Source: Alopecurus myosuroides (Eukaryota > Streptophyta > Magnoliopsida > Poales > Poaceae). Taken from it: DNA of 64,000 nucleotides. This document shows, piece by piece, positions 1-64,000 of the stretch. The stretch lies in the NCBI GenBank assembly GCA_028641055.1, contig CM054062.1, forward strand, positions 172,222,347 through 172,286,346, written 5' to 3'. The notes beneath the pieces are model-generated. The model did not search any database and had not been told where the DNA came from. It saw only the letters and a list, made by a program, of their open reading frames with translations. The translations under genes and the position numbers were made by a program. Each line of letters opens with the position of its first letter. Position 1 is the first letter of the stretch.

Positions 1-1644
1 ATAGCATATAATGCGCTGCACACCAACCTCCTTTGCTACTCGCAAACCATGCACCACTGCCTCGTACTCGGCTACATTGTTGGATGCCTTGAAGTGAATT
101 TGCAGCACGTACTTGAGTTGATCCCGCTTGGGTGATGTAAGCACAACACCAGCGCCAAGGCCTTCTTTCACTTTTGAACCATCAAAGTGCATCCTCCAAT
201 AGTTGGAAACTGGAGCGGGAGGTTCATACTGCATCTCGGCCCAGTCCACAAGAAACTCTGCCAGGACCTGAGACTTGATTGCTTCTCTTCTCACATACGC
301 GGGAGCGTACGCGGCTAGCTCAATCGCCCACTTGGCCACTCTGCCACTCGCCTCCTTGTTACCCATGATATCCGAGATGGGAGCTGAACTCACAACGGTG
401 ACGGGGTGCTCCTGGAAATAATGTTTCAGCTTCCTGGCGCCCAGGTACACACCATATGTCATCTTCTGGTAGTGCGGATAATTTTGCTTGGAACTGGACA
501 ACACTTCACTGAGATAATAGACTGGGCGCTGCACACTCTTGCCTTCTTCTTCTCGCTCCACCACTATCACCACGCTGACTACTCGGTTAGTCGCAGCAAT
601 GTACAACAGCATAGGTTCCTTGGGTAGCGGACTAGCCAAGACGGGAGCGCTAGCCAGCATTGCTTTCAGCTCATTGAATGCCACATCCGCCTGCGGAGTC
701 CAGACAAACTTGTCACTTTTCTTCATCAGCTGGTACAGAGGCAAGGCCTTCTCGCCCATTCGGCCCAAAAAACGGCTCAGAGATGCCAAACAACCCGTGA
801 ACTTCTGCACATCTTTCAGTGATCTCGGCAAAGACATGCTCTCAATAGCTTTTATCTTGGAAGGGTTGGCTTCAATGCCCCGACTAGAAACCAGAAAACC
901 GAGTAGCTTTCCAGCCGGTACACCAAAGGTACACTTACTCGGATTCAGTTTCATTTTGTACTTGCGTAGGTTAGCAAAGGTTTCCTCCAAGTCGGCAAGC
1001 AGAGTATGTGTTTTATTCGTTTTGATGACAATGTCATCTACGTACACCTGCACATTCTTGCCGAGCTGGTCGTGCAAGCATTTCTGCATGCATCTCTGAT
1101 AGGTTGCACCCGCATTCCTCAAGCCAAAACACATGACACGATAGCAATAAGCCCCGTACGGGGTAATGAAAGCAGTCTTTATTTGATCAGCAGGGTTGAG
1201 TGCGATCTGGTGGAAACCAGAGTAGGCATCTATGAAAGACAACAGTTCACAACCAGCAGTGGAATCGATCACCTGATCGATGCGGGGTAGCGGGAAAGGA
1301 TCCTTGGGGCATGCCTTGTTCAAGTCGGTGTAGTCGACGCACATGCGCCATGCAGTGGCAGCCTTGGGATCTTCCTTTTTCTTCTCGACCATGACCGGGT
1401 TGGCTAACCAATCCGGATGCAGCACTTCCATGATGAAGTTACTTATCAGCAGCTTGGTGATCTGATCACCGATGGCCTTCCTTCTCTCATCTCCGAAACG
1501 GCGCATAGCCTGCTTCACGGGCTTGGCGTCAGGACGCACATGCAAAGAGTGCTCAACCAACTCCCTCGGGACTCCTGGTAGATCTTCATTGGACCAGGCG
1601 AAAACATCCCGATTCTCACGGAGGAAGTGGATGAGCTCGCTTTC
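1..1644 (-). CDS. Tat-lineage Gypsy pol, partial (RT and RNase H)
   Basis: Reverse transcriptase and RNase H part of a Gypsy polyprotein, open at the window edge. Read on the minus strand in the same frame as the gag-protease, it has no stop in 548 codons. The RT core is clear: DYTDLNKACPKDPFPLPRID near 1270-1340, GFHQIALNPADQIKTAF near 1160-1220, and the catalytic YVDD at 1033-1044. A degenerate first RNase H follows, then a second RNase H with MHFDGSK (near 172-195) and ASNNVAEYEA (near 61-93). That dual arrangement is what I know from the Tat/Ogre (RIRE2-like) lineage. It is separated from the upstream gag-protease only by the TAG at 1645-1647. Integrase and the 3' LTR would lie left of base 1. 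The lineage assignment is inferred from motifs, not from a search. Confidence 0.85.
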
Positions 1645-4600
1645 CTATTTCTCCGCCAACCCGGAGCCAATAATGGCTACGCGGTCGGGGAACTCAGGGT
1701 CGACCTGAATCTTCTTCGTCTCCTTGGCAGCTTGGAAAGCAGTGCCCTGCTGGGTACTCGGCACGTCTTGCGCGCTAGCTTGCGCGGAATGAGCCATGGC
1801 CACCACCTCGTACATCTTCTTCTTCTCGGCAGCAATCACCATTGACTCTGCCAACTGGGAACCAGCAGAGGCACACTCAATGGATTTCTTGTAATCTCCC
1901 GAGATGGTAATGATGCCATTGGGACCGGGGATCTTCATCTTCAGATACGCAACATGGGTGGAGGCCATGAACTTGCTCAGTGCAGGCCTGCCGAGTAGAG
2001 CGTGATATGGGCTCTGATGGTCCACCACCTCGAACTGCAGGCGCTCTGTGCGACAATTCTCCCGAGTACCGAATAGCACATCAATCCATACTCGGCCAAT
2101 CGGGTTGCACGAGATCCCGGGCACAATGCCATGGAAGGTGGTCTTGCTAGGCAGCATCATGTTCTCGGCCAGGCCAAGCTTCTCGAGTGTGTCCTTGTAC
2201 ACAATGTTGATGCTGCTGCCGTTGTCGATCAGCACCTTGCTGAACCTCACATTCTTCACGGGACCCAGGAAGGTAGGATCCAGCACCAAGGCATAGCTAC
2301 CCGGATTGGGCATCACCTTGGGATGATCTACTCGGGACCACCTGATCTCCTTGTCGCACCAGTACATGTAGTGAGGAACAGCAGGAATCACTGCATTGAC
2401 CTCCATGGCCCGCCTGTGCTGCGACTGCTTGTCGTCAGGCTCAGAAGTGAAGATCATGTAGCTCTCGTGGTGCTCTTGGTACTGATTGGAGCCATTGCCC
2501 CCATTGCTGCCATTGTTGTTGTTGCCCTGGTAGTTGTTGTTGTTGCCTCTGTTGTTGTTGTTGTTGCGGTTGTAGTTGTTGTTGTTGTTGTTGCGGTATC
2601 TCTCATTGTTGAAGTACTGGTTGGCTCCTAAAGCCACCTGGTTCACGTTTTCTTTTCTCGGGTACACTGGCGGCCGAGCTGCGGGTGCGCGAGCAGGCTG
2701 CACATTGTCATTGGCATTGACGGCTGGCAGGGGAGGAGGAGGAGGCAAGCCATCACTCTTGATTGCCTCCCACCACTCGCACTGCCGAGTAGTGTGGTTA
2801 GCAGGCCTCGACGGATGGTGGGTGTGAAAGCTGCATGGGCCATCCTTCATGTCATCGAAGACAAACTTCTTCGGCTGCTCGGAGTTCCCGCTACCCGACT
2901 GAGAGGCGCGAAATGGCTTCTTGTTGCCTTGGCCCTGGTTCTGGTTCTGCCCGTAGGCTCCAGCAGGTTTCTGCCTTTGGCCACCACCGCCTCCAACATT
3001 CACTGCATTCACCTCTTCAGGATCATACCGAGTATCTACTCGGCGTTTGTTGCGGAACTCGTTGCGCTTGCTGCTGTTGAAGTTTCTTCTCGGCTCAGAG
3101 GAGTCCATCAGTGGCTGAGTGGGATCTCCGAGTGCGTACTGATCCGCAATCTTGATGGTCTCGGCCAGGGTGTTCGGCATCTCTCTCTGCAATCTCTGCC
3201 AAAGCATGCTGCCATGTCGGCAACCCTGCGCAAACCAAGTGATGGCTTGTGCTTCATTCACGCCCTCACAAGTGTTCCTCAAGGTGCTCCACCGAGTAAG
3301 ATACTCGCGGTCCGTCTCGTCTTCTCGCTGCCTGCAGGCTGACAGCTGCTGGGGCCTATTCGGCCTCTTGTATGTGCTTGTGAAGTTGCTGATGAATGCG
3401 TCCGAGAAGTCCAGCCAGCAGTTAATGCTGTTCTTGGGCAGGTTGTTGAGCCATGTACGGGCTGGACCCTCTAGCATCTGTGGAACATAGCGCACAGCCC
3501 ATCTTCTGTTACCATTCGCGATGTGGACCGCGGTAACATAATCATTGAGCCAATCTTCAGGCTTGGTGCTGCCATTGTAACTCTTGGTGCCCCTTGCAAG
3601 CTGGAAGCCCTTCACGGAAGGCTCGTTCATGATGCGCGGGCCAAAGCACTCGGGGCCAGGAGGACCCGTGCTCTCAAGCCGCGCCGACAAGCTGATACGG
3701 TCCAGCTGGTGCCTTGCATCTCCAGGCGCCAACACGCGCTCCCCAACACGGTCATGAACATCATAACCAGCCATCTCCATGGCCGAGTAGCCATCATCAT
3801 ACCTATCCACCTGCATAGCTGCGGGCTGCTCCGCCGGGTTGGCGACTGGTGCCACTGGGCGCGGCTGCTGCCTTTGCCGAGTAGGCTGAGCTGCGGGTTG
3901 CCGAGAAGTACCCGGACGCGCGGCTTCTCGGACACGGCTTTGAGCTTGATGGGCTTGAGAGCCCGCTCTTGCAGCATTGTGTTCCTGCCCGGGCTGCTGC
4001 GGCACAGCAACCTGTTTCGCGGCAGCAGCCGGGTCATACACCTGCATCTGCCTGTCTCTGCCCGAGCGGCCGCTGCGGCTCTTCTCGCGGCTAGGATGCG
4101 GAGATGAGGCCTGATCGTTAGATCTAGCCGCGTGCGAATGCACCATCTGCGAAGCCCCAGCCCCCGGATTGGCCTTCCGGAACTCCTCGTTCTGCCTAGC
4201 AGCCTCCAACACGAACTCATTGAGCCTCTCTTGCTGCCTGACACGCGCATCACCGTCTAGGCGAGGCAACTCGGCAGCTACAGCCTCTGCAGCTCTAAGG
4301 GTTTTGGCGGGTGTGCTGTATCTGGGCCTGGTGGAAGTGTTTGCGGTGGCGGACTGAGCAGGAGCCTCTACAACTATTGCCATCTCGGCACCAAGGTTAC
4401 GCCGAGTAGCACCTACTCTGCTAGGCCTCCTAACAACCGGCGTGAAGCCGTGAGCCTTGTTGTACTCGAGCTGATCTAGACTCAGCTCTAACCTCACCTT
4501 GTCCAACTCCGCCTGCTCGGCAAGCAGCTCCAAGCGTTGCCGCTCGAGCTGCTCCCTCATGGCCAGGAGCTCGATGTCGGTGGGGGTTGGCATGCCAGGC

Positions 4601-4929
4601 CGCGTAGCCGACGCGGGAATGGCCGCAGATGTGGAAGGCGGCATGTTGCTCTCCTTCTCGTAGGGCCGGTGTACCCTGCCACCAGCCGGTACGTCCACCT
4701 CCTCGACGACGGCCGCAGCGCCAGTAGCGGCTGCGACAGCGTTTGCCGCCAAGCCCGTCACCAGCACCTCAGCGCAGTTCGCAGAGCGAGACGCGGGCCT
4801 TCCGCGAGCAGCGATCACCGCGGGAGGATCCTCCGCGTCATGCACCAGCTCGGGGTAGGCGCTGTTGGCGACGGTGGCGACGTAGACGAGGTGAGAGCCG
4901 AAGGAGATCACCGAGCCGCCCTCCGGCAT
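1645..4929 (-). CDS. Tat-lineage Gypsy gag-protease polyprotein
   Basis: Structural and protease part of the Gypsy element. The open frame runs back to 5217, but that lies inside the LTR and reads through the primer site, so I place the start at the first Met after the PBS (4929); the Met at 4644 is an alternative. Visible parts in order: an Ala/Gln/Arg-rich N-terminal region with an EQLERQRLELLAEQAELD coiled-coil-like stretch (about 4500-4560); a retrotransposon gag domain (about 3100-3640, with WLNDYV, MLEGPARTWLNNL, FTSTYKRP, CRQREDETDREYLTRW); a Cys/His segment CSFHTHHPSRPANHTTRQC (about 2780-2845); an Asn-rich linker (about 2510-2600); and an aspartic protease with IDNGSSINIVY (2194-2229; active-site Asp at 2224-2226). 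It ends in TAG at 1645-1647, after which pol continues in the same frame. A second copy is truncated inside the protease at 48057. Confidence 0.88.
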   Translation of the reverse strand: MPEGGSVISFGSHLVYVATVANSAYPELVHDAEDPPAVIAARGRPASRSANCAEVLVTGLAANAVAAATGAAAVVEEVDVPAGGRVHRPYEKESNMPPSTSAAIPASATRPGMPTPTDIELLAMREQLERQRLELLAEQAELDKVRLELSLDQLEYNKAHGFTPVVRRPSRVGATRRNLGAEMAIVVEAPAQSATANTSTRPRYSTPAKTLRAAEAVAAELPRLDGDARVRQQERLNEFVLEAARQNEEFRKANPGAGASQMVHSHAARSNDQASSPHPSREKSRSGRSGRDRQMQVYDPAAAAKQVAVPQQPGQEHNAARAGSQAHQAQSRVREAARPGTSRQPAAQPTRQRQQPRPVAPVANPAEQPAAMQVDRYDDGYSAMEMAGYDVHDRVGERVLAPGDARHQLDRISLSARLESTGPPGPECFGPRIMNEPSVKGFQLARGTKSYNGSTKPEDWLNDYVTAVHIANGNRRWAVRYVPQMLEGPARTWLNNLPKNSINCWLDFSDAFISNFTSTYKRPNRPQQLSACRQREDETDREYLTRWSTLRNTCEGVNEAQAITWFAQGCRHGSMLWQRLQREMPNTLAETIKIADQYALGDPTQPLMDSSEPRRNFNSSKRNEFRNKRRVDTRYDPEEVNAVNVGGGGGQRQKPAGAYGQNQNQGQGNKKPFRASQSGSGNSEQPKKFVFDDMKDGPCSFHTHHPSRPANHTTRQCEWWEAIKSDGLPPPPPLPAVNANDNVQPARAPAARPPVYPRKENVNQVALGANQYFNNERYRNNNNNNYNRNNNNNRGNNNNYQGNNNNGSNGGNGSNQYQEHHESYMIFTSEPDDKQSQHRRAMEVNAVIPAVPHYMYWCDKEIRWSRVDHPKVMPNPGSYALVLDPTFLGPVKNVRFSKVLIDNGSSINIVYKDTLEKLGLAENMMLPSKTTFHGIVPGISCNPIGRVWIDVLFGTRENCRTERLQFEVVDHQSPYHALLGRPALSKFMASTHVAYLKMKIPGPNGIITISGDYKKSIECASAGSQLAESMVIAAEKKKMYEVVAMAHSAQASAQDVPSTQQGTAFQAAKETKKIQVDPEFPDRVAIIGSGLAEK
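2513..2595 (+). repeat. GTT/AAC microsatellite encoding poly-Asn
   Basis: Interrupted GTT trinucleotide tracts on the plus strand. Read on the minus strand they encode runs of Asn broken by Tyr, Arg, Gly and Gln in the linker between gag and protease. Plus-strand readings of the same tract give artificial poly-Val peptides. Confidence 0.85.
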
Positions 4930-5063
4930 GGCCTTGCCGCCGAAGTCGCCGGCGTTGTCGGTGACGAAGTCGAAGGAGCCGAATCTGTGGACAAGGCCAC
5001 AAACCACGCGCTCCGCTGATGAAGATCCCGTCCGAACAGAGACTCCAACCAGCGCCACTGCTT

Positions 5064-5081
5064 GCCCCACGGTGGGCGCCA
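5064..5081 (-). other. Primer binding site of the Tat-lineage Gypsy
   Basis: Minus-strand TGGCGCCCACCGTGGGGC lies 2 bases downstream of the LTR end. It starts with the TGGCGCC of tRNA-Asp-type primer sites used by Gypsy elements, but the rest differs from the Athila-type site at 6102-6119. The position next to a TGTCG...CGACA LTR supports the call. Confidence 0.7.
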
Positions 5082-5083
5082 AC

Positions 5084-6011
5084 TGTCGTGGTGGTGTCAC
5101 GGCAGATGCCATAGGATGGCTAAAGATGTGGGAACGATGGACGCTGGAGGTATTCGGGGAGGGATCACGCGACGAGTAGCCGCGTGAGGTAAGAACAACA
5201 CACTGCAAACAACACAATCTACCCAGGTTCAGGGCCCTCGTGAGGAGGTAAAACCCCTACTCCTGCCTCTCTATATGTATTATGATGTTTCTCCGAGTAG
5301 CCACAGTACAAATGGTATCTCTACCGGGTAGCCTCTCACTCCTCTCCGAGTAGAGCTAGGTCAAGAACTTAGGGTTTCTAAGGTTCCCAAATGGGCGGGG
5401 AGCAAGATCTGAGAGCGTGTAGAGCGTCTATCGAATGCCTCACGCAGGAGGCGGCGGGGCACCTTATATACCTGGTGCCCAGCCGGATACGTCCAAACAT
5501 GGACAAATGTCGACATAGTGTGCACACCGTCCTTCTTCCGGGTTCCCGCTGACAGCTTTGGTTCCTAACCTTGGCTTCATCCGGAAAGTCGTTGGGCAAA
5601 ACTAGGGGACAGACTGGTATCACTGTACCTAGGCACAGAGTAGGCCCCCCTTATCCTGCCACAGCCTGCTTCCATGCTGTCACTGTCAGGCAGGCCGGCC
5701 CCAGATGAACAGTAGTTCGAATGCTGCCAAGTACGGACCCAGGATACGCGGGATCCTGTGTCAGAACGGCTCCTTTGACTTTCTGACCCGAGTAGGTTCC
5801 CGCCAATTGTTCCCGCCAATTGTACTCGGGTCAACCTTCTACTCGAAAGGATAGAACTTGCTTGATTTCTCCTTCTGGTCATCTTGAGGTGAGACCGAGT
5901 AGCAGTCGACCGGGTAGCGAGTACCAGGTAGTCGGCTACTCGACCAAACCTCTCTTCTGTAAGCTGCCTTTACCACTTGTCTTTACCCTACTCGGGGGTA
6001 ACCCCCCGACA
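5084..6011 (-). mobile_element. 5' LTR of the Tat-lineage Gypsy
   Basis: 928-bp LTR with perfect terminal inverted pentamers (TGTCG at 5084 and CGACA ending at 6011, plus-strand view). The PBS lies directly inside and interrupted host LTR sequence directly outside. The partner LTR lies outside the window, so the boundaries rest on the termini, the PBS and the point where homology to the host LTR resumes (6013 onward). The 5 bases after the LTR (AGTTC) would be the target duplication; the undisrupted host LTR near 12829 has TGTTC. Confidence 0.75.
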
Positions 6012-6091
6012 AGTTCTGAGGGAAACTTGCTACTGTGCTCTTCATGCCTTCCTCTTGGGGTCTCCCAACGAACATGTGTCCACACGCATCA
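6012..6091 (+). mobile_element. Remnant of the 5' LTR of the Athila-type element
   Basis: The last ~79 bp of the 5' LTR, nearly identical to 12829-12906 (one G/A difference at the CTTCATG/ACCTTCC site beyond the first base). The remainder of this LTR is displaced to the left by the Gypsy insertion. It ends in GCATCA just before the primer site. Confidence 0.85.
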
Positions 6092-6101
6092 AGCATTTTT
6101 C

Positions 6102-6119
6102 TGGCGCCGTTGCCGGGGA
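6102..6119 (+). other. Primer binding site (tRNA-Asp type) of the Athila-type element
   Basis: TGGCGCCGTTGCCGGGGA on the plus strand, 10 bases after the LTR end at 6091. This is the tRNA-Asp-complementary site typical of plant Athila-lineage elements. Confidence 0.85.
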
Positions 6120-9100
6120 GAAAGATAATATCTGCAAGGGGAGTATCTCACTTCCAATCTCTTTACTTTGTTTTAGTTTTGCTTAGTTTATTTTATTTTA
6201 TCTTGTTTGCTTCTCTATATCGAAAACACAAAAAATTAGTTCTCATTACAATAGTTTTTTTACTTTGCTTTTTCTTGTCCATCATGTTGCTCCCTAAGTT
6301 CACCCTGAAAGATCTACCAGTAGGTAGTGGTTCTATACTTGGGAAGGATACCATTAAATAATTCTTTAATCATATTAGTAAGCATGAAAATTTTGAGGAA
6401 AAATCCATAGTAGAGCTTTCTCCGAATTATGAAACTGTTGCAACTTCTTTGATTCACATGTTATAAGCTAGGTTTGTTAACCTTCACCCCATACTGCAGA
6501 AAATGTTCCTTAACTTGAATAACATTGAAGATATTGAAAAAAGAATTTTTATCTTGGAAACCATGCTTAAAGAATTTGGAGATGTTGCTATAGAAGCTAG
6601 AAAAGTTTTTGATCGCTTTAATATGCTAGGATCATGTGTAGATGTTGTTGGAGATCTTGAAAAAGCCGAACCTAAAAATTAAAAGGAGAATAAAATACCA
6701 ATTCCCTTAAAGTTATTAGCACCTCATGAAGCCCAAGAGAAGAATTTTGACTGGATTGTTCCTGAAAATTTATTTGATGAGAGCAGTAAACCTAAAAGTT
6801 CTAAGAGAGGAACATCTGAAACTCATTTAGACAAAATAAAATGCGTTATTGAGGAGTTTCCTTGTCTCAATTTGGATGCTTCCTCACTTGAAAACACTTG
6901 ATTTTCTCTTCCTATGCCTAGCTGAAAGACGTTAAAGAAAAGCACTTCTTGGGAGATAACCCATGTTTTTATTTTTTTGCTTTGTTTTCTCTGTTTTCTT
7001 TGATTCGATGTGTTGTATACTTATATAGAAACTAATTTTTATATTTATGTTCATGTATTTTTTGTGCCAAGTAAAGTTTCTAGCGAAAAGTGGTGTTAGT
7101 TTTGGATTTCTGCGCAGAAAACAGATTTCTTCTGTCCACCGTAAAAAATCGTATAATTCACAGAAATTCAAAATGACATGAAACTTTTTGTGCTTATTTC
7201 TCAGATAATTATGAAACTTTTTCGTTCTTTATGTTTTTCGATTTGAGAAACTTAAGTTCCCCAAATTTTTTTGTCATTACAGATTGTTCTGGTTTTGGCA
7301 GATTCTGCCATTTTTCCTGCATTCGCTCTTTTACTATGTCGAGTGGATTTGTTTGCTTCACGAAATATCAGTGGATGTAATTAATGTTTAAAAGTATTAA
7401 TAGCACTTATTCCCATGCAGAACACGTGAATTTTTGATTGTTCACTAACCCTCAAATGCGAATTACTTTGAGTGTGGTGTGAAGGAAGTTTTGAAGGGTC
7501 AAGAGAAGAGGGTGATATAATGAGATCAAGAAGAGTGTAAATACAAAGATTGGGGATGACCCTGTGGTTCATCCCAGAAAATTCTAAGAAGACTCAACCG
7601 TCTAAGCTTGGGGATGCCCAAGGCATCCCCTTCTTCATCAATAAATTATTATATCACTTCTAGTGAAACTATATTTTTATTCGCTCACATCATATGAATT
7701 TTACTTGGAGCGTCTTTTTTTTTGTTTTTTTTTACTTGCTTCAATAAATATAATTGGAACCTAGCATTCTTGTTTGGGAGAGATACATGCTCCAATTTTT
7801 CATTTGAATACTCGTTATGCTCGTATTCTTAGTTTTCTTCTAGCTGCTGCAATCATTTTAGCTCCTGTTTTTCATGCATCTCTTATTCAGATATGTTAAT
7901 TTTAGTAAAGTTATTATAGTACTCTCTTGCTTAATTTTTGTATCATTTGGATAGTTTGTGTTAACAAATATTTTGATTTATGCTTCATGGAAAAATAAAA
8001 TGTTGCATGTGGTAGAATTTATAACGGTGCAAAAAGAAGCTTGTATAGATTGTGGCTAGACTTATTCATGTCATGTTAGATGTTATTTTAATTCTAAGCT
8101 TAGTGGTTATTTTTGTAGCATGATTTTTTTCAAATAGCTGAGAGTGTTTAATGTGCCATTGAAAGAATCATGAGTTGTTTTTAACACATTGAAGCATAAA
8201 TTTATGGTGTTCTCCTTTGAATGTTTTATTTGGTCAACTTGGCGCATTCTTACACCATGTTTATGACTAAAAACTAGTCACTTATAGCCTCTATGATCAT
8301 TTAGTTTTTGACTTTTAATACCACTTATGCTTGGATTAATAATGTTTTTGTCTCTATGCATGATTATGACCATTATGCTCTGTTGATTTGTCGTTCCCAG
8401 TCTTTGCTAGCCTCCACCTGTACTGAGTATGATCTCTACTCGTGCATCCAACTCCCAAAAACCAAAGTATGCCAAATGTGTCCACCATACATACCTACAT
8501 GTGGTATTTAACCGCCACTCCAAAGTAAATTTCTCATGTGTTACCTTTAAAACCTTCAAAATTACTCCTATTTTGTGCTCCTGTTTTAGCTCATGAGGAC
8601 GTGAATGGAGAATCTTTATCTCACTTTTTGATTGGACTTCACACCCTCGACTAGTGGCTTCATCCGCTTATCCAATTACTAGAAGAGTTGGCAGCAGGTT
8701 GCCCAGCCCCAAACTTAGTACAACAAATTATCTTCACTATTTTTGCCCCTGATTTGTCAGTCAAAGCATAATTGTGTAAACAAAAGAGAAAGAGGAATGA
8801 ACTTCTACCCAGTTGCGCCCTTCTATGGGAGCCGCTCTTGTGAAGTCTAGTTGGCTTGTGACGTACTGTATTTTCTGTTCACCATTCCTTGACATAAGCA
8901 TACACACCTCTCTAAAAAAATGTTTTCAAGACTTCTGTTTAACAAAATAAAAGCTCTAGCAGATGAGTGATCCCTGCTTCCCTATGCGAAGGGCCTTTAT
9001 TTTACTTTTATGTTGAATCTCCATCTTCTAACTTTATGCACAGTTGAGAGATTATAGTTTTCATTCTGAGTTTAATGTGCATTTTTCCCAAAAATATTAT

Positions 9101-9485
9101 TGATTGATTCATACCTTGTTATTACTTTCTCTCAAATTATTTGTTCTAGTCATCCTCTTAAACTTTGAAGGTGTCCTGGCATTTTTGTTTTGCCCCAATC
9201 TTAAGGACAAGCGAAATATCACTTTGCTATGTTTTCTTGATGCTAGAAACAAACTTATAACTTTCAGATGCATTATTATTCATGATCTTCTATTTGTGTT
9301 ACTTTCCATGATGCAAAGTGATTGCTATGTTTCATTTCTAAAATTGTATCTACCGTGCTTGTGTTTAAAGTAGATCTCAGCTTACATATGCTTTTACAAT
9401 TTTGATGATCAAGCTTATGTTGGTAGCATGTCACCTCAGAAATTATTTGTTTTGTCGTTTACCTACTCAAGGACGAATAGGAACT

Positions 9486-9499
9486 AAGCTTGGGGATGT
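9486..9499 (+). other. Polypurine tract of the Athila-type element
   Basis: AAGCTTGGGGATGT immediately before the TGATACGTC start of the 3' LTR. A purine-rich stretch in this position primes plus-strand DNA synthesis. Confidence 0.75.
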
Positions 9500-12400
9500 T
9501 GATACGTCATAAATGTATCCATAATTTCTGATGTTCCATGTTGTTTTCATGTTATTTGCTACATGTTTGCTATACACTTTATTCCATTTTTATCGATTTT
9601 CTGGGACTAACCTATTGACAAGGTGCCACAGAGTCAGTTCCTGTTTTTTGCTGTTTTTGGTTTCAGAAAAGTTGTTCTGGAAATATTCTCGGAATTGGAC
9701 GATTCAAAAACCGGGGGTCTTAGAGATCTGTCGCGCATACGGAGTCCGGAAAAGACCCGGAGGGGGGCCACATGAGCCCCACACCATAGGGCGGCGCGCC
9801 CCCTGGCCACGCCATGGGGTGGTGTGGCCCCTCTGGCCTCCCACCAACGTTACCCTTTAGCCTATTTATACCCCTCAGGAGGTTAACCCTAAAAAAATAA
9901 GCCTTTTCCATGAAAAACACCCAAGGCCGCCGCCATCGTCAACCCTTGTTTGGGAGGGTTCTAGAGCTCTCCCCGGCACCCTGCTAGGAGGGGAAATCAT
10001 CACATGAGGGCTCTACACTACCATGTCTGCCTCCGGAATGATGCATGAGTAGTTCATCCTTGGACTACGGTTCCATAGCAGTAGCTAGATGATTGTTCTC
10101 ACCTCTTTATGCCTCATGTTTAGATCTTGTGAGCTTCCCTAGATGTTCAAGATCATCTTATTGTAATGCTACATGTTGTGTTTGCTGGGATCCGATGAAT
10201 ATTGAATGCTATGTCTATTTATTATCAATCTATCATGTTCTTTTCATGTGTATGTTATTTATGATCTTGCATGCTCTCCGTTGTTAGTAGATGCTAGTGA
10301 CTCCAAGAGGGAGTATTTATACTCGATAGTGGGTTCATGCATCCCTTGCATTTGTGCTCGAGTGACAGAAACGTGACAAACGGGGGATGTGTTGTTACCA
10401 TTAGAGAGAAAACAACGATGTTTACATTGTTTACATTACACACTTTGATCAATGCGATTATCTGTTGCTTGCAACTTAATACCCAAGGATTTCTCAGATG
10501 ACATTCTGAGGGTGGATTATTAGTCATAGATGAAGTTGGATAACGGTCTATGAGTCTTGTTGTAATGCCCACATGAATCACATAGTAATAACCATGTCAT
10601 GCATGTTTCAATATCTATCAATTGCCCAACTGTAATTTCTTCACCACACATGTTATTTATCTTCTATGGAGAGACACCACTAGTGAACTTAGGACCCCGG
10701 TCCATTTTCCTCATATTTATAATATAACAAATGCAATCACTGTTTTCACACGCTACTACTGTTTTGTCACACCCCAGATTTGGGACACTTGTAACACATG
10801 AGGGAGACCATTTTTGTGAGCCAACAAAAACTTTTTAATGCCCTTGTGTAATCCAACATTATGTATTGAACCATGGTTATCTATGCAATGCAAGCAAATT
10901 TGATTCAAAAATCATTCACTTTGTTTTCTAATGTTTTCTTAATATTTCTGGATTGTTTTCCACCTGATGCTTGCTTAGTATGGTTCTCATTGAGTGTCCT
11001 TATTTTTATTTTACGACGATAGAAACTGAAGAAGAGGTAGTTGGAGCAGGAGGTTACTACTACCACTCCTGCTGTGATCACGAACAAGACCCTCGTTTCC
11101 TCCAAGGCAAGCCATCCTTAAAGCTTGTTGTTATTCCTACTTATCATTCTCTATCATGCATGCCCTACTTCCGAAGTTTTCAAAAACTTGATTACCAAAA
11201 ACTATTTCATTGAGTGAATATTACTATTAATATTATATAGTTATATTATCACCTTGCCATTAGTCAACTTGGTGTTACCAAGCCCTTAGCCACCATAAGG
11301 TATATAAATACCGCTTAAGATAATAATCTTGAGTCCCTAAGTGGACACTTTTAAAATGTTCTTTTGCAAACAAAAGGAGTTATGAAAATTCCACGGTGAA
11401 AAGGCGGGACCTTGTTCACTGGGGGAGCTAAGGAGTGTTTTCAAAATGTTTACAAAAGGCACATAACCTATTCTTCGCTGGACAACCAAGAAGTACTGTC
11501 GCTCTACCCCAACATGGGTACGGGGCCTATCTAGATACTTGAACTTGTTAGTGTGTGTTCTATCCAAAAAAGCTATAGAGAGGATGATACTCTGAACCGA
11601 AGTGTCGCCAGGAGGGAGAAACGGGACATACACAGTGTGAGATTAATTGGGTCCCCTGTTCGGCGATGTGCGACATGGTGCCAGGGGGAATAAACCTAAT
11701 TGAAGGGATAGCCATATACTAGCTTGTGTCAGAGTGGACAGTTAGGATCATTCTTCTGATACTTGCATATCGCTGTGTCGATCCATGGGTGGTTCATGGC
11801 AGACATTTGGATCTAGTGGAATGTGTACACCTCTGCAGAGTAAAACTATTCAGAATAGCCGAGCCCTCGGATATGGGAAGTTGAAAGGCCATGTAGCTAG
11901 TATTGTGTCAAGTTTTCAAAAATGTGTTTTTGAACCAAGACTTGTACCCGAAAGGTACCGATGAAGGATCTGGACATGTTGTTCCAAGAAGTTTCGCAAA
12001 GAAAATTTTCTTTTATAAAACAAGTTTATAAAACCTCTTGTACATGCGATATCTACAAGAGAAAGAAAACTTATATTATTTTCTTCTGAAGTATCTTCTT
12101 CAACAAAGATACAGATAAAATGAATGCAATTATGATGTCATCTTAGATGTACACCATATGTAGTGAGCCCTATTTATAGCCTACCAATCCACCATATAAG
12201 CATGATGCATTTTGTAAGTGTATGAAGGATGAATTGCTGAGTACATTCAAAAGTACTCATATTGGTTTTGACCCTGGCTATTTACTTGGCCAGACTTTGA
12301 GGAGACGCCTCTGGAGGAGGAATACGAGGAAGGGTACTACTCTGGCGATTATGCGAACTAGGCCCGGCTCCCGGTCAGCAGCGTGTCAGTGACGGCGTGA

Positions 12401-12906
12401 CATGGGCTACCTACGTGTGTTTCTTTCCGTTGTGTGTGTGAGATGTGAGACTTTGCTTGTCCTGCGTGGCAGCTAATAAAGACTTGGTCATGTGACCATT
12501 GGCTTGTAAGACTGTTGTTATTCGTGTAATGGATAATGTATCTATATACCACTTCGTATGTTGTTCACGACTGAATTTCTTGGGATCGTGAATGTATGCA
12601 TATGAGGGTTCTGGACCATCCCGTTTGGGGCCTCTACATGTTTTCACATTGTTTTCCACACCATACGTTTAACCTCTTTGTTTTCAGCAAAAACAGTGAG
12701 ATTGACAACCTCACTGCTTGTGTAGGTTCCACGTTGCTGCTGAACCGGTGGTGTGCCCTGCCACCTCAGCTGCATCAACCTTCAGAAGTTACTTCTTTCT
12801 CCTACTGGTCGATTCAACCTTGGTTTTGTTCTGAGGGAAACTTGCTACTGTGCTCTTCATACCTTCCTCTTGGGGTCTCCCAACGAACATGTGTCCACAC
12901 GCATCA
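9500..12906 (+). mobile_element. 3' LTR of the Athila-type element, interrupted by a solo LTR
   Basis: Starts TGATACGTC after the polypurine tract and ends ...CACGCATCA, matching the 5' LTR remnant. Two pieces (9500-10764 and 12644-12906, about 1.53 kb together) are split by a 1.87-kb insertion with a duplicated TGTTT target. The left piece carries GC-rich sequence around 9720-9860 and a TATTTATA box near 9861-9872, consistent with an LTR promoter. The element ends inside an older Copia, whose reading resumes at 12907. Confidence 0.82.
10765..12638. mobile_element. Solo LTR nested in the Athila-type 3' LTR
   Basis: A 1,874-bp block beginning TGTCACACCCC and ending GGGCCTCTACA, flanked on both sides by TGTTT (10760-10764 and 12639-12643). 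The TG...CA ends, 5-bp target duplication and absence of any internal coding region show a solo LTR left by recombination between the LTRs of one element. An AATAAA lies near 12474. Orientation and family cannot be decided here; it does not match the other LTRs in the window. Confidence 0.8.
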
Positions 12907-13953
12907 AGAATCATGACTAATCCTGATGGTAAACGAAGATGTAGCGCCCCGATGGCGATCACATCAACCTTTGATCCATTTCCGACGTGCATCATCACCT
13001 CATCTCTTGCTAGTTCCTGTTTTGACTTACATATGTTAGCAACCGAACCGGTATCAAATACCTATGCGCTACTGCGAGTACTAGTAAGGTACACATCAAT
13101 AACTTTTATATCACATATACCTTTGTTCACTTTACCGTCCTTCTTATCCGCGAGATATTTGGTGAAGTTTTGCTTCCAATGCCCAGTGCCCTTGCAGTAA
13201 AAGCACTCAGTATCAGTCTTAGGGCTAGTCCTGGTCTTCTTCTCAGGCACGACAATAGTCTTGCTGCCCTTCTTGAAATTACCCTCTGTTTTGCCTTTCT
13301 TGCCTTTCTTTACACTAGTGATTTTATTGATCATCAACACTTGTGCTCTTTTCTTTCTCCACTTCAGCAGTTTTGAGCATTAACATAAGTTTGAGGAGCA
13401 ACTTCTTCATGCTTTGCATATTGTAGTTCACTATAAAGTTCTTGTAACTTTTTGGAAGTGATTGGAGAATAGGATAGATTCCTAACTTGTTGGGGATCGA
13501 TATTCCCAGAGCTATGAGCTTATCAGCGTATCCAGTCATTTTGAGTGCATGCTCGCTAATGGAGTTGTCCTGTTCCATCATGCAGCTAAAGAACTTTTCT
13601 CAAGCATCATAGCTTTCTACGACAACATTGGTATCAGAAATCAATTTCACTTCTCCCAATGTATCATAAGCGTTGTTGTTCTCGAAACGCTTTCGCAACT
13701 CCGACTCTAAACCATACAGAATGTCGTAGTGAACTACACTTAGGTTCTCCTTTAGAGTTAAAAAAACATTTTTATCTTCCTCAGGAGCGGCATCAGCGGG
13801 AGGGGCACCTAGCGGTTCATCAATCACATAGAGCTTTTGACAAGGAGTGAGGAGAATTATCAGGTTAAGGGTCCAGTTGGTAAATTTGCTTCCATTGTTT
13901 GCTAGTTTCTCTTTCTCCATGAGCATATTGAAATTAAAAGCAGGTGGTACCAT
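12907..13953 (-). pseudogene. Angela/BARE-type Copia gag and start of protease, broken
   Basis: Minus-strand remnant of a Copia polyprotein. The frame begins near 13953 (FNFNMLMEKEKLANNGSKF) and runs through gag. It has an in-frame stop at 13600-13602, resumes in the same frame (SISEHALKMTGYADKLIALG), then shifts frame near 13324-13340. The zinc-knuckle segment CFYCKGTGHWKQNF (13150-13190) has lost its last Cys. A protease start with VFDTGSVANIC follows a stop near 13060 and continues to 12907, where the Athila-type element cuts it off. Integrase and RT would lie left of the window. Angela/BARE/WIS assignment is from the gag and protease wording I recognise. Confidence 0.8.
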
Positions 13954-15080
13954 GCTCTAGAACATATTTGCAAAGACTATTTAGATTATGTTTATGATAA
14001 ATTAAGTTCAAGTTAATTCAAAAATTACTATGTGAACTCCCACTCAAAAACAACATCCCTCTAGTCGTTTAAGTGATTACGCAAACCAAATCCACTACAC
14101 CAAAACCGATCATCACATGATATGGTGTAGCTGCAAAGGCAAACATCGAGATGTTCGTCATATCATCCATATGACTCATGTTTTATGTTTCGGTTACGTA
14201 TTTCTAGGCCATGTCTGCAAATTTTAGACTTGCCAATTAGAACCGTAGTAATTGCGTGTATAAATATAGCTTACACACGTTGTATGCGAATGTTGAGTCT
14301 ATCACACACCATCATCACATGGTGTTACAAAACGAAAATTTTCATAATGGTGCATACTAAGAAAGAACACATTATTATCTTGATATTAATTGTGAGGGGT
14401 CATCTTATAATGCTACCATCACAATGTAAGCAGAATAAGATTCATAAAAAGGATTAACATCACATGCATCAATAATGTGATATGATATGGTCCTTTTTGC
14501 ACTTGGTCTCCATCTTGTGCATTGGCATGATCTCCATTATTCCAGCGTGGCACCAAGGTCCGTGGCGCCTTCTTCTTGATTGTCCTCCAAAATTACAACA
14601 TATCACATGAATATGAAATCTAGCACGCATGCTAAATAATAATAAGACAACCATTAGGCTCCTGCCGGTTTGTCATAATTTACAAAGAGGATCATCTCAT
14701 ACATCAAATTTGTAACACTAGCCATACCACATCACATGCCCTGCAAAAAGAAGTTAGACGCCTCTAATTTATTTTTGCATGTTTTACGCGGTTTATTGCT
14801 AGCGAAGAAACCATAACAGTGATAAACAAATTATTAAAAACGCATTGTAGATCAGATTTTAACTACAGTGAGAGAGTCGGACACTCTCCAGCCACTTATC
14901 CAAATAAGTTGCATATCAATCATGGAACAAGTCTCATGTATGCGGACATGTAAGGTTAGTCCGGGACGCTTTATCCCTCTATACCACTAAGATCCAAAAT
15001 ACACGAAGGAAGCAATAACATAATCATCAACGCCTACATACACATATATTTTCTACCCGTACAAAAACCATCTACGCATA
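13954..15080 (-). mobile_element. Untranslated leader of the Angela/BARE-type Copia
   Basis: 1.13 kb between the primer site and the gag start, AT-rich, with no coding region I can support. A long leader in this position is usual for BARE/Angela-type elements. Confidence 0.6.
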
Positions 15081-15098
15081 GATCAGACTCTGATACCA
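15081..15098 (-). other. Primer binding site (tRNA-iMet type) of the Angela/BARE-type Copia
   Basis: Minus-strand TGGTATCAGAGTCTGATC, the initiator-Met-complementary site typical of plant Copia elements, four bases from the LTR end at 15103. Confidence 0.8.
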
Positions 15099-15102
15099 CT
15101 CA

Positions 15103-16646
15103 TGGATTCGTAGCATAGAAAACAAAATTATTCCTATGGTAAGAACAACCAAGGGACCACGATCTAATCTACAGGATGCATGCAACAACTAGAATAAGTT
15201 CTAGAAGAACTAAACCTCAAAGACCAAAAGTGTTACGAGATTGAATCTCGTGGATGATGTAGACGAACACTTGCCGATCTCAAGATCGTGAAAATGAGCG
15301 CTGCAATCCGCCAACGCTTCTGCAATCGGTCACACGCACGGCTCAACGACGACCTCCGTTCCCTCGATCCAATGGGGCAGCGGGAGTAGTAAATCCACCG
15401 AAAACTCTAACAACACGACAGTGTGGTGTGGTGAAGAAGACTATTTGTCCATGGCTTCGCCAAGTGGATAACCAAGAGGTGGAACAACGGGAGGAGGGAG
15501 AGAGATATAGACACAAGTGCATGGGGTGAGGCAGCCCCTATGGGGTGTGGCGAGACCAAGGGTGCCCCAACCTCTTCCCTCTTCATGAGAGTGGAGCTCC
15601 CACTCATGCTCTTATTCAATGGGTGGACTCTCCCCTCAAAAAACTCAAAAGTCTCCTCATCGAATGAATGAAAACAATTTTTATTTTATATTTTAATATT
15701 TGTTAATTCTATTAATCAACAAATATTCTTACCCCCAACTATTTCAATATTCCCCAAAACAATTCTGGTGTTGTCGAAACTTTTTTCCGATATTTCGTAT
15801 CTACTCAAAAGCGTCGACAAATCTTAATGGTGTCACTCTACGGTTTGCGAATAATGTAGACATGATCGAGACACCTCTCCGATCAATAGTAAAAAGGGGA
15901 CCTGGAGATCCGTAATGGCTCCTACACATTCAACGATGAATCTTGTGACCGCGTGAACCATAAAGGTAATAACCAATTTCTTTTGCGTCACGATACTTTA
16001 GTTGTCCGAGATCCGATCATTGGTATCAACTATACCTAGTTCGATCTCGTTACCGACAAGTAATTTTTTACTCATTCCCTGATATGACATACTTGTGACC
16101 TAGTCACGTGCTTGCAAGCGGTGTTGATTTGATATCACCAAGAGGGCCTAGATATCTCTTAGTCATTTGGATAGGCAAATCCCACTCGTGATCCATGAGT
16201 CTCAACAAATAACTTCAGAGTACCTAATTTCACCTTTATATTCACCCTGTTACGATTTGACGTTTGATATTATCGAATCACCCTTCCGGTGTTAGTGATT
16301 GACATGATCTCATGGTCTAAAGATTAGAGTTATTTGGTATGTGTTTGATATAACAGTGTAAACTTACTGACTTGATTGCATTGATATACTTACTTTGGGT
16401 GTGTGTGTTCACCATATCATTCTCCTAATGACGTGATCCCCTTATTAACAACATTCAATGTTCATAATCAGGAAACCTCAATCATTAGTTAATCAACAAG
16501 GTAGTTAAATGAGAGGCGTTACTAGAAACTCTTGCTTGTTTATTAGACACACATGTATTAACATTTTCGGTTAACACAATTATAACATGAGAAATAAACA
16601 TTTATCATAAACATGGAATAAGATAATAACCATTTTATTACTGACG
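15103..16646 (-). mobile_element. 5' LTR of the Angela/BARE-type Copia, outer end missing or truncated
   Basis: About 1.5 kb next to the primer site. In minus orientation it contains segments I recognise from Angela/BARE LTRs, for example GGGATCACGTCATTAGGAGA (about 16420-16440) and TTTAGACCATGAGATCATG (about 16300-16325). The inner end is CTACGAATCCA at 15103. The outer end should begin TGTTGG, but sequence resembling a LINE ORF1 is met at about 16646, so the terminal ~20-30 bp appear to be lost. The exact outer boundary is uncertain. Confidence 0.72.
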
Positions 16647-17175
16647 AACTCTTCCATGTCAGCTTTCCATGGCGATCCTTCAAGAACACGGTCAATGTCA
16701 GCTTTCCCGACGAACTCTTCCATGAAAAGGTTGGTACCTAGATTCCGGATCTCCAACCCCTTTGGATTACCGCACGCTAGACAGATCACATATTTGATCG
16801 TCGATATGTGCAACGGATTTTGGGGAAGAACCTTCCTCACAAGCGCCCCCTCCGGCAGTCACGGTGATCGTCGTCCTCATCCTGCAATACAAAGGCAATG
16901 GATTCCTGGGAGGTGAGATTGAGCCAGCCTAGCATCTCAGCCACTTCGTCACCCGTCGTGGCCGCGGAAGACCTAGGTGTCTCCGTCGATTCCCCCTTCG
17001 AGGTCTGGTCCAGGAGATGGACCGACAGTACCTTGCTGGCGGTCCCATGGTCACCAGCAGCTCGATCCTTCCCAGCAATGGCGCCCGAATCGCATAACCT
17101 GACGGGCAAAACCGCCCGCCACCGAACAGAAACCAGGGATGGAATTGCAGGCACGGATGGTCCTCCCAGGGCCAC
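16647..17175 (-). pseudogene. LINE ORF1-like (DUF4283-type) fragment, frameshifted
   Basis: Two overlapping minus-strand frames form one broken product. The first (17175-16837) ends with DEVAEMLGWLNLTSQESIAF and an acidic stretch. The second (from about 16850) continues with VRKVLPQNPLHISTIK, CLACGNPKGLEIRNLG and EFVGKADIDRVLEGSPW. This order is what I know from the N-terminal part of the gag-like ORF1 of plant L1-type LINEs and related DUF4283 proteins. A one-base shift lies in a G-rich run near 16843-16852, and the product stops at the Copia LTR junction. A 16-bp direct repeat (GACGAACTCTTCCATG) occurs at the junction (about 16643 and 16708). It is dead; the start Met is not certain. Confidence 0.6.
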
Positions 17176-18430
17176 GGGTGGAGAGGTGGATATGGTGGAA
17201 GACGGTGTCGAGGGTCACCGCCATCAAACGGAGTCGAGGAAGCCGGGAGATCGCCTCCGCAGTCGCGAGAAACCCTAGGCCAACCGACATATAAAAATAA
17301 ATATTCTTGAGTAAGCCCATGCTCCCCCACAAAAAAAAAAGAGAGAAAAAACTAGTCGCTCACGCTATTGGCTCATGAGTGCATTATTTGTTCAGGAGTA
17401 GTGTGTGGGAGGCTGGGAGCATGATGCCTAGTTGGATCCACATAGAGTCACACTTTTAGTCCTTATCTGATTTGCCTAGTCATTAGTTACATCTCTTTGT
17501 TTAAGCTTTCGATTTGAGTTTACAACTTTAGATGGGATCCCCAGGCCTGCTCAGACATCACTAAGTTTCAGTTCGTCAGTATGCATCATCGTATTGTATT
17601 TGTACGGTAGGTGGACCAACCCTGAGTGGCCAGCACTGAGAAAACGTTCTGAGAAAAATGTGACTTGAAAACTAGTGCCGTAAAACCAAGCCCGAAAGCA
17701 TTTTTTAAAAGATAAAACGCACAACGAATTAGTGATAAGCTAAAGCTGTCAACTCACTGCCATAAAAAAAAAGCTATACTGTGCTCAATACTATGTTCGC
17801 CTTGAATTGGTTAAGCGGATGAAACGATGGTTCATTCTAGGTTAACTGGTCGCCTGTGACAAATGCATCGTGCCATGTCACGCATCACAATCACCTATAT
17901 TAATGATAACATCAATTTAAAGTGGGAACTGCTTCTCTGCCACGAGTCACTGTCAAAGTTCAAACCTGACGAAACTGCAACTTGGGAAAACTGATACGGT
18001 AGATATCTTAAGACACTCCCGCTTTAATATGGATTAATGGACGATTGCTTGATTCTCGATGATCCAATTATTGGTTTTCAGTTGACAAACCAGATTTAGT
18101 TTACTCCACTAGACTAATCTTGGCTTGCTTAAACCCCTACAAATGTTTACTATATTCAGGGGCAGTTTACCCCTTTGCTGGCCAGTGAGTTAAATCTGAA
18201 AACCGTTCCATGCCACTAGTTTACGGAGTGAAATATTTATACATTCAAACTTATGTTAAAAATATGACCATTTCTGAACATGGAAAAAATGGAGTAACAT
18301 ATTTAATTACTTTTACTTTTCCAAAGACTATTTAGAGTTATATTTTGTAACAAATTAACACACATATAGTTCACCTCAAAACCTCTATGTATGATTTTGT
18401 TTAGTTTTATTAAAACTTCATTATGTTCTA
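17176..18430. other. Unassigned intergenic stretch; possible 5' end of the LINE-like unit at its left edge
   Basis: Near 17270-17310 the minus strand has a TTTTTATATG box about 30 bp ahead of CTAGGGTTTC, as in many plant 5' untranslated starts, so the ORF1-like fragment may begin here. A (A)10 tract follows at about 17331-17340. From about 17340 to 18430 I see no gene, repeat unit or element boundary that I can support. Confidence 0.4.
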
Positions 18431-18553
18431 CTCCCTCCGTCCCAAATTAGGTGTGATGGACTTGTCAAAACATGAATGTATCTATACACTAAAATACGTC
18501 TAGATAATCCATAATTTGAAAAATCTATGACAACTTATTCTGGACGGAGGGAG
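18431..18553. mobile_element. Stowaway-type MITE (123 bp)
   Basis: CTCCCTCCGTCC at the left end and its inverse GGACGGAGGGAG at the right, flanked by TA on both sides (18429-18430, 18554-18555). Size, termini and TA target are those of grass Stowaway (Tc1/Mariner) MITEs. Confidence 0.92.
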
Positions 18554-19156
18554 TAGAAAATGTCCAAGAGAAATGTGCTCCGCCATATGATTTTTTAGTG
18601 GGTTATGGGAGCACAAAATTGTTAAGGGAGGTAACTGATCCAGGCCGATAGCCGATTATACTATGTATATCCCCATTAACGGACAATAGCTTAAGCAGTA
18701 AAATATAACCACTTCATATGTTTATCATAAATTATTTTGTTTTCTTACACTTGATTAGTCACTCACATGTGTAATCCAAACAAAATTTGTGTTTAAGTTA
18801 TTGTGAATTCGGCTATGTGCATTAATTTTTTTATTGATAGAAAGAGCATGGTAAACATTCCACATATTTTTTACTTAGATGGCATATTGTTTTTTCAAAT
18901 GAATTACTACCTCATCGTAAAATAAAACATATTAGCAGGCCTTGTGCACCATTTAAAATTTGCTTGATTTAAAATTAATCTCATTTTTTGGTAGGCTCTT
19001 ATGGAATAAAGCTGTCCCCTTTTAACCTTTAGAGTGGATAATTTTGATTCATAATTGATGTTACCTAGTTATTCTGGTTGTACAACCTATAATAGTAATT
19101 AGGAAGTAAAATGACACTACATTTACTGAACAAATAGCGCAACCCGAGCTAGCTAC
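18554..19156. other. Unassigned AT-rich stretch
   Basis: No ORF, RNA gene or repeat that I can support. The part from 18912 onward is repeated after the sequence gap. Confidence 0.5.
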
Positions 19157-19158
19157 TA

Positions 19159-19236
19159 CTCTTTCCGTTCCATATGAGTTGTCGATGATTTAGTACAAAG
19201 TTGTACTATAAATCATCAACAATGGAGTAGAGGGAG
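19159..19236. mobile_element. Short Stowaway-like MITE (78 bp)
   Basis: CTCTTTCCGTTCCAT at the left and ATGGAGTAGAGGGAG at the right, flanked by TA. The middle folds back on itself (GATTTAGTACAA against TTGTACTATAAATC), giving a near-complete hairpin. Confidence 0.75.
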
Positions 19237-19405
19237 TAACATTCTAAAAAAAAAGGGTAGTGTCTCTTTGATTTTGGTGGATTCCAAAAACACTTAATTG
19301 ACGAAAGAGCAAGACTATAATATCATGCACTCTTGCTTTCTACAGATTAAAATTTCCAAAGTTTACTTGAGTACACCACCAGAAAAACAAACAATATTTC
19401 TAATA

Positions 19406-19475
19406 ATCCTTCCGATCATATTAATTGTCGTACCTTGTACTAAATCTATGACAAATAAATAGGCATTGGAGGGAG
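19406..19475. mobile_element. Decayed Stowaway-like MITE
   Basis: ATCCTTCCGATCATATTAAT at the left and TTGGAGGGAG before a TA at the right. The termini resemble CTCCCTCCGATC-type Stowaway ends but the inverted repeats are poorly preserved. Confidence 0.6.
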
Positions 19476-20131
19476 TACCGGAGTACCATAAAGAGGATGG
19501 AAAATTTCCAATACAATGTACTTTGTTTTTTAATAAGATTTAAGCCTAAAATCAAACCACTCACGTCAAAATATTTGTATCAATTTCAAAGCTAATTTTT
19601 AATCAGAATCCATTGAATCAAAAAAGGCCATTGATCAGTAGTACAACTAGCCTAAGTCCATTGAATGTGGACGAAGTACATCCCATCCCAATGAAGTTGA
19701 AGAACATACGTAGATTGATCACTTGTTTGGTGTCTTAGTGTGTCAAGCTAGACCTAATCACCTAACACCAAATAAAGCTACATATATAGGAGGATGATCG
19801 ACGATCACGTCGCTGTCTCACCTGCAAGAATGAGACGGCGAACCGTCAGCGCCTGAGCTGAGGTTTTCTTTTGTTTTATTTTCTGATCCTTGGAGACACT
19901 CCACTTAGCTGAGGTACATAGGCCGGACCTGAGTCTTCATTCGCCCAATGGAATAACAATTGGCTTGTGCCGTTGGTGGCGAGCATGTTCTCGCGGAGAC
20001 AATTAGCCTAGCGCACGACAGACAAGGGTTGACGTGCGTACGTGTTTGTGGGTGAGAAGTGGAATGAACCTTCAAACTCTGGTACACCGATACTGCACGC
20101 CGAGGCTCAAGATCTCGTGCTAAAAATAATA
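19476..20131. other. Unassigned intergenic stretch
   Basis: No gene or element boundary that I can support. A short imperfect inverted pair around GTCTCACCTGCAAGAATGAGAC lies near 19815-19836. Confidence 0.45.
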
Positions 20132-20277
20132 CTCTCTCCATTTGTTCCTAAATGTAAGATATTTTAGCCATTTTCCACATTCATACATGTCTATATGTAT
20201 CTAGACAAATTTTAACGTATATGTTCACTCATATTAGTATGTATCTAGACAAAATGAGTAATAGCTACAACATCTTA
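20132..20277. mobile_element. Left arm of a Stowaway/Mariner MITE interrupted by another MITE
   Basis: Begins after TA with CTCTCTCCATTTGTTCCTAA, a Mariner/Stowaway-type end, and stops at the inner MITE at 20280. The right arm should resume at 21998; only a weak match (TTTTAGAATTG) is present, so the right end is decayed or lost. Confidence 0.55.
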
Positions 20278-20279
20278 TA

Positions 20280-21995
20280 CTCGCTCCGTTCAACAATAGA
20301 TGACTTCCACATATCTATATATGGATGTATCTCTAAACACTATCCCCCGCGTCGCTCCTCTCGGGGCGACACGGGCGGAGACCGTAACCCTAGCCAAAGC
20401 CGCGCCCCACTCCTCCCCCGCCTCGCCGCCGCCGGAGGCTGCCGTCGGGCAAGCCCGTGCCTCGGCCAAGGACGGCGGCGGTGAGGTCTCCTCCGCGTGC
20501 CCCCCTCGTTTTTCGTTGGAGGCGCTCCCTTGCTGTCCCCCTCCGGTCCGTTGAAGATGGGCGACCTGGAGCTCGACGGCGCGGGCGCTCCCCTCAGTCG
20601 CCCCCCGCCCTGGGCGGCGGCCCCCGGTGCTCCACGTTGCAGATCGGAGTCGGCGGCGGCCTGGTTCGGTAGATCTGGTCAGGGGACCAGGTTTTTCCAC
20701 CAGGATGGGGTGAGGTGCGGAGATGGACAGGGGTCCATCCTCCCGCCGCCGGCAGTGCTCCGGCTGGATGGCTCGATGCCTCCCTCTCCTCTGCTTCCCC
20801 TTGCTCGCGATCTGCACTGCACGCGCGCGTGGCCGTCGGTTGGCGGTCAAGCCGGTGCCTTTCTTGGGCTGTGCGCGGTTGAAGGGCGTCCTGCCGTTTC
20901 GCTCCCCTCGGTTTCCCGGTGATCCTCGGTCGGCTCGGGTGGCTGCTCGGGGGAGTTCGGTTTCCAGGGCGGCGGCCCCGGTCGGTTGGGACGGCGTCGA
21001 TCAGGCGGCTGGTGACGTTCGTGGTGCTGGTTGTCATCTCCTCGGCTGCGTGGGCAGCGTGGGCGTGGCGGTTCGTGGGCGCGGCGCGGGGCTGCTCTAC
21101 CGGCTCTGGCTCCATCTGCAAGGAAGATGCTTCCCCTTTACTCGTCTTGTGCGTCTCCCTGCCAGCCCCGGTCCCCCGGTGGGCCGGATTGTGCAGGGCG
21201 GTTGGTCGGGGACTCTGGATATCGGGGGGAAACCCTTGGCCGTGGAGGGCCACGATGACGGCGGCGTCCGCGGATGCCGGGCACCTTCTTGGAGGCGTTT
21301 ATCGAGGTATCTGTCCCCTCTCAGCCCTCCTCCTCCGGGTGAAAACCACATTCCCCTCTTTGGACGGCGACGGCGTTGCTACGTCGTGCCCTTCCTGGAG
21401 GCGTCGTCTGGGGAATTGCAGGAGCGGTGGTCGTGCAGGGCGTTGGAGGTGGTGGTCGTGGTGGCTTGTCTTGTTCGGCGACGACATCTTATCGCGTTGA
21501 TTGGCGGATGCCAGGCTTGGCATGCCCTCAGCATTGTTGCCGCTGTTCGTCGAAGGGTCGGCGCCCTCGAGCCTGGGCGGGAGGGGAATGGGTCCCCTCT
21601 ACGACAACATCGACACCCTTGGCTGGTGAGCGATCGTGCTTCGGAGGTTCTGCTCAACCGCGGTGGGGGACGTCCCAGCCTTTGCCGTATCTTCCTCTCA
21701 GCGTCTTCGGCCGGCAGCTTGGGTCCGGTGTTGCATTCAGGCTGTGCTTGTTTTGCGGCATTTGGCTCTAGCATCGACACTTCGAGCTGTTTTTCTTTGT
21801 CTATCTGTTTGTATGCCCGTAGTGTTTGTTGCTTTGAAAGCTGTTTTTCAGCATGTTGTAATTGCCGTGGAACTGTCCTGGGCTTTGTTAATTCAAAGTC
21901 GGGCTTTATGCCTTTTATCTAAAAAAAACACTAATTATGTCTAGATACATCTATATCTATATATATGGAAGTCATCTATTGTTGAACGAAGGGAG
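20280..21995. mobile_element. Stowaway-type MITE split by a retroposon
   Basis: Long inverted arms: CTCGCTCCGTTCAACAATAG at the left and CTATTGTTGAACGAAGGGAG at the right, with ATGACTTCCA inside both, flanked by TA (20278-20279, 21996-21997). Without the insert the element would be about 130 bp. The 1.6-kb GC-rich insert carries its own target duplication. Confidence 0.88.
20343..21925 (+). mobile_element. GC-rich poly(A)-tailed retroposon inside the MITE
   Basis: A 1.58-kb insertion ending in an A-run (21921-21928) and flanked by AAACACTA on both sides (20335-20342, 21926-21933), the mark of target-primed retrotransposition. It starts with a very GC-rich block and ends with AAAGTCGGGCTTTATGCC before the tail, an ending I associate with Triticeae LINE or LINE-mobilised elements. 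Long frames exist on both strands (for example plus 20723-21922) but follow from the base composition; none matches a protein family and they do not survive in the second copy. Likely a non-autonomous or 5'-truncated LINE-type element. A related 3' module occurs at about 45120-45350. Confidence 0.75.
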
Positions 21996-21997
21996 TA

Positions 21998-22433
21998 TTT
22001 TAGAATTGATATGAGACTTTTGTTTGAACCTGTGCACTGCTTTCATGGAGGGTGTATATCCTCCTCGCCTAACATTTGTTTCTTCGAGAAACTAACATTT
22101 GGATCCCATCTGCTCCATGACTCCATCGAGGTGTCGACTCACATCAAAAGCTAAGAGCACCATGCATACGCATACCCCCACCCTTGTCTGCTACTACCGC
22201 ATCTCTGTTAAGAATCAACCAGTGCAAACCTAAAACATATCCACATCATACGCATACGTCACCGCATGCCAAGTTTGGCTCCCGATGCGGATCTCCACTG
22301 ACTAATCTGAACACAAATTGACGCATTCTAGTTGAATGTCTGGTCCAATCGCATTCTAGTTGTACTGTATTAATGTCTGTGATTATATAGACCATTTGTA
22401 TGTAAAGACTTGTATTGCAAATCCTAACAGTAA
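21998..22433. other. Flank upstream of the tRNA gene
   Basis: No protein-coding signal. Immediately 5' of the tRNA are a TTATATAG motif (about 22382-22390) and GCAAATCC (22417-22424); plant tRNA genes often carry TATA-like and CAA motifs upstream. Confidence 0.4.
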
Positions 22434-22504
22434 GCGCATCTGGTGTAGTGGTATCATAGTACCCTCCCACGGTACTGACCAGGGTTCGATTCCCTGGATG
22501 CGCA
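22434..22504 (+). tRNA. tRNA-Gly (anticodon CCC)
   Basis: 71 nt without intron. Acceptor GCGCATC pairs fully with GATGCGC, discriminator A at 22504. Anticodon stem GTACC/GGTAC is perfect around loop CTCCCAC, giving anticodon CCC. T arm CAGGG/CCCTG is perfect around TTCGATT. The D arm GTGT...TCAT is weaker (one U-U at its inner pair), with GG in the loop. Internal A box (TGGTGTAGTGG) and B box (GGTTCGATTCC) are intact, and a T6 run follows at 22513, so the gene should be transcribed by RNA polymerase III. It decodes GGG. It is repeated without change at 34271-34341 in what appears to be a duplicated contig overlap. Confidence 0.95.
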
Positions 22505-22512
22505 TCTGTTAG

Positions 22513-22518
22513 TTTTTT
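22513..22518 (+). terminator. RNA polymerase III terminator of tRNA-Gly
   Basis: TTTTTT nine bases after the tRNA 3' end. Confidence 0.85.
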
Positions 22519-22823
22519 GTTGCACTTCGATTTTATTTTTGTTCTCCTCCCATTCATGTCTAATAAAACTGATCTCGCTTTTATTAATTATATAATTCCC
22601 CAAAACATAGAACAATTTTAGTTAGATGTGCATATTCAAAGGAAAGCAAACAAGGGCATGTAATTCCCTGTAGTTTCTTCGGGAAAGATCTTTTAACTCA
22701 TCTTGTAGAGATTTGAGGGTGATTCTATACAGCTAAATGTGCAGTCTCATTGTGCATGTTGTTACTGGATAGCTAAAGTCCACGTGCATACATTTCCTTT
22801 CTATACAATTTAGCTCATATATA

Positions 22824-23676
22824 TGTTGAATATATAAGCAATTTAGCATATGATTTAATCCAAAATAACATGAAGTAAATCATGACAGTAGCAATTATAC
22901 TAAGTATGCAAATATCTAGCACAATGGAAGAACATATCCGATCTACGGCAAGAACTAGAAATATGAATTCCAGTAACATCTCATACAGATGGAATAGAGA
23001 TACGTACGATGCAGCGACATCGGCACCGCCGTTGTTGTTGTCCATGTTGTCGCCCATGTCGTCGATGAAGAGGTTGCCGATGTCGGGAAGAAATCGTCGT
23101 TGGGGAAGTAGTCGCCGTCAGCAGTCGCGCGAGTGCGCTCCCCAAAAATCTGATCGCCCCTCTCCCGTAAGGATCACAAGAGACGGGGTTCCAAAGGCCT
23201 GCTGTCCCTCCTCGCGGTGCACGCCGGAAGAAGGGATGGAGAATGCTTGATTGGCGGTGCAGTGCTTTGGAACGATGCGAAACCATAAGACGAAGAAGTG
23301 GCGGAAACAGTTTAGAAATTAACGCTTCAGTTAATTACCAAGTTAATGACTCATTAAGTTTTCCCAAGCGACAAAATAAACGCTCTCGGCTCGGCTCATT
23401 CCCGCAACCCGCGGCGCGTCGTGACGTGTCGTGACGAGGCAAGACGGGCGGTGGAGGAGGAGCGCGCGTGTGGCACACCTCTCCTCTTATCTTGCCAACT
23501 CATACATGAGCTAGAATGACTCACCTTATAAGTTGGTTCCACTCTCTCCATACTAGCAGTATGGGACTAAAGTTTAGTCCCACTCGCCACTTGTATTATT
23601 CATGAATGGGCCATGACAATTTCAGGATTTATTGGACTTAGTTGGGCCACATGGTGCAGCCCCATAAATTCCAACA
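22824..23676 (-). repeat. 3' LTR of the Copia element (853 bp)
   Basis: Starts TGTTGAATATATAA and ends AAATTCCAACA on the plus strand; in element orientation it begins TGTTGG directly after the polypurine tract. About 103 bp present in the partner LTR (28619-28721), including a TATAAATA box, are absent between GAAGTGGCG and GAAACAGTTT near 23303. Confidence 0.88.
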
Positions 23677-23690
23677 ATCCCCCACAAAGT
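23677..23690 (-). other. Polypurine tract of the Copia element
   Basis: Minus-strand ACTTTGTGGGGGAT directly abuts the TGTTGG start of the 3' LTR. Confidence 0.75.
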
Positions 23691-24228
23691 GTCATTAGCA
23701 CATCTCATAATCTCAGTTTCAAAATATTGTTTATATACCGGTGTTTAGTGGAGACGGTTAAGTTGAACTTCCACTTAGAACATTATGCTACACTAGTTCA
23801 CAACTTGAATAGCGGACTACGCCTTGAACTGCAAGTTTTCTGTGATACCAGTTTCACACAACGTCTGAACCGATAGGCTGCCGCAAGGCTTCCCCGCGGG
23901 TGGAGCGTATGCGTCATACTGCAAAGGCCTTTCATGAGTTTAGTAGAGAGCACCCGATTCTCATAGACTGCGACGTTTAACAGTCAGACTCATATAGGTG
24001 AGTTCCTCAGGAGATGTTTTGCAGGACACATCTCTGCTTATATAAATAAGCCACTTGGAACACATTAAGACAAATGTCAACCTACCATACAGATTAAGAG
24101 AGTATTGCATCTTCATGGAGTGGGATAAAATATAAGGATACTCTCCTCTCAGCCGACCAACAGCTTGTCTCCCACTTCTAATTCACGGGATCTCCGATCA
24201 CATAGAGTGGGTTACCACTGTGGGTAAC

Positions 24229-25670
24229 TCATACCGTGGGTCTCAAACCCATCTCCCTCGATGCATTATCTATCACATTCCGTGATAAACCCTTTGTGAA
24301 GGGATCTGCCAAGTTCATAGATGTTTGGATATAATCCAACGCAATAACTCCGGAGTTTTTCAATTTTCTGACAGATTTCAATCTCCTCTTCACATGTCTT
24401 GATGACTTCGCATTATCCTTAGAACTGTTCACTTTGATGATCACAGTTTGATTATCCCAGTTCATTAGGATTGCGGGTATTGGTTTTTCAACCACAGGCA
24501 AGCCCATCAAGAGCTCACGAAGCCACTCTGTTTCAACAGTGGCTGTGTCTAATGCTGGGAGTTCTGCTTCCATAGTTGACCTTGTTAAGATGGTCTGCTT
24601 GCAAGACTTCCAGGAAACAGCGCCACTACCAAGTGTAAAAACATAACACTAGTGGACTTAACCTCATCAGCATCAGATATCCAATTATAATCACTATATC
24701 CTTCAAGAACCCTCGGGTTTCCGGTATAGTGAATTTCATAGCTTGCAGTGCCTTTTAAATAGCGCATAACTCTCTCAAGCGCACGCCAATGATCATCTCC
24801 CGGATTGGAAACAAACCGGCTCAATTTGCTCACAGCAAAAGAGATGTCATGCCTCGTGGCACTCGCCAAATACATAAGCAAGATTATAATCTGAGAATAC
24901 CTCAGTTGATTTCTAGTAATCCGTCGATTCTTTCGAAGCAACACACTAGCATCATATGGAGTTGAATAAGGCTTGCAATCACTATACCCGAAGCGACTCA
25001 AGACCTTCTCCACATAGTGAGACTGAAGCAGTGTGATCCCACCATTATCATCTCTCAGCATCTTGATGTTCAAGATAACATCATCTACTCCTAGATCCTT
25101 CATCTCAAAACAGTGAGATAAGAAATCCTTAACTTCCTTGATTAAATCAAGATTGGTCCCAAAGATCAATATGTCATCAACATATAGACATAGAATAACT
25201 CCCTCGCCCCCACCATGGCGATAGTACACACACTTGTCAGCTTCGTTTACAACAAAGCCTTCAGCAGTCAAAGTCCTTTCGAACTTCTCATGCCATTGCT
25301 TAGGTGCTTGCTTGAGGCCGTATAATGAGTTCAATAACTTGCACACCTCCCCTTCCTGGCCAGGTACTACAAAACCATCTGGCTGCTCCAGATAATTTCC
25401 TCGTCCAACTCTCCATTAAGGAAAGTCGTCTTAACGTCCATTTGATGAACGAGAAGACCGTGCGAGGCAGCCAGTGAAAGTAGCAAACGAATAGTGGTCA
25501 GTCTAGCCACAGGTGAGTAAGTATCAAAGAAGTATTCACCTTCTTTCTGGGTATAACCCTTGGCCACAAGCATTGCCTTGTACTTCTCAATTGTACCATC
25601 AGGCCTAAGTTTTTTCTTGAACACCCACTTACATCCTACAGGTTTACACCCATAAGGATGATCAGTGACT
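24229..25670 (-). pseudogene. Copia reverse transcriptase and RNase H, frameshifted
   Basis: RT starts near 25624 (VFKKKLRPDGTIEKYKAMLV, YTQKEGEYFFDTYSPVARLT), continues with HQMDVKTTFLNGELDEEI, shifts frame near 25395, and resumes with LLNSLYGLKQAPKQWHEKF and the intact catalytic LCLYVDDILIF (about 25170-25205). RNase H follows: EGYSDYNWISDADEVKSTS near 24660-24710, a frame change near 24610-24650, then [18 protein letters not shown] and ADPFTKGLS (about 24290), ending at 24229. Part of the frameshifting may be sequencing error, because the second copy breaks at different positions. Confidence 0.85.
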
Positions 25671-25672
25671 TC

Positions 25673-26873
25673 CTAGGTTCCGTTGGCCAAGATGGAATCC
25701 ATCTCGCAACGGACAGCCTTCTTCCAGTAGTCAGCGTCAAGAGATGCATAGGCTTCTAAAATGGTCCTGGGTGTTTCATCCACGAGGTACACAACGAAGT
25801 CATTACCAAAGGACTTTGCAGTCCTCTGTCTCTTGCTCCTTACAGGAACTTCATTATCATCCTCCTCGGGATTCTCAACGTGTTCTATCGGAATGGTGGG
25901 TTCAGGAATCTCAGCTAATTCCTGACTAGATGTAACATGTTTCTCCTGATTTGATGAGCTAGGCATATCCTTCATAGGAAATATGTTCTCAAAGAAAGTC
26001 GCATCGTTCGACTCCATAATCGTACCAACATGCATGTCGGATACCTCAGATTTTACTATCAAGAATCTATAACCAATGCTATTAAAAGCATAGCCCAGAA
26101 GAACACAATCTACGGTTTTAGGTCCAAGCTTGCGCTTCTTGGGAATTGTTATATTGACTTTCGCCAAACAACCCCAAGTACGTAAGTAGGAGAGTTTCAA
26201 CCTTTTCCTTACCCATTCCTCAAATGGAGTAATGGTTTTATTCTTTGTGGGAACTCGGTTTAGGACATGACATGCATTCATTAGCGCCTCCCCCCACCAT
26301 GCCTTGGAGAGACCCGAAGTACTTTCGGCCACCCCATTTGACTGAGGCGAATAGGTCCTCTCATGGATAATTCCATGTTCCGCACAAAAAGAATTAAACT
26401 CGTTGGAAAATACTCTCCACCACGATCAGACCTAAGCCGTTTAATTTTACTATCAAGTTGGTTCTCAGCTTCGGCCTTATAGTTCTTGAAATAAGTTAGA
26501 GCTTCATCTTTAGATTTCAGAAGATACACATAACAATATCTAGTGGAGTCATCAACAAGTATCATGAAATATTTATTTCCACCTATTTTCAATACGCCAT
26601 TCATCTCACAAAGATCAGAATGTATAAGTTCTAGTGGTGCCAAGTCTCTCTCCGCAGTCTATGATATTTGCGAGGTTGCTTAGCTTGAACACACACTTGA
26701 CATTTGGAATCTTTAATAGTACTGAATTTCAGAATTAAACTCATATTTGCTAATCGCGTTATGCAACCAAAATTAATATGACAAAGTCGTGAATGCCAAA
26801 CATCAGAATCATTATCGTGGCAAACATGATTAATAACTTTGGTGCAAATATCTGACAAGGATAAGCGGAACAA
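25673..26873 (-). pseudogene. Copia integrase, with internal deletion
   Basis: The zinc-binding HHCC part is visible at 26640-26870 (VWHSRLCHINFGCI and CQVCVQAKQPRK). The catalytic core gives LELIHSDLCEMNGVL, LVDDSTRYCYVYLL and LRSDRGGEYF (26400-26640). At the third acidic position the text jumps from SPQSNGVAES to TSGLSKAWWGEAL, where intact Copia integrases have about 15 more residues; both readings of the element share this loss, so it is genuine. The C-terminal part (PKKRKLGPKTVDCVLLGYAF) runs to a stop at 25673. Frame changes occur near 26330 and 26640. Confidence 0.8.
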
Positions 26874-26920
26874 GCCTCCGCACTCATAGCCTTTACCAAC
26901 AAATTGTCCATACTTGGAAA

Positions 26921-27260
26921 TTACAACTTTATTGGACTCGAAAACAACTTAAAACCATCTCGACATAAACGTGAGCCGCTGACGAGATTTTTATTGATGG
27001 AGAGCACATGATGAACGTTCTTCAGTCGCACGACCTTCCCCGAAGTAAACTTCAGATCGACCGTACCAACACCATGAACAGTAGCATGTGACTCGTTCCC
27101 CATCAGCACGGGGGAAGTCCCTGTGGACCTGATAAGAAGAGAACATGGAAGCATCAGCACAAACATGTACATTGGCACACATGAGTCAATTAACCATTCA
27201 GGTGAATGACAGACTGAAAGAATACTAGGAACTATACCGTACCCAGTATCCTTCATCTCA
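26921..27260 (-). pseudogene. Copia protease, mutated active site
   Basis: [15 protein letters not shown] in this copy is a frameshifted form of the EWLIDTCANVHVC seen in the other copy (near 39030), where the usual D-T-G triad reads D-T-C. Downstream [38 protein letters not shown] follow the normal Copia protease pattern. Non-functional on present sequence. Confidence 0.75.
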
Positions 27261-27329
27261 GTGTCACCAATGACAATATAGTGGTCTTGCCGCTATTCTC
27301 CAGCTGCTGCAACTCATAACGTCTAGGGC

Positions 27330-28138
27330 ATTTTGGAGCCTAATTAGTCATTTCAACCACAAACGTGACATGACCCTTCCTCTTCTTGAAGTGGTAGAGT
27401 GTGATGGGTTAAACTTGCCATCGGGTTTGCCTTTACCCTCAGATTTCTTCTTGTTATTTTAGCCTTGTTGGACGGATAGTGTTTCTTCTGTACCACATGG
27501 ACCACATAACCTACCTTAGCAACCCGAGCACGTGTATCCTTTGCTCTCGCCTTCTCTTCACATCAAGAGATCCGATGGGATCCGAACGGAAACTCCTGTC
27601 TCTTGTGTTTCAGAGAAGTAGCAAAGGTGCTCCATGAAGATGTGAGCTTGGCAATAATGCCTCCGGCCACAAACTTGTCCGGTAACATACACTTAAAGTG
27701 CTCAAATTCTTTAGCGAGTGACGTATCTCATGAGTCTATTGAACAACAGAACGCTCACCAGTCATCCTGTACTCATATAATTGCTCCATGACGTACAGCT
27801 CGCTGCCAGCATCCGAGGCCCTAAATTTGTCCCTAGTGCAGTCCACATATCCTTGCCGTGATCAAACGACATATACGGATCCACAATAGAATCATCAATA
27901 ATACCGAGGAGGGCACTTTTAAACATAATTTCCATATTCTCAAAAGCCTCCAGTTGTGCTGGATTGAGATCGCCCCCAGGCTTGCCCTTGGTGGCCGCAT
28001 AGCAGCGCAAGGTTTGAAACCATAGCATTGCTCTCGTGCGCCACCTCTTATAATCCACACCCTTGAAAGGGTTCGGCCTTGTCGCTGCAATAATAGCAGG
28101 TGCAGGTGCAGTAAAATGCCTATAATCAGTTTTTGGAT
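27330..28138 (-). pseudogene. Copia gag, degenerate
   Basis: The frame begins almost at the LTR edge (YRQF-like residues near 28118, then APAPAIIAATRPNPFKGV) and gives DYKRWRTRAMLWFQTLRCYA, FKSALLGIIDDSIVDPYMSF, shifting near 27840. The zinc-knuckle region CHVCGEMTN...APKCP (about 27325-27365) contains a stop and lacks the expected His. No Met is found at the position where the related element at 47624 has one. Confidence 0.75.
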
Positions 28139-29093
28139 TGTTGAATATATAATCAATTTAGCATCTTGATTTAATCTGAAATAACATGAAGTAAATCATG
28201 ACAGTAGCAATTATACTAAGCATTCAAATATCTAGCATAATGGAAGAACATATCCGATCTACGGCAAGAACTAGACATATGAATTCCAGTAACATCTCTA
28301 CAGATGGAATAGAGATACGCACGATGCAGCGGTAGCGACACCCGCCGTTGTTGTTGTCCATGTTGTCGCCCATGTCGTCGATGAAGAGGTTGCCGATGTC
28401 GGGGAAAGAAATCGTCGTTGGGGAAGTAGTCGCCGTCAGCAGGTCGCGCGAGTGCGCTCCCCAAAAACCTGATCGCTCCTCTCCCGTACAGGATCACAAG
28501 AGGCGGGGTTCCGGAGGCCTGCTGCCCTCCTCGCGGTGCACGCCGGAAGAAGGGATGGAGAAGGCTTGATTGGCGGCGCAGTGCTTTGGAACGATGCGAA
28601 CCATAAGACGAAGTGGCGTCTAGGTTTTAACCGTAAGCACGTATTTATATGCGGGCTGGGAGAGACGTGGGCGTAACTCCACGGCTGAGTCGGTTCGGTT
28701 CCACAATCCAGAAAGGAACCAGAAACAATTTAGGAATTAACGCTTCCGATAATTACCAAGTTAATGACTCATTAAGTTTTCCCAAGCGACAAAATAAACG
28801 CTCTCGGCTCGTTCCCGCAACCCGCGGCGCGGCGCGTCGTGACGTGTCGTGCCGAGGCGAGACGGATGACGGAGGAGAAGCGCGCGTGTGGCACACCTCT
28901 CCTCTTGCCTTGCCAACTCATACATGAGCTAGAATGGCTCACCTTATAAGGTGGTTCACTCTCTCCAAACTAGCAGTATGATACTAAAATTTAGTCCCAT
29001 CCCACTTGTATATTCATGAATGGGCCATGACAATTTCAGAATTTATTGGGCTTAGTTGGGCCACCACTGGTTGCAGCCCCATAAATTGCAACA
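28139..29093 (-). repeat. 5' LTR of the Copia element (955 bp)
   Basis: Same termini as the 3' LTR, followed by ATATA. It retains the block 28619-28721 with a minus-strand ATATAAATA box. It also contains an inward open frame on the minus strand with an acidic segment (FPNDDFFPDIGNLFIDDMGD in the other copy). Confidence 0.88.
28642..28650 (-). promoter_or_regulatory. Candidate TATA box in the Copia 5' LTR
   Basis: Minus-strand ATATAAATA between GC-rich flanks, placed mid-LTR where a promoter is expected. It lies within the block absent from the 3' LTR. Confidence 0.5.
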
Positions 29094-29098
29094 ATATA

Positions 29099-29997
29099 TA
29101 TGTTCAAACATTTGGACAAGATAGATAAAAAAGAGAGGATGACATGGTTATTCCATTACCAATAAATAATTTTTGGAATTGTAATTTACAACATAGAAGA
29201 AAAATGGCATAATTATACATGGAACAGAAATACGTAAGGCCCATCACTGACGGGATCTGTTTCCCATATGCTCTCATAAGCCCTGCGGATTAGAAACATG
29301 TATCACTTAGATTTTATTATGCTTAGCAACTCAATAGTGGCAACTGGCAAGGCTCTCCCCTCACCCAAGTACACGCAAGAAGTAACCAACAAAAAAAGTT
29401 GAGTCAAAAGGACTGAAGATTAGTTCAGATCTTCTATGGGGGAGCATGTAGAATGTGGGCAACTTTTCTATGAAAATGAGGACGCCTTTCCATGACTTAT
29501 TTTTGAAAAAACTGCGGACAGCCATACAGAAGCCTCGGCGGCCGGCCTTCTGCTCTTTGCTCTTCATCTTCTTGTTTCTCCATGTCGTACTTGTGTTGTT
29601 GGTGTGCCTTTTGTGGCCGATAGACCATGCATGGCTTGCGTTTAGAAAACCTACACAAAAAAAGAGAGCACCCGATTGAAAATTCCAAGATATGAATTAG
29701 AAAAAGGGATGATGACTCGCCAGATTTCAGGTTGATTTTAGTAGGGGCAATACCGACGCCCAAGATGGCGCATTGAGCTAGATGAGAGATCTAGGAGTAG
29801 CACAATAATAATGGAGCAAGCTGACTGTGATAGTTAAAGGCAAAGATGGCAACTCATTTACCTCCATCCGAGGGGCTCATGGGACGTGTCTGACTTTTAA
29901 GCTAGGAAGATGAACATAGATTGGTTATTGGGAAATCGATTATTTAAAATCAGACGATATTATTTGCTTAGACGACATGTTTATTCACGTAAAAAGA
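29099..29997. other. Unassigned stretch right of the Copia
   Basis: No gene that I can defend. On the minus strand an 88-codon frame (29763-29497) includes FSKRKPCMVYRPQKAHQQHK preceded by TTTTTTTGTGTAG, resembling an intron end, but the frame is not kept in the second copy and I recognise no family. Confidence 0.35.
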
Positions 29998-29999
29998 TA

Positions 30000-30083
30000 C
30001 TCCCTATGTCCCATAATATAAGAGGTTTCTACGGCCAATATAATTCTATATTAATTGTAATAACACCTTACGTTATCGGGGAG
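30000..30083. mobile_element. Stowaway-like MITE (84 bp)
   Basis: CTCCCTATGTCCCATAATAT at the left, TTATCGGGGAG at the right, flanked by TA on both sides. Confidence 0.65.
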
Positions 30084-30102
30084 TATATGTTAAGAAAAAT
30101 TA

Positions 30103-30194
30103 CTCCTCCGATCTGAAATAGTTGCCGACCGTTGTATAGAGTTTTCTACTAGCACAGTACGCATTCTACGACACTTAAAGCGGACCGGAGGTAG
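30103..30194. mobile_element. Stowaway-like MITE (92 bp)
   Basis: CTCCTCCGATCTGAAATAGT at the left and AAAGCGGACCGGAGGTAG at the right, flanked by TA. Confidence 0.65.
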
Positions 30195-30196
30195 TA

Positions 30197-30587
30197 ATAT
30201 TTTGGTGCTCCTCTTTAGCTATGTAGGAGTCACCGCAAGGTTCAGACTAAAGTCCAACCTCCCGGGTCGCTATTTGGGCGACTCCGGAGTCTCCCACCAC
30301 AACCGCATGCACTACAACTCTCCCAACCCCCAAATGCTCCTCCCGCCGCCGCCGGAGGAGGCGGGCAACTGATGATGGCAGCGACGGGCACTCCTGCCCA
30401 CTATTTTTCTCCCCCATGACCCATATAATTTGTTTCTTTGTAAAGCCCTAGATGCGTGGCTGACCCATGGTCTTGGAAAGATCGGATCCGGCCTGGGGCA
30501 TGTTGTGTGGGGTGTTATGGATCCATAGATGCAATGCTAGGTGGAGATCAGTTCCAAAGAGATCATCCTCCACTTAAGGAATTTCAC
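30197..30587. other. Unassigned GC-rich stretch
   Basis: A GC-rich block (about 30250-30380) with no frame I can support. It lies directly beside the poly(T) end of the minus-strand LINE. Confidence 0.4.
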
Positions 30588-30750
30588 TTTTTTTTGAAGC
30601 AAGAGGAAAAAGTTTTGCCTTTTATATTGATATAGGGGAAGCAAACATGGGTAGTCCTAAGCCATCAAGAAAAAACAAAAAACCTCCCAAACCACGGAGG
30701 TGTTATACAACAATATCTGCTAAATGTTTAGCGCCTTCAAGGATCCCGTT
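30588..30750 (-). mobile_element. 3' end of a LINE, cut by the sequence gap
   Basis: A T8 run at 30588-30595 is the minus-strand poly(A) tail; 30596-30750 matches 42450-42604, the C-terminal end and 3' untranslated part of the LINE at 42442-44445. The sequence stops at the gap. Confidence 0.8.
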
Positions 30751-30763
30751 NNNNNNNNNNNNN
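30751..30763. other. Assembly gap of exactly 13 N
   Basis: Thirteen unknown bases between CCCGTT and TCATCG. The sequence right of the gap (30764 on) restarts at the equivalent of 18912, so the gap joins two overlapping copies rather than bridging missing DNA. Confidence 0.95.
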
Positions 30764-31010
30764 TCATCGTAAAATAAAACATATTAGCAGGCCTTGTGCA
30801 CCATTTAAAATTTGCTTGATTTAAAATTAATCTCATTTTTTGGTAGGCTCTTATGGAATAAAGCTGTCCCCTTTTAACCTTTAGAGTGGATAATTTTGAT
30901 TCATAATTGATGTTACCTAGTTATTCTGGTTGTACAACCTATAATAGTAATTAGGAAGTAAAATGACACTACATTTACTGAACAAATAGCGCAACCCGAG
31001 CTAGCTACTA

Positions 31011-31087
31011 CTCTTTCCGTTCCATATGAGTTGTCGATGATTTAGTACAAAGTTGTACTAAAATCATCAACAATGGAGTAGAGGGAG
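31011..31087. mobile_element. Short Stowaway-like MITE, second copy
   Basis: Counterpart of 19159-19236; one base pair shorter in the hairpin (ACTAAAATC instead of ACTATAAATC with a compensating change). Confidence 0.72.
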
Positions 31088-31256
31088 TAACATTCTAAAA
31101 AAAAAGGGTAGTGTCTCTTTGATTTTGGTGGATTCCAAAAACACTTAATTGACGAAAGAGCAAGACTATAATATCATGCACTCTTGCTTTCTACAGATTA
31201 AAATTTCCAAAGTTTACTTGAGTACACCACCAGAAAAACAAACAATATTTCTAATA

Positions 31257-31326
31257 ATCCTTCCGATCATATTAATTGTCGTACCTTGTACTAAATCTAT
31301 GACAAATAAATAGGCATTGGAGGGAG
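31257..31326. mobile_element. Decayed Stowaway-like MITE, second copy
   Basis: Counterpart of 19406-19475 with the same ends. Confidence 0.58.
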
Positions 31327-32125
31327 TACCGGAGTACCATAAAGAGGATGGAAAATTTCCAATACAATGTACTTTGTTTTTTAATAAGATTTAAGCCTAA
31401 AATCAAACCACTCACGTCAAAATATTTGTATCAATTTCAAAGCTAATTTTTAATCAGAATCCATTGAATCAAAAAAGGCCATTGATCAGTAGTACAACTA
31501 GCCTAAGTCCATTGAATGTGGACGAAGTACATCCCATCCCAATGAAGTTGAAGAACATACGTAGATTGATCACTTGTTTGGTGTCTTAGTGTGTCAAGCT
31601 AGACCTAATCACCTAACACCAAATAAAGCTACATATATAGGAGGATCGACGATCACGTCGCTGTCTCACCTGCAAGAATGAGACGGCGAACCGTCAGCGC
31701 CTGAGCTGAGGTTTTCTTTTGTTTTATTTTCTGATCCTTGGAGACACTCCACTTAGCTGAGGTACATAGGCCGGACCTGAGTCTTCATTCGCCCAATGGA
31801 ATAACAATTGGCTTGTGCCGTTGGTGGCGAGCATGTTCTCGCGGAGACAATTAGCCTAGCGCACGACAGACAAGGGTTGACGTGCGTACGTGTTTGTGGG
31901 TGAGAAGTGGAATGAACCTTCAAACTCTGGTACACCGATACTGCACGCCGAGGCAAGATCTCGTGCTAAAAATAATACTCTCTCCATTTGTTCCTAAATG
32001 TAAGATATTTTAGCCATTTTCCACATTCATACATGTCTATATGTATCTAGACAAATTTTAACGTATATGTTCACTCATATTAGTATGTATCTAGACAAAA
32101 TGAGTAATAGCTACAACATCTTATA

Positions 32126-33832
32126 CTCGCTCCGTTCAACAATAGATGACTTCCACATATCTATATATGGATGTATCTCTAAACACTATCCCCGCGTCGC
32201 TCCTCTCGGGGCACGGGCGGAGACCGTAACCCTAGCCAAAGCCGCGCCCCACTCCTCCCCCGCCTCGCCGCCGCCGGAGGCTGCCGTCGGGCAAGCCCGT
32301 GCCTCGGCCAAGGACGGCGGCGGCGAGGTCTCCTCCGCGTGCCCCCCTCGTTTTTCGTTGGAGGCGCTCCCTTGCTGTCCCCCTCCGGTCCGTTGAAGAT
32401 GGGCGACCTGGAGCTCGACGGCGCGGGCGCTCCCCTCAGTCGCCCCCCGCCCTGGGCGGCGGCCCCCGGTGCTCCACGTTGCAGATCGGAGTCGGCGGCG
32501 GCCTGGTTCGGTAGATCTGGTCAGGGGACCAGGTTTTTCCACCAGGATGGGGTGAGGTGCGGAGATGGACAGGGGTCCATCCTCCCGCCGCCGGCAGTGC
32601 TCCGGCTGGATGGCTCGATGCCTCCCTCTCCTCTGCTTCCCCTTGCTCGCGATCTGCACTGCACGCGCGCGTGGCCGTCGGTTGGCGGTCAAGCCGGTGC
32701 CTTTCTTGGGCTGTGCGCGGTTGAAGGGCGTCCTGCCGTTTCGCTCCCCTCGGTTTCCCGGTGATCCTCGGTCGGCTCGGGTGGCTGCTCGGGGAGTTCG
32801 GTTTCCAGGGCGGCGGCCCCGGTCGGTTGGGACGGCGTCGATCAGGCGGCTGGTGACGTTCGTGGTGCTGGTTGTCATCTCCTCGGCTGCGTGGGCAGCG
32901 TGGGCGTGGCGGTTCGTGGGCGCGGCGCGGGGCTGCTCTACCGGCTCTGGCTCCATCTGCAAGGAAGATGCTTCCCCTTTACTCGTCTTGTGCGTCTCCC
33001 TGCCAGCCCCGGTCCCCCGGTGGGCCGGATTGTGCAGGGCGGTTGGTCGGGGACTCTGGATATCGGGGGAAACCCTTGGCCGTGGAGGGCCACGATGACG
33101 GCGGCGTCCGCGGATGCCGGGCACCTTCTTGGAGGCGTTTATCGAGGTATCTGTCCCCTCTCAGCCCTCCTCCTCCGGGTGAAAACCACATTCCCCTCTT
33201 TGGACGGCGACGGCGTTGCTACGTCGTGCCCTTCCTGGAGGCGTCGTCTGGGGAATTGCAGGAGCGGTGGTCGTGCAGGGCGTTGGAGGTGGTGGTCGTG
33301 GTGGCTTGTCTTGTTCGGCGACGACATCTTATCGCGTTGATTGGCGGATGCCAGGCTTGGCATGCCCTCAGCATTGTTGCCGCTGTTCGTCGAAGGGTCG
33401 GCGCCCTCGAGCCTGGGCGGAGGGGAATGGGTCCCCTCTACGACAACATCGACACCCTTGGCTGGTGAGCGATCGTGCTTCGGAGGTTCTGCTCAACCGC
33501 GGTGGGACGTCCCAGCCTTTGCCGTATCTTCCTCTCAGCGTCTTCGGCCGGCAGCTTGGGTCCGGTGTTGCATTCAGGCTGTGCTTGTTTTGCGGCATTT
33601 GGCTCTAGCATCGACACTTCGAGCTGTTTTTCTTTGTCTATCTGTTTGTATGCCCGTAGTGTTTGTTGCTTTGAAAGCTGTTTTTCAGCATGTTGTAATT
33701 GCCGTGGAACTGTCCTGGGCTTTGTTAATTCAAAGTCGGGCTTTATGCCTTTTATCTAAAAAAAACACTAATTATGTCTAGATACATCTATATCTATATA
33801 TATGGAAGTCATCTATTGTTGAACGAAGGGAG
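32126..33832. mobile_element. Stowaway-type MITE split by a retroposon, second copy
   Basis: Counterpart of 20280-21995, flanked by TA (32124-32125, 33833-33834). Confidence 0.85.
32189..33762 (+). mobile_element. GC-rich poly(A)-tailed retroposon, second copy
   Basis: Counterpart of 20343-21925 with AAACACTA at 32181-32188 and 33763-33770. Several 1-3 bp differences in G or C runs change which long frames are open (a 312-codon minus frame at 33124-32186 here, a 399-codon plus frame in the other copy), which argues that neither is a real gene. Confidence 0.75.
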
Positions 33833-34270
33833 TATTTTAGAATTGATATGAGACTTTTGTTTGAACCTGTGCACTGCTTTCATGGAGGGTGTATATCCTC
33901 CTCGCCTAACATTTGTTTCTTCGAGAAACTAACATTTGGATCCCATCTGCTCCATGACTCCATCGAGGTGTCGACTCACATCAAAAGCTAAGAGCACCAT
34001 GCATACGCATACCCCCACCCTTGTCTGCTACTACCGCATCTCTGTTAAGAATCAACCAGTGCAAACCTAAAACATATCCACATCATACGCATACGTCACC
34101 GCATGCCAAGTTTGGCTCCCGATGCGGATCTCCACTGACTAATCTGAACACAAATTGACGCATTCTAGTTGAATGTCTGGTCCAATCGCATTCTAGTTGT
34201 ACTGTATTAATGTCTGTGATTATATAGACCATTTGTATGTAAAGACTTGTATTGCAAATCCTAACAGTAA

Positions 34271-34341
34271 GCGCATCTGGTGTAGTGGTATCATAGTACC
34301 CTCCCACGGTACTGACCAGGGTTCGATTCCCTGGATGCGCA
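34271..34341 (+). tRNA. tRNA-Gly (CCC), second copy
   Basis: Identical in all 71 positions to 22434-22504, with the same upstream flank and T6 terminator. Probably the same gene read twice across the unmerged overlap rather than a second locus. Confidence 0.93.
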
Positions 34342-34349
34342 TCTGTTAG

Positions 34350-34355
34350 TTTTTT
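34350..34355 (+). terminator. RNA polymerase III terminator of tRNA-Gly, second copy
   Basis: TTTTTT nine bases after the tRNA end. Confidence 0.82.
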
Positions 34356-34659
34356 GTTGCACTTCGATTTTATTTTTGTTCTCCTCCCATTCATGTCTAA
34401 TAAAACTGATCTCGCTTTTATTAATTATATAATTCCCCCAAAACATAGACAATTTTAGTTAGATTGTGCATATTCAAGGAAAGCAAACAAGGCATGTAAT
34501 CCCTGTAGTTTCTGTCGGGAAAGATCTTTTAACTCATCTTGTAGTGATTTGAGGGTGATTCTATACAGCTAAATGTGCAGTCTCATTGTGCATGTTGTTA
34601 CTGGTTAGCTAAAGTCCACGTGCATACATTTCCTTTCTATACAATTTAGCTCATATATA

Positions 34660-35515
34660 TGTTGAAATATATAAGCAATTTAGCATATGATTTTAATCAA
34701 AATAACATGAAGTAAATCATGACAGTAGCAATTATACTAAGTATGCAAATATCTAGCACATGGAAGAACATAACCGATCTACGGCAAGAACTAGAAATAT
34801 GAATTCCAGTAACATCTCATACAGATGGAATAGAGATACGTACGATGCAGCGACATCGGCAACCGCCGTTGTTGTTGTCCATGTTGTCGCCCATGTCGTC
34901 GATGAAGAGGTTGCCGATGTCGGGAAGAAATCGTCGTTGGGGAAGTAGTCGCCGTCAGCAGTCGACGCGAGTGCGCTCCCAAAAATCTGATCGCCCCTCT
35001 CCCGTAAGGATCACAAGAGACGGGGTTCCAAAGGCCTGCTGTCCCTCCTCGCGGTGCACGCCGGAAGAAGGGATGGAGAATGCTTGATTGGCGGTGCAGT
35101 GCTTTGGAACGATGCGAAACCATAAGACGAAGAAGTGGCGGAAACAGTTTAGAAATTAACGCTTCAGTTAATTACCAAGTTAATGACTCATTAAGTTTTC
35201 CCAAGCGACAAAATAAACGCTCTCGGCTCGGCTCATTCCCGCAACCCGCGGCGCGTCGTGACGTGTCGTGACGAGGCAAGACGGGGCGGTGGAGGAGGAG
35301 CGCGCGTGTGGCACACCTCTCCTCTTATCTTGCCAACTCATACATGAGCTAGAATGACTCACCTTATAAGTTGGTTCCCACTCTCTCCATACTAGCAGTA
35401 TGGGGACTAAAGTTTAGTCCCACTCGCCACTTGTATTATTCATGAATGGGCCATGACAATTTCAGGATTTATTGGACTAGTTGGGCCACATGGTGCAGCC
35501 CCATAAATTCCAACA
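34660..35515 (-). repeat. 3' LTR of the Copia element, second copy
   Basis: Lacks the same ~100-bp block as 22824-23676, so that deletion is real rather than a sequencing fault. Confidence 0.86.
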
Positions 35516-38500
35516 ATCCCCCACAAAGTGTCATTAGCACATCTCATAATCTCAGTTTCAAAATATTGTTTATATACCGGTGGTTTAGTGGAGACGGTTA
35601 AGTTGAACTTCCACTTAGAACATTATGCTACACTAGTTCACAACTTGAATAGCGGACTACCGCCTTGAACTGCAAGTTTTCTGTGATACCAGTTTCACAC
35701 AACGTCTGAACCGATAGGCTGCCGCAAGGCTTCCCCGCGGGTGGAGCGTATGCGTCATACTGCAAAGGCCTTTCATGAGTTTAGTAGAGAGCACCCGATT
35801 CTCATAGACTGCGACGTTTAACAGTCAGACTCATATAGGTGAGTTCCTCAGGAGATGTTTTGCAGGACACATCTCTGCTTATATAAATAAGCCACTTGGA
35901 ACACATTAAGACAAATGTCAACCTACCATACAGATTAAGAGAGTATTGCATCTTCATGGAGTGGGATAAAATATAAGGATACTCTCCTCACAGCCGACCA
36001 ACAGCTTGTCTCCCACTTCTAATTCAACGGGATCTTCCGATCACATAGAGTGGGTTACCACTGTGGGTAACTCATACCGTGGGTCTCAAAACCCATCTCC
36101 TCGATGCATTATCTATCACATTCCGTGATAAACCCTTTGTGAAGGGATCTGCCAAGTTCATAGATGTTTGGATATATCCAACGCAATAACTCCGGAGTTT
36201 TTCAATTTTCTGACAGATTTCAATCTCCTCTTCACATGTCTTGATGACTTCGCATTATCCTTAGAACTGTTCACTTTGATGATCACAGTTTGATATATCC
36301 CTGTTCATTAGGATGCGGGTATTGGTTTTTCAACCACAGGCAAGCCCATCAAGAGCTCACGAAGCCACTCTGTTTCAACAGTGGCTGTGTCTAATGCTGG
36401 GAGTTCTGCTTCCATAGTTGACCTTGTTAAGATGGTCTGCTTGCAAGACTTCCAGGAAACAGCGCCACTACCAAGTGTAAAAACATAACACTAGTGGACT
36501 TAACCTCATCAAGCATCAGATATCCAATTATAATCACTATATCCTTCAAGAACCCTCGGGTTTCCGGTATAGTGATTTCATAGCTTGCAGTGCCTTTTAA
36601 TAGCGCATGTAACTCTCTCAAGCGCACGCCAATGATCATCTCCGGATTGGAAACAAACCGGCTCAATTTGCTCACAGCAAAAGAGATGTCAATGCCTCGT
36701 GGCACTCGCCAAATACATAAGCAAGATTATAATCTGAGAATACCTCAGTTGATTTCTAGTAATCCGTCGATTCTTTCGAAGACAACACACTAGCATCATA
36801 TGGAGTTGAATAAGGCTTGCAATCACTATACCCGAAGCGACTCAAGACCTTCTCCACATAGTGAGACTGAAGCAGTGTGATCCCACCATTATCATCTCTC
36901 AGCATCTTGATGTTCAAGATAACATCATCTACTCCTAGATCCTTCATCTCAAAACAGTGAGATAAGAAATCCTTAACTTCCTTGATTAAATCAAGATTGG
37001 TCCCAAAGATCAATATGTCATCAACATATAGACATAGAATAACTCCCTCGCCCCCACCATGGCGATAGTACACACACTTGTCAGCTTCGTTTACAACAAA
37101 GCCTTCAGCAGTCAAAGTCCTTTCGAACTTCTCATGCCATTGCTTAGGTGCTTGCTTGAGGCCGTATAATGAGTTCAATAACTTGCACACCTCCCCTTCC
37201 TGGCCAGGTACTACAAAACCATCTGGCTGCTCCAGATAAATTTCCTCGTCCAACTCTCCATTAAGGAAGTCGTCTTAACGTCCATTTGATGAAACGAGAA
37301 GACCGTGCGAGGCAGCCAGTGAAAGTAGCAAACGAATAGTGTCAGTCTAGCACAGGTGAGTAAGTATCAAAGAAGTATCACCTTCTTTCTGGGTATAACC
37401 CTTGGCCACAAGCATTGCCTTGTACTTCTCAATTGTACCCATCAGGCCTAAGTTTTTCTTGAACACCCACTTACATCCTACAGGTTTACACCCATAAGGA
37501 TGATCAGTGACTTCTAGGTTCCGTTGGCCAAGATGGAATCCATCTCGCAACGGACAGCCTTCTTCAGTAGTCAGCGTCAAGAGATGCATAGGCTTCTAAA
37601 TGGTCCTGGGTGTTTCATCACGAGGTACACAACGAAGTCATTACCAAAGGGACTTTGCAGTCCTCTGGTCTCTTGCTCCTTACAGGAACTTCATTATCAT
37701 CCTCCTCGGGATTCTCAACGTGTTCTATCGGAATGGTGGGTTCAGGGAATCTCAGCTAATTCCTGACTAGATGTAACATGTTTCTCCTGATTTGATGAGC
37801 TAGGCATATCCTTCATAGGAAATATGTTCTCAAAGAAAGTCGCATCGTTCGACTCCATAATCGTACCAACATGCATGTAGGATACCTCAGATTTTACTAT
37901 CAAGAATCTATAACCAATGCTATTAAAAGCATAGCCCAGAAGAACACAATCTACGGTTTTAGGTCCAAGCTTGCGCTTCTTGGAATTGTTATATTGACTT
38001 TCGCCAAACAACCCCAAGTACGTAAGTAGGAGAGTTTTTCAACCTTTTCCTTACCCATTCCTCAAATGGAGTAATGGTTTTATTCTTTGTGGGAACTCGG
38101 TTTAGGACATGACATGCATTCATTAGCGCCTCCCCCCACCATGCCTTGGAGAGACCCGAAGTACTTTCGGCCACCCCATTTGACTGAGGCGAATAGGTCC
38201 TCTCATGGATAATTCCATGTTCCGCAACAAAAAGAATTAAACTCGTTGGAAAAATACTCTCCACCACGATCAGACCTAAGCCGTTTAATTTTACTATCAA
38301 GTTGGTTCTCAGCTTCGGCCTTATAGTTCTTGAAATAAGTTAGAGCTTCATCTTTAGATTTCAGAAGATACACATAACAATATCTAGTGGAGTCATCAAC
38401 AAGTATCATGAAATATTTATTTCCACCTATTTTCAATACGCCATTCATCTCACAAAGATCAGAATGTATAAGTTCTAGTGGTGCCAAGTCTCTCTCCGCA

Positions 38501-39989
38501 AGTCTTATGATATTTGCGAGGTTGCTTTGCTTGAACACACACTTGACATTTGGAATCTTTAATAGTACTGAATTTCAGAATTAAACTCATATTTGCTAAT
38601 CGCGTTATGCAACCAAAATTAATATGACAAAGTCGTGAATGCCAAACATCAGAATCATTATCGTGCAAACATGATTAATAACTTTGGTGCAAATATCTGA
38701 CAAGGATAAGCGGAACAAGCCTCCGCACTCATAGCCTTTACCAACAAATTGTCCATACTTGGAAATTACAACTTTATTGGACTCGAAAAACAACTAAAAA
38801 CCATCTCGACATAAACGTGAGCCGCTGACGAGATTTTTATTGATGGAGAGCACATGATGAACGTTCTTCAGTCGCACGACCTTCCCCGAAGTATACTTCA
38901 GATCGACCGTACCAACACCATGAACAGTAGCATGTGACTCGTTCCCATCAGCACGGGGGAAGTCCCTGTGACCTGATAAGAAGAGAACATGGAAGCATCA
39001 GCACAAACATGTACATTGGCACATGTGTCAATTAACCATTCAGGTGAATGACAGACTGAAAGAATACTAGGAACTATACCGTACCCAGTATCCTTCATCT
39101 CAGTGTCACCAATGACAATATTAGTGGTCTTGCCGCTATTCTCCAGCTGCTGCAACTCATAACGTCTAGGGCATTTTGGAGCCTAATTAGTCATTTCACC
39201 ACAAACGTGACATGACCCCCTTCCTCTTCTTGAAGTTGGTAGAGTGTGATGGGTTAAACTTGCCATCGGGTTTGCCTTTACCCTCAGATTTCTTCTTGTT
39301 ATATTTAGCCTTGTTGGACGGATAGTGTTTCTTCTGTACCACATGGACAACATAACCTACCTTAGCAACCCGAGCACGTGTATCCTTTGCTCTCGCCTTC
39401 TCTTCCACATCAAGAGATCCGATGGGATCCGAACGAAAACTCCTGTCTCTTGTGTTTCAGAGAAGTAGCAAAGGTGCTCCATGAAGATGTGAGCTTGGCA
39501 ATAATGCCTCCGGCCACAAACTTGTCCGGTAACATACACTTAAAGTGCTCAAATTCTTTAGCGAGTGACTGTATCTCATGAGTCTATTGAACAACAGAAC
39601 GCTCACCAGTCATCCTGTACTCATATAATTGCTCCATGACGTACAGCTCGCTGCCAGCATCCGAGGCCCTAAATTTGTCCTCTAGTGCAGTCCACATATC
39701 TTGCCTGTGATCAAACGACATATACGGATCCACAATAGAATCATCAATAATACCGAGGAGGGCACTTTTAAACATAATTTCCATATTCTCAAAAGCCTCC
39801 AGTTGTGCTGGATTGAGATCGCCCCCAGGCTTGCCCTTGGTGGCCGCATAGCAGCGCAAGGTTTGAAACCATAGCATTGCTCTCGTGCGCCACCTCTTAT
39901 AATCCACACCCTTGAAAGGGTTCGGCCTTGTCGCTGCAATAATAGCAGGTGCAGGTGCAGTAAATTGCCTATAATCAGTTTTTTGGGAT
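35516..39989 (-). pseudogene. Copia gag-pol, second copy, multiply frameshifted
   Basis: Domains in order from the right: gag (39907-39584, DYKRWRTRAMLWFQTLRCYA), a basic linker (39408-39196), protease (39155-38898, EWLIDTCANVHVC), integrase zinc part (38668-38459), integrase core (38538-37989; the GVAES/TSGLSKAWWGEAL deletion is also here), integrase C-terminus (38017-37742), RT (about 37530-36756; LELEQPDGF-like lead-in as DEEIYLEQPDGFVVPGQEG at 37253, then intact LCLYVDDILIF), RNase H in fragments to about 36100. Here the RT junction that is shifted in the first copy is open, while other joints are broken. Confidence 0.82.
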
Positions 39990-40946
39990 TGTTGAATATA
40001 TAATCAATTTAGCATATGATTTAATCTGAAATAACATGAAGTAAATCATGACAGTAGCAATTATACTAAGCATTCAAATATCTAGCATAATGGAAGAACA
40101 TATCCGATCTACGGCAAGAACTAGACATATGAATTCCAGTAACATCTCATACAGATGGAATAGAGATACGCACGATGCAGCGGTAGCGACACCGCCGTTG
40201 TTGTTGTCCATGTTGTCGCCCATGTCGTCGATGAAGAGGTTGCCGATGTCGGGGAAGAAATCGTCGTTGGGGAAGTAGTCGCCGTCAGCAGTCGCGCGAG
40301 TGCGCTCCCCAAAAACCTGATCGCTCCTCTCCCGTACAGGATCACAAGAGGCGGGGTTCCGGAGGCCTGCTGCCCCTCCTCGCGGTGCACGCCGGAAGAA
40401 GGGATGGAGAAGGCTTGATTGGCGGCGCAGTGCTTTGGAACGATGCGAAACCATAAGACGAAGTGGCGTCTAGGTTTTACCGTATGCACGTATTTATATG
40501 CGGGCTGGGAGAGACGTGGGCGTAACTCCACGGCTGAGTCGGTTCGGTTCCACAATCCAGAAAGGAAACAGAAACAATTTAGGAATTAACGCTTCCGTTA
40601 ATTACCAAGTTAATGACTCATTAAGTTTTCCCAAGCGACAAAATAAACGCTCTCTCGGCTCGTTCCCGCAACCCGCGGCGCGGCGCGTCCGTGACGTGTC
40701 GTGCCGAGGCGAGACGGATGACGGAGGAGAAGCGCGCGTGTGGCACACCTCTCCTCTTGCCTTGCCAACTCATACATGAGCTAGAATGGCTCACCTTATA
40801 AGGTGGTTCCACTCTCTCCAAACTAGCAGTATGATACTAAATTTTAGTCCCACTCCCCACTTGTATTATTCATGAATGGGCCATGACAATTTCAGAATTT
40901 ATTGGGCTTAGTTGGGCCACATGGTGCAGCCCCATAAATTGCAACA
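39990..40946 (-). repeat. 5' LTR of the Copia element, second copy
   Basis: Keeps the TATA-containing block. A 126-codon minus-strand frame (40454-40074) lies entirely inside it. Confidence 0.86.
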
Positions 40947-40951
40947 ATATA

Positions 40952-41851
40952 TATGTTCAAACATTTGGACAAGATAGATAAAAAAGAGAGATGACATGGT
41001 TATTCCATTACCAATAAATAATTTTTGGAATTGTAATTACAACATAGAAGAAAAATGGCATAATTATACATGGAACAGAAATACGTAAGGCCCATCACTG
41101 ACGGGATCTGGTTCCCATATGCTCTCATAAGCCCGCGGATTAGAAACATGTATCACTTAGATTTTATTATGCTTAGCTACTCATAGTGGCAACTGGCAAG
41201 GCTCTCCCCTCACCCAAGTACACCGCAAAGAAGTAACCAACAAAAAAGTTGAGTCAAAAGACTGAAGATTAGTTCAGATCTTCTATGGGGAGCATGTAGA
41301 AATGTGGGCAACTTTTCTATGAAAATGAGACGCCTTTCCATGACTTATTTTTGAAAAAACTGCGGACAGCCATACAGAAGCCTCCGGCGGCCGGCCTTCT
41401 GCTCTTTGCTCTTCATCTTCTTGTTTCTCCATGTCGTACTTGTGTTGTTTGGTGTGCCTTTTGTGGCCGATAGACCATGCATTGGCTTGCCGTTAAGAAA
41501 ACCTACACAAAAAAAGAGAGCACCCGATTGAAAATTCCAAGATATGAATTAGAAAAAGGGATGATGACTCGCCAGATTTCAGGTTGATTTTAGTAGGGGC
41601 AATACCGACGCCCAAGATGGCGCATTGAGCTAGATGAGAGATCTAGGAGTAGCACAATAATAATGGAGCAAGCTGACTGTGATAGTTAAAGGCAAAGATG
41701 GCAACTCATTTACCTCCATCCGAGGGGCTCATGGGACGTGTCTGACTTTTAAGCTAGGAAGATGAACATAGATTGGTTATTGGGAAATCGATTATTTAAA
41801 ATCAGACGATATTATTTGCTTAGACGACATGTTTATTCACGTAAAAAGATA
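40952..41851. other. Unassigned stretch, second copy of 29099-29997
   Basis: No gene supported. Small indels relative to the first copy close the only minus-strand frame of note. Confidence 0.35.
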
Positions 41852-41935
41852 CTCCCTATGTCCCATAATATAAGAGGTTTCTACGGCCAATATAATTCTA
41901 TATTAATTGTAATAACACCTTACGTTATCGGGGAG
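41852..41935. mobile_element. Stowaway-like MITE, second copy
   Basis: Counterpart of 30000-30083. Confidence 0.63.
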
Positions 41936-41954
41936 TATATGTTAAGAAAAATTA

Positions 41955-42046
41955 CTCCTCCGATCTGAAATAGTTGCCGACCGTTGTATAGAGTTTTCTA
42001 CTAGCACAGTACGCATTCTACGACACTTAAAGCGGACCGGAGGTAG
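41955..42046. mobile_element. Stowaway-like MITE, second copy
   Basis: Counterpart of 30103-30194. Confidence 0.63.
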
Positions 42047-42557
42047 TAATATTTTGGTGCTCCTCTTTAGCTATGTAGGAGTCACCGCAAGGTTCAGACT
42101 AAAGTCCAACCTCCCGGGTCGCTATTTGGGCGACTCCGGAGTCTCCCACCACAACCGCATGCACTACAACTCTCCCAACCCCCAAATGCTCCTCCCGCCC
42201 GCCGCCGGAGGAGGGCGGGCAACTGATGATGGCAGCGACGGGCACTCCTGCCCACTATTTTTCTCCCCCATGACCCATATAATTTGTTTCTTTGTAAAGC
42301 CCTAGATGCGTGGCTGACCCATGGTCTTGGAAAGATCGGATCCGGCCTGGGGCATGTTGTGTGGGGTGTTATGGATCCATAGATGCAATGCTAGGTGGAG
42401 ATCAGTTCCAAAGAGATCATCCTCCACTTAAGGAATTTCACTTTTTTTTGAAGCAAGAGGAAAAAGTTTTGCCTTTTATATTGATATAGGGGAAGCAAAC
42501 ATGGGTAGTCCTAAGCCATCAAGAAAAAACAAAAAACCTCCCAAACCACGGAGGTGT

Positions 42558-43135
42558 TATACAACAATATCTGCTAAATGTTTAGCGCCTTCAAGGATCC
42601 CGTTCTTGCTCTCGTCCTTTATCTTTTGAAAGAGCACCATTGGTGTTGACACCATATTGTTGAAGACCCGAGCATTTCTTTCTTTCCAAAATTCTCAGGT
42701 AACCACGGTAATAGCCGTCTTAAGGCCTTTTGGACATGCAATTGACGAGTGTGCGGTGGACTTCCAATATTGAAGAATAGATGTCTGTCCCGAGCCCATG
42801 TCCTGGCAGAGGGAAGGGTAAGAGAGCCAAGAGGCCGCCGCCTGCCAGATACGCCTGGAGTAGCGGCATTCAAAGAGAATGTGCCTTCCCGTCTCAACAT
42901 GAATATTGCAGAGATGACATAAGGGATTGTGGGGCCAACCTCTGACAGCAAGACGATCAGAGGTCCACAACCTATTCTGAACGGCCACCCAGGCGAAGAA
43001 ACGACATTGGGGGGGGGGGGGCAAACCTTCCAGACAACACCGAAGGAGCAAGCGGTGGATCCCATGAACTGAGCTTTGTAGGCCGAACCAGCCGAGTAGC
43101 AACCATTGGGAGAGAGCGTCCACACAATAGAGTCC
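42558..43135 (-). pseudogene. LINE C-terminal zinc-binding (zf-RVT) region
   Basis: After a frameshift near 43130 the frame reads VWTLSPNGCYSAGSAYKAQF, shifts again in a 13-G tract (43009-43021), then gives CRFFAWVAVQNRLWTSDRL, CHLCNIHVETGRHILFECRY (the zf-RVT Cys/His cluster) and near 42650 FWKERNARVFNNMVSTP. This order is the usual C-terminal tail of plant LINE ORF2. Confidence 0.82.
43009..43021 (+). repeat. 13-G homopolymer
   Basis: A run of thirteen G inside the LINE C-terminal frame. The reading frame changes across it, so its length is either a slippage mutation or a sequencing uncertainty. Confidence 0.8.
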
Positions 43136-44440
43136 TCAATGGTTGGGGTCCAGGGTGACGTCTTGTATCAGTTCCCAAAGGGTGACAAATTGGGAAATAT
43201 GCTCAGCCGAGAAGTTGTTCACTGAAAATGTCCACAATCCAGGACAGGTTTGCAAGAGCCTTATGCACACTTGTACTTTTCTTTTTGGATGCGGCGAAGA
43301 GCAGGGGGTGATAGCCTTTGACGAGGTCCCGTTAAGCCAAGAGCATGACCAAAAGGTAGCTTTCAAGCCATTACTAATGGTGACCTTAGTGGCGGCGTTG
43401 AAGTGTTCTCTGTCAGCCTTATCATTGGGTATTTCGAGACCAACCCAAGGTTTTTCCGGAGCCACCCATTCGTACCAAAGCCATCGTAGCCACAGGGCAC
43501 GGGAAAACTTCTCAAGATAGAGGATGCCAAGGCCCCCAAGCTTTTTTGGTCGACAAACCTTTTCCGATTTAACTTTGCATTGTCCTCCACTCACAGTGTC
43601 GCTGCCATCCCAAAGCATGGATCTTCTTAATTTGTCGAAAGCTTTCAGAGTTGTTTCATCCGTCTTGATGGCCATAAGTAGGAAAACAGGCATGGAAGTG
43701 AGGACCGACTTAACCAGGACGTCGTACCCTGGGCGGTTGAGAATTTGCCTTCCAAGAGTCCAGAGCTTTAGCGGGTTTGTCGACGTACGGTTGCAGGTCC
43801 ACCCTCCGCAATCTTCCAAGGGAAAGGGAGAGCCAAAATACTTGATAGGGAACTGTGTCAAAACGGTCGGGAAGTCTTGCATGGTGGCGGCCATATCAAT
43901 GTCCATACAGCGGATAGGCGCAATCGAGCTCTTCGCCACATTAGTCACCAGCCCCATGACCTCACCAAAGTTGTTCAGCAGAGCCGCCAGGTTGGAGATG
44001 TCCTCGGCAAGCGGTCGGAGAAAGATCACTGCATAATCAACATAAAGAGAGACGCGGGACTTCATGAAGTTGTCATACAATGGCTGAATAAGACCGGAAT
44101 CCATTGCGAGTTGGAGGATCTGCGACAGTTGATCAATGACGATGTGGAAGAGCAGAGGAGAAAGCGGATCGCCATGTCTTAGGCCCTCCCGTGGGGGACC
44201 ACCTTGCCTGGGATGCCATTGAGAAACACCTTGGAGGAGGAAGTCGAGAAAATAAGCGCAGACCAAGCGCGCCAACACGGCGGGAAACCCCGCCTCTCCA
44301 GAATATCCAGGATATACTCCCAACGGACAGAGTCGAAAGCTTTGGTGATGTCGAGCTTGATGAGCACAGCTGGAGTGTGGTTACGGTGCAGCCGTCGGGC
44401 GACGTTGCGGACATACATAAAGTTGTCATGGATCTGGGTG
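43136..44440 (-). pseudogene. LINE reverse transcriptase, catalytic motif lost
   Basis: From the right: MYVRNVARRLH, then LIKLDITKAFDSVRWEYILD with the first catalytic Asp (about 44350-44380), FLNGIPGKVVPHGRA, a frameshift near 44180-44200, GLRHGDPLSPLLFHIVIDQL, then SLYVDYAVIFL (about 44020-44055) where active LINE RTs have A/V-D-D; the second Asp is replaced by Tyr. The RT continues through LLMAIKTDETTLKAFDKLRR and KKLGGLGILYLEKFSRALWL to a stop at 43136. The element cannot retrotranspose by itself. Confidence 0.85.
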
Positions 44441-44454
44441 GTCGCCTATCCTCC

Positions 44455-45575
44455 ATGGTGTGTAGTGCATGAAGTCGCGGTCTTCGCTCGTGGATCATGC
44501 CCACTGGCTAATCTGGTCATGCCAATCTCAACGATGGTGGCTCATGCATCGCCTATTCCGGCCGCCTACGACCGTCTCATGTTGCTCTAGCCAAGATGGG
44601 GCCGCCTACTCTATGGCGAGCGGGCACAAGCTGGGTTACCGAGGGTCTCCGGTCGGTCAAGTTTCTGGATTTCTTAATCATGTTGGTCTTCATGGAAAAG
44701 CGCATTGGCGTTCCTGGATCTTTGGATCAAAAGAGTCTGGTACTTGAAGCTCTGCCTTTTCGTCGATACCATCGGACACGTCGTTGATACGATTACCATG
44801 GTGTTGGCATGGGTGAGGAATAACAAGATGGTGGCAACTAGAGGACTTGAAGATTACAATGGTGCTGACATGGGTGAGGAATAGCAAGATGGTAGCAACT
44901 AGCGGACTTGAAGATTCGGTAGCTCATGTAGAGTTCGAGAAGAATTTGTATTGACTCAGCTAGGGTTTGGGTTATGGAGACGATGCTTCACAGGTTGCTC
45001 TGCAAGAACGGTCGTCAGATTCATATGCGGGACGACTATGAGTTTGGTGCATGGTGATTTGCAGCAGCGTCCTCGGCATGTGGGGGCGGTAGCAGTACGT
45101 ATCTTCATTTTTGGTGGTACTCTTTGAGTACCGAATCTTGACGTTCAGGGTGAAAACCTTAGCTTCGACTTTCATTTGTTGTATCTAGCAATGGCGGAGG
45201 TTTGCCGCTTCCTTGTTGAAGGCATTATTTGGAGAAATCATACTCTCTCCAGGGTGAAAACCCATGACCTATTTGGATTAGCCGATGATTGCGCTTGTCT
45301 AGTGTTCCCTTTCTGGAGGCGTAGCTTTTGGAGAACTTATTATGGAGTGTGGGTATTGTCTTTGATGATGGTTTGGCAACTGCTGCTACTATTCGTCCAT
45401 CATTGTGACGGGATCTTTTTTCTTTCTTGTTCTATTTGTATCTTTTGTTATGTGTATCGTGTCTAGTCATGCTTGAATTATGTTAGTTGCTCGCAATAGT
45501 TAGAAAGAAAAGAGAAATCCCAAGGCTATATATAATTGTTATTTTTCAAGTTAATATATCCCTTTATCAAAAAAA
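44455..45575 (+). mobile_element. Poly(A)-tailed retroposon-like sequence
   Basis: Plus-strand sequence ending TTTATCAAAAAAA at 45575. Its 3' part (about 45145-45350) has CAGGGTGAAAAC twice and CCCTTTCTGGAGGCGTAGCT, which corresponds to CGGGTGAAAAC and CCCTTCCTGGAGGCGTCGTC in the retroposon at 20343-21925 (about 21336-21412). The 5' boundary near the LINE junction and the target duplication are not clear. Confidence 0.5.
44791..44912 (+). repeat. 61-bp tandem duplication, two units
   Basis: Units 44791-44851 and 44852-44912, each running from GATTAC(C/A)ATGGTG to GGACTTGAA with a few substitutions. Confidence 0.8.
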
Positions 45576-45828
45576 TAAGTCGCCGCAACATATGAACATA
45601 GCACCATTCCGCCTGCAGTCGGGGCACATGGCGATGCAATATCTGCAAACACGGTTTGGGCCTTTCTTGACAGTTCTTGTTAATAAATGAATATTGCACA
45701 AGGGCATCTCCCGGTGGGCTTGTATAAGACTTCTATAGCGCTCGACACTTGAAGTCTTTTTGAACTGGCCGCATTTACGGATACATTTTTTCTTCTATTA
45801 GAATCCAAAATTTATGTACTAAAAACAT

Positions 45829-46040
45829 GTTTTTGAGATTTTAGAAAACCGAGAAAAATATTGATATTTTTCAAGATAATTGTTCTTAGGGTCTAAAAAT
45901 GTTCATATGAGAAAGAAAATGTCCGTTCAATTCGAAATAGTTGCTTGTGAGTTTATAGAAAATTCATATGAGAGAATATGTCCACCTTCTACATAATAAT
46001 TATTCACGAGGTTAAAAAATGTTCAGTATTAGGCAAAAAA
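45829..46040. repeat. Degenerate ~60-bp tandem repeat
   Basis: About three diverged units, each with an A-rich start (TTTTAGAAAA, TCTAAAAATGTTCATATGAG, TTTATAGAAAATTCATATGA) and an AATA-TT-TTC-GAG-like end. Old and noncoding. Confidence 0.45.
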
Positions 46041-47132
46041 AAATATTTATATGATTTTTGGAAAAGGAAATAGGAAATTACAAAAGAAGTGGAGGCTCGA
46101 TCCGGTGGAAAGACATCTCCAGTATGGTCCATGAATATCACATCATTTCTCGCTGAGCGCTACTATGCGTACGATGGAATATATGGAAAGAGCGAAATAG
46201 ATTGTTGGAAGGTCAGATTCCAGAGTGATGTCCTATTACATCACTGCATTGTAAAAAAATAGTACTAGTTCAATCCCTACTTGACCGGATCATTAGCTAT
46301 TTTACTTAATCATGTGTATATTATTTTCCTTGATGTACTAATTTTTGTACTGGTCCTTGGTTTATAAGTAGAACGTAGGGAATTCCCTATGGTAAAGCGG
46401 CAAAAAAATCAAAAAGAAAAGGAAAACAAAAAAGAAGAGAAAAGGTGAAAAAAAAAACAGAAAAAGCAGACCTATCTAGGTGAGCCCACCAGGTTATATG
46501 TTATAGGCGTCAAATAGGAATCACCCCTCCTAATATGGACCGGCCCATGTGCTGGGAGTGGTGGGCTGCAGTTTGATATTTGTTTGCAGGAAATGGACAA
46601 ATCAGCCTTGCACCGAGTTTTCATCGAGTTATTGTGTGCTATGCTGTTGGCCTCTCTATATATTAAAAAAAAACTACACTATTAGCTTTGCTTGTAAAAG
46701 CAAAGCTAACAGACTAACAGTACGGAGGAGTAGGATGAGGCGACATTGGAAAACCATGGCATGGCCAGAAATGAAACCAAGATTCTCGGCGCCATAGTCA
46801 CTCGTAGGTTGTGGGGTTTCCTTTTGTACTGATTAATTAGCCGCAGAAATAGCTATAGCTTCATGCAGAGCAGGAGGAGCAGTAGTCCATGTCATCGTCC
46901 CTACGTTACGAAGACGCCAATGCGACGGCACGGCTATCAGCTGCTCCAGTCCATGAAAGATGAAACAGTACGCATGCAATTCACGTACGGCAGGCTCTCG
47001 GCCAAATTAAGCCCCTGGCCTCGTGAGCATGTCCCATGCACGCCAGGGCGCGCGCGCGCAGCGCAGAGAATGCATGCTGCCATGCCTAGTGCTATATCTC
47101 ACAGATACATGTCATTATTGTTCAGATACATG
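46041..47132. other. Unassigned unique stretch
   Basis: A-rich around 46385-46470. No gene, RNA or element boundary that I can support apart from the hairpin at 46682-46709. A short alternating (GC)n tract lies at about 47050-47060. Confidence 0.45.
46682..46709. repeat. Perfect 12-bp hairpin
   Basis: TTAGCTTTGCTT and its exact inverse AAGCAAAGCTAA around a GTAA loop, preceded by A9 and followed by TACGGAGGAGTA, which resembles a MITE end. Possibly the remnant of a small foldback element. Confidence 0.5.
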
Positions 47133-47257
47133 TGCTGAAATTCGAATGGGCTAGCAGGCCCATTAGGCAATTTCCATTTAATCCCTAAGTCCCATGCTGC
47201 CATAGCAAATGGTGGGAGTTTAGTCCCACATTGCTAGTTGGGAGAGTTTTGCACCAG

Positions 47258-47266
47258 TTTATAAGG
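47258..47266 (+). promoter_or_regulatory. Candidate TATA box in the second Copia LTR
   Basis: TTTATAAGG followed by TGAGC, conserved with CCTTATAAGG in the LTRs at 23524 and 28942. Confidence 0.5.
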
Positions 47267-47350
47267 TGAGCTCTCTCCCCACTAGTGTGAGTTGGTATGA
47301 AGAGAGAGGAGTAGTGGAGGTGTTCCACACGCGCGCTCCTCCTCCTCCGC

Positions 47351-47391
47351 CGCCCGCCTCGCCACGCCTCGCCTCGCCTCGCCTCGCCACG
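47351..47391 (+). repeat. CGCCT-type pentanucleotide microsatellite in the LTR
   Basis: Imperfect runs of CGCCT and CGCCA repeated units; expanded compared with the related LTR. Confidence 0.75.
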
Positions 47392-47608
47392 CCACGACGC
47401 GACGCGGGTTGCGGGAATGAGCCGATTAGGGTATATCACGTTTATCCCTGTCATTATTATTTCCATGTGTGCAACACTAGTAGCTTGCGTAGATTTATCT
47501 ACTATAAATCTAGTATGCACGAACATGGTTAAATATCAGTATGTTTACGTCATGTTCATGATTTATACTTGGATTAATTTAATCTGTAAATTGCCTAAAT
47601 TCCTAACA

Positions 47609-48056
47609 ATCCAAAAACCTAATATGTGTAGGCAATTTTCGATTCATGGTTTTGCTACTGCACTGAAACCGGACCCGTTTACGGGGACGTACTTTAAGCG
47701 TTGGCAGACCAAAACATTCTTATGGCTCACGGCTATGAACGTGTTCTGGGTCGTCGGTGTCACTCCCACGGAAACGATTACTCCTGATCAGGAGAAGGCG
47801 TTTAGGGATGCCACCGTCGTCTTTGTTGGATGCGTTCTAAGCGTGATCGGAGAGAAGTTTGTTGACGCATATTTACATGTGCGGGTTGCCAAGGACTTGT
47901 GGGAGGCGCTCGAATCCAAATTCGGCGCAACCGATGCTGGCAGCGAGATGTACAGTATAGAGCAGTTCCATGACTACAGAATGGTCGAAAACCGTTCTGT
48001 TTTGGAGCAGGCTCATGAGATACAGTGCATCGCTAAGGAGCTTGAAATTCTCAATT
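47609..48056 (+). pseudogene. Copia gag, N-terminal part, cut by the duplication junction
   Basis: Starts at an ATG 15 nt after the LTR (47624): MCRQFSIHGFATALKPDPFT, then YFKRWQTKTFLWLTAMNVFW, AKDLWEALESKFGATDAGSE, YSIEQFHDYRMVENRSVLEQ and KELEIL. This is a clean Copia gag (UBN2-type) frame without stops. It ends abruptly at 48056, where antisense Gypsy protease sequence begins; the plus frame then runs into meaningless sequence to 48163. The frame is also open upstream through the LTR to 47417, but I take the Met at 47624 by analogy to the YRQF start in the related element. Confidence 0.8.
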
Positions 48057-50796
48057 TGTCCTTGTACACAATGTTGATGCTGCTGCCGTTGTCGATCAGC
48101 ACCTTGCTGAACCTCACATTCTTCACGGGACCCAGGAAGGTAGGATCCAGCACCAAGGCATAGCTACCCGGATTGGGCATCACCTTGGGATGATCTACTC
48201 GGGACCACCTGATCTCCTTGTCGCACCAGTACATGTAGTGAGGAACAGCAGGAATCACTGCATTGACCTCCATGGCCCGCCTGTGCTGCGACTGCTTGTC
48301 GTCAGGCTCAGAAGTGAAGATCATGTAGCTCTCGTGGTGCTCTTGGTACTGATTGGAGCCATTGCCCCCATTGCTGCCATTGTTGTTGTTGCCCTGGTAG
48401 TTGTTGTTGTTGCCTCTGTTGTTGTTGTTGTTGCGGTTGTAGTTGTTGTTGTTGTTGTTGCGGTATCTCTCATTGTTGAAGTACTGGTTGGCTCCTAAAG
48501 CCACCTGGTTCACGTTTTCTTTTCTCGGGTACACTGGCGGCCGAGCTGCGGGTGCGCGAGCAGGCTGCACATTGTCATTGGCATTGACGGCTGGCAGGGG
48601 AGGAGGAGGAGGCAAGCCATCACTCTTGATTGCCTCCCACCACTCGCACTGCCGAGTAGTGTGGTTAGCAGGCCTCGACGGATGGTGGGTGTGAAAGCTG
48701 CATGGGCCATCCTTCATGTCATCGAAGACAAACTTCTTCGGCTGCTCGGAGTTCCCGCTACCCGACTGAGAGGCGCGAAATGGCTTCTTGTTGCCTTGGC
48801 CCTGGTTCTGGTTCTGCCCGTAGGCTCCAGCAGGTTTCTGCCTTTGGCCACCACCGCCTCCAACATTCACTGCATTCACCTCTTCAGGATCATACCGAGT
48901 ATCTACTCGGCGTTTGTTGCGGAACTCGTTGCGCTTGCTGCTGTTGAAGTTTCTTCTCGGCTCAGAGGAGTCCATCAGTGGCTGAGTGGGATCTCCGAGT
49001 GCGTACTGATCCGCAATCTTGATGGTCTCGGCCAGGGTGTTCGGCATCTCTCTCTGCAATCTCTGCCAAAGCATGCTGCCATGTCGGCAACCCTGCGCAA
49101 ACCAAGTGATGGCTTGTGCTTCATTCACGCCCTCACAAGTGTTCCTCAAGGTGCTCCACCGAGTAAGATACTCGCGGTCCGTCTCGTCTTCTCGCTGCCT
49201 GCAGGCTGACAGCTGCTGGGGCCTATTCGGCCTCTTGTATGTGCTTGTGAAGTTGCTGATGAATGCGTCCGAGAAGTCCAGCCAGCAGTTAATGCTGTTC
49301 TTGGGCAGGTTGTTGAGCCATGTACGGGCTGGACCCTCTAGCATCTGTGGAACATAGCGCACAGCCCATCTTCTGTTACCATTCGCGATGTGGACCGCGG
49401 TAACATAATCATTGAGCCAATCTTCAGGCTTGGTGCTGCCATTGTAACTCTTGGTGCCCCTTGCAAGCTGGAAGCCCTTCACGGAAGGCTCGTTCATGAT
49501 GCGCGGGCCAAAGCACTCGGGGCCAGGAGGACCCGTGCTCTCAAGCCGCGCCGACAAGCTGATACGGTCCAGCTGGTGCCTTGCATCTCCAGGCGCCAAC
49601 ACGCGCTCCCCAACACGGTCATGAACATCATAACCAGCCATCTCCATGGCCGAGTAGCCATCATCATACCTATCCACCTGCATAGCTGCGGGCTGCTCTG
49701 TCGGGTTGGCGACTGGTGCCACTGGGCGCGGCTGCTGCCTTTGCCGAGTAGGCTGAGCTGCGGGTTGCCGAGAAGTACCCGGACGCGCGGCTTCTCGGAC
49801 ACGGCTTTGAGCTTGATGGGCTTGAGAGCCCGCTCTTGCAGCATTGTGTTCCTGCCCGGGCTGCTGCGGCACAGCAACCTGTTTCGCGGCAGCAGCCGGG
49901 TCATACACCTGCATCTGCCTGTCTCTGCCCGAGCGGCCGCTGCGGCTCTTCTCGCGGCTAGGATGCGGAGATGAGGCCTGATCGTTAGATCTAGCCGCGT
50001 GCGAATGCACCATCTGCGAAGCCCCAGCCCCCGGATTGGCCTTCCGGAACTCCTCGTTCTGCCTAGCAGCCTCCAACACTAACTCATTGAGCCTCTCTTG
50101 CTGCCTGACACGCGCATCACCGTCTAGGCGAGGCAACTCGGCAGCTACAGCCTCTGCAGCTCTAAGGGTTTTGGCGGGTGTGCTGTATCTGGGCCTGGTG
50201 GAAGTGTTTGCGGTGGCGGACTGAGCAGGAGCCTCTACAACTATTGCCATCTCGGCACCAAGGTTACGCCGAGTAGCACCTACTCTGCTAGGCCTCCTAA
50301 CAACCGGCGTGAAGCCGTGAGCCTTGTTGTACTCGAGCTGATCTAGACTCAGCTCTAACCTCACCTTGTCCAACTCCGCCTGCTCGGCAAGCAGCTCCAA
50401 GCGTTGCCGCTCGAGCTGCTCCCTCATGGCCAGGAGCTCGATGTCGGTGGGGGTTGGCATGCCAGGCCGCGTAGCCGACGCGGGAATGGCCGCAGATGTG
50501 GAAGGCGGCATGTTGCTCTCCTTCTCGTAGGGCCGGTGTACCCTGCCACCAGCCGGTACGTCCACCTCCTCGACGACGGCCGCAGCGCCAGTAGCGGCTG
50601 CGACAGCGTTTGCCGCCAAGCCCGTCACCAGCACCTCAGCGCAGTTCGCAGAGCGAGACGCGGGCCTTCCGCGAGCAGCGATCACCGCGGGAGGATCCTC
50701 CGCGTCATGCACCAGCTCGGGGTAGGCGCTGTTGGCGACGGTGGCGACGTAGACGAGGTGAGAGCCGAAGGAGATCACCGAGCCGCCCTCCGGCAT
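48057..50796 (-). CDS. Tat-lineage Gypsy gag-protease, truncated second copy
   Basis: Copy of 2190-4929 with two amino-acid differences that I can see (Ala to Thr near 49700, Phe to Leu near 50080). The protease is cut just after INIVYKD by the junction; the open frame runs on into antisense Copia gag to a stop at 48013. RT and RNase H are absent, so this copy is a fragment. Confidence 0.85.
48380..48462 (+). repeat. GTT microsatellite, second copy
   Basis: Counterpart of 2513-2595, same length, which is notable because microsatellites change length quickly. Confidence 0.82.
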
Positions 50797-50930
50797 GGCC
50801 TTGCCGCCGAAGTCGCCGGCGTTGTCGGTGACGAAGTCGAAGGAGCCGAATCTGTGGACAAGGCCACAAACCACGCGCTCCGCTGATGAAGATCCCGTCC
50901 GAACAGAGACTCCAACCAGCGCCACTGCTT

Positions 50931-50948
50931 GCCCCACGGTGGGCGCCA
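50931..50948 (-). other. Primer binding site of the Tat-lineage Gypsy, second copy
   Basis: Counterpart of 5064-5081. Confidence 0.68.
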
Positions 50949-50950
50949 AC

Positions 50951-51878
50951 TGTCGTGGTGGTGTCACGGCAGATGCCATAGGATGGCTAAAGATGTGGGA
51001 ACGATGGACGCTGGAGGTATTCGGGGAGGGATCACGCGACGAGTAGCCGCGTGAGGTAAGAACAACACACTGCAAACAACACAATCTACCCAGGTTCAGG
51101 GCCCTCGTGAGGAGGTAAAACCCCTACTCCTGCCTCTCTATATGTATTATGATGTTTCTCCGAGTAGCCACAGTACAAATGGTATCTCTACCGGGTAGCC
51201 TCTCACTCCTCTCCGAGTAGAGCTAGGTCAAGAACTTAGGGTTTCTAAGGTTCCCAAATGGGCGGGGAGCAAGATCTGAGAGCGTGTAGAGCGTCTATCG
51301 AATGCCTCACGCAGGAGGCGGCGGGGCACCTTATATACCTGGTGCCCAGCCGGATACGTCCAAACATGGACAAATGTCGACATAGTGTGCACACCGTCCT
51401 TCTTCCGGGTTCCCGCTGACAGCTTTGGTTCCTAACCTTGGCTTCATCCGGAAAGTCGTTGGGCAAAACTAGGGGACAGACTGGTATCACTGTACCTAGG
51501 CACAGAGTAGGCCCCCCTTATCCTGCCACAGCCTGCTTCCATGCTGTCACTGTCAGGCAGGCCGGCCCCAGATGAACAGTAGTTCGAATGCTGCCAAGTA
51601 CGGACCCAGGATACGCGGGATCCTGTGTCAGAACGGCTCCTTTGACTTTCTGACCCGAGTAGGTTCCCGCCAATTGTTCCCGCCAATTGTACTCGGGTCA
51701 ACCTTCTACTCGAAAGGATAGAACTTGCTTGATTTCTCCTTCTGGTCATCTTGAGGTGAGACCGAGTAGCAGTCGACCGGGTAGCGAGTACCAGGTAGTC
51801 GGCTACTCGACCAAACCTCTCTTCTGTAAGCTGCCTTTACCACTTGTCTTTACCCTACTCGGGGGTAACCCCCCGACA
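50951..51878 (-). mobile_element. Tat-lineage Gypsy LTR, second copy
   Basis: Counterpart of 5084-6011 with the same TGTCG/CGACA ends. Confidence 0.75.
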
Positions 51879-51958
51879 AGTTCTGAGGGAAACTTGCTAC
51901 TGTGCTCTTCATGCCTTCCTCTTGGGGTCTCCCAACGAACATGTGTCCACACGCATCA
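51879..51958 (+). mobile_element. Athila-type 5' LTR remnant, second copy
   Basis: Counterpart of 6012-6091. Confidence 0.82.
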
Positions 51959-54900
51959 AGCATTTTTCTGGCGCCGTTGCCGGGGAGAAAGATAATATCT
52001 GCAAGGGGAGTATCTCACTTCCAATCTCTTTACTTTGTTTTAGTTTTGCTTAGTTTATTTTATTTTATCTTGTTTGCTTCTCTATATCGAAAACACAAAA
52101 AATTAGTTCTCATTACAATAGTTTTTTTACTTTGCTTTTTCTTGTCCATCATGTTGCTCCCTAAGTTCACCCTGAAAGATCTACCAGTAGGTAGTGGTTC
52201 TATACTTGGGAAGGATACCATTAAATAATTCTTTAATCATATTAGTAAGCATGAAAATTTTGAGGAAAAATCCATAGTAGAGCTTTCTCCGAATTATGAA
52301 ACTGTTGCAACTTCTTTGATTCACATGTTATAAGCTAGGTTTGTTAACCTTCACCCCATACTGCAGAAAATGTTCCTTAACTTGAATAACATTGAAGATA
52401 TTGAAAAAAGAATTTTTATCTTGGAAACCATGCTTAAAGAATTTGGAGATGTTGCTATAGAAGCTAGAAAAGTTTTTGATCGCTTTAATATGCTAGGATC
52501 ATGTGTAGATGTTGTTGGAGATCTTGAAAAAGCCGAACCTAAAAATTAAAAGGAGAATAAAATACCAATTCCCTTAAAGTTATTAGCACCTCATGAAGCC
52601 CAAGAGAAGAATTTTGACTGGATTGTTCCTGAAAATTTATTTGATGAGAGCAGTAAACCTAAAAGTTCTAAGAGAGGAACATCTGAAACTCATTTAGACA
52701 AAATAAAATGCGTTATTGAGGAGTTTCCTTGTCTCAATTTGGATGCTTCCTCACTTGAAAACACTTGATTTTCTCTTCCTATGCCTAGCTGAAAGACGTT
52801 AAAGAAAAGCACTTCTTGGGAGATAACCCATGTTTTTATTTTTTTGCTTTGTTTTCTCTGTTTTCTTTGATTCGATGTGTTGTATACTTATATAGAAACT
52901 AATTTTTATATTTATGTTCATGTATTTTTTGTGCCAAGTAAAGTTTCTAGCGAAAAGTGGTGTTAGTTTTGGATTTCTGCGCAGAAAACAGATTTCTTCT
53001 GTCCACCGTAAAAAATCGTATAATTCACAGAAATTCAAAATGACATGAAACTTTTTGTGCTTATTTCTCAGATAATTATGAAACTTTTTCGTTCTTTATG
53101 TTTTTCGATTTGAGAAACTTAAGTTCCCCAAATTTTTTTGTCATTACAGATTGTTCTGGTTTTGGCAGATTCTGCCATTTTTCCTGCATTCGCTCTTTTA
53201 CTATGTCGAGTGGATTTGTTTGCTTCACGAAATATCAGTGGATGTAATTAATGTTTAAAAGTATTAATAGCACTTATTCCCATGCAGAACACGTGAATTT
53301 TTGATTGTTCACTAACCCTCAAATGCGAATTACTTTGAGTGTGGTGTGAAGGAAGTTTTGAAGGGTCAAGAGAAGAGGGTGATATAATGAGATCAAGAAG
53401 AGTGTAAATACAAAGATTGGGGATGACCCTGTGGTTCATCCCAGAAAATTCTAAGAAGACTCAACCGTCTAAGCTTGGGGATGCCCAAGGCATCCCCTTC
53501 TTCATCAATAAATTATTATATCACTTCTAGTGAAACTATATTTTTATTCGCTCACATCATATGAATTTTACTTGGAGCGTCTTTTTTTTTGTTTTTTTTT
53601 ACTTGCTTCAATAAATATAATTGGAACCTAGCATTCTTGTTTGGGAGAGATACATGCTCCAATTTTTCATTTGAATACTCGTTATGCTCGTATTCTTAGT
53701 TTTCTTCTAGCTGCTGCAATCATTTTAGCTCCTGTTTTTCATGCATCTCTTATTCAGATCTGTTAATTTTAGTAAAGTTATTATAGTACTCTCTTGCTTA
53801 ATTTTTGTATCATTTGGATAGTTTGTGTTAACAAATATTTTGATTTATGCTTCATGGAAAAATAAAATGTTGCATGTGGTAGAATTTATAACGGTGCAAA
53901 AAGAAGCTTGTATAGATTGTGGCTAGACTTATTCATGTCATGTTAGATGTTATTTTAATTCTAAGCTTAGTGGTTATTTTTGTAGCATGATTTTTTTCAA
54001 ATAGCTGAGAGTGTTTAATGTGCCATTGAAAGAATCATGAGTTGTTTTTAACACATTGAAGCATAAATTTATGGTGTTCTCCTTTGAATGTTTTATTTGG
54101 TCAACTTGGCGCATTCTTACACCATGTTTATGACTAAAAACTAGTCACTTATAGCCTCTATGATCATTTAGTTTTTGACTTTTAATACCACTTATGCTTG
54201 GATTAATAATGTTTTTGTCTCTATGCATGATTATGACCATTATGCTCTGTTGATTTGTCGTTCCCAGTCTTTGCTAGCCTCCACCTGTACTGAGTATGAT
54301 CTCTACTCGTGCATCCAACTCCCAAAAACCAAAGTATGCCAAATGTGTCCACCATACATACCTACATGTGGTATTTAACCGCCACTCCAAAGTAAATTTC
54401 TCATGTGTTACCTTTAAAACCTTCAAAATTACTCCTATTTTGTGCTCCTGTTTTAGCTCATGAGGACGTGAATGGAGAATCTTTATCTCACTTTTTGATT
54501 GGACTTCACACCCTCGACTAGTGGCTTCATCCGCTTATCCAATTACTAGAAGAGTTGGCAGCAGGTTGCCCAGCCCCAAACTTAGTACAACAAATTATCT
54601 TCACTATTTTTGCCCCTGATTTGTCAGTCAAAGCATAATTGTGTAAACAAAAGAGAAAGAGGAATGAACTTCTACCCAGTTGCGCCCTTCTATGGGAGCC
54701 GCTCTTGTGAAGTCTAGTTGGCTTGTGACGTACTGTATTTTCTGTTCACCATTCCTTGACATAAGCATACACACCTCTCTAAAAAAATGTTTTCAAGACT
54801 TCTGTTTAACAAAATAAAAGCTCTAGCAGATGAGTGATCCCTGCTTCCCTATGCGAAGGGCCTTTATTTTACTTTTATGTTGAATCTCCATCTTCTAACT

Positions 54901-55366
54901 TTATGCACAGTTGAGAGATTATAGTTTTCATTCTGAGTTTAATGTGCATTTTTCCCAAAAATATTATTGATTGATTCATACCTTGTTATTACTTTCTCTC
55001 AAATTATTTGTTCTAGTCATCCTCTTAAACTTTGAAGGTGTCCTGGCATTTTTGTTTTGCCCCAATCTTAAGGACAAGCGAAATATCACTTTGCTATGTT
55101 TTCTTGATGCTAGAAACAAACTTATAACTTTCAGATGCATTATTATTCATGATCTTCTATTTGTGTTACTTTCCATGATGCAAAGTGATTGCTATGTTTC
55201 ATTTCTAAAATTGTATCTACCGTGCTTGTGTTTAAAGTAGATCTCAGCTTACATATGCTTTTACAATTTTGATGATCAAGCTTATGTTGGTAGCATGTCA
55301 CCTCAGAAATTATTTGTTTTTTCGTTTACCTACTCAAGGACGAATAGGAACTAAGCTTGGGGATGT
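51959..55366 (+). mobile_element. Athila-type internal region, second copy
   Basis: Counterpart of 6092-9499 with the same stops in the gag remnant. Primer site at 51969-51986 and polypurine tract at 55353-55366. Substitutions at 53760 and 55321. Confidence 0.7.
51969..51986 (+). other. Athila-type primer binding site, second copy
   Basis: Counterpart of 6102-6119. Confidence 0.83.
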
Positions 55367-58300
55367 TGATACGTCATAAATGTATCCATAATTTCTGATG
55401 TTCCATGTTGTTTTCATGTTATTTGCTACATGTTTGCTATACACTTTATTCCATTTTTATCGATTTTCTGGGACTAACCTATTGACAAGGTGCCACAGAG
55501 TCAGTTCCTGTTTTTTGCTGTTTTTGGTTTCAGAAAAGTTGTTCTGGAAATATTCTCGGAATTGGACGATTCAAAAACCGGGGGTCTTAGAGATCTGTCG
55601 CGCATACGGAGTCCGGAAAAGACCCGGAGGGGGGCCACATGAGCCCCACACCATAGGGCGGCGCGCCCCCTGGCCACGCCATGGGGTGGTGTGGCCCCTC
55701 TGGCCTCCCACCAACGTTACCCTTTAGCCTATTTATACCCCTCAGGAGGTTAACCCTAAAAAAATAAGCCTTTTCCATGAAAAACACCCAAGGCCGCCGC
55801 CATCGTCAACCCTTGTTTGGGAGGGTTCTAGAGCTCTCCCCGGCACCCTGCTAGGAGGGGAAATCATCACATGAGGGCTCTACACTACCATGTCTGCCTC
55901 CGGAATGATGCATGAGTAGTTCATCCTTGGACTACGGTTCCATAGCAGTAGCTAGATGATTGTTCTCACCTCTTTATGCCTCATGTTTAGATCTTGTGAG
56001 CTTCCCTAGATGTTCAAGATCATCTTATTGTAATGCTACATGTTGTGTTTGCTGGGATCCGATGAATATTGAATGCTATGTCTATTTATTATCAATCTAT
56101 CATGTTCTTTTCATGTGTATGTTATTTATGATCTTGCATGCTCTCCATTGTTAGTAGATGCTAGTGACTCCAAGAGGGAGTATTTATACTCGATAGTGGG
56201 TTCATGCATCCCTTGCATTTGTGCTCGAGTGACAGAAACGTGACAAACGGGGGATGTGTTGTTACCATTAGAGAGAAAACAACGATGTTTACATTGTTTA
56301 CATTACACACTTTGATCAATGCGATTATCTGTTGCTTGCAACTTAATACCCAAGGATTTCTCAGATGACATTCTGAGGGTGGATTATTAGTCATAGATGA
56401 AGTTGGATAACGGTCTATGAGTCTTGTTGTAATGCCCACATGAATCACATAGTAATAACCATGTCATGCATGTTTCAATATCTATCAATTGCCCAACTGT
56501 AATTTCTTCACCACACATGTTATTTATCTTCTATGGAGAGACACCACTAGTGAACTTAGGACCCCGGTCCATTTTCCTCATATTTATAATATAACAAATG
56601 CAATCACTGTTTTCACACGCTACTACTGTTTTGTCACACCCCAGATTTGGGACACTTGTAACACATGAGGGAGACCATTTTTGTGAGCCAACAAAAACTT
56701 TTTAATGCCCTTGTGTAATCCAACATTATTTATTGAACCATGGTTATCTATGCAATGCAAGCAAATTTGATTCAAAAATCATTCACTTTGTTTTCTAATG
56801 TTTTCTTAATATTTCTGGATTGTTTTCCACCTGATGCTTGCTTAGTATGGTTCTCATTGAGTGTCCTTATTTTTATTTTACGACGATAGAAACTGAAGAA
56901 GAGGTAGTTGGAGCAGGAGGTTACTACTACCACTCCTGCTGTGATCACGAACAAGACCCTCGTTTCCTCCAAGGCAAGCCATCCTTAAAGCTTGTTGTTA
57001 TTCCTACTTATCATTCTCTATCATGCATGCCCTACTTCCGAAGTTTTCAAAAACTTGATTACCAAAAACTATTTCATTGAGTGAATATTACTATTAATAT
57101 TATATAGTTATATTATCACCTTGCCATTAGTCAACTTGGTGTTACCAAGCCCTTAGCCACCATAAGGTATATAAATACCGCTTAAGATAATAATCTTGAG
57201 TCCCTAAGTGGACACTTTTAAAATGTTCTTTTGCAAACAAAAGGAGTTATGAAAATTCCACGGTGAAAAGGCGGGACCTTGTTCACTGGGGGAGCTAAGG
57301 AGTGTTTTCAAAATGTTTACAAAAGGCACATAACCTATTCTTCGCTGGACAACCAAGAAGTACTGTCGCTCTACCCCAACATGGGTACGGGGCCTATCTA
57401 GATACTTGAACTTGTTAGTGTGTGTTCTATCCAAAAAAGCTATAGAGAGGATGATACTCTGAACCGAAGTGTCGCCAGGAGGGAGAAACGGGACATACAC
57501 AGTGTGAGATTAATTGGGTCCCCTGTTCGGCGATGTGCGACATGGTGCCAGGGGGAATAAACCTAATTGAAGGGATAGCCATATACTAGCTTGTGTCAGA
57601 GTGGACAGTTAGGATCATTCTTCTGATACTTGCATATCGCTGTGTCGATCCATGGGTGGTTCATGGCAGACATTTGGATCTAGTGGAATGTGTACACCTC
57701 TGCAGAGTAAAACTATTCAGAATAGCCGAGCCCTCGGATATGGGAAGTTGAAAGGCCATGTAGCTAGTATTGTGTCAAGTTTTCAAAAATGTGTTTTTGA
57801 ACCAAGACTTGTACCCGAAAGGTACCGATGAAGGATCTGGACATGTTGTTCCAAGAAGTTTCGCAAAGAAAATTTTCTTTTATAAAACAAGTTTATAAAA
57901 CCTCTTGTACATGCGATATCTACAAGAGAAAGAAAACTTATATTATTTTCTTCTGAAGTATCTTCTTCAACAAAGATACAGATAAAATGAATGCAATTAT
58001 GATGTCATCTTAGATGTACACCATATGTAGTGAGCCCTATTTATAGCCTACCTATCCACCATATAAGCATGATGCATTTTGTAAGTGTATGAAGGATGAA
58101 TTGCTGAGTACATTCAAAAGTACTCATATTGGTTTTGACCCTGGCTATTTACTTGGCCAGACTTTGAGGAGACGCCTCTGGAGGAGGAATACGAGGAAGG
58201 GTACTACTCTGGCGATTATGCGAACTAGGCCCGGCTCCCGGTCAGCAGCGTGTCAGTGACGGCGTGACATGGGCTACCTACGTGTGTTTCTTTCCGTTGT

Positions 58301-58773
58301 GTGTGTGAGATGTGAGACTTTGCTTGTCCTGCGTGGCAGCTAATAAAGACTTGGTCATGTGACCATTGGCTTGTAAGACTGTTGTTATTCGTGTAATGGA
58401 TAATGTATCTATATACCACTTCGTATGTTGTTCACGACTGAATTTCTTGGGATCGTGAATGTATGCATATGAGGGTTCTGGACCATCCCGTTTGGGGCCT
58501 CTACATGTTTTCACATTGTTTTCCACACCATACGTTTAACCTCTTTGTTTTCAGCAAAAACAGTGAGATTGACAACCTCACTGCTTGTGTAGGTTCCACG
58601 TTGCTGCTGAACCGGTGGTGTGCCCTGCCACCTCAGCTGCATCAACCTTCAGAAGTTACTTCTTTCTCCTACTGGTCGATTCAACCTTGGTTTTGTTCTG
58701 AGGGAAACTTGCTACTGTGCTCTTCATACCTTCCTCTTGGGGTCTCCCAACGAACATGTGTCCACACGCATCA
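55367..58773 (+). mobile_element. Athila-type 3' LTR with solo-LTR insertion, second copy
   Basis: Counterpart of 9500-12906. Confidence 0.8.
56632..58505. mobile_element. Nested solo LTR, second copy
   Basis: Counterpart of 10765-12638; TGTTT target duplication at 56627-56631 and 58506-58510. Substitutions at 56730 and 58053. Confidence 0.78.
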
Positions 58774-59820
58774 AGAATCATGACTAATCCTGATGGTAAA
58801 CGAAGATGTAGCGCCCCGATGGCGATCACATCAACCTTTGATCCATTTCCGACGTGCATCATCACCTCATCTCTTGCTAGTTCCTGTTTTGACTTACATA
58901 TGTTAGCAACCGAACCGGTATCAAATACCTATGCGCTACTGCGAGTACTAGTAAGGTACACATCAATAACTTTTATATCACATATACCTTTGTTCACTTT
59001 ACCGTCCTTCTTATCCGCGAGATATTTGGTGAAGTTTTGCTTCCAATGCCCAGTGCCCTTGCAGTAAAAGCACTCAGTATCAGTCTTAGGGCTAGTCCTG
59101 GTCTTCTTCTCAGGCACGACAATAGTCTTGCTGCCCTTCTTGAAATTACCCTCTGTTTTGCCTTTCTTGCCTTTCTTTACACTAGTGATTTTATTGATCA
59201 TCAACACTTGTGCTCTTTTCTTTCTCCACTTCAGCAGTTTTGAGCATTAACATAAGTTTGAGGAGCAACTTCTTCATGCTTTGCATATTGTAGTTCACTA
59301 TAAAGTTCTTGTAACTTTTTGGAAGTGATTGGAGAATAGGATAGATTCCTAACTTGTTGGGGATCGATATTCCCAGAGCTATGAGCTTATCAGCGTATCC
59401 AGTCATTTTGAGTGCATGCTCGCTAATGGAGTTGTCCTGTTCCATCATGCAGCTAAAGAACTTTTCTCAAGCATCATAGCTTTCTACGACAACATTGGTA
59501 TCAGAAATCAATTTCACTTCTCCCAATGTATCATAAGCGTTGTTGTTCTCGAAACGCTTTCGCAACTCCGACTCTAAACCATACAGAATGTCGTAGTGAA
59601 CTACACTTAGGTTCTCCTTTAGAGTTAAAAAAACATTTTTATCTTCCTCAGGAGCGGCATCAGCGGGAGGGGCACCTAGCGGTTCATCAATCACATAGAG
59701 CTTTTGACAAGGAGTGAGGAGAATTATCAGGTTAAGGGTCCAGTTGGTAAATTTGCTTCCATTGTTTGCTAGTTTCTCTTTCTCCATGAGCATATTGAAA
59801 TTAAAAGCAGGTGGTACCAT
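58774..59820 (-). pseudogene. Angela/BARE-type Copia gag and protease remnant, second copy
   Basis: Counterpart of 12907-13953 with the same stop, frameshift and degraded zinc knuckle. Confidence 0.78.
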
Positions 59821-60947
59821 GCTCTAGAACATATTTGCAAAGACTATTTAGATTATGTTTATGATAAATTAAGTTCAAGTTAATTCAAAAATTACTATGT
59901 GAACTCCCACTCAAAAACAACATCCCTCTAGTCGTTTAAGTGATTACGCAAACCAAATCCACTACACCAAAACCGATCATCACATGATATGGTGTAGCTG
60001 CAAAGGCAAACATCGAGATGTTCGTCATATCATCCATATGACTCATGTTTTATGTTTCGGTTACGTATTTCTAGGCCATGTCTGCAAATTTTAGACTTGC
60101 CAATTAGAACCGTAGTAATTGCGTGTATAAATATAGCTTACACACGTTGTATGCGAATGTTGAGTCTATCACACACCATCATCACATGGTGTTACAAAAC
60201 GAAAATTTTCATAATGGTGCATACTAAGAAAGAACACATTATTATCTTGATATTAATTGTGAGGGGTCATCTTATAATGCTACCATCACAATGTAAGCAG
60301 AATAAGATTCATAAAAAGGATTAACATCACATGCATCAATAATGTGATATGATATGGTCCTTTTTGCACTTGGTCTCCATCTTGTGCATTGGCATGATCT
60401 CCATTATTCCAGCGTGGCACCAAGGTCCGTGGCGCCTTCTTCTTGATTGTCCTCCAAAATTACAACATATCACATGAATATGAAATCTAGCACGCATGCT
60501 AAATAATAATAAGACAACCATTAGGCTCCTGCCGGTTTGTCATAATTTACAAAGAGGATCATCTCATACATCAAATTTGTAACACTAGCCATACCACATC
60601 ACATGCCCTGCAAAAAGAAGTTAGACGCCTCTAATTTATTTTTGCATGTTTTACGCGGTTTATTGCTAGCGAAGAAACCATAACAGTGATAAACAAATTA
60701 TTAAAAACGCATTGTAGATCAGATTTTAACTACAGTGAGAGAGTCGGACACTCTCCAGCCACTTATCCAAATAAGTTGCATATCAATCATGGAACAAGTC
60801 TCATGTATGCGGACATGTAAGGTTAGTCCGGGACGCTTTATCCCTCTATACCACTAAGATCCAAAATACACGAAGGAAGCAATAACATAATCATCAACGC
60901 CTACATACACATATATTTTCTACCCGTACAAAAACCATCTACGCATA
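59821..60947 (-). mobile_element. Angela/BARE-type leader, second copy
   Basis: Counterpart of 13954-15080; noncoding. Confidence 0.58.
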
Positions 60948-60965
60948 GATCAGACTCTGATACCA
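60948..60965 (-). other. Copia primer binding site (tRNA-iMet type), second copy
   Basis: Counterpart of 15081-15098. Confidence 0.78.
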
Positions 60966-60969
60966 CTCA

Positions 60970-62513
60970 TGGATTCGTAGCATAGAAAACAAAATTATTC
61001 CTATGGTAAGAACAACCAAGGGACCACGATCTAATCTACAGGATGCATGCAACAACTAGAATAAGTTCTAGAAGAACTAAACCTCAAAGACCAAAAGTGT
61101 TACGAGATTGAATCTCGTGGATGATGTAGACGAACACTTGCCGATCTCAAGATCGTGAAAATGAGCGCTGCAATCTGCCAACGCTTCTGCAATCGGTCAC
61201 ACGCACGGCTCAACGACGACCTCCGTTCCCTCGATCCAATGGGGCAGCGGGAGTAGTAAATCCACCGAAAACTCTAACAACACGACAGTGTGGTGTGGTG
61301 AAGAAGACTATTTGTCCATGGCTTCGCCAAGTGGATAACCAAGAGGTGGAACAACGGGAGGAGGGAGAGAGATATAGACACAAGTGCATGGGGTGAGGCA
61401 GCCCCTATGGGGTGTGGCGAGACCAAGGGTGCCCCAACCTCTTCCCTCTTCATGAGAGTGGAGCTCCCACTCATGCTCTTATTCAATGGGTGGACTCTCC
61501 CCTCAAAAAACTCAAAAGTCTCCTCATCGAATGAATGAAAACAATTTTTATTTTATATTTTAATATTTGTTAATTCTATTAATCAACAAATATTCTTACC
61601 CCCAACTATTTCAATATTCCCCAAAACAATTCTGGTGTTGTCGAAACTTTTTTCCGATATTTCGTATCTACTCAAAAGCGTCGACAAATCTTAATGGTGT
61701 CACTCTACGGTTTGCGAATAATGTAGACATGATCGAGACACCTCTCCGATCAATAGTAAAAAGGGGACCTGGAGATCCGTAATGGCTCCTACACATTCAA
61801 CGATGAATCTTGTGACCGCGTGAACCATAAAGGTAATAACCAATTTCTTTTGCGTCACGATACTTTAGTTGTCCGAGATCCGATCATTGGTATCAACTAT
61901 ACCTAGTTCGATCTCGTTACCGACAAGTAATTTTTTACTCATTCCCTGATATGACATACTTGTGACCTAGTCACGTGCTTGCAAGCGGTGTTGATTTGAT
62001 ATCACCAAGAGGGCCTAGATATCTCTTAGTCATTTGGATAGGCAAATCCCACTCGTGATCCATGAGTCTCAACAAATAACTTCAGAGTACCTAATTTCAC
62101 CTTTATATTCACCCTGTTACGATTTGACGTTTGATATTATCGAATCACCCTTCCGGTGTTAGTGATTGACATGATCTCATGGTCTAAAGATTAGAGTTAT
62201 TTGGTATGTGTTTGATATAACAGTGTAAACTTACTGACTTGATTGCATTGATATACTTACTTTGGGTGTGTGTGTTCACCATATCATTCTCCTAATGACG
62301 TGATCCCCTTATTAACAACATTCAATGTTCATAATCAGGAAACCTCAATCATTAGTTAATCAACAAGGTAGTTAAATGAGAGGCGTTACTAGAAACTCTT
62401 GCTTGTTTATTAGACACACATGTATTAACATTTTCGGTTAACACAATTATAACATGAGAAATAAACATTTATCATAAACATGGAATAAGATAATAACCAT
62501 TTTATTACTGACG
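60970..62513 (-). mobile_element. Angela/BARE-type Copia LTR, second copy
   Basis: Counterpart of 15103-16646, one substitution at 61175. Confidence 0.7.
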
Positions 62514-63042
62514 AACTCTTCCATGTCAGCTTTCCATGGCGATCCTTCAAGAACACGGTCAATGTCAGCTTTCCCGACGAACTCTTCCATGAAAAGGTTG
62601 GTACCTAGATTCCGGATCTCCAACCCCTTTGGATTACCGCACGCTAGACAGATCACATATTTGATCGTCGATATGTGCAACGGATTTTGGGGAAGAACCT
62701 TCCTCACAAGCGCCCCCTCCGGCAGTCACGGTGATCGTCGTCCTCATCCTGCAATACAAAGGCAATGGATTCCTGGGAGGTGAGATTGAGCCAGCCTAGC
62801 ATCTCAGCCACTTCGTCACCCGTCGTGGCCGCGGAAGACCTAGGTGTCTCCGTCGATTCCCCCTTCGAGGTCTGGTCCAGGAGATGGACCGACAGTACCT
62901 TGCTGGCGGTCCCATGGTCACCAGCAGCTCGATCCTTCCCAGCAATGGCGCCCGAATCGCATAACCTGACGGGCAAAACCGCCCGCCACCGAACAGAAAC
63001 CAGGGATGGAATTGCAGGCACGGATGGTCCTCCCAGGGCCAC
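62514..63042 (-). pseudogene. LINE ORF1-like fragment, second copy
   Basis: Counterpart of 16647-17175 with the identical frameshift. Confidence 0.58.
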
Positions 63043-64000
63043 GGGTGGAGAGGTGGATATGGTGGAAGACGGTGTCGAGGGTCACCGCCATCAAACGGAG
63101 TCGAGGAAGCCGGGAGATCGCCTCCGCAGTCGCGAGAAACCCTAGGCCAACCGACATATAAAAATAAATATTCTTGAGTAAGCCCATGCTCCCCCACAAA
63201 AAAAAAAGAGAGAAAAAACTAGTCGCTCACGCTATTGGCTCATGAGTGCATTATTTGTTCAGGAGTAGTGTGTGGGAGGCTGGGAGCATGATGCCTAGTT
63301 GGATCCACATAGAGTCACACTTTTAGTCCTTATCTGATTTGCCTAGTCATTAGTTACATCTCTTTGTTTAAGCTTTCGATTTGAGTTTACAACTTTAGAT
63401 GGGATCCCCAGGCCTGCTCAGACATCACTAAGTTTCAGTTCGTCAGTATGCATCATCGTATTGTATTTGTACGGTAGGTGGACCAACCCTGAGTGGCCAG
63501 CACTGAGAAAACGTTCTGAGAAAAATGTGACTTGAAAACTAGTGCCGTAAAACCAAGCCCGAAAGCATTTTTTAAAAGATAAAACGCACAACGAATTAGT
63601 GATAAGCTAAAGCTGTCAACTCACTGCCATAAAAAAAAAGCTATACTGTGCTCAATACTATGTTCGCCTTGAATTGGTTAAGCGGATGAAACGATGGTTC
63701 ATTCTAGGTTAACTGGTCGCCTGTGACAAATGCATCGTGCCATGTCACGCATCACAATCACCTATATTAATGATAACATCAATTTAAAGTGGGAACTGCT
63801 TCTCTGCCACGAGTCACTGTCAAAGTTCAAACCTGACGAAACTGCAACTTGGGAAAACTGATACGGTAGATATCTTAAGACACTCCCGCTTTAATATGGA
63901 TTAATGGACGATTGCTTGATTCTCGATGATCCAATTATTGGTTTTCAGTTGACAAACCAGATTTAGTTTACTCCACTAGACTAATCTTGGCTTGCTTAAA
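63043..64000. other. Unassigned intergenic stretch, second copy of 17176-18133
   Basis: Nothing supported beyond what is said for the first copy. Confidence 0.4.

Follow-up and report, generated by a model that had tools for sequence, protein, structure and literature searches.

Plant tandem segmental duplications with non-homologous breakpoints and the false duplications of genome assemblies are the described systems closest to the locus reported here. For the latter, an assembly gap between the copies is among the marks listed in a section of PMC9516828, and a passage of PMC7238635 gives a run of 13 N as the mark of a contig overlap in optical-map scaffolding. With regard to breakpoints, a part of PMC5800051 reports exact microhomology at 414 of 1028 presence/absence breakpoints in a maize F2, which are not tandem duplications; because the remainder are without exact microhomology, a breakpoint with little homology or none is ordinary.

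The window analysed here, a stretch of 64,000 nucleotides from Alopecurus myosuroides (GCA_028641055.1, CM054062.1), contains two long repeats (Table 1). The repeat across the gap is interpreted below as an overlap of contigs, and the other, a pair of 15.9-kb copies, is read, with some reserve, as the visible part of a ~34.0-kb tandem duplication that is recent, direct (head-to-tail) and non-homologous at its breakpoint. The window illustrates that a false duplication and one that is probably true can be neighbours on a single scaffold. If the tandem reading is true, the locus is a clean young case of large plant genomes growing through non-homologous tandem duplication, its joint being placed to the base.

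Table 1. Features of the 64,000-nucleotide window
Feature	Position	Strand	Basis
Left flank, Gypsy (Ty3) pol and C-terminal part of gag-bearing frame	1..2189	-	Pfam
First copy of the segment present twice	2190..18133	+	9 substitutions, 0 indels vs 48057-64000
Rest of putative unit at contig A end	18134..30750	+	Self-comparison; contig A's share of the overlap is 18912-30750
tRNA-Gly(CCC) gene, in putative unit, outside the part seen twice	22434..22504	+	ARAGORN; Rfam RF00005, 61.8 bits
Copia element with RVT_2, SH3 and Pol_BBD pieces	22824..29093	-	LTRs 22824-23676 and 28139-29093; Pfam
13-N gap, sole N run of the window, contig A/contig B boundary	30751..30763	.	Sequence scan
Contig B start, probable error-bearing second rendering of 18912-30750	30764..42604	+	Self-comparison
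Right part of putative unit	42605..48056	+	Contains RT 43139-44380 and Copia gag 47315-48056
RT frame	43139..44380	-	Pfam RVT_1, 3.9e-08
Copia gag, truncated at 48056	47315..48056	+	Pfam Retrotran_gag_2, 7.4e-09
Joint Copia gag/Gypsy gag, read as derived	48056..48057	.	Abrupt identity loss left of 2190/48057; Copia gag relatives
Second copy of the segment present twice, incomplete at the window end	48057..64000	+	Self-comparison

The near-identical 15.9-kb pair

An ungapped comparison of the two copies, which lie on the same strand at a constant offset of 45,867, covered all 15,944 positions and agreed with the initial annotation in finding nine substitutions (at 3832, 3834, 4213, 7893, 9454, 10280, 10863, 12186 and 15309 in copy 1 coordinates; divergence 0.00056) and no indel; this full-length comparison rules out a chance or low-complexity match as the source of the pair. 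Applying the offset brings the TTG array at 2513-2593 exactly onto the one at 48380-48460, and the 25 homopolymer runs of at least 6 within the segment cannot vary in length because the pair is without indels, in keeping with the earlier remark that none occurs even across AT runs and a GTT microsatellite. Zero indels alongside only nine substitutions is, in our judgement, not unusual in itself, and the nine clean substitutions are read as marking two distinguishable, well-polished templates. The left limit of identity is abrupt at 2190/48057, and extending the BLAST match to 2180 costs mismatches and one gap. The pair is thus direct, near-identical and sharply edged in unrelated sequence, as in a plant tandem segmental duplication with a non-homologous breakpoint, except that the match reaches base 64000 and the right end of copy 2 falls beyond the window.

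At a rate of 1.3e-8 per site per year, the divergence corresponds to ~22,000 years (10,000-41,000), and at half that rate to 43,000 years (20,000-82,000), both being lower bounds at best because the polishing of ambiguous reads can conceal differences. The LTRs of the Copia element at 22824-29093 differ by K = 0.060 in their cleaner copies, approximately 100 times the divergence of the pair, and this element therefore predates the copying.

The probable contig overlap and the extent of the putative copied unit

Across the gap, 18912-30750 and 30764-42604 differ by 22 substitutions and 114 indels, 104 of which are of 1 bp; A/T swaps account for 16 of the 22 substitutions. At this rate ~154 indels would be expected over 15.9 kb, as against the zero seen in the pair, and the counts (114 versus 0) rule out a single event behind both repeats, so that the two duplications differ in origin, as had been proposed. 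Transitions make up 4 of 9 substitutions in the pair versus 2 of 22 in the overlap (Fisher p = 0.04); compared with the LTR divergence (34 of 49) the pair shows no detectable difference (p = 0.25).

The two LTRs of the internal Copia were used as witnesses and compared across both contig renderings (973 columns). At the LTR 28139-29093, situated 1.7-2.6 kb from the end of contig A, contig A stood alone in 21 columns and contig B in 1, and at the LTR 34660-35515, situated 3.9-4.8 kb into contig B, contig B was odd in 12 columns and contig A in 0; five further columns were ambiguous and one was both. At these two sites the LTR witnesses put each contig's errors no more than a few kilobases from where that contig ends. 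Indels in successive kilobases of the overlap number 2, 3, 4, 10, 10, 13, 16, 7, 14, 11, 22 and 2, and because the differences are not densest at the outermost kilobase of the contigs, this polarity is shown only at the two LTR sites and by the Copia frames, the pol frames being 276 and 250 aa in contig A versus at most 172 and 99 aa in contig B. An LTR pair within an overlap can in this way reveal the error-bearing contig without reads.

The error-type differences and the witnesses on both contigs support the earlier view that this repeat is false, probably an unmerged contig overlap and no biological copy. Judged from the sequence, it resembles a homotype false duplication, with a gap between the copies and sequencing-error-type differences near the contig ends at the two LTR sites (PMC9516828 and PMC7238635, in the parts that describe this class, whose definition also takes in a read depth lower than haploid); the 15.9-kb pair differs in being without such errors.

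Once the overlap is removed, we infer a unit of 34,013 bp (2190-30750 plus 42605-48056), which matches by coordinates the ~34.0 kb first proposed; 15,944 bp of it (46.9%) are present twice in the window. In this merged model the motif CTTAAG, the DLE-1 label of optical maps, occurs at 7251, 9200, 11314, 18007, 18690, 30573 and 42719. Tandem adjacency of the copies would require the overlap to be false, as the LTR witnesses suggest, and copy 1 to span the full 34,013 bp, an extent given by coordinates. The RT frame in the right part of the unit is presumably LINE-type, and the internal Copia has ATATA at both outer sides, taken as its target-site duplication, though the surroundings are AT-rich. 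The initial annotation held that the unit carries a tRNA gene and a whole nest of transposons and was copied after all insertions. For the internal Copia the greater age stands; because the tRNA-Gly gene, this Copia, the LINE-type RT and the truncated Copia gag all lie outside the part seen twice, that the copying followed every insertion can only be inferred.

The joint at 48056/48057 and its possible origins

The left edge of copy 1 lies inside an open Gypsy frame (1203 aa, 1648-5256; Retrotrans_gag, 1.1e-14) that spans 2190 and is followed by pol at 1-1644, with RT and RNase H domains (RVT_1, 8.9e-31; RT_RNaseH_2; RT_RNaseH). Copy 1 therefore has its native context. In copy 2 the frame is 1036 aa long and runs past the joint before ending, so that the left edge of the unit leaves the Gypsy frame continuous in copy 1 but interrupts it in copy 2; since gag is open across the edge of copy 1, 48056/48057 is read as the new joint. 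On its left side, the reading frame of the Copia gag runs uninterrupted from 47315 to the joint. Among the 40 printed rows of Copia gag relatives, 32 continue with K-C at this point, five with other residues and three at another site; the K-C continuation is absent from the window sequence.

Left of 2190 and 48057 merely a few bases match, and strict microhomology at 48056/48057 is nil. The signs of a joint driven by microhomology are suggestive only. The Gypsy strand at 2188 fits codons for Cys-Val-Leu, a pattern that occurs 38 times on both strands of the window, and the five best Copia gag relatives continue with C-V, Val being found in only 9 of the 32 K-C rows; the codons match with a shift of one base, and this was noticed after the joint had been seen. 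The left-side similarity is marginal, at 0.013 to 0.09 of random pairs depending on the window length, which was chosen post hoc. A self-comparison (E <= 1e-4, at least 40 bp) found no repeats pairing both edges of the unit on the visible side, and unequal crossing-over between flanking repeats was rejected there. In the tandem reading, the breakpoint between unrelated sequences may have arisen by end joining or replication template switching, preferred to unequal crossing-over since the joint shows no extended homology.

An assembly mis-join, in which the path ending in the Copia gag was linked to the Gypsy-gag locus as rendered a second time, the nine substitutions being allelic or residual, is unlikely, though the most probable of the alternatives. 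In its favour, the gap separates the pair on one scaffold and the adjacent overlapping contig ends are already error-bearing. The joint lies ~17 kb inside contig B with clean sequence on either side, the first 1,642 bp to its right being identical to copy 1 with no dip in quality, yet short-read polishing would clean a false joint as well. No shared stretch of the length needed to mislead an overlap assembler is seen at the joint, and a copy left under-collapsed from one set of reads would be expected to show indel noise or zero differences, not nine clean substitutions. A heterotype (allelic) false duplication would have a gap between its copies and allele-type differences at half depth; a gap does lie between the members of the pair, and their nine substitutions could be allelic.

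In the preferred tandem reading, the assembler would have broken inside the unit and left two ends unmerged because the near-identical copies are longer than the reads; the contig break is indeed located inside this unit, where a long repeat with almost no differences would be expected to place it. Contig B holds the 18912-30750 part of the unit, then 42605-48056, then the unit start, which is the order that a tandem predicts. This order stands against a real second copy that forms no fixed tandem, either a heterozygous duplication or a moved or dispersed copy of 2190-18133 and beyond that came to lie next to the Copia gag, two structures being mixed in the scaffold; such a copy is improbable, even though the nine differences suit alleles as well as paralogues and the window stops 779 bp short of 64779, the position corresponding to 18912, leaving the tandem continuation beyond view. 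A tandem would have the second copy continue through the full unit, stop at the same Copia gag and pass into the rest of that Copia.

The same joint of right end to left end is expected if reads of a 34-kb extrachromosomal circle entered the assembly, and nothing in the window speaks against this or gives a positive sign of it. Such circles rarely reach a depth sufficient to shape a polished contig, and the nine substitutions point to two separately inherited copies, which makes this origin extremely improbable. A more elaborate version, in which the unit with its tRNA-Gly gene and transposons would belong to a longer young array or a re-inserted circle that arose no more than a few tens of thousands of years ago, where a Gypsy gag and a Copia gag happen to share a short similarity, is highly doubtful.

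Coding content and relatives

A Pfam scan covered 30 open frames, comprising 28 of the 147 listed frames (70 aa or more), one in the second rendering of the overlap and one in copy 2. Matches were found in eight, and every matched family is that of a retroelement. The 402-aa frame at 20714-21919 had no Pfam match at E <= 0.001 and no relative at E <= 0.001 among 7,993 candidates scored; a plasmid search with 2190-10000 gave no match, and a viral-contig search no relative of the Copia gag. The species-named relatives point to a pooid grass as the probable host. Among the 120 matches listed for the Gypsy pol, the five best species-named rows are from Lolium, Festuca and Brachypodium (64-78% identity) and the other five from Oryza, Tasmannia and Camelina. 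Among the 120 listed for the Copia gag, 11 of the 12 species-named rows are pooid (Aegilops, Triticum, Hordeum, Lolium and Avena) and one is from Oryza, the Aegilops and Triticum rows being at 64-82%.

Structure of the 15.9-kb pair and of the inferred unit

An ungapped comparison of the two copies (copy 2 being cut by the window's end) at an offset of 45,867 yielded 9 substitutions and 0 indels in 15,944 positions, a recount that agrees with the initial annotation. The matching segment contains TTG arrays and 25 homopolymer runs of length at least 6; its left edge is abrupt, only a few bases agreeing to the left of 2190 and 48057, and the match extends to the final base of the window. Two of the nine substitutions, C/T at 3832 and 3834, lie 2 bases apart in a single Gypsy gag codon (Ala/Thr). 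An 84-bp direct repeat within the unit, 97.6% alike and 6.8 kb apart, could represent the ends of a further element.

When the overlap at the gap is removed, the order is left flank, 2190-30750, 42605-48056 and then the unit's start again, which gives a unit of 34,013 bp, close to the 34.0 kb previously proposed; 46.9% of the unit is present twice in the window. The tRNA-Gly gene, the internal Copia, the LINE-type RT and the truncated Copia all lie outside the segment seen twice. A 61-bp unit, located roughly 400 bp from that RT, forms about two repeats, about 90% alike.

Coordinates of the features in the window
Feature	Position	Strand	Basis or remark
Gypsy RT + RNase H	1-1644	minus	Pfam domains
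Gypsy 1203-aa frame with Retrotrans_gag	1648-5256	minus	Pfam domain
Copy 1	2190-18133
Copy 2	48057-64000
84-bp direct repeat	6013-6096 / 12828-12911
Overlap, contig A side / contig B side	18912-30750 / 30764-42604
402-aa open frame	20714-21919	plus
Internal Copia	22824-29093
LTRs of internal Copia	22824-23676 / 28139-29093
Run of 13 N	30751-30763
61-bp repeat unit	44791-44916
Start of truncated Copia gag region	47219-47425
Copia gag, Retrotran_gag_2	cut at 48056	plus	Pfam domain

The overlap at the 13-N gap

The single N run in the window is flanked by the ends of two contigs (A on the left, B on the right); 22 substitutions and 114 indels separate them, 104 of the indels being single-base, and the 15.9-kb pair and this neighbouring repeat thus differ in kind, as had been claimed. 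A/T swaps account for 16 of the 22 substitutions and transitions for 2, against transitions at 34 of the 49 differences of the Copia LTR pair (p = 2e-6). The internal Copia's two LTRs in the two contigs served as witnesses (four copies, 973 aligned columns): at the LTR lying 3.9-4.8 kb inside contig B, the odd base was contig B's in 12 columns and contig A's in none, and at the LTR lying 1.7-2.6 kb before the end of contig A, it was contig A's in 21 columns and contig B's in a single one; the remaining columns comprised 5 ambiguous, 1 involving both, 153 LTR differences common to both contigs and 780 alike. Together with the Copia pol frames (276 and 250 aa on the A side, shorter on the B side), these columns indicate that, wherever the faulty contig can be told, it is the one whose end is closer. 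However, indels per successive kilobase (2, 3, 4, 10, 10, 13, 16, 7, 14, 11, 22, 2) do not peak at the extreme ends of the overlap, which counts against a simple picture of errors at ends. From its sequence, the overlap is read as one DNA stretch rendered twice with errors of long-read type and left unmerged. Contig overlaps detected in Bionano hybrid scaffolding receive a 13N gap annotation (PMC7238635), and the gap length suggests that this scaffold was so built.

A Pfam scan of the 402-aa frame in the overlap, which long minus-strand frames overlap, gave no match, and none of the scored candidates was a protein relative at E <= 0.001; plus-strand frames in its contig-B rendering reach about 200 aa at most.

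The joint at 48056/48057

One minus-strand Gypsy element spans the left flank and the left end of the unit. Its 1203-aa frame continues unbroken through 2190, so that copy 1 retains the original context. At the Copia gag cut point, relatives continue with K-C in 32 of 40 printed rows (other residues in 5, another site in 3), and because the window instead enters Gypsy sequence, 48056/48057 is read as a derived joint. Among the matches listed, the top-ranking relatives with a species name, for the Gypsy and the Copia protein alike, come from pooid grasses, at <=82% identity.

To the right of the joint, the two copies agree for 1,642 bases before the first difference, at 3832; to the left, the Copia gag frame runs without a stop from 47315 onward. 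Indel noise should be present if a single poor read underlay the joint, and these clean flanks favour a read-supported joint without proving it, since short-read polishing would clean a false joint too. A mis-join, the source of the pair if the joint is false, is considered unlikely, although a gap between copies, like depth and linked reads, is among the marks of false duplication named in PMC9516828, and the 13 N between the members count against a real tandem duplication. Such a duplication is nevertheless judged, not computed, to be the probable origin of the pair; that the second copy is allele-specific or moved appears distinctly less probable than a mis-join, and an extrachromosomal circle behind the joint highly improbable. 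The recent tandem duplication of the initial annotation is partly supported: the near-identical pair, the false overlap and the unit length stood, and the event is of an ordinary kind, or possibly assembly noise.

No repeat of at least 40 bp pairs the unit edges in a self-comparison of the window, leaving no visible substrate for unequal crossing-over, and strict microhomology at the joint is nil. Two weak signs of short similarity were spotted after the fact. On the left side of the break, the best of three offsets gives 7 matching bases in 10, as happens in a fraction of 0.013 among 20,000 random pairs; the other lengths, each compared with 5,000 random pairs, gave fractions of 0.034 to 0.09. 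Cys-Val-Leu codons fit the Gypsy strand at 2188, with a shift of one base from register, and this pattern occurs 38 times in the 128,000 positions of the two window strands; in the five top-ranking Copia gag relatives C-V follows, yet Val occurs in just 9 of the 32 K-C rows. End joining or template switching may have made the breakpoint. In the closest precedent considered, maize presence/absence breakpoints, which are not tandem duplications, exact microhomology occurs in 414 of 1028 (PMC5800051).

Age of the copies and of the internal Copia

The internal Copia is flanked by ATATA on either side. At a substitution rate of 1.3e-8, the divergence of the copies (9/15,944) translates into an age of about 22,000 years (10,000-41,000); the LTR divergence of this Copia (K = 0.060) is about 100 times greater, so the element predates the copying. 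Its right LTR is about 100 bp longer than the left one, with a block that the left LTR lacks in contigs A and B alike. A stretch where the truncated Copia gag region begins resembles part of these LTRs (69-72% alike), so the two elements look like related families.
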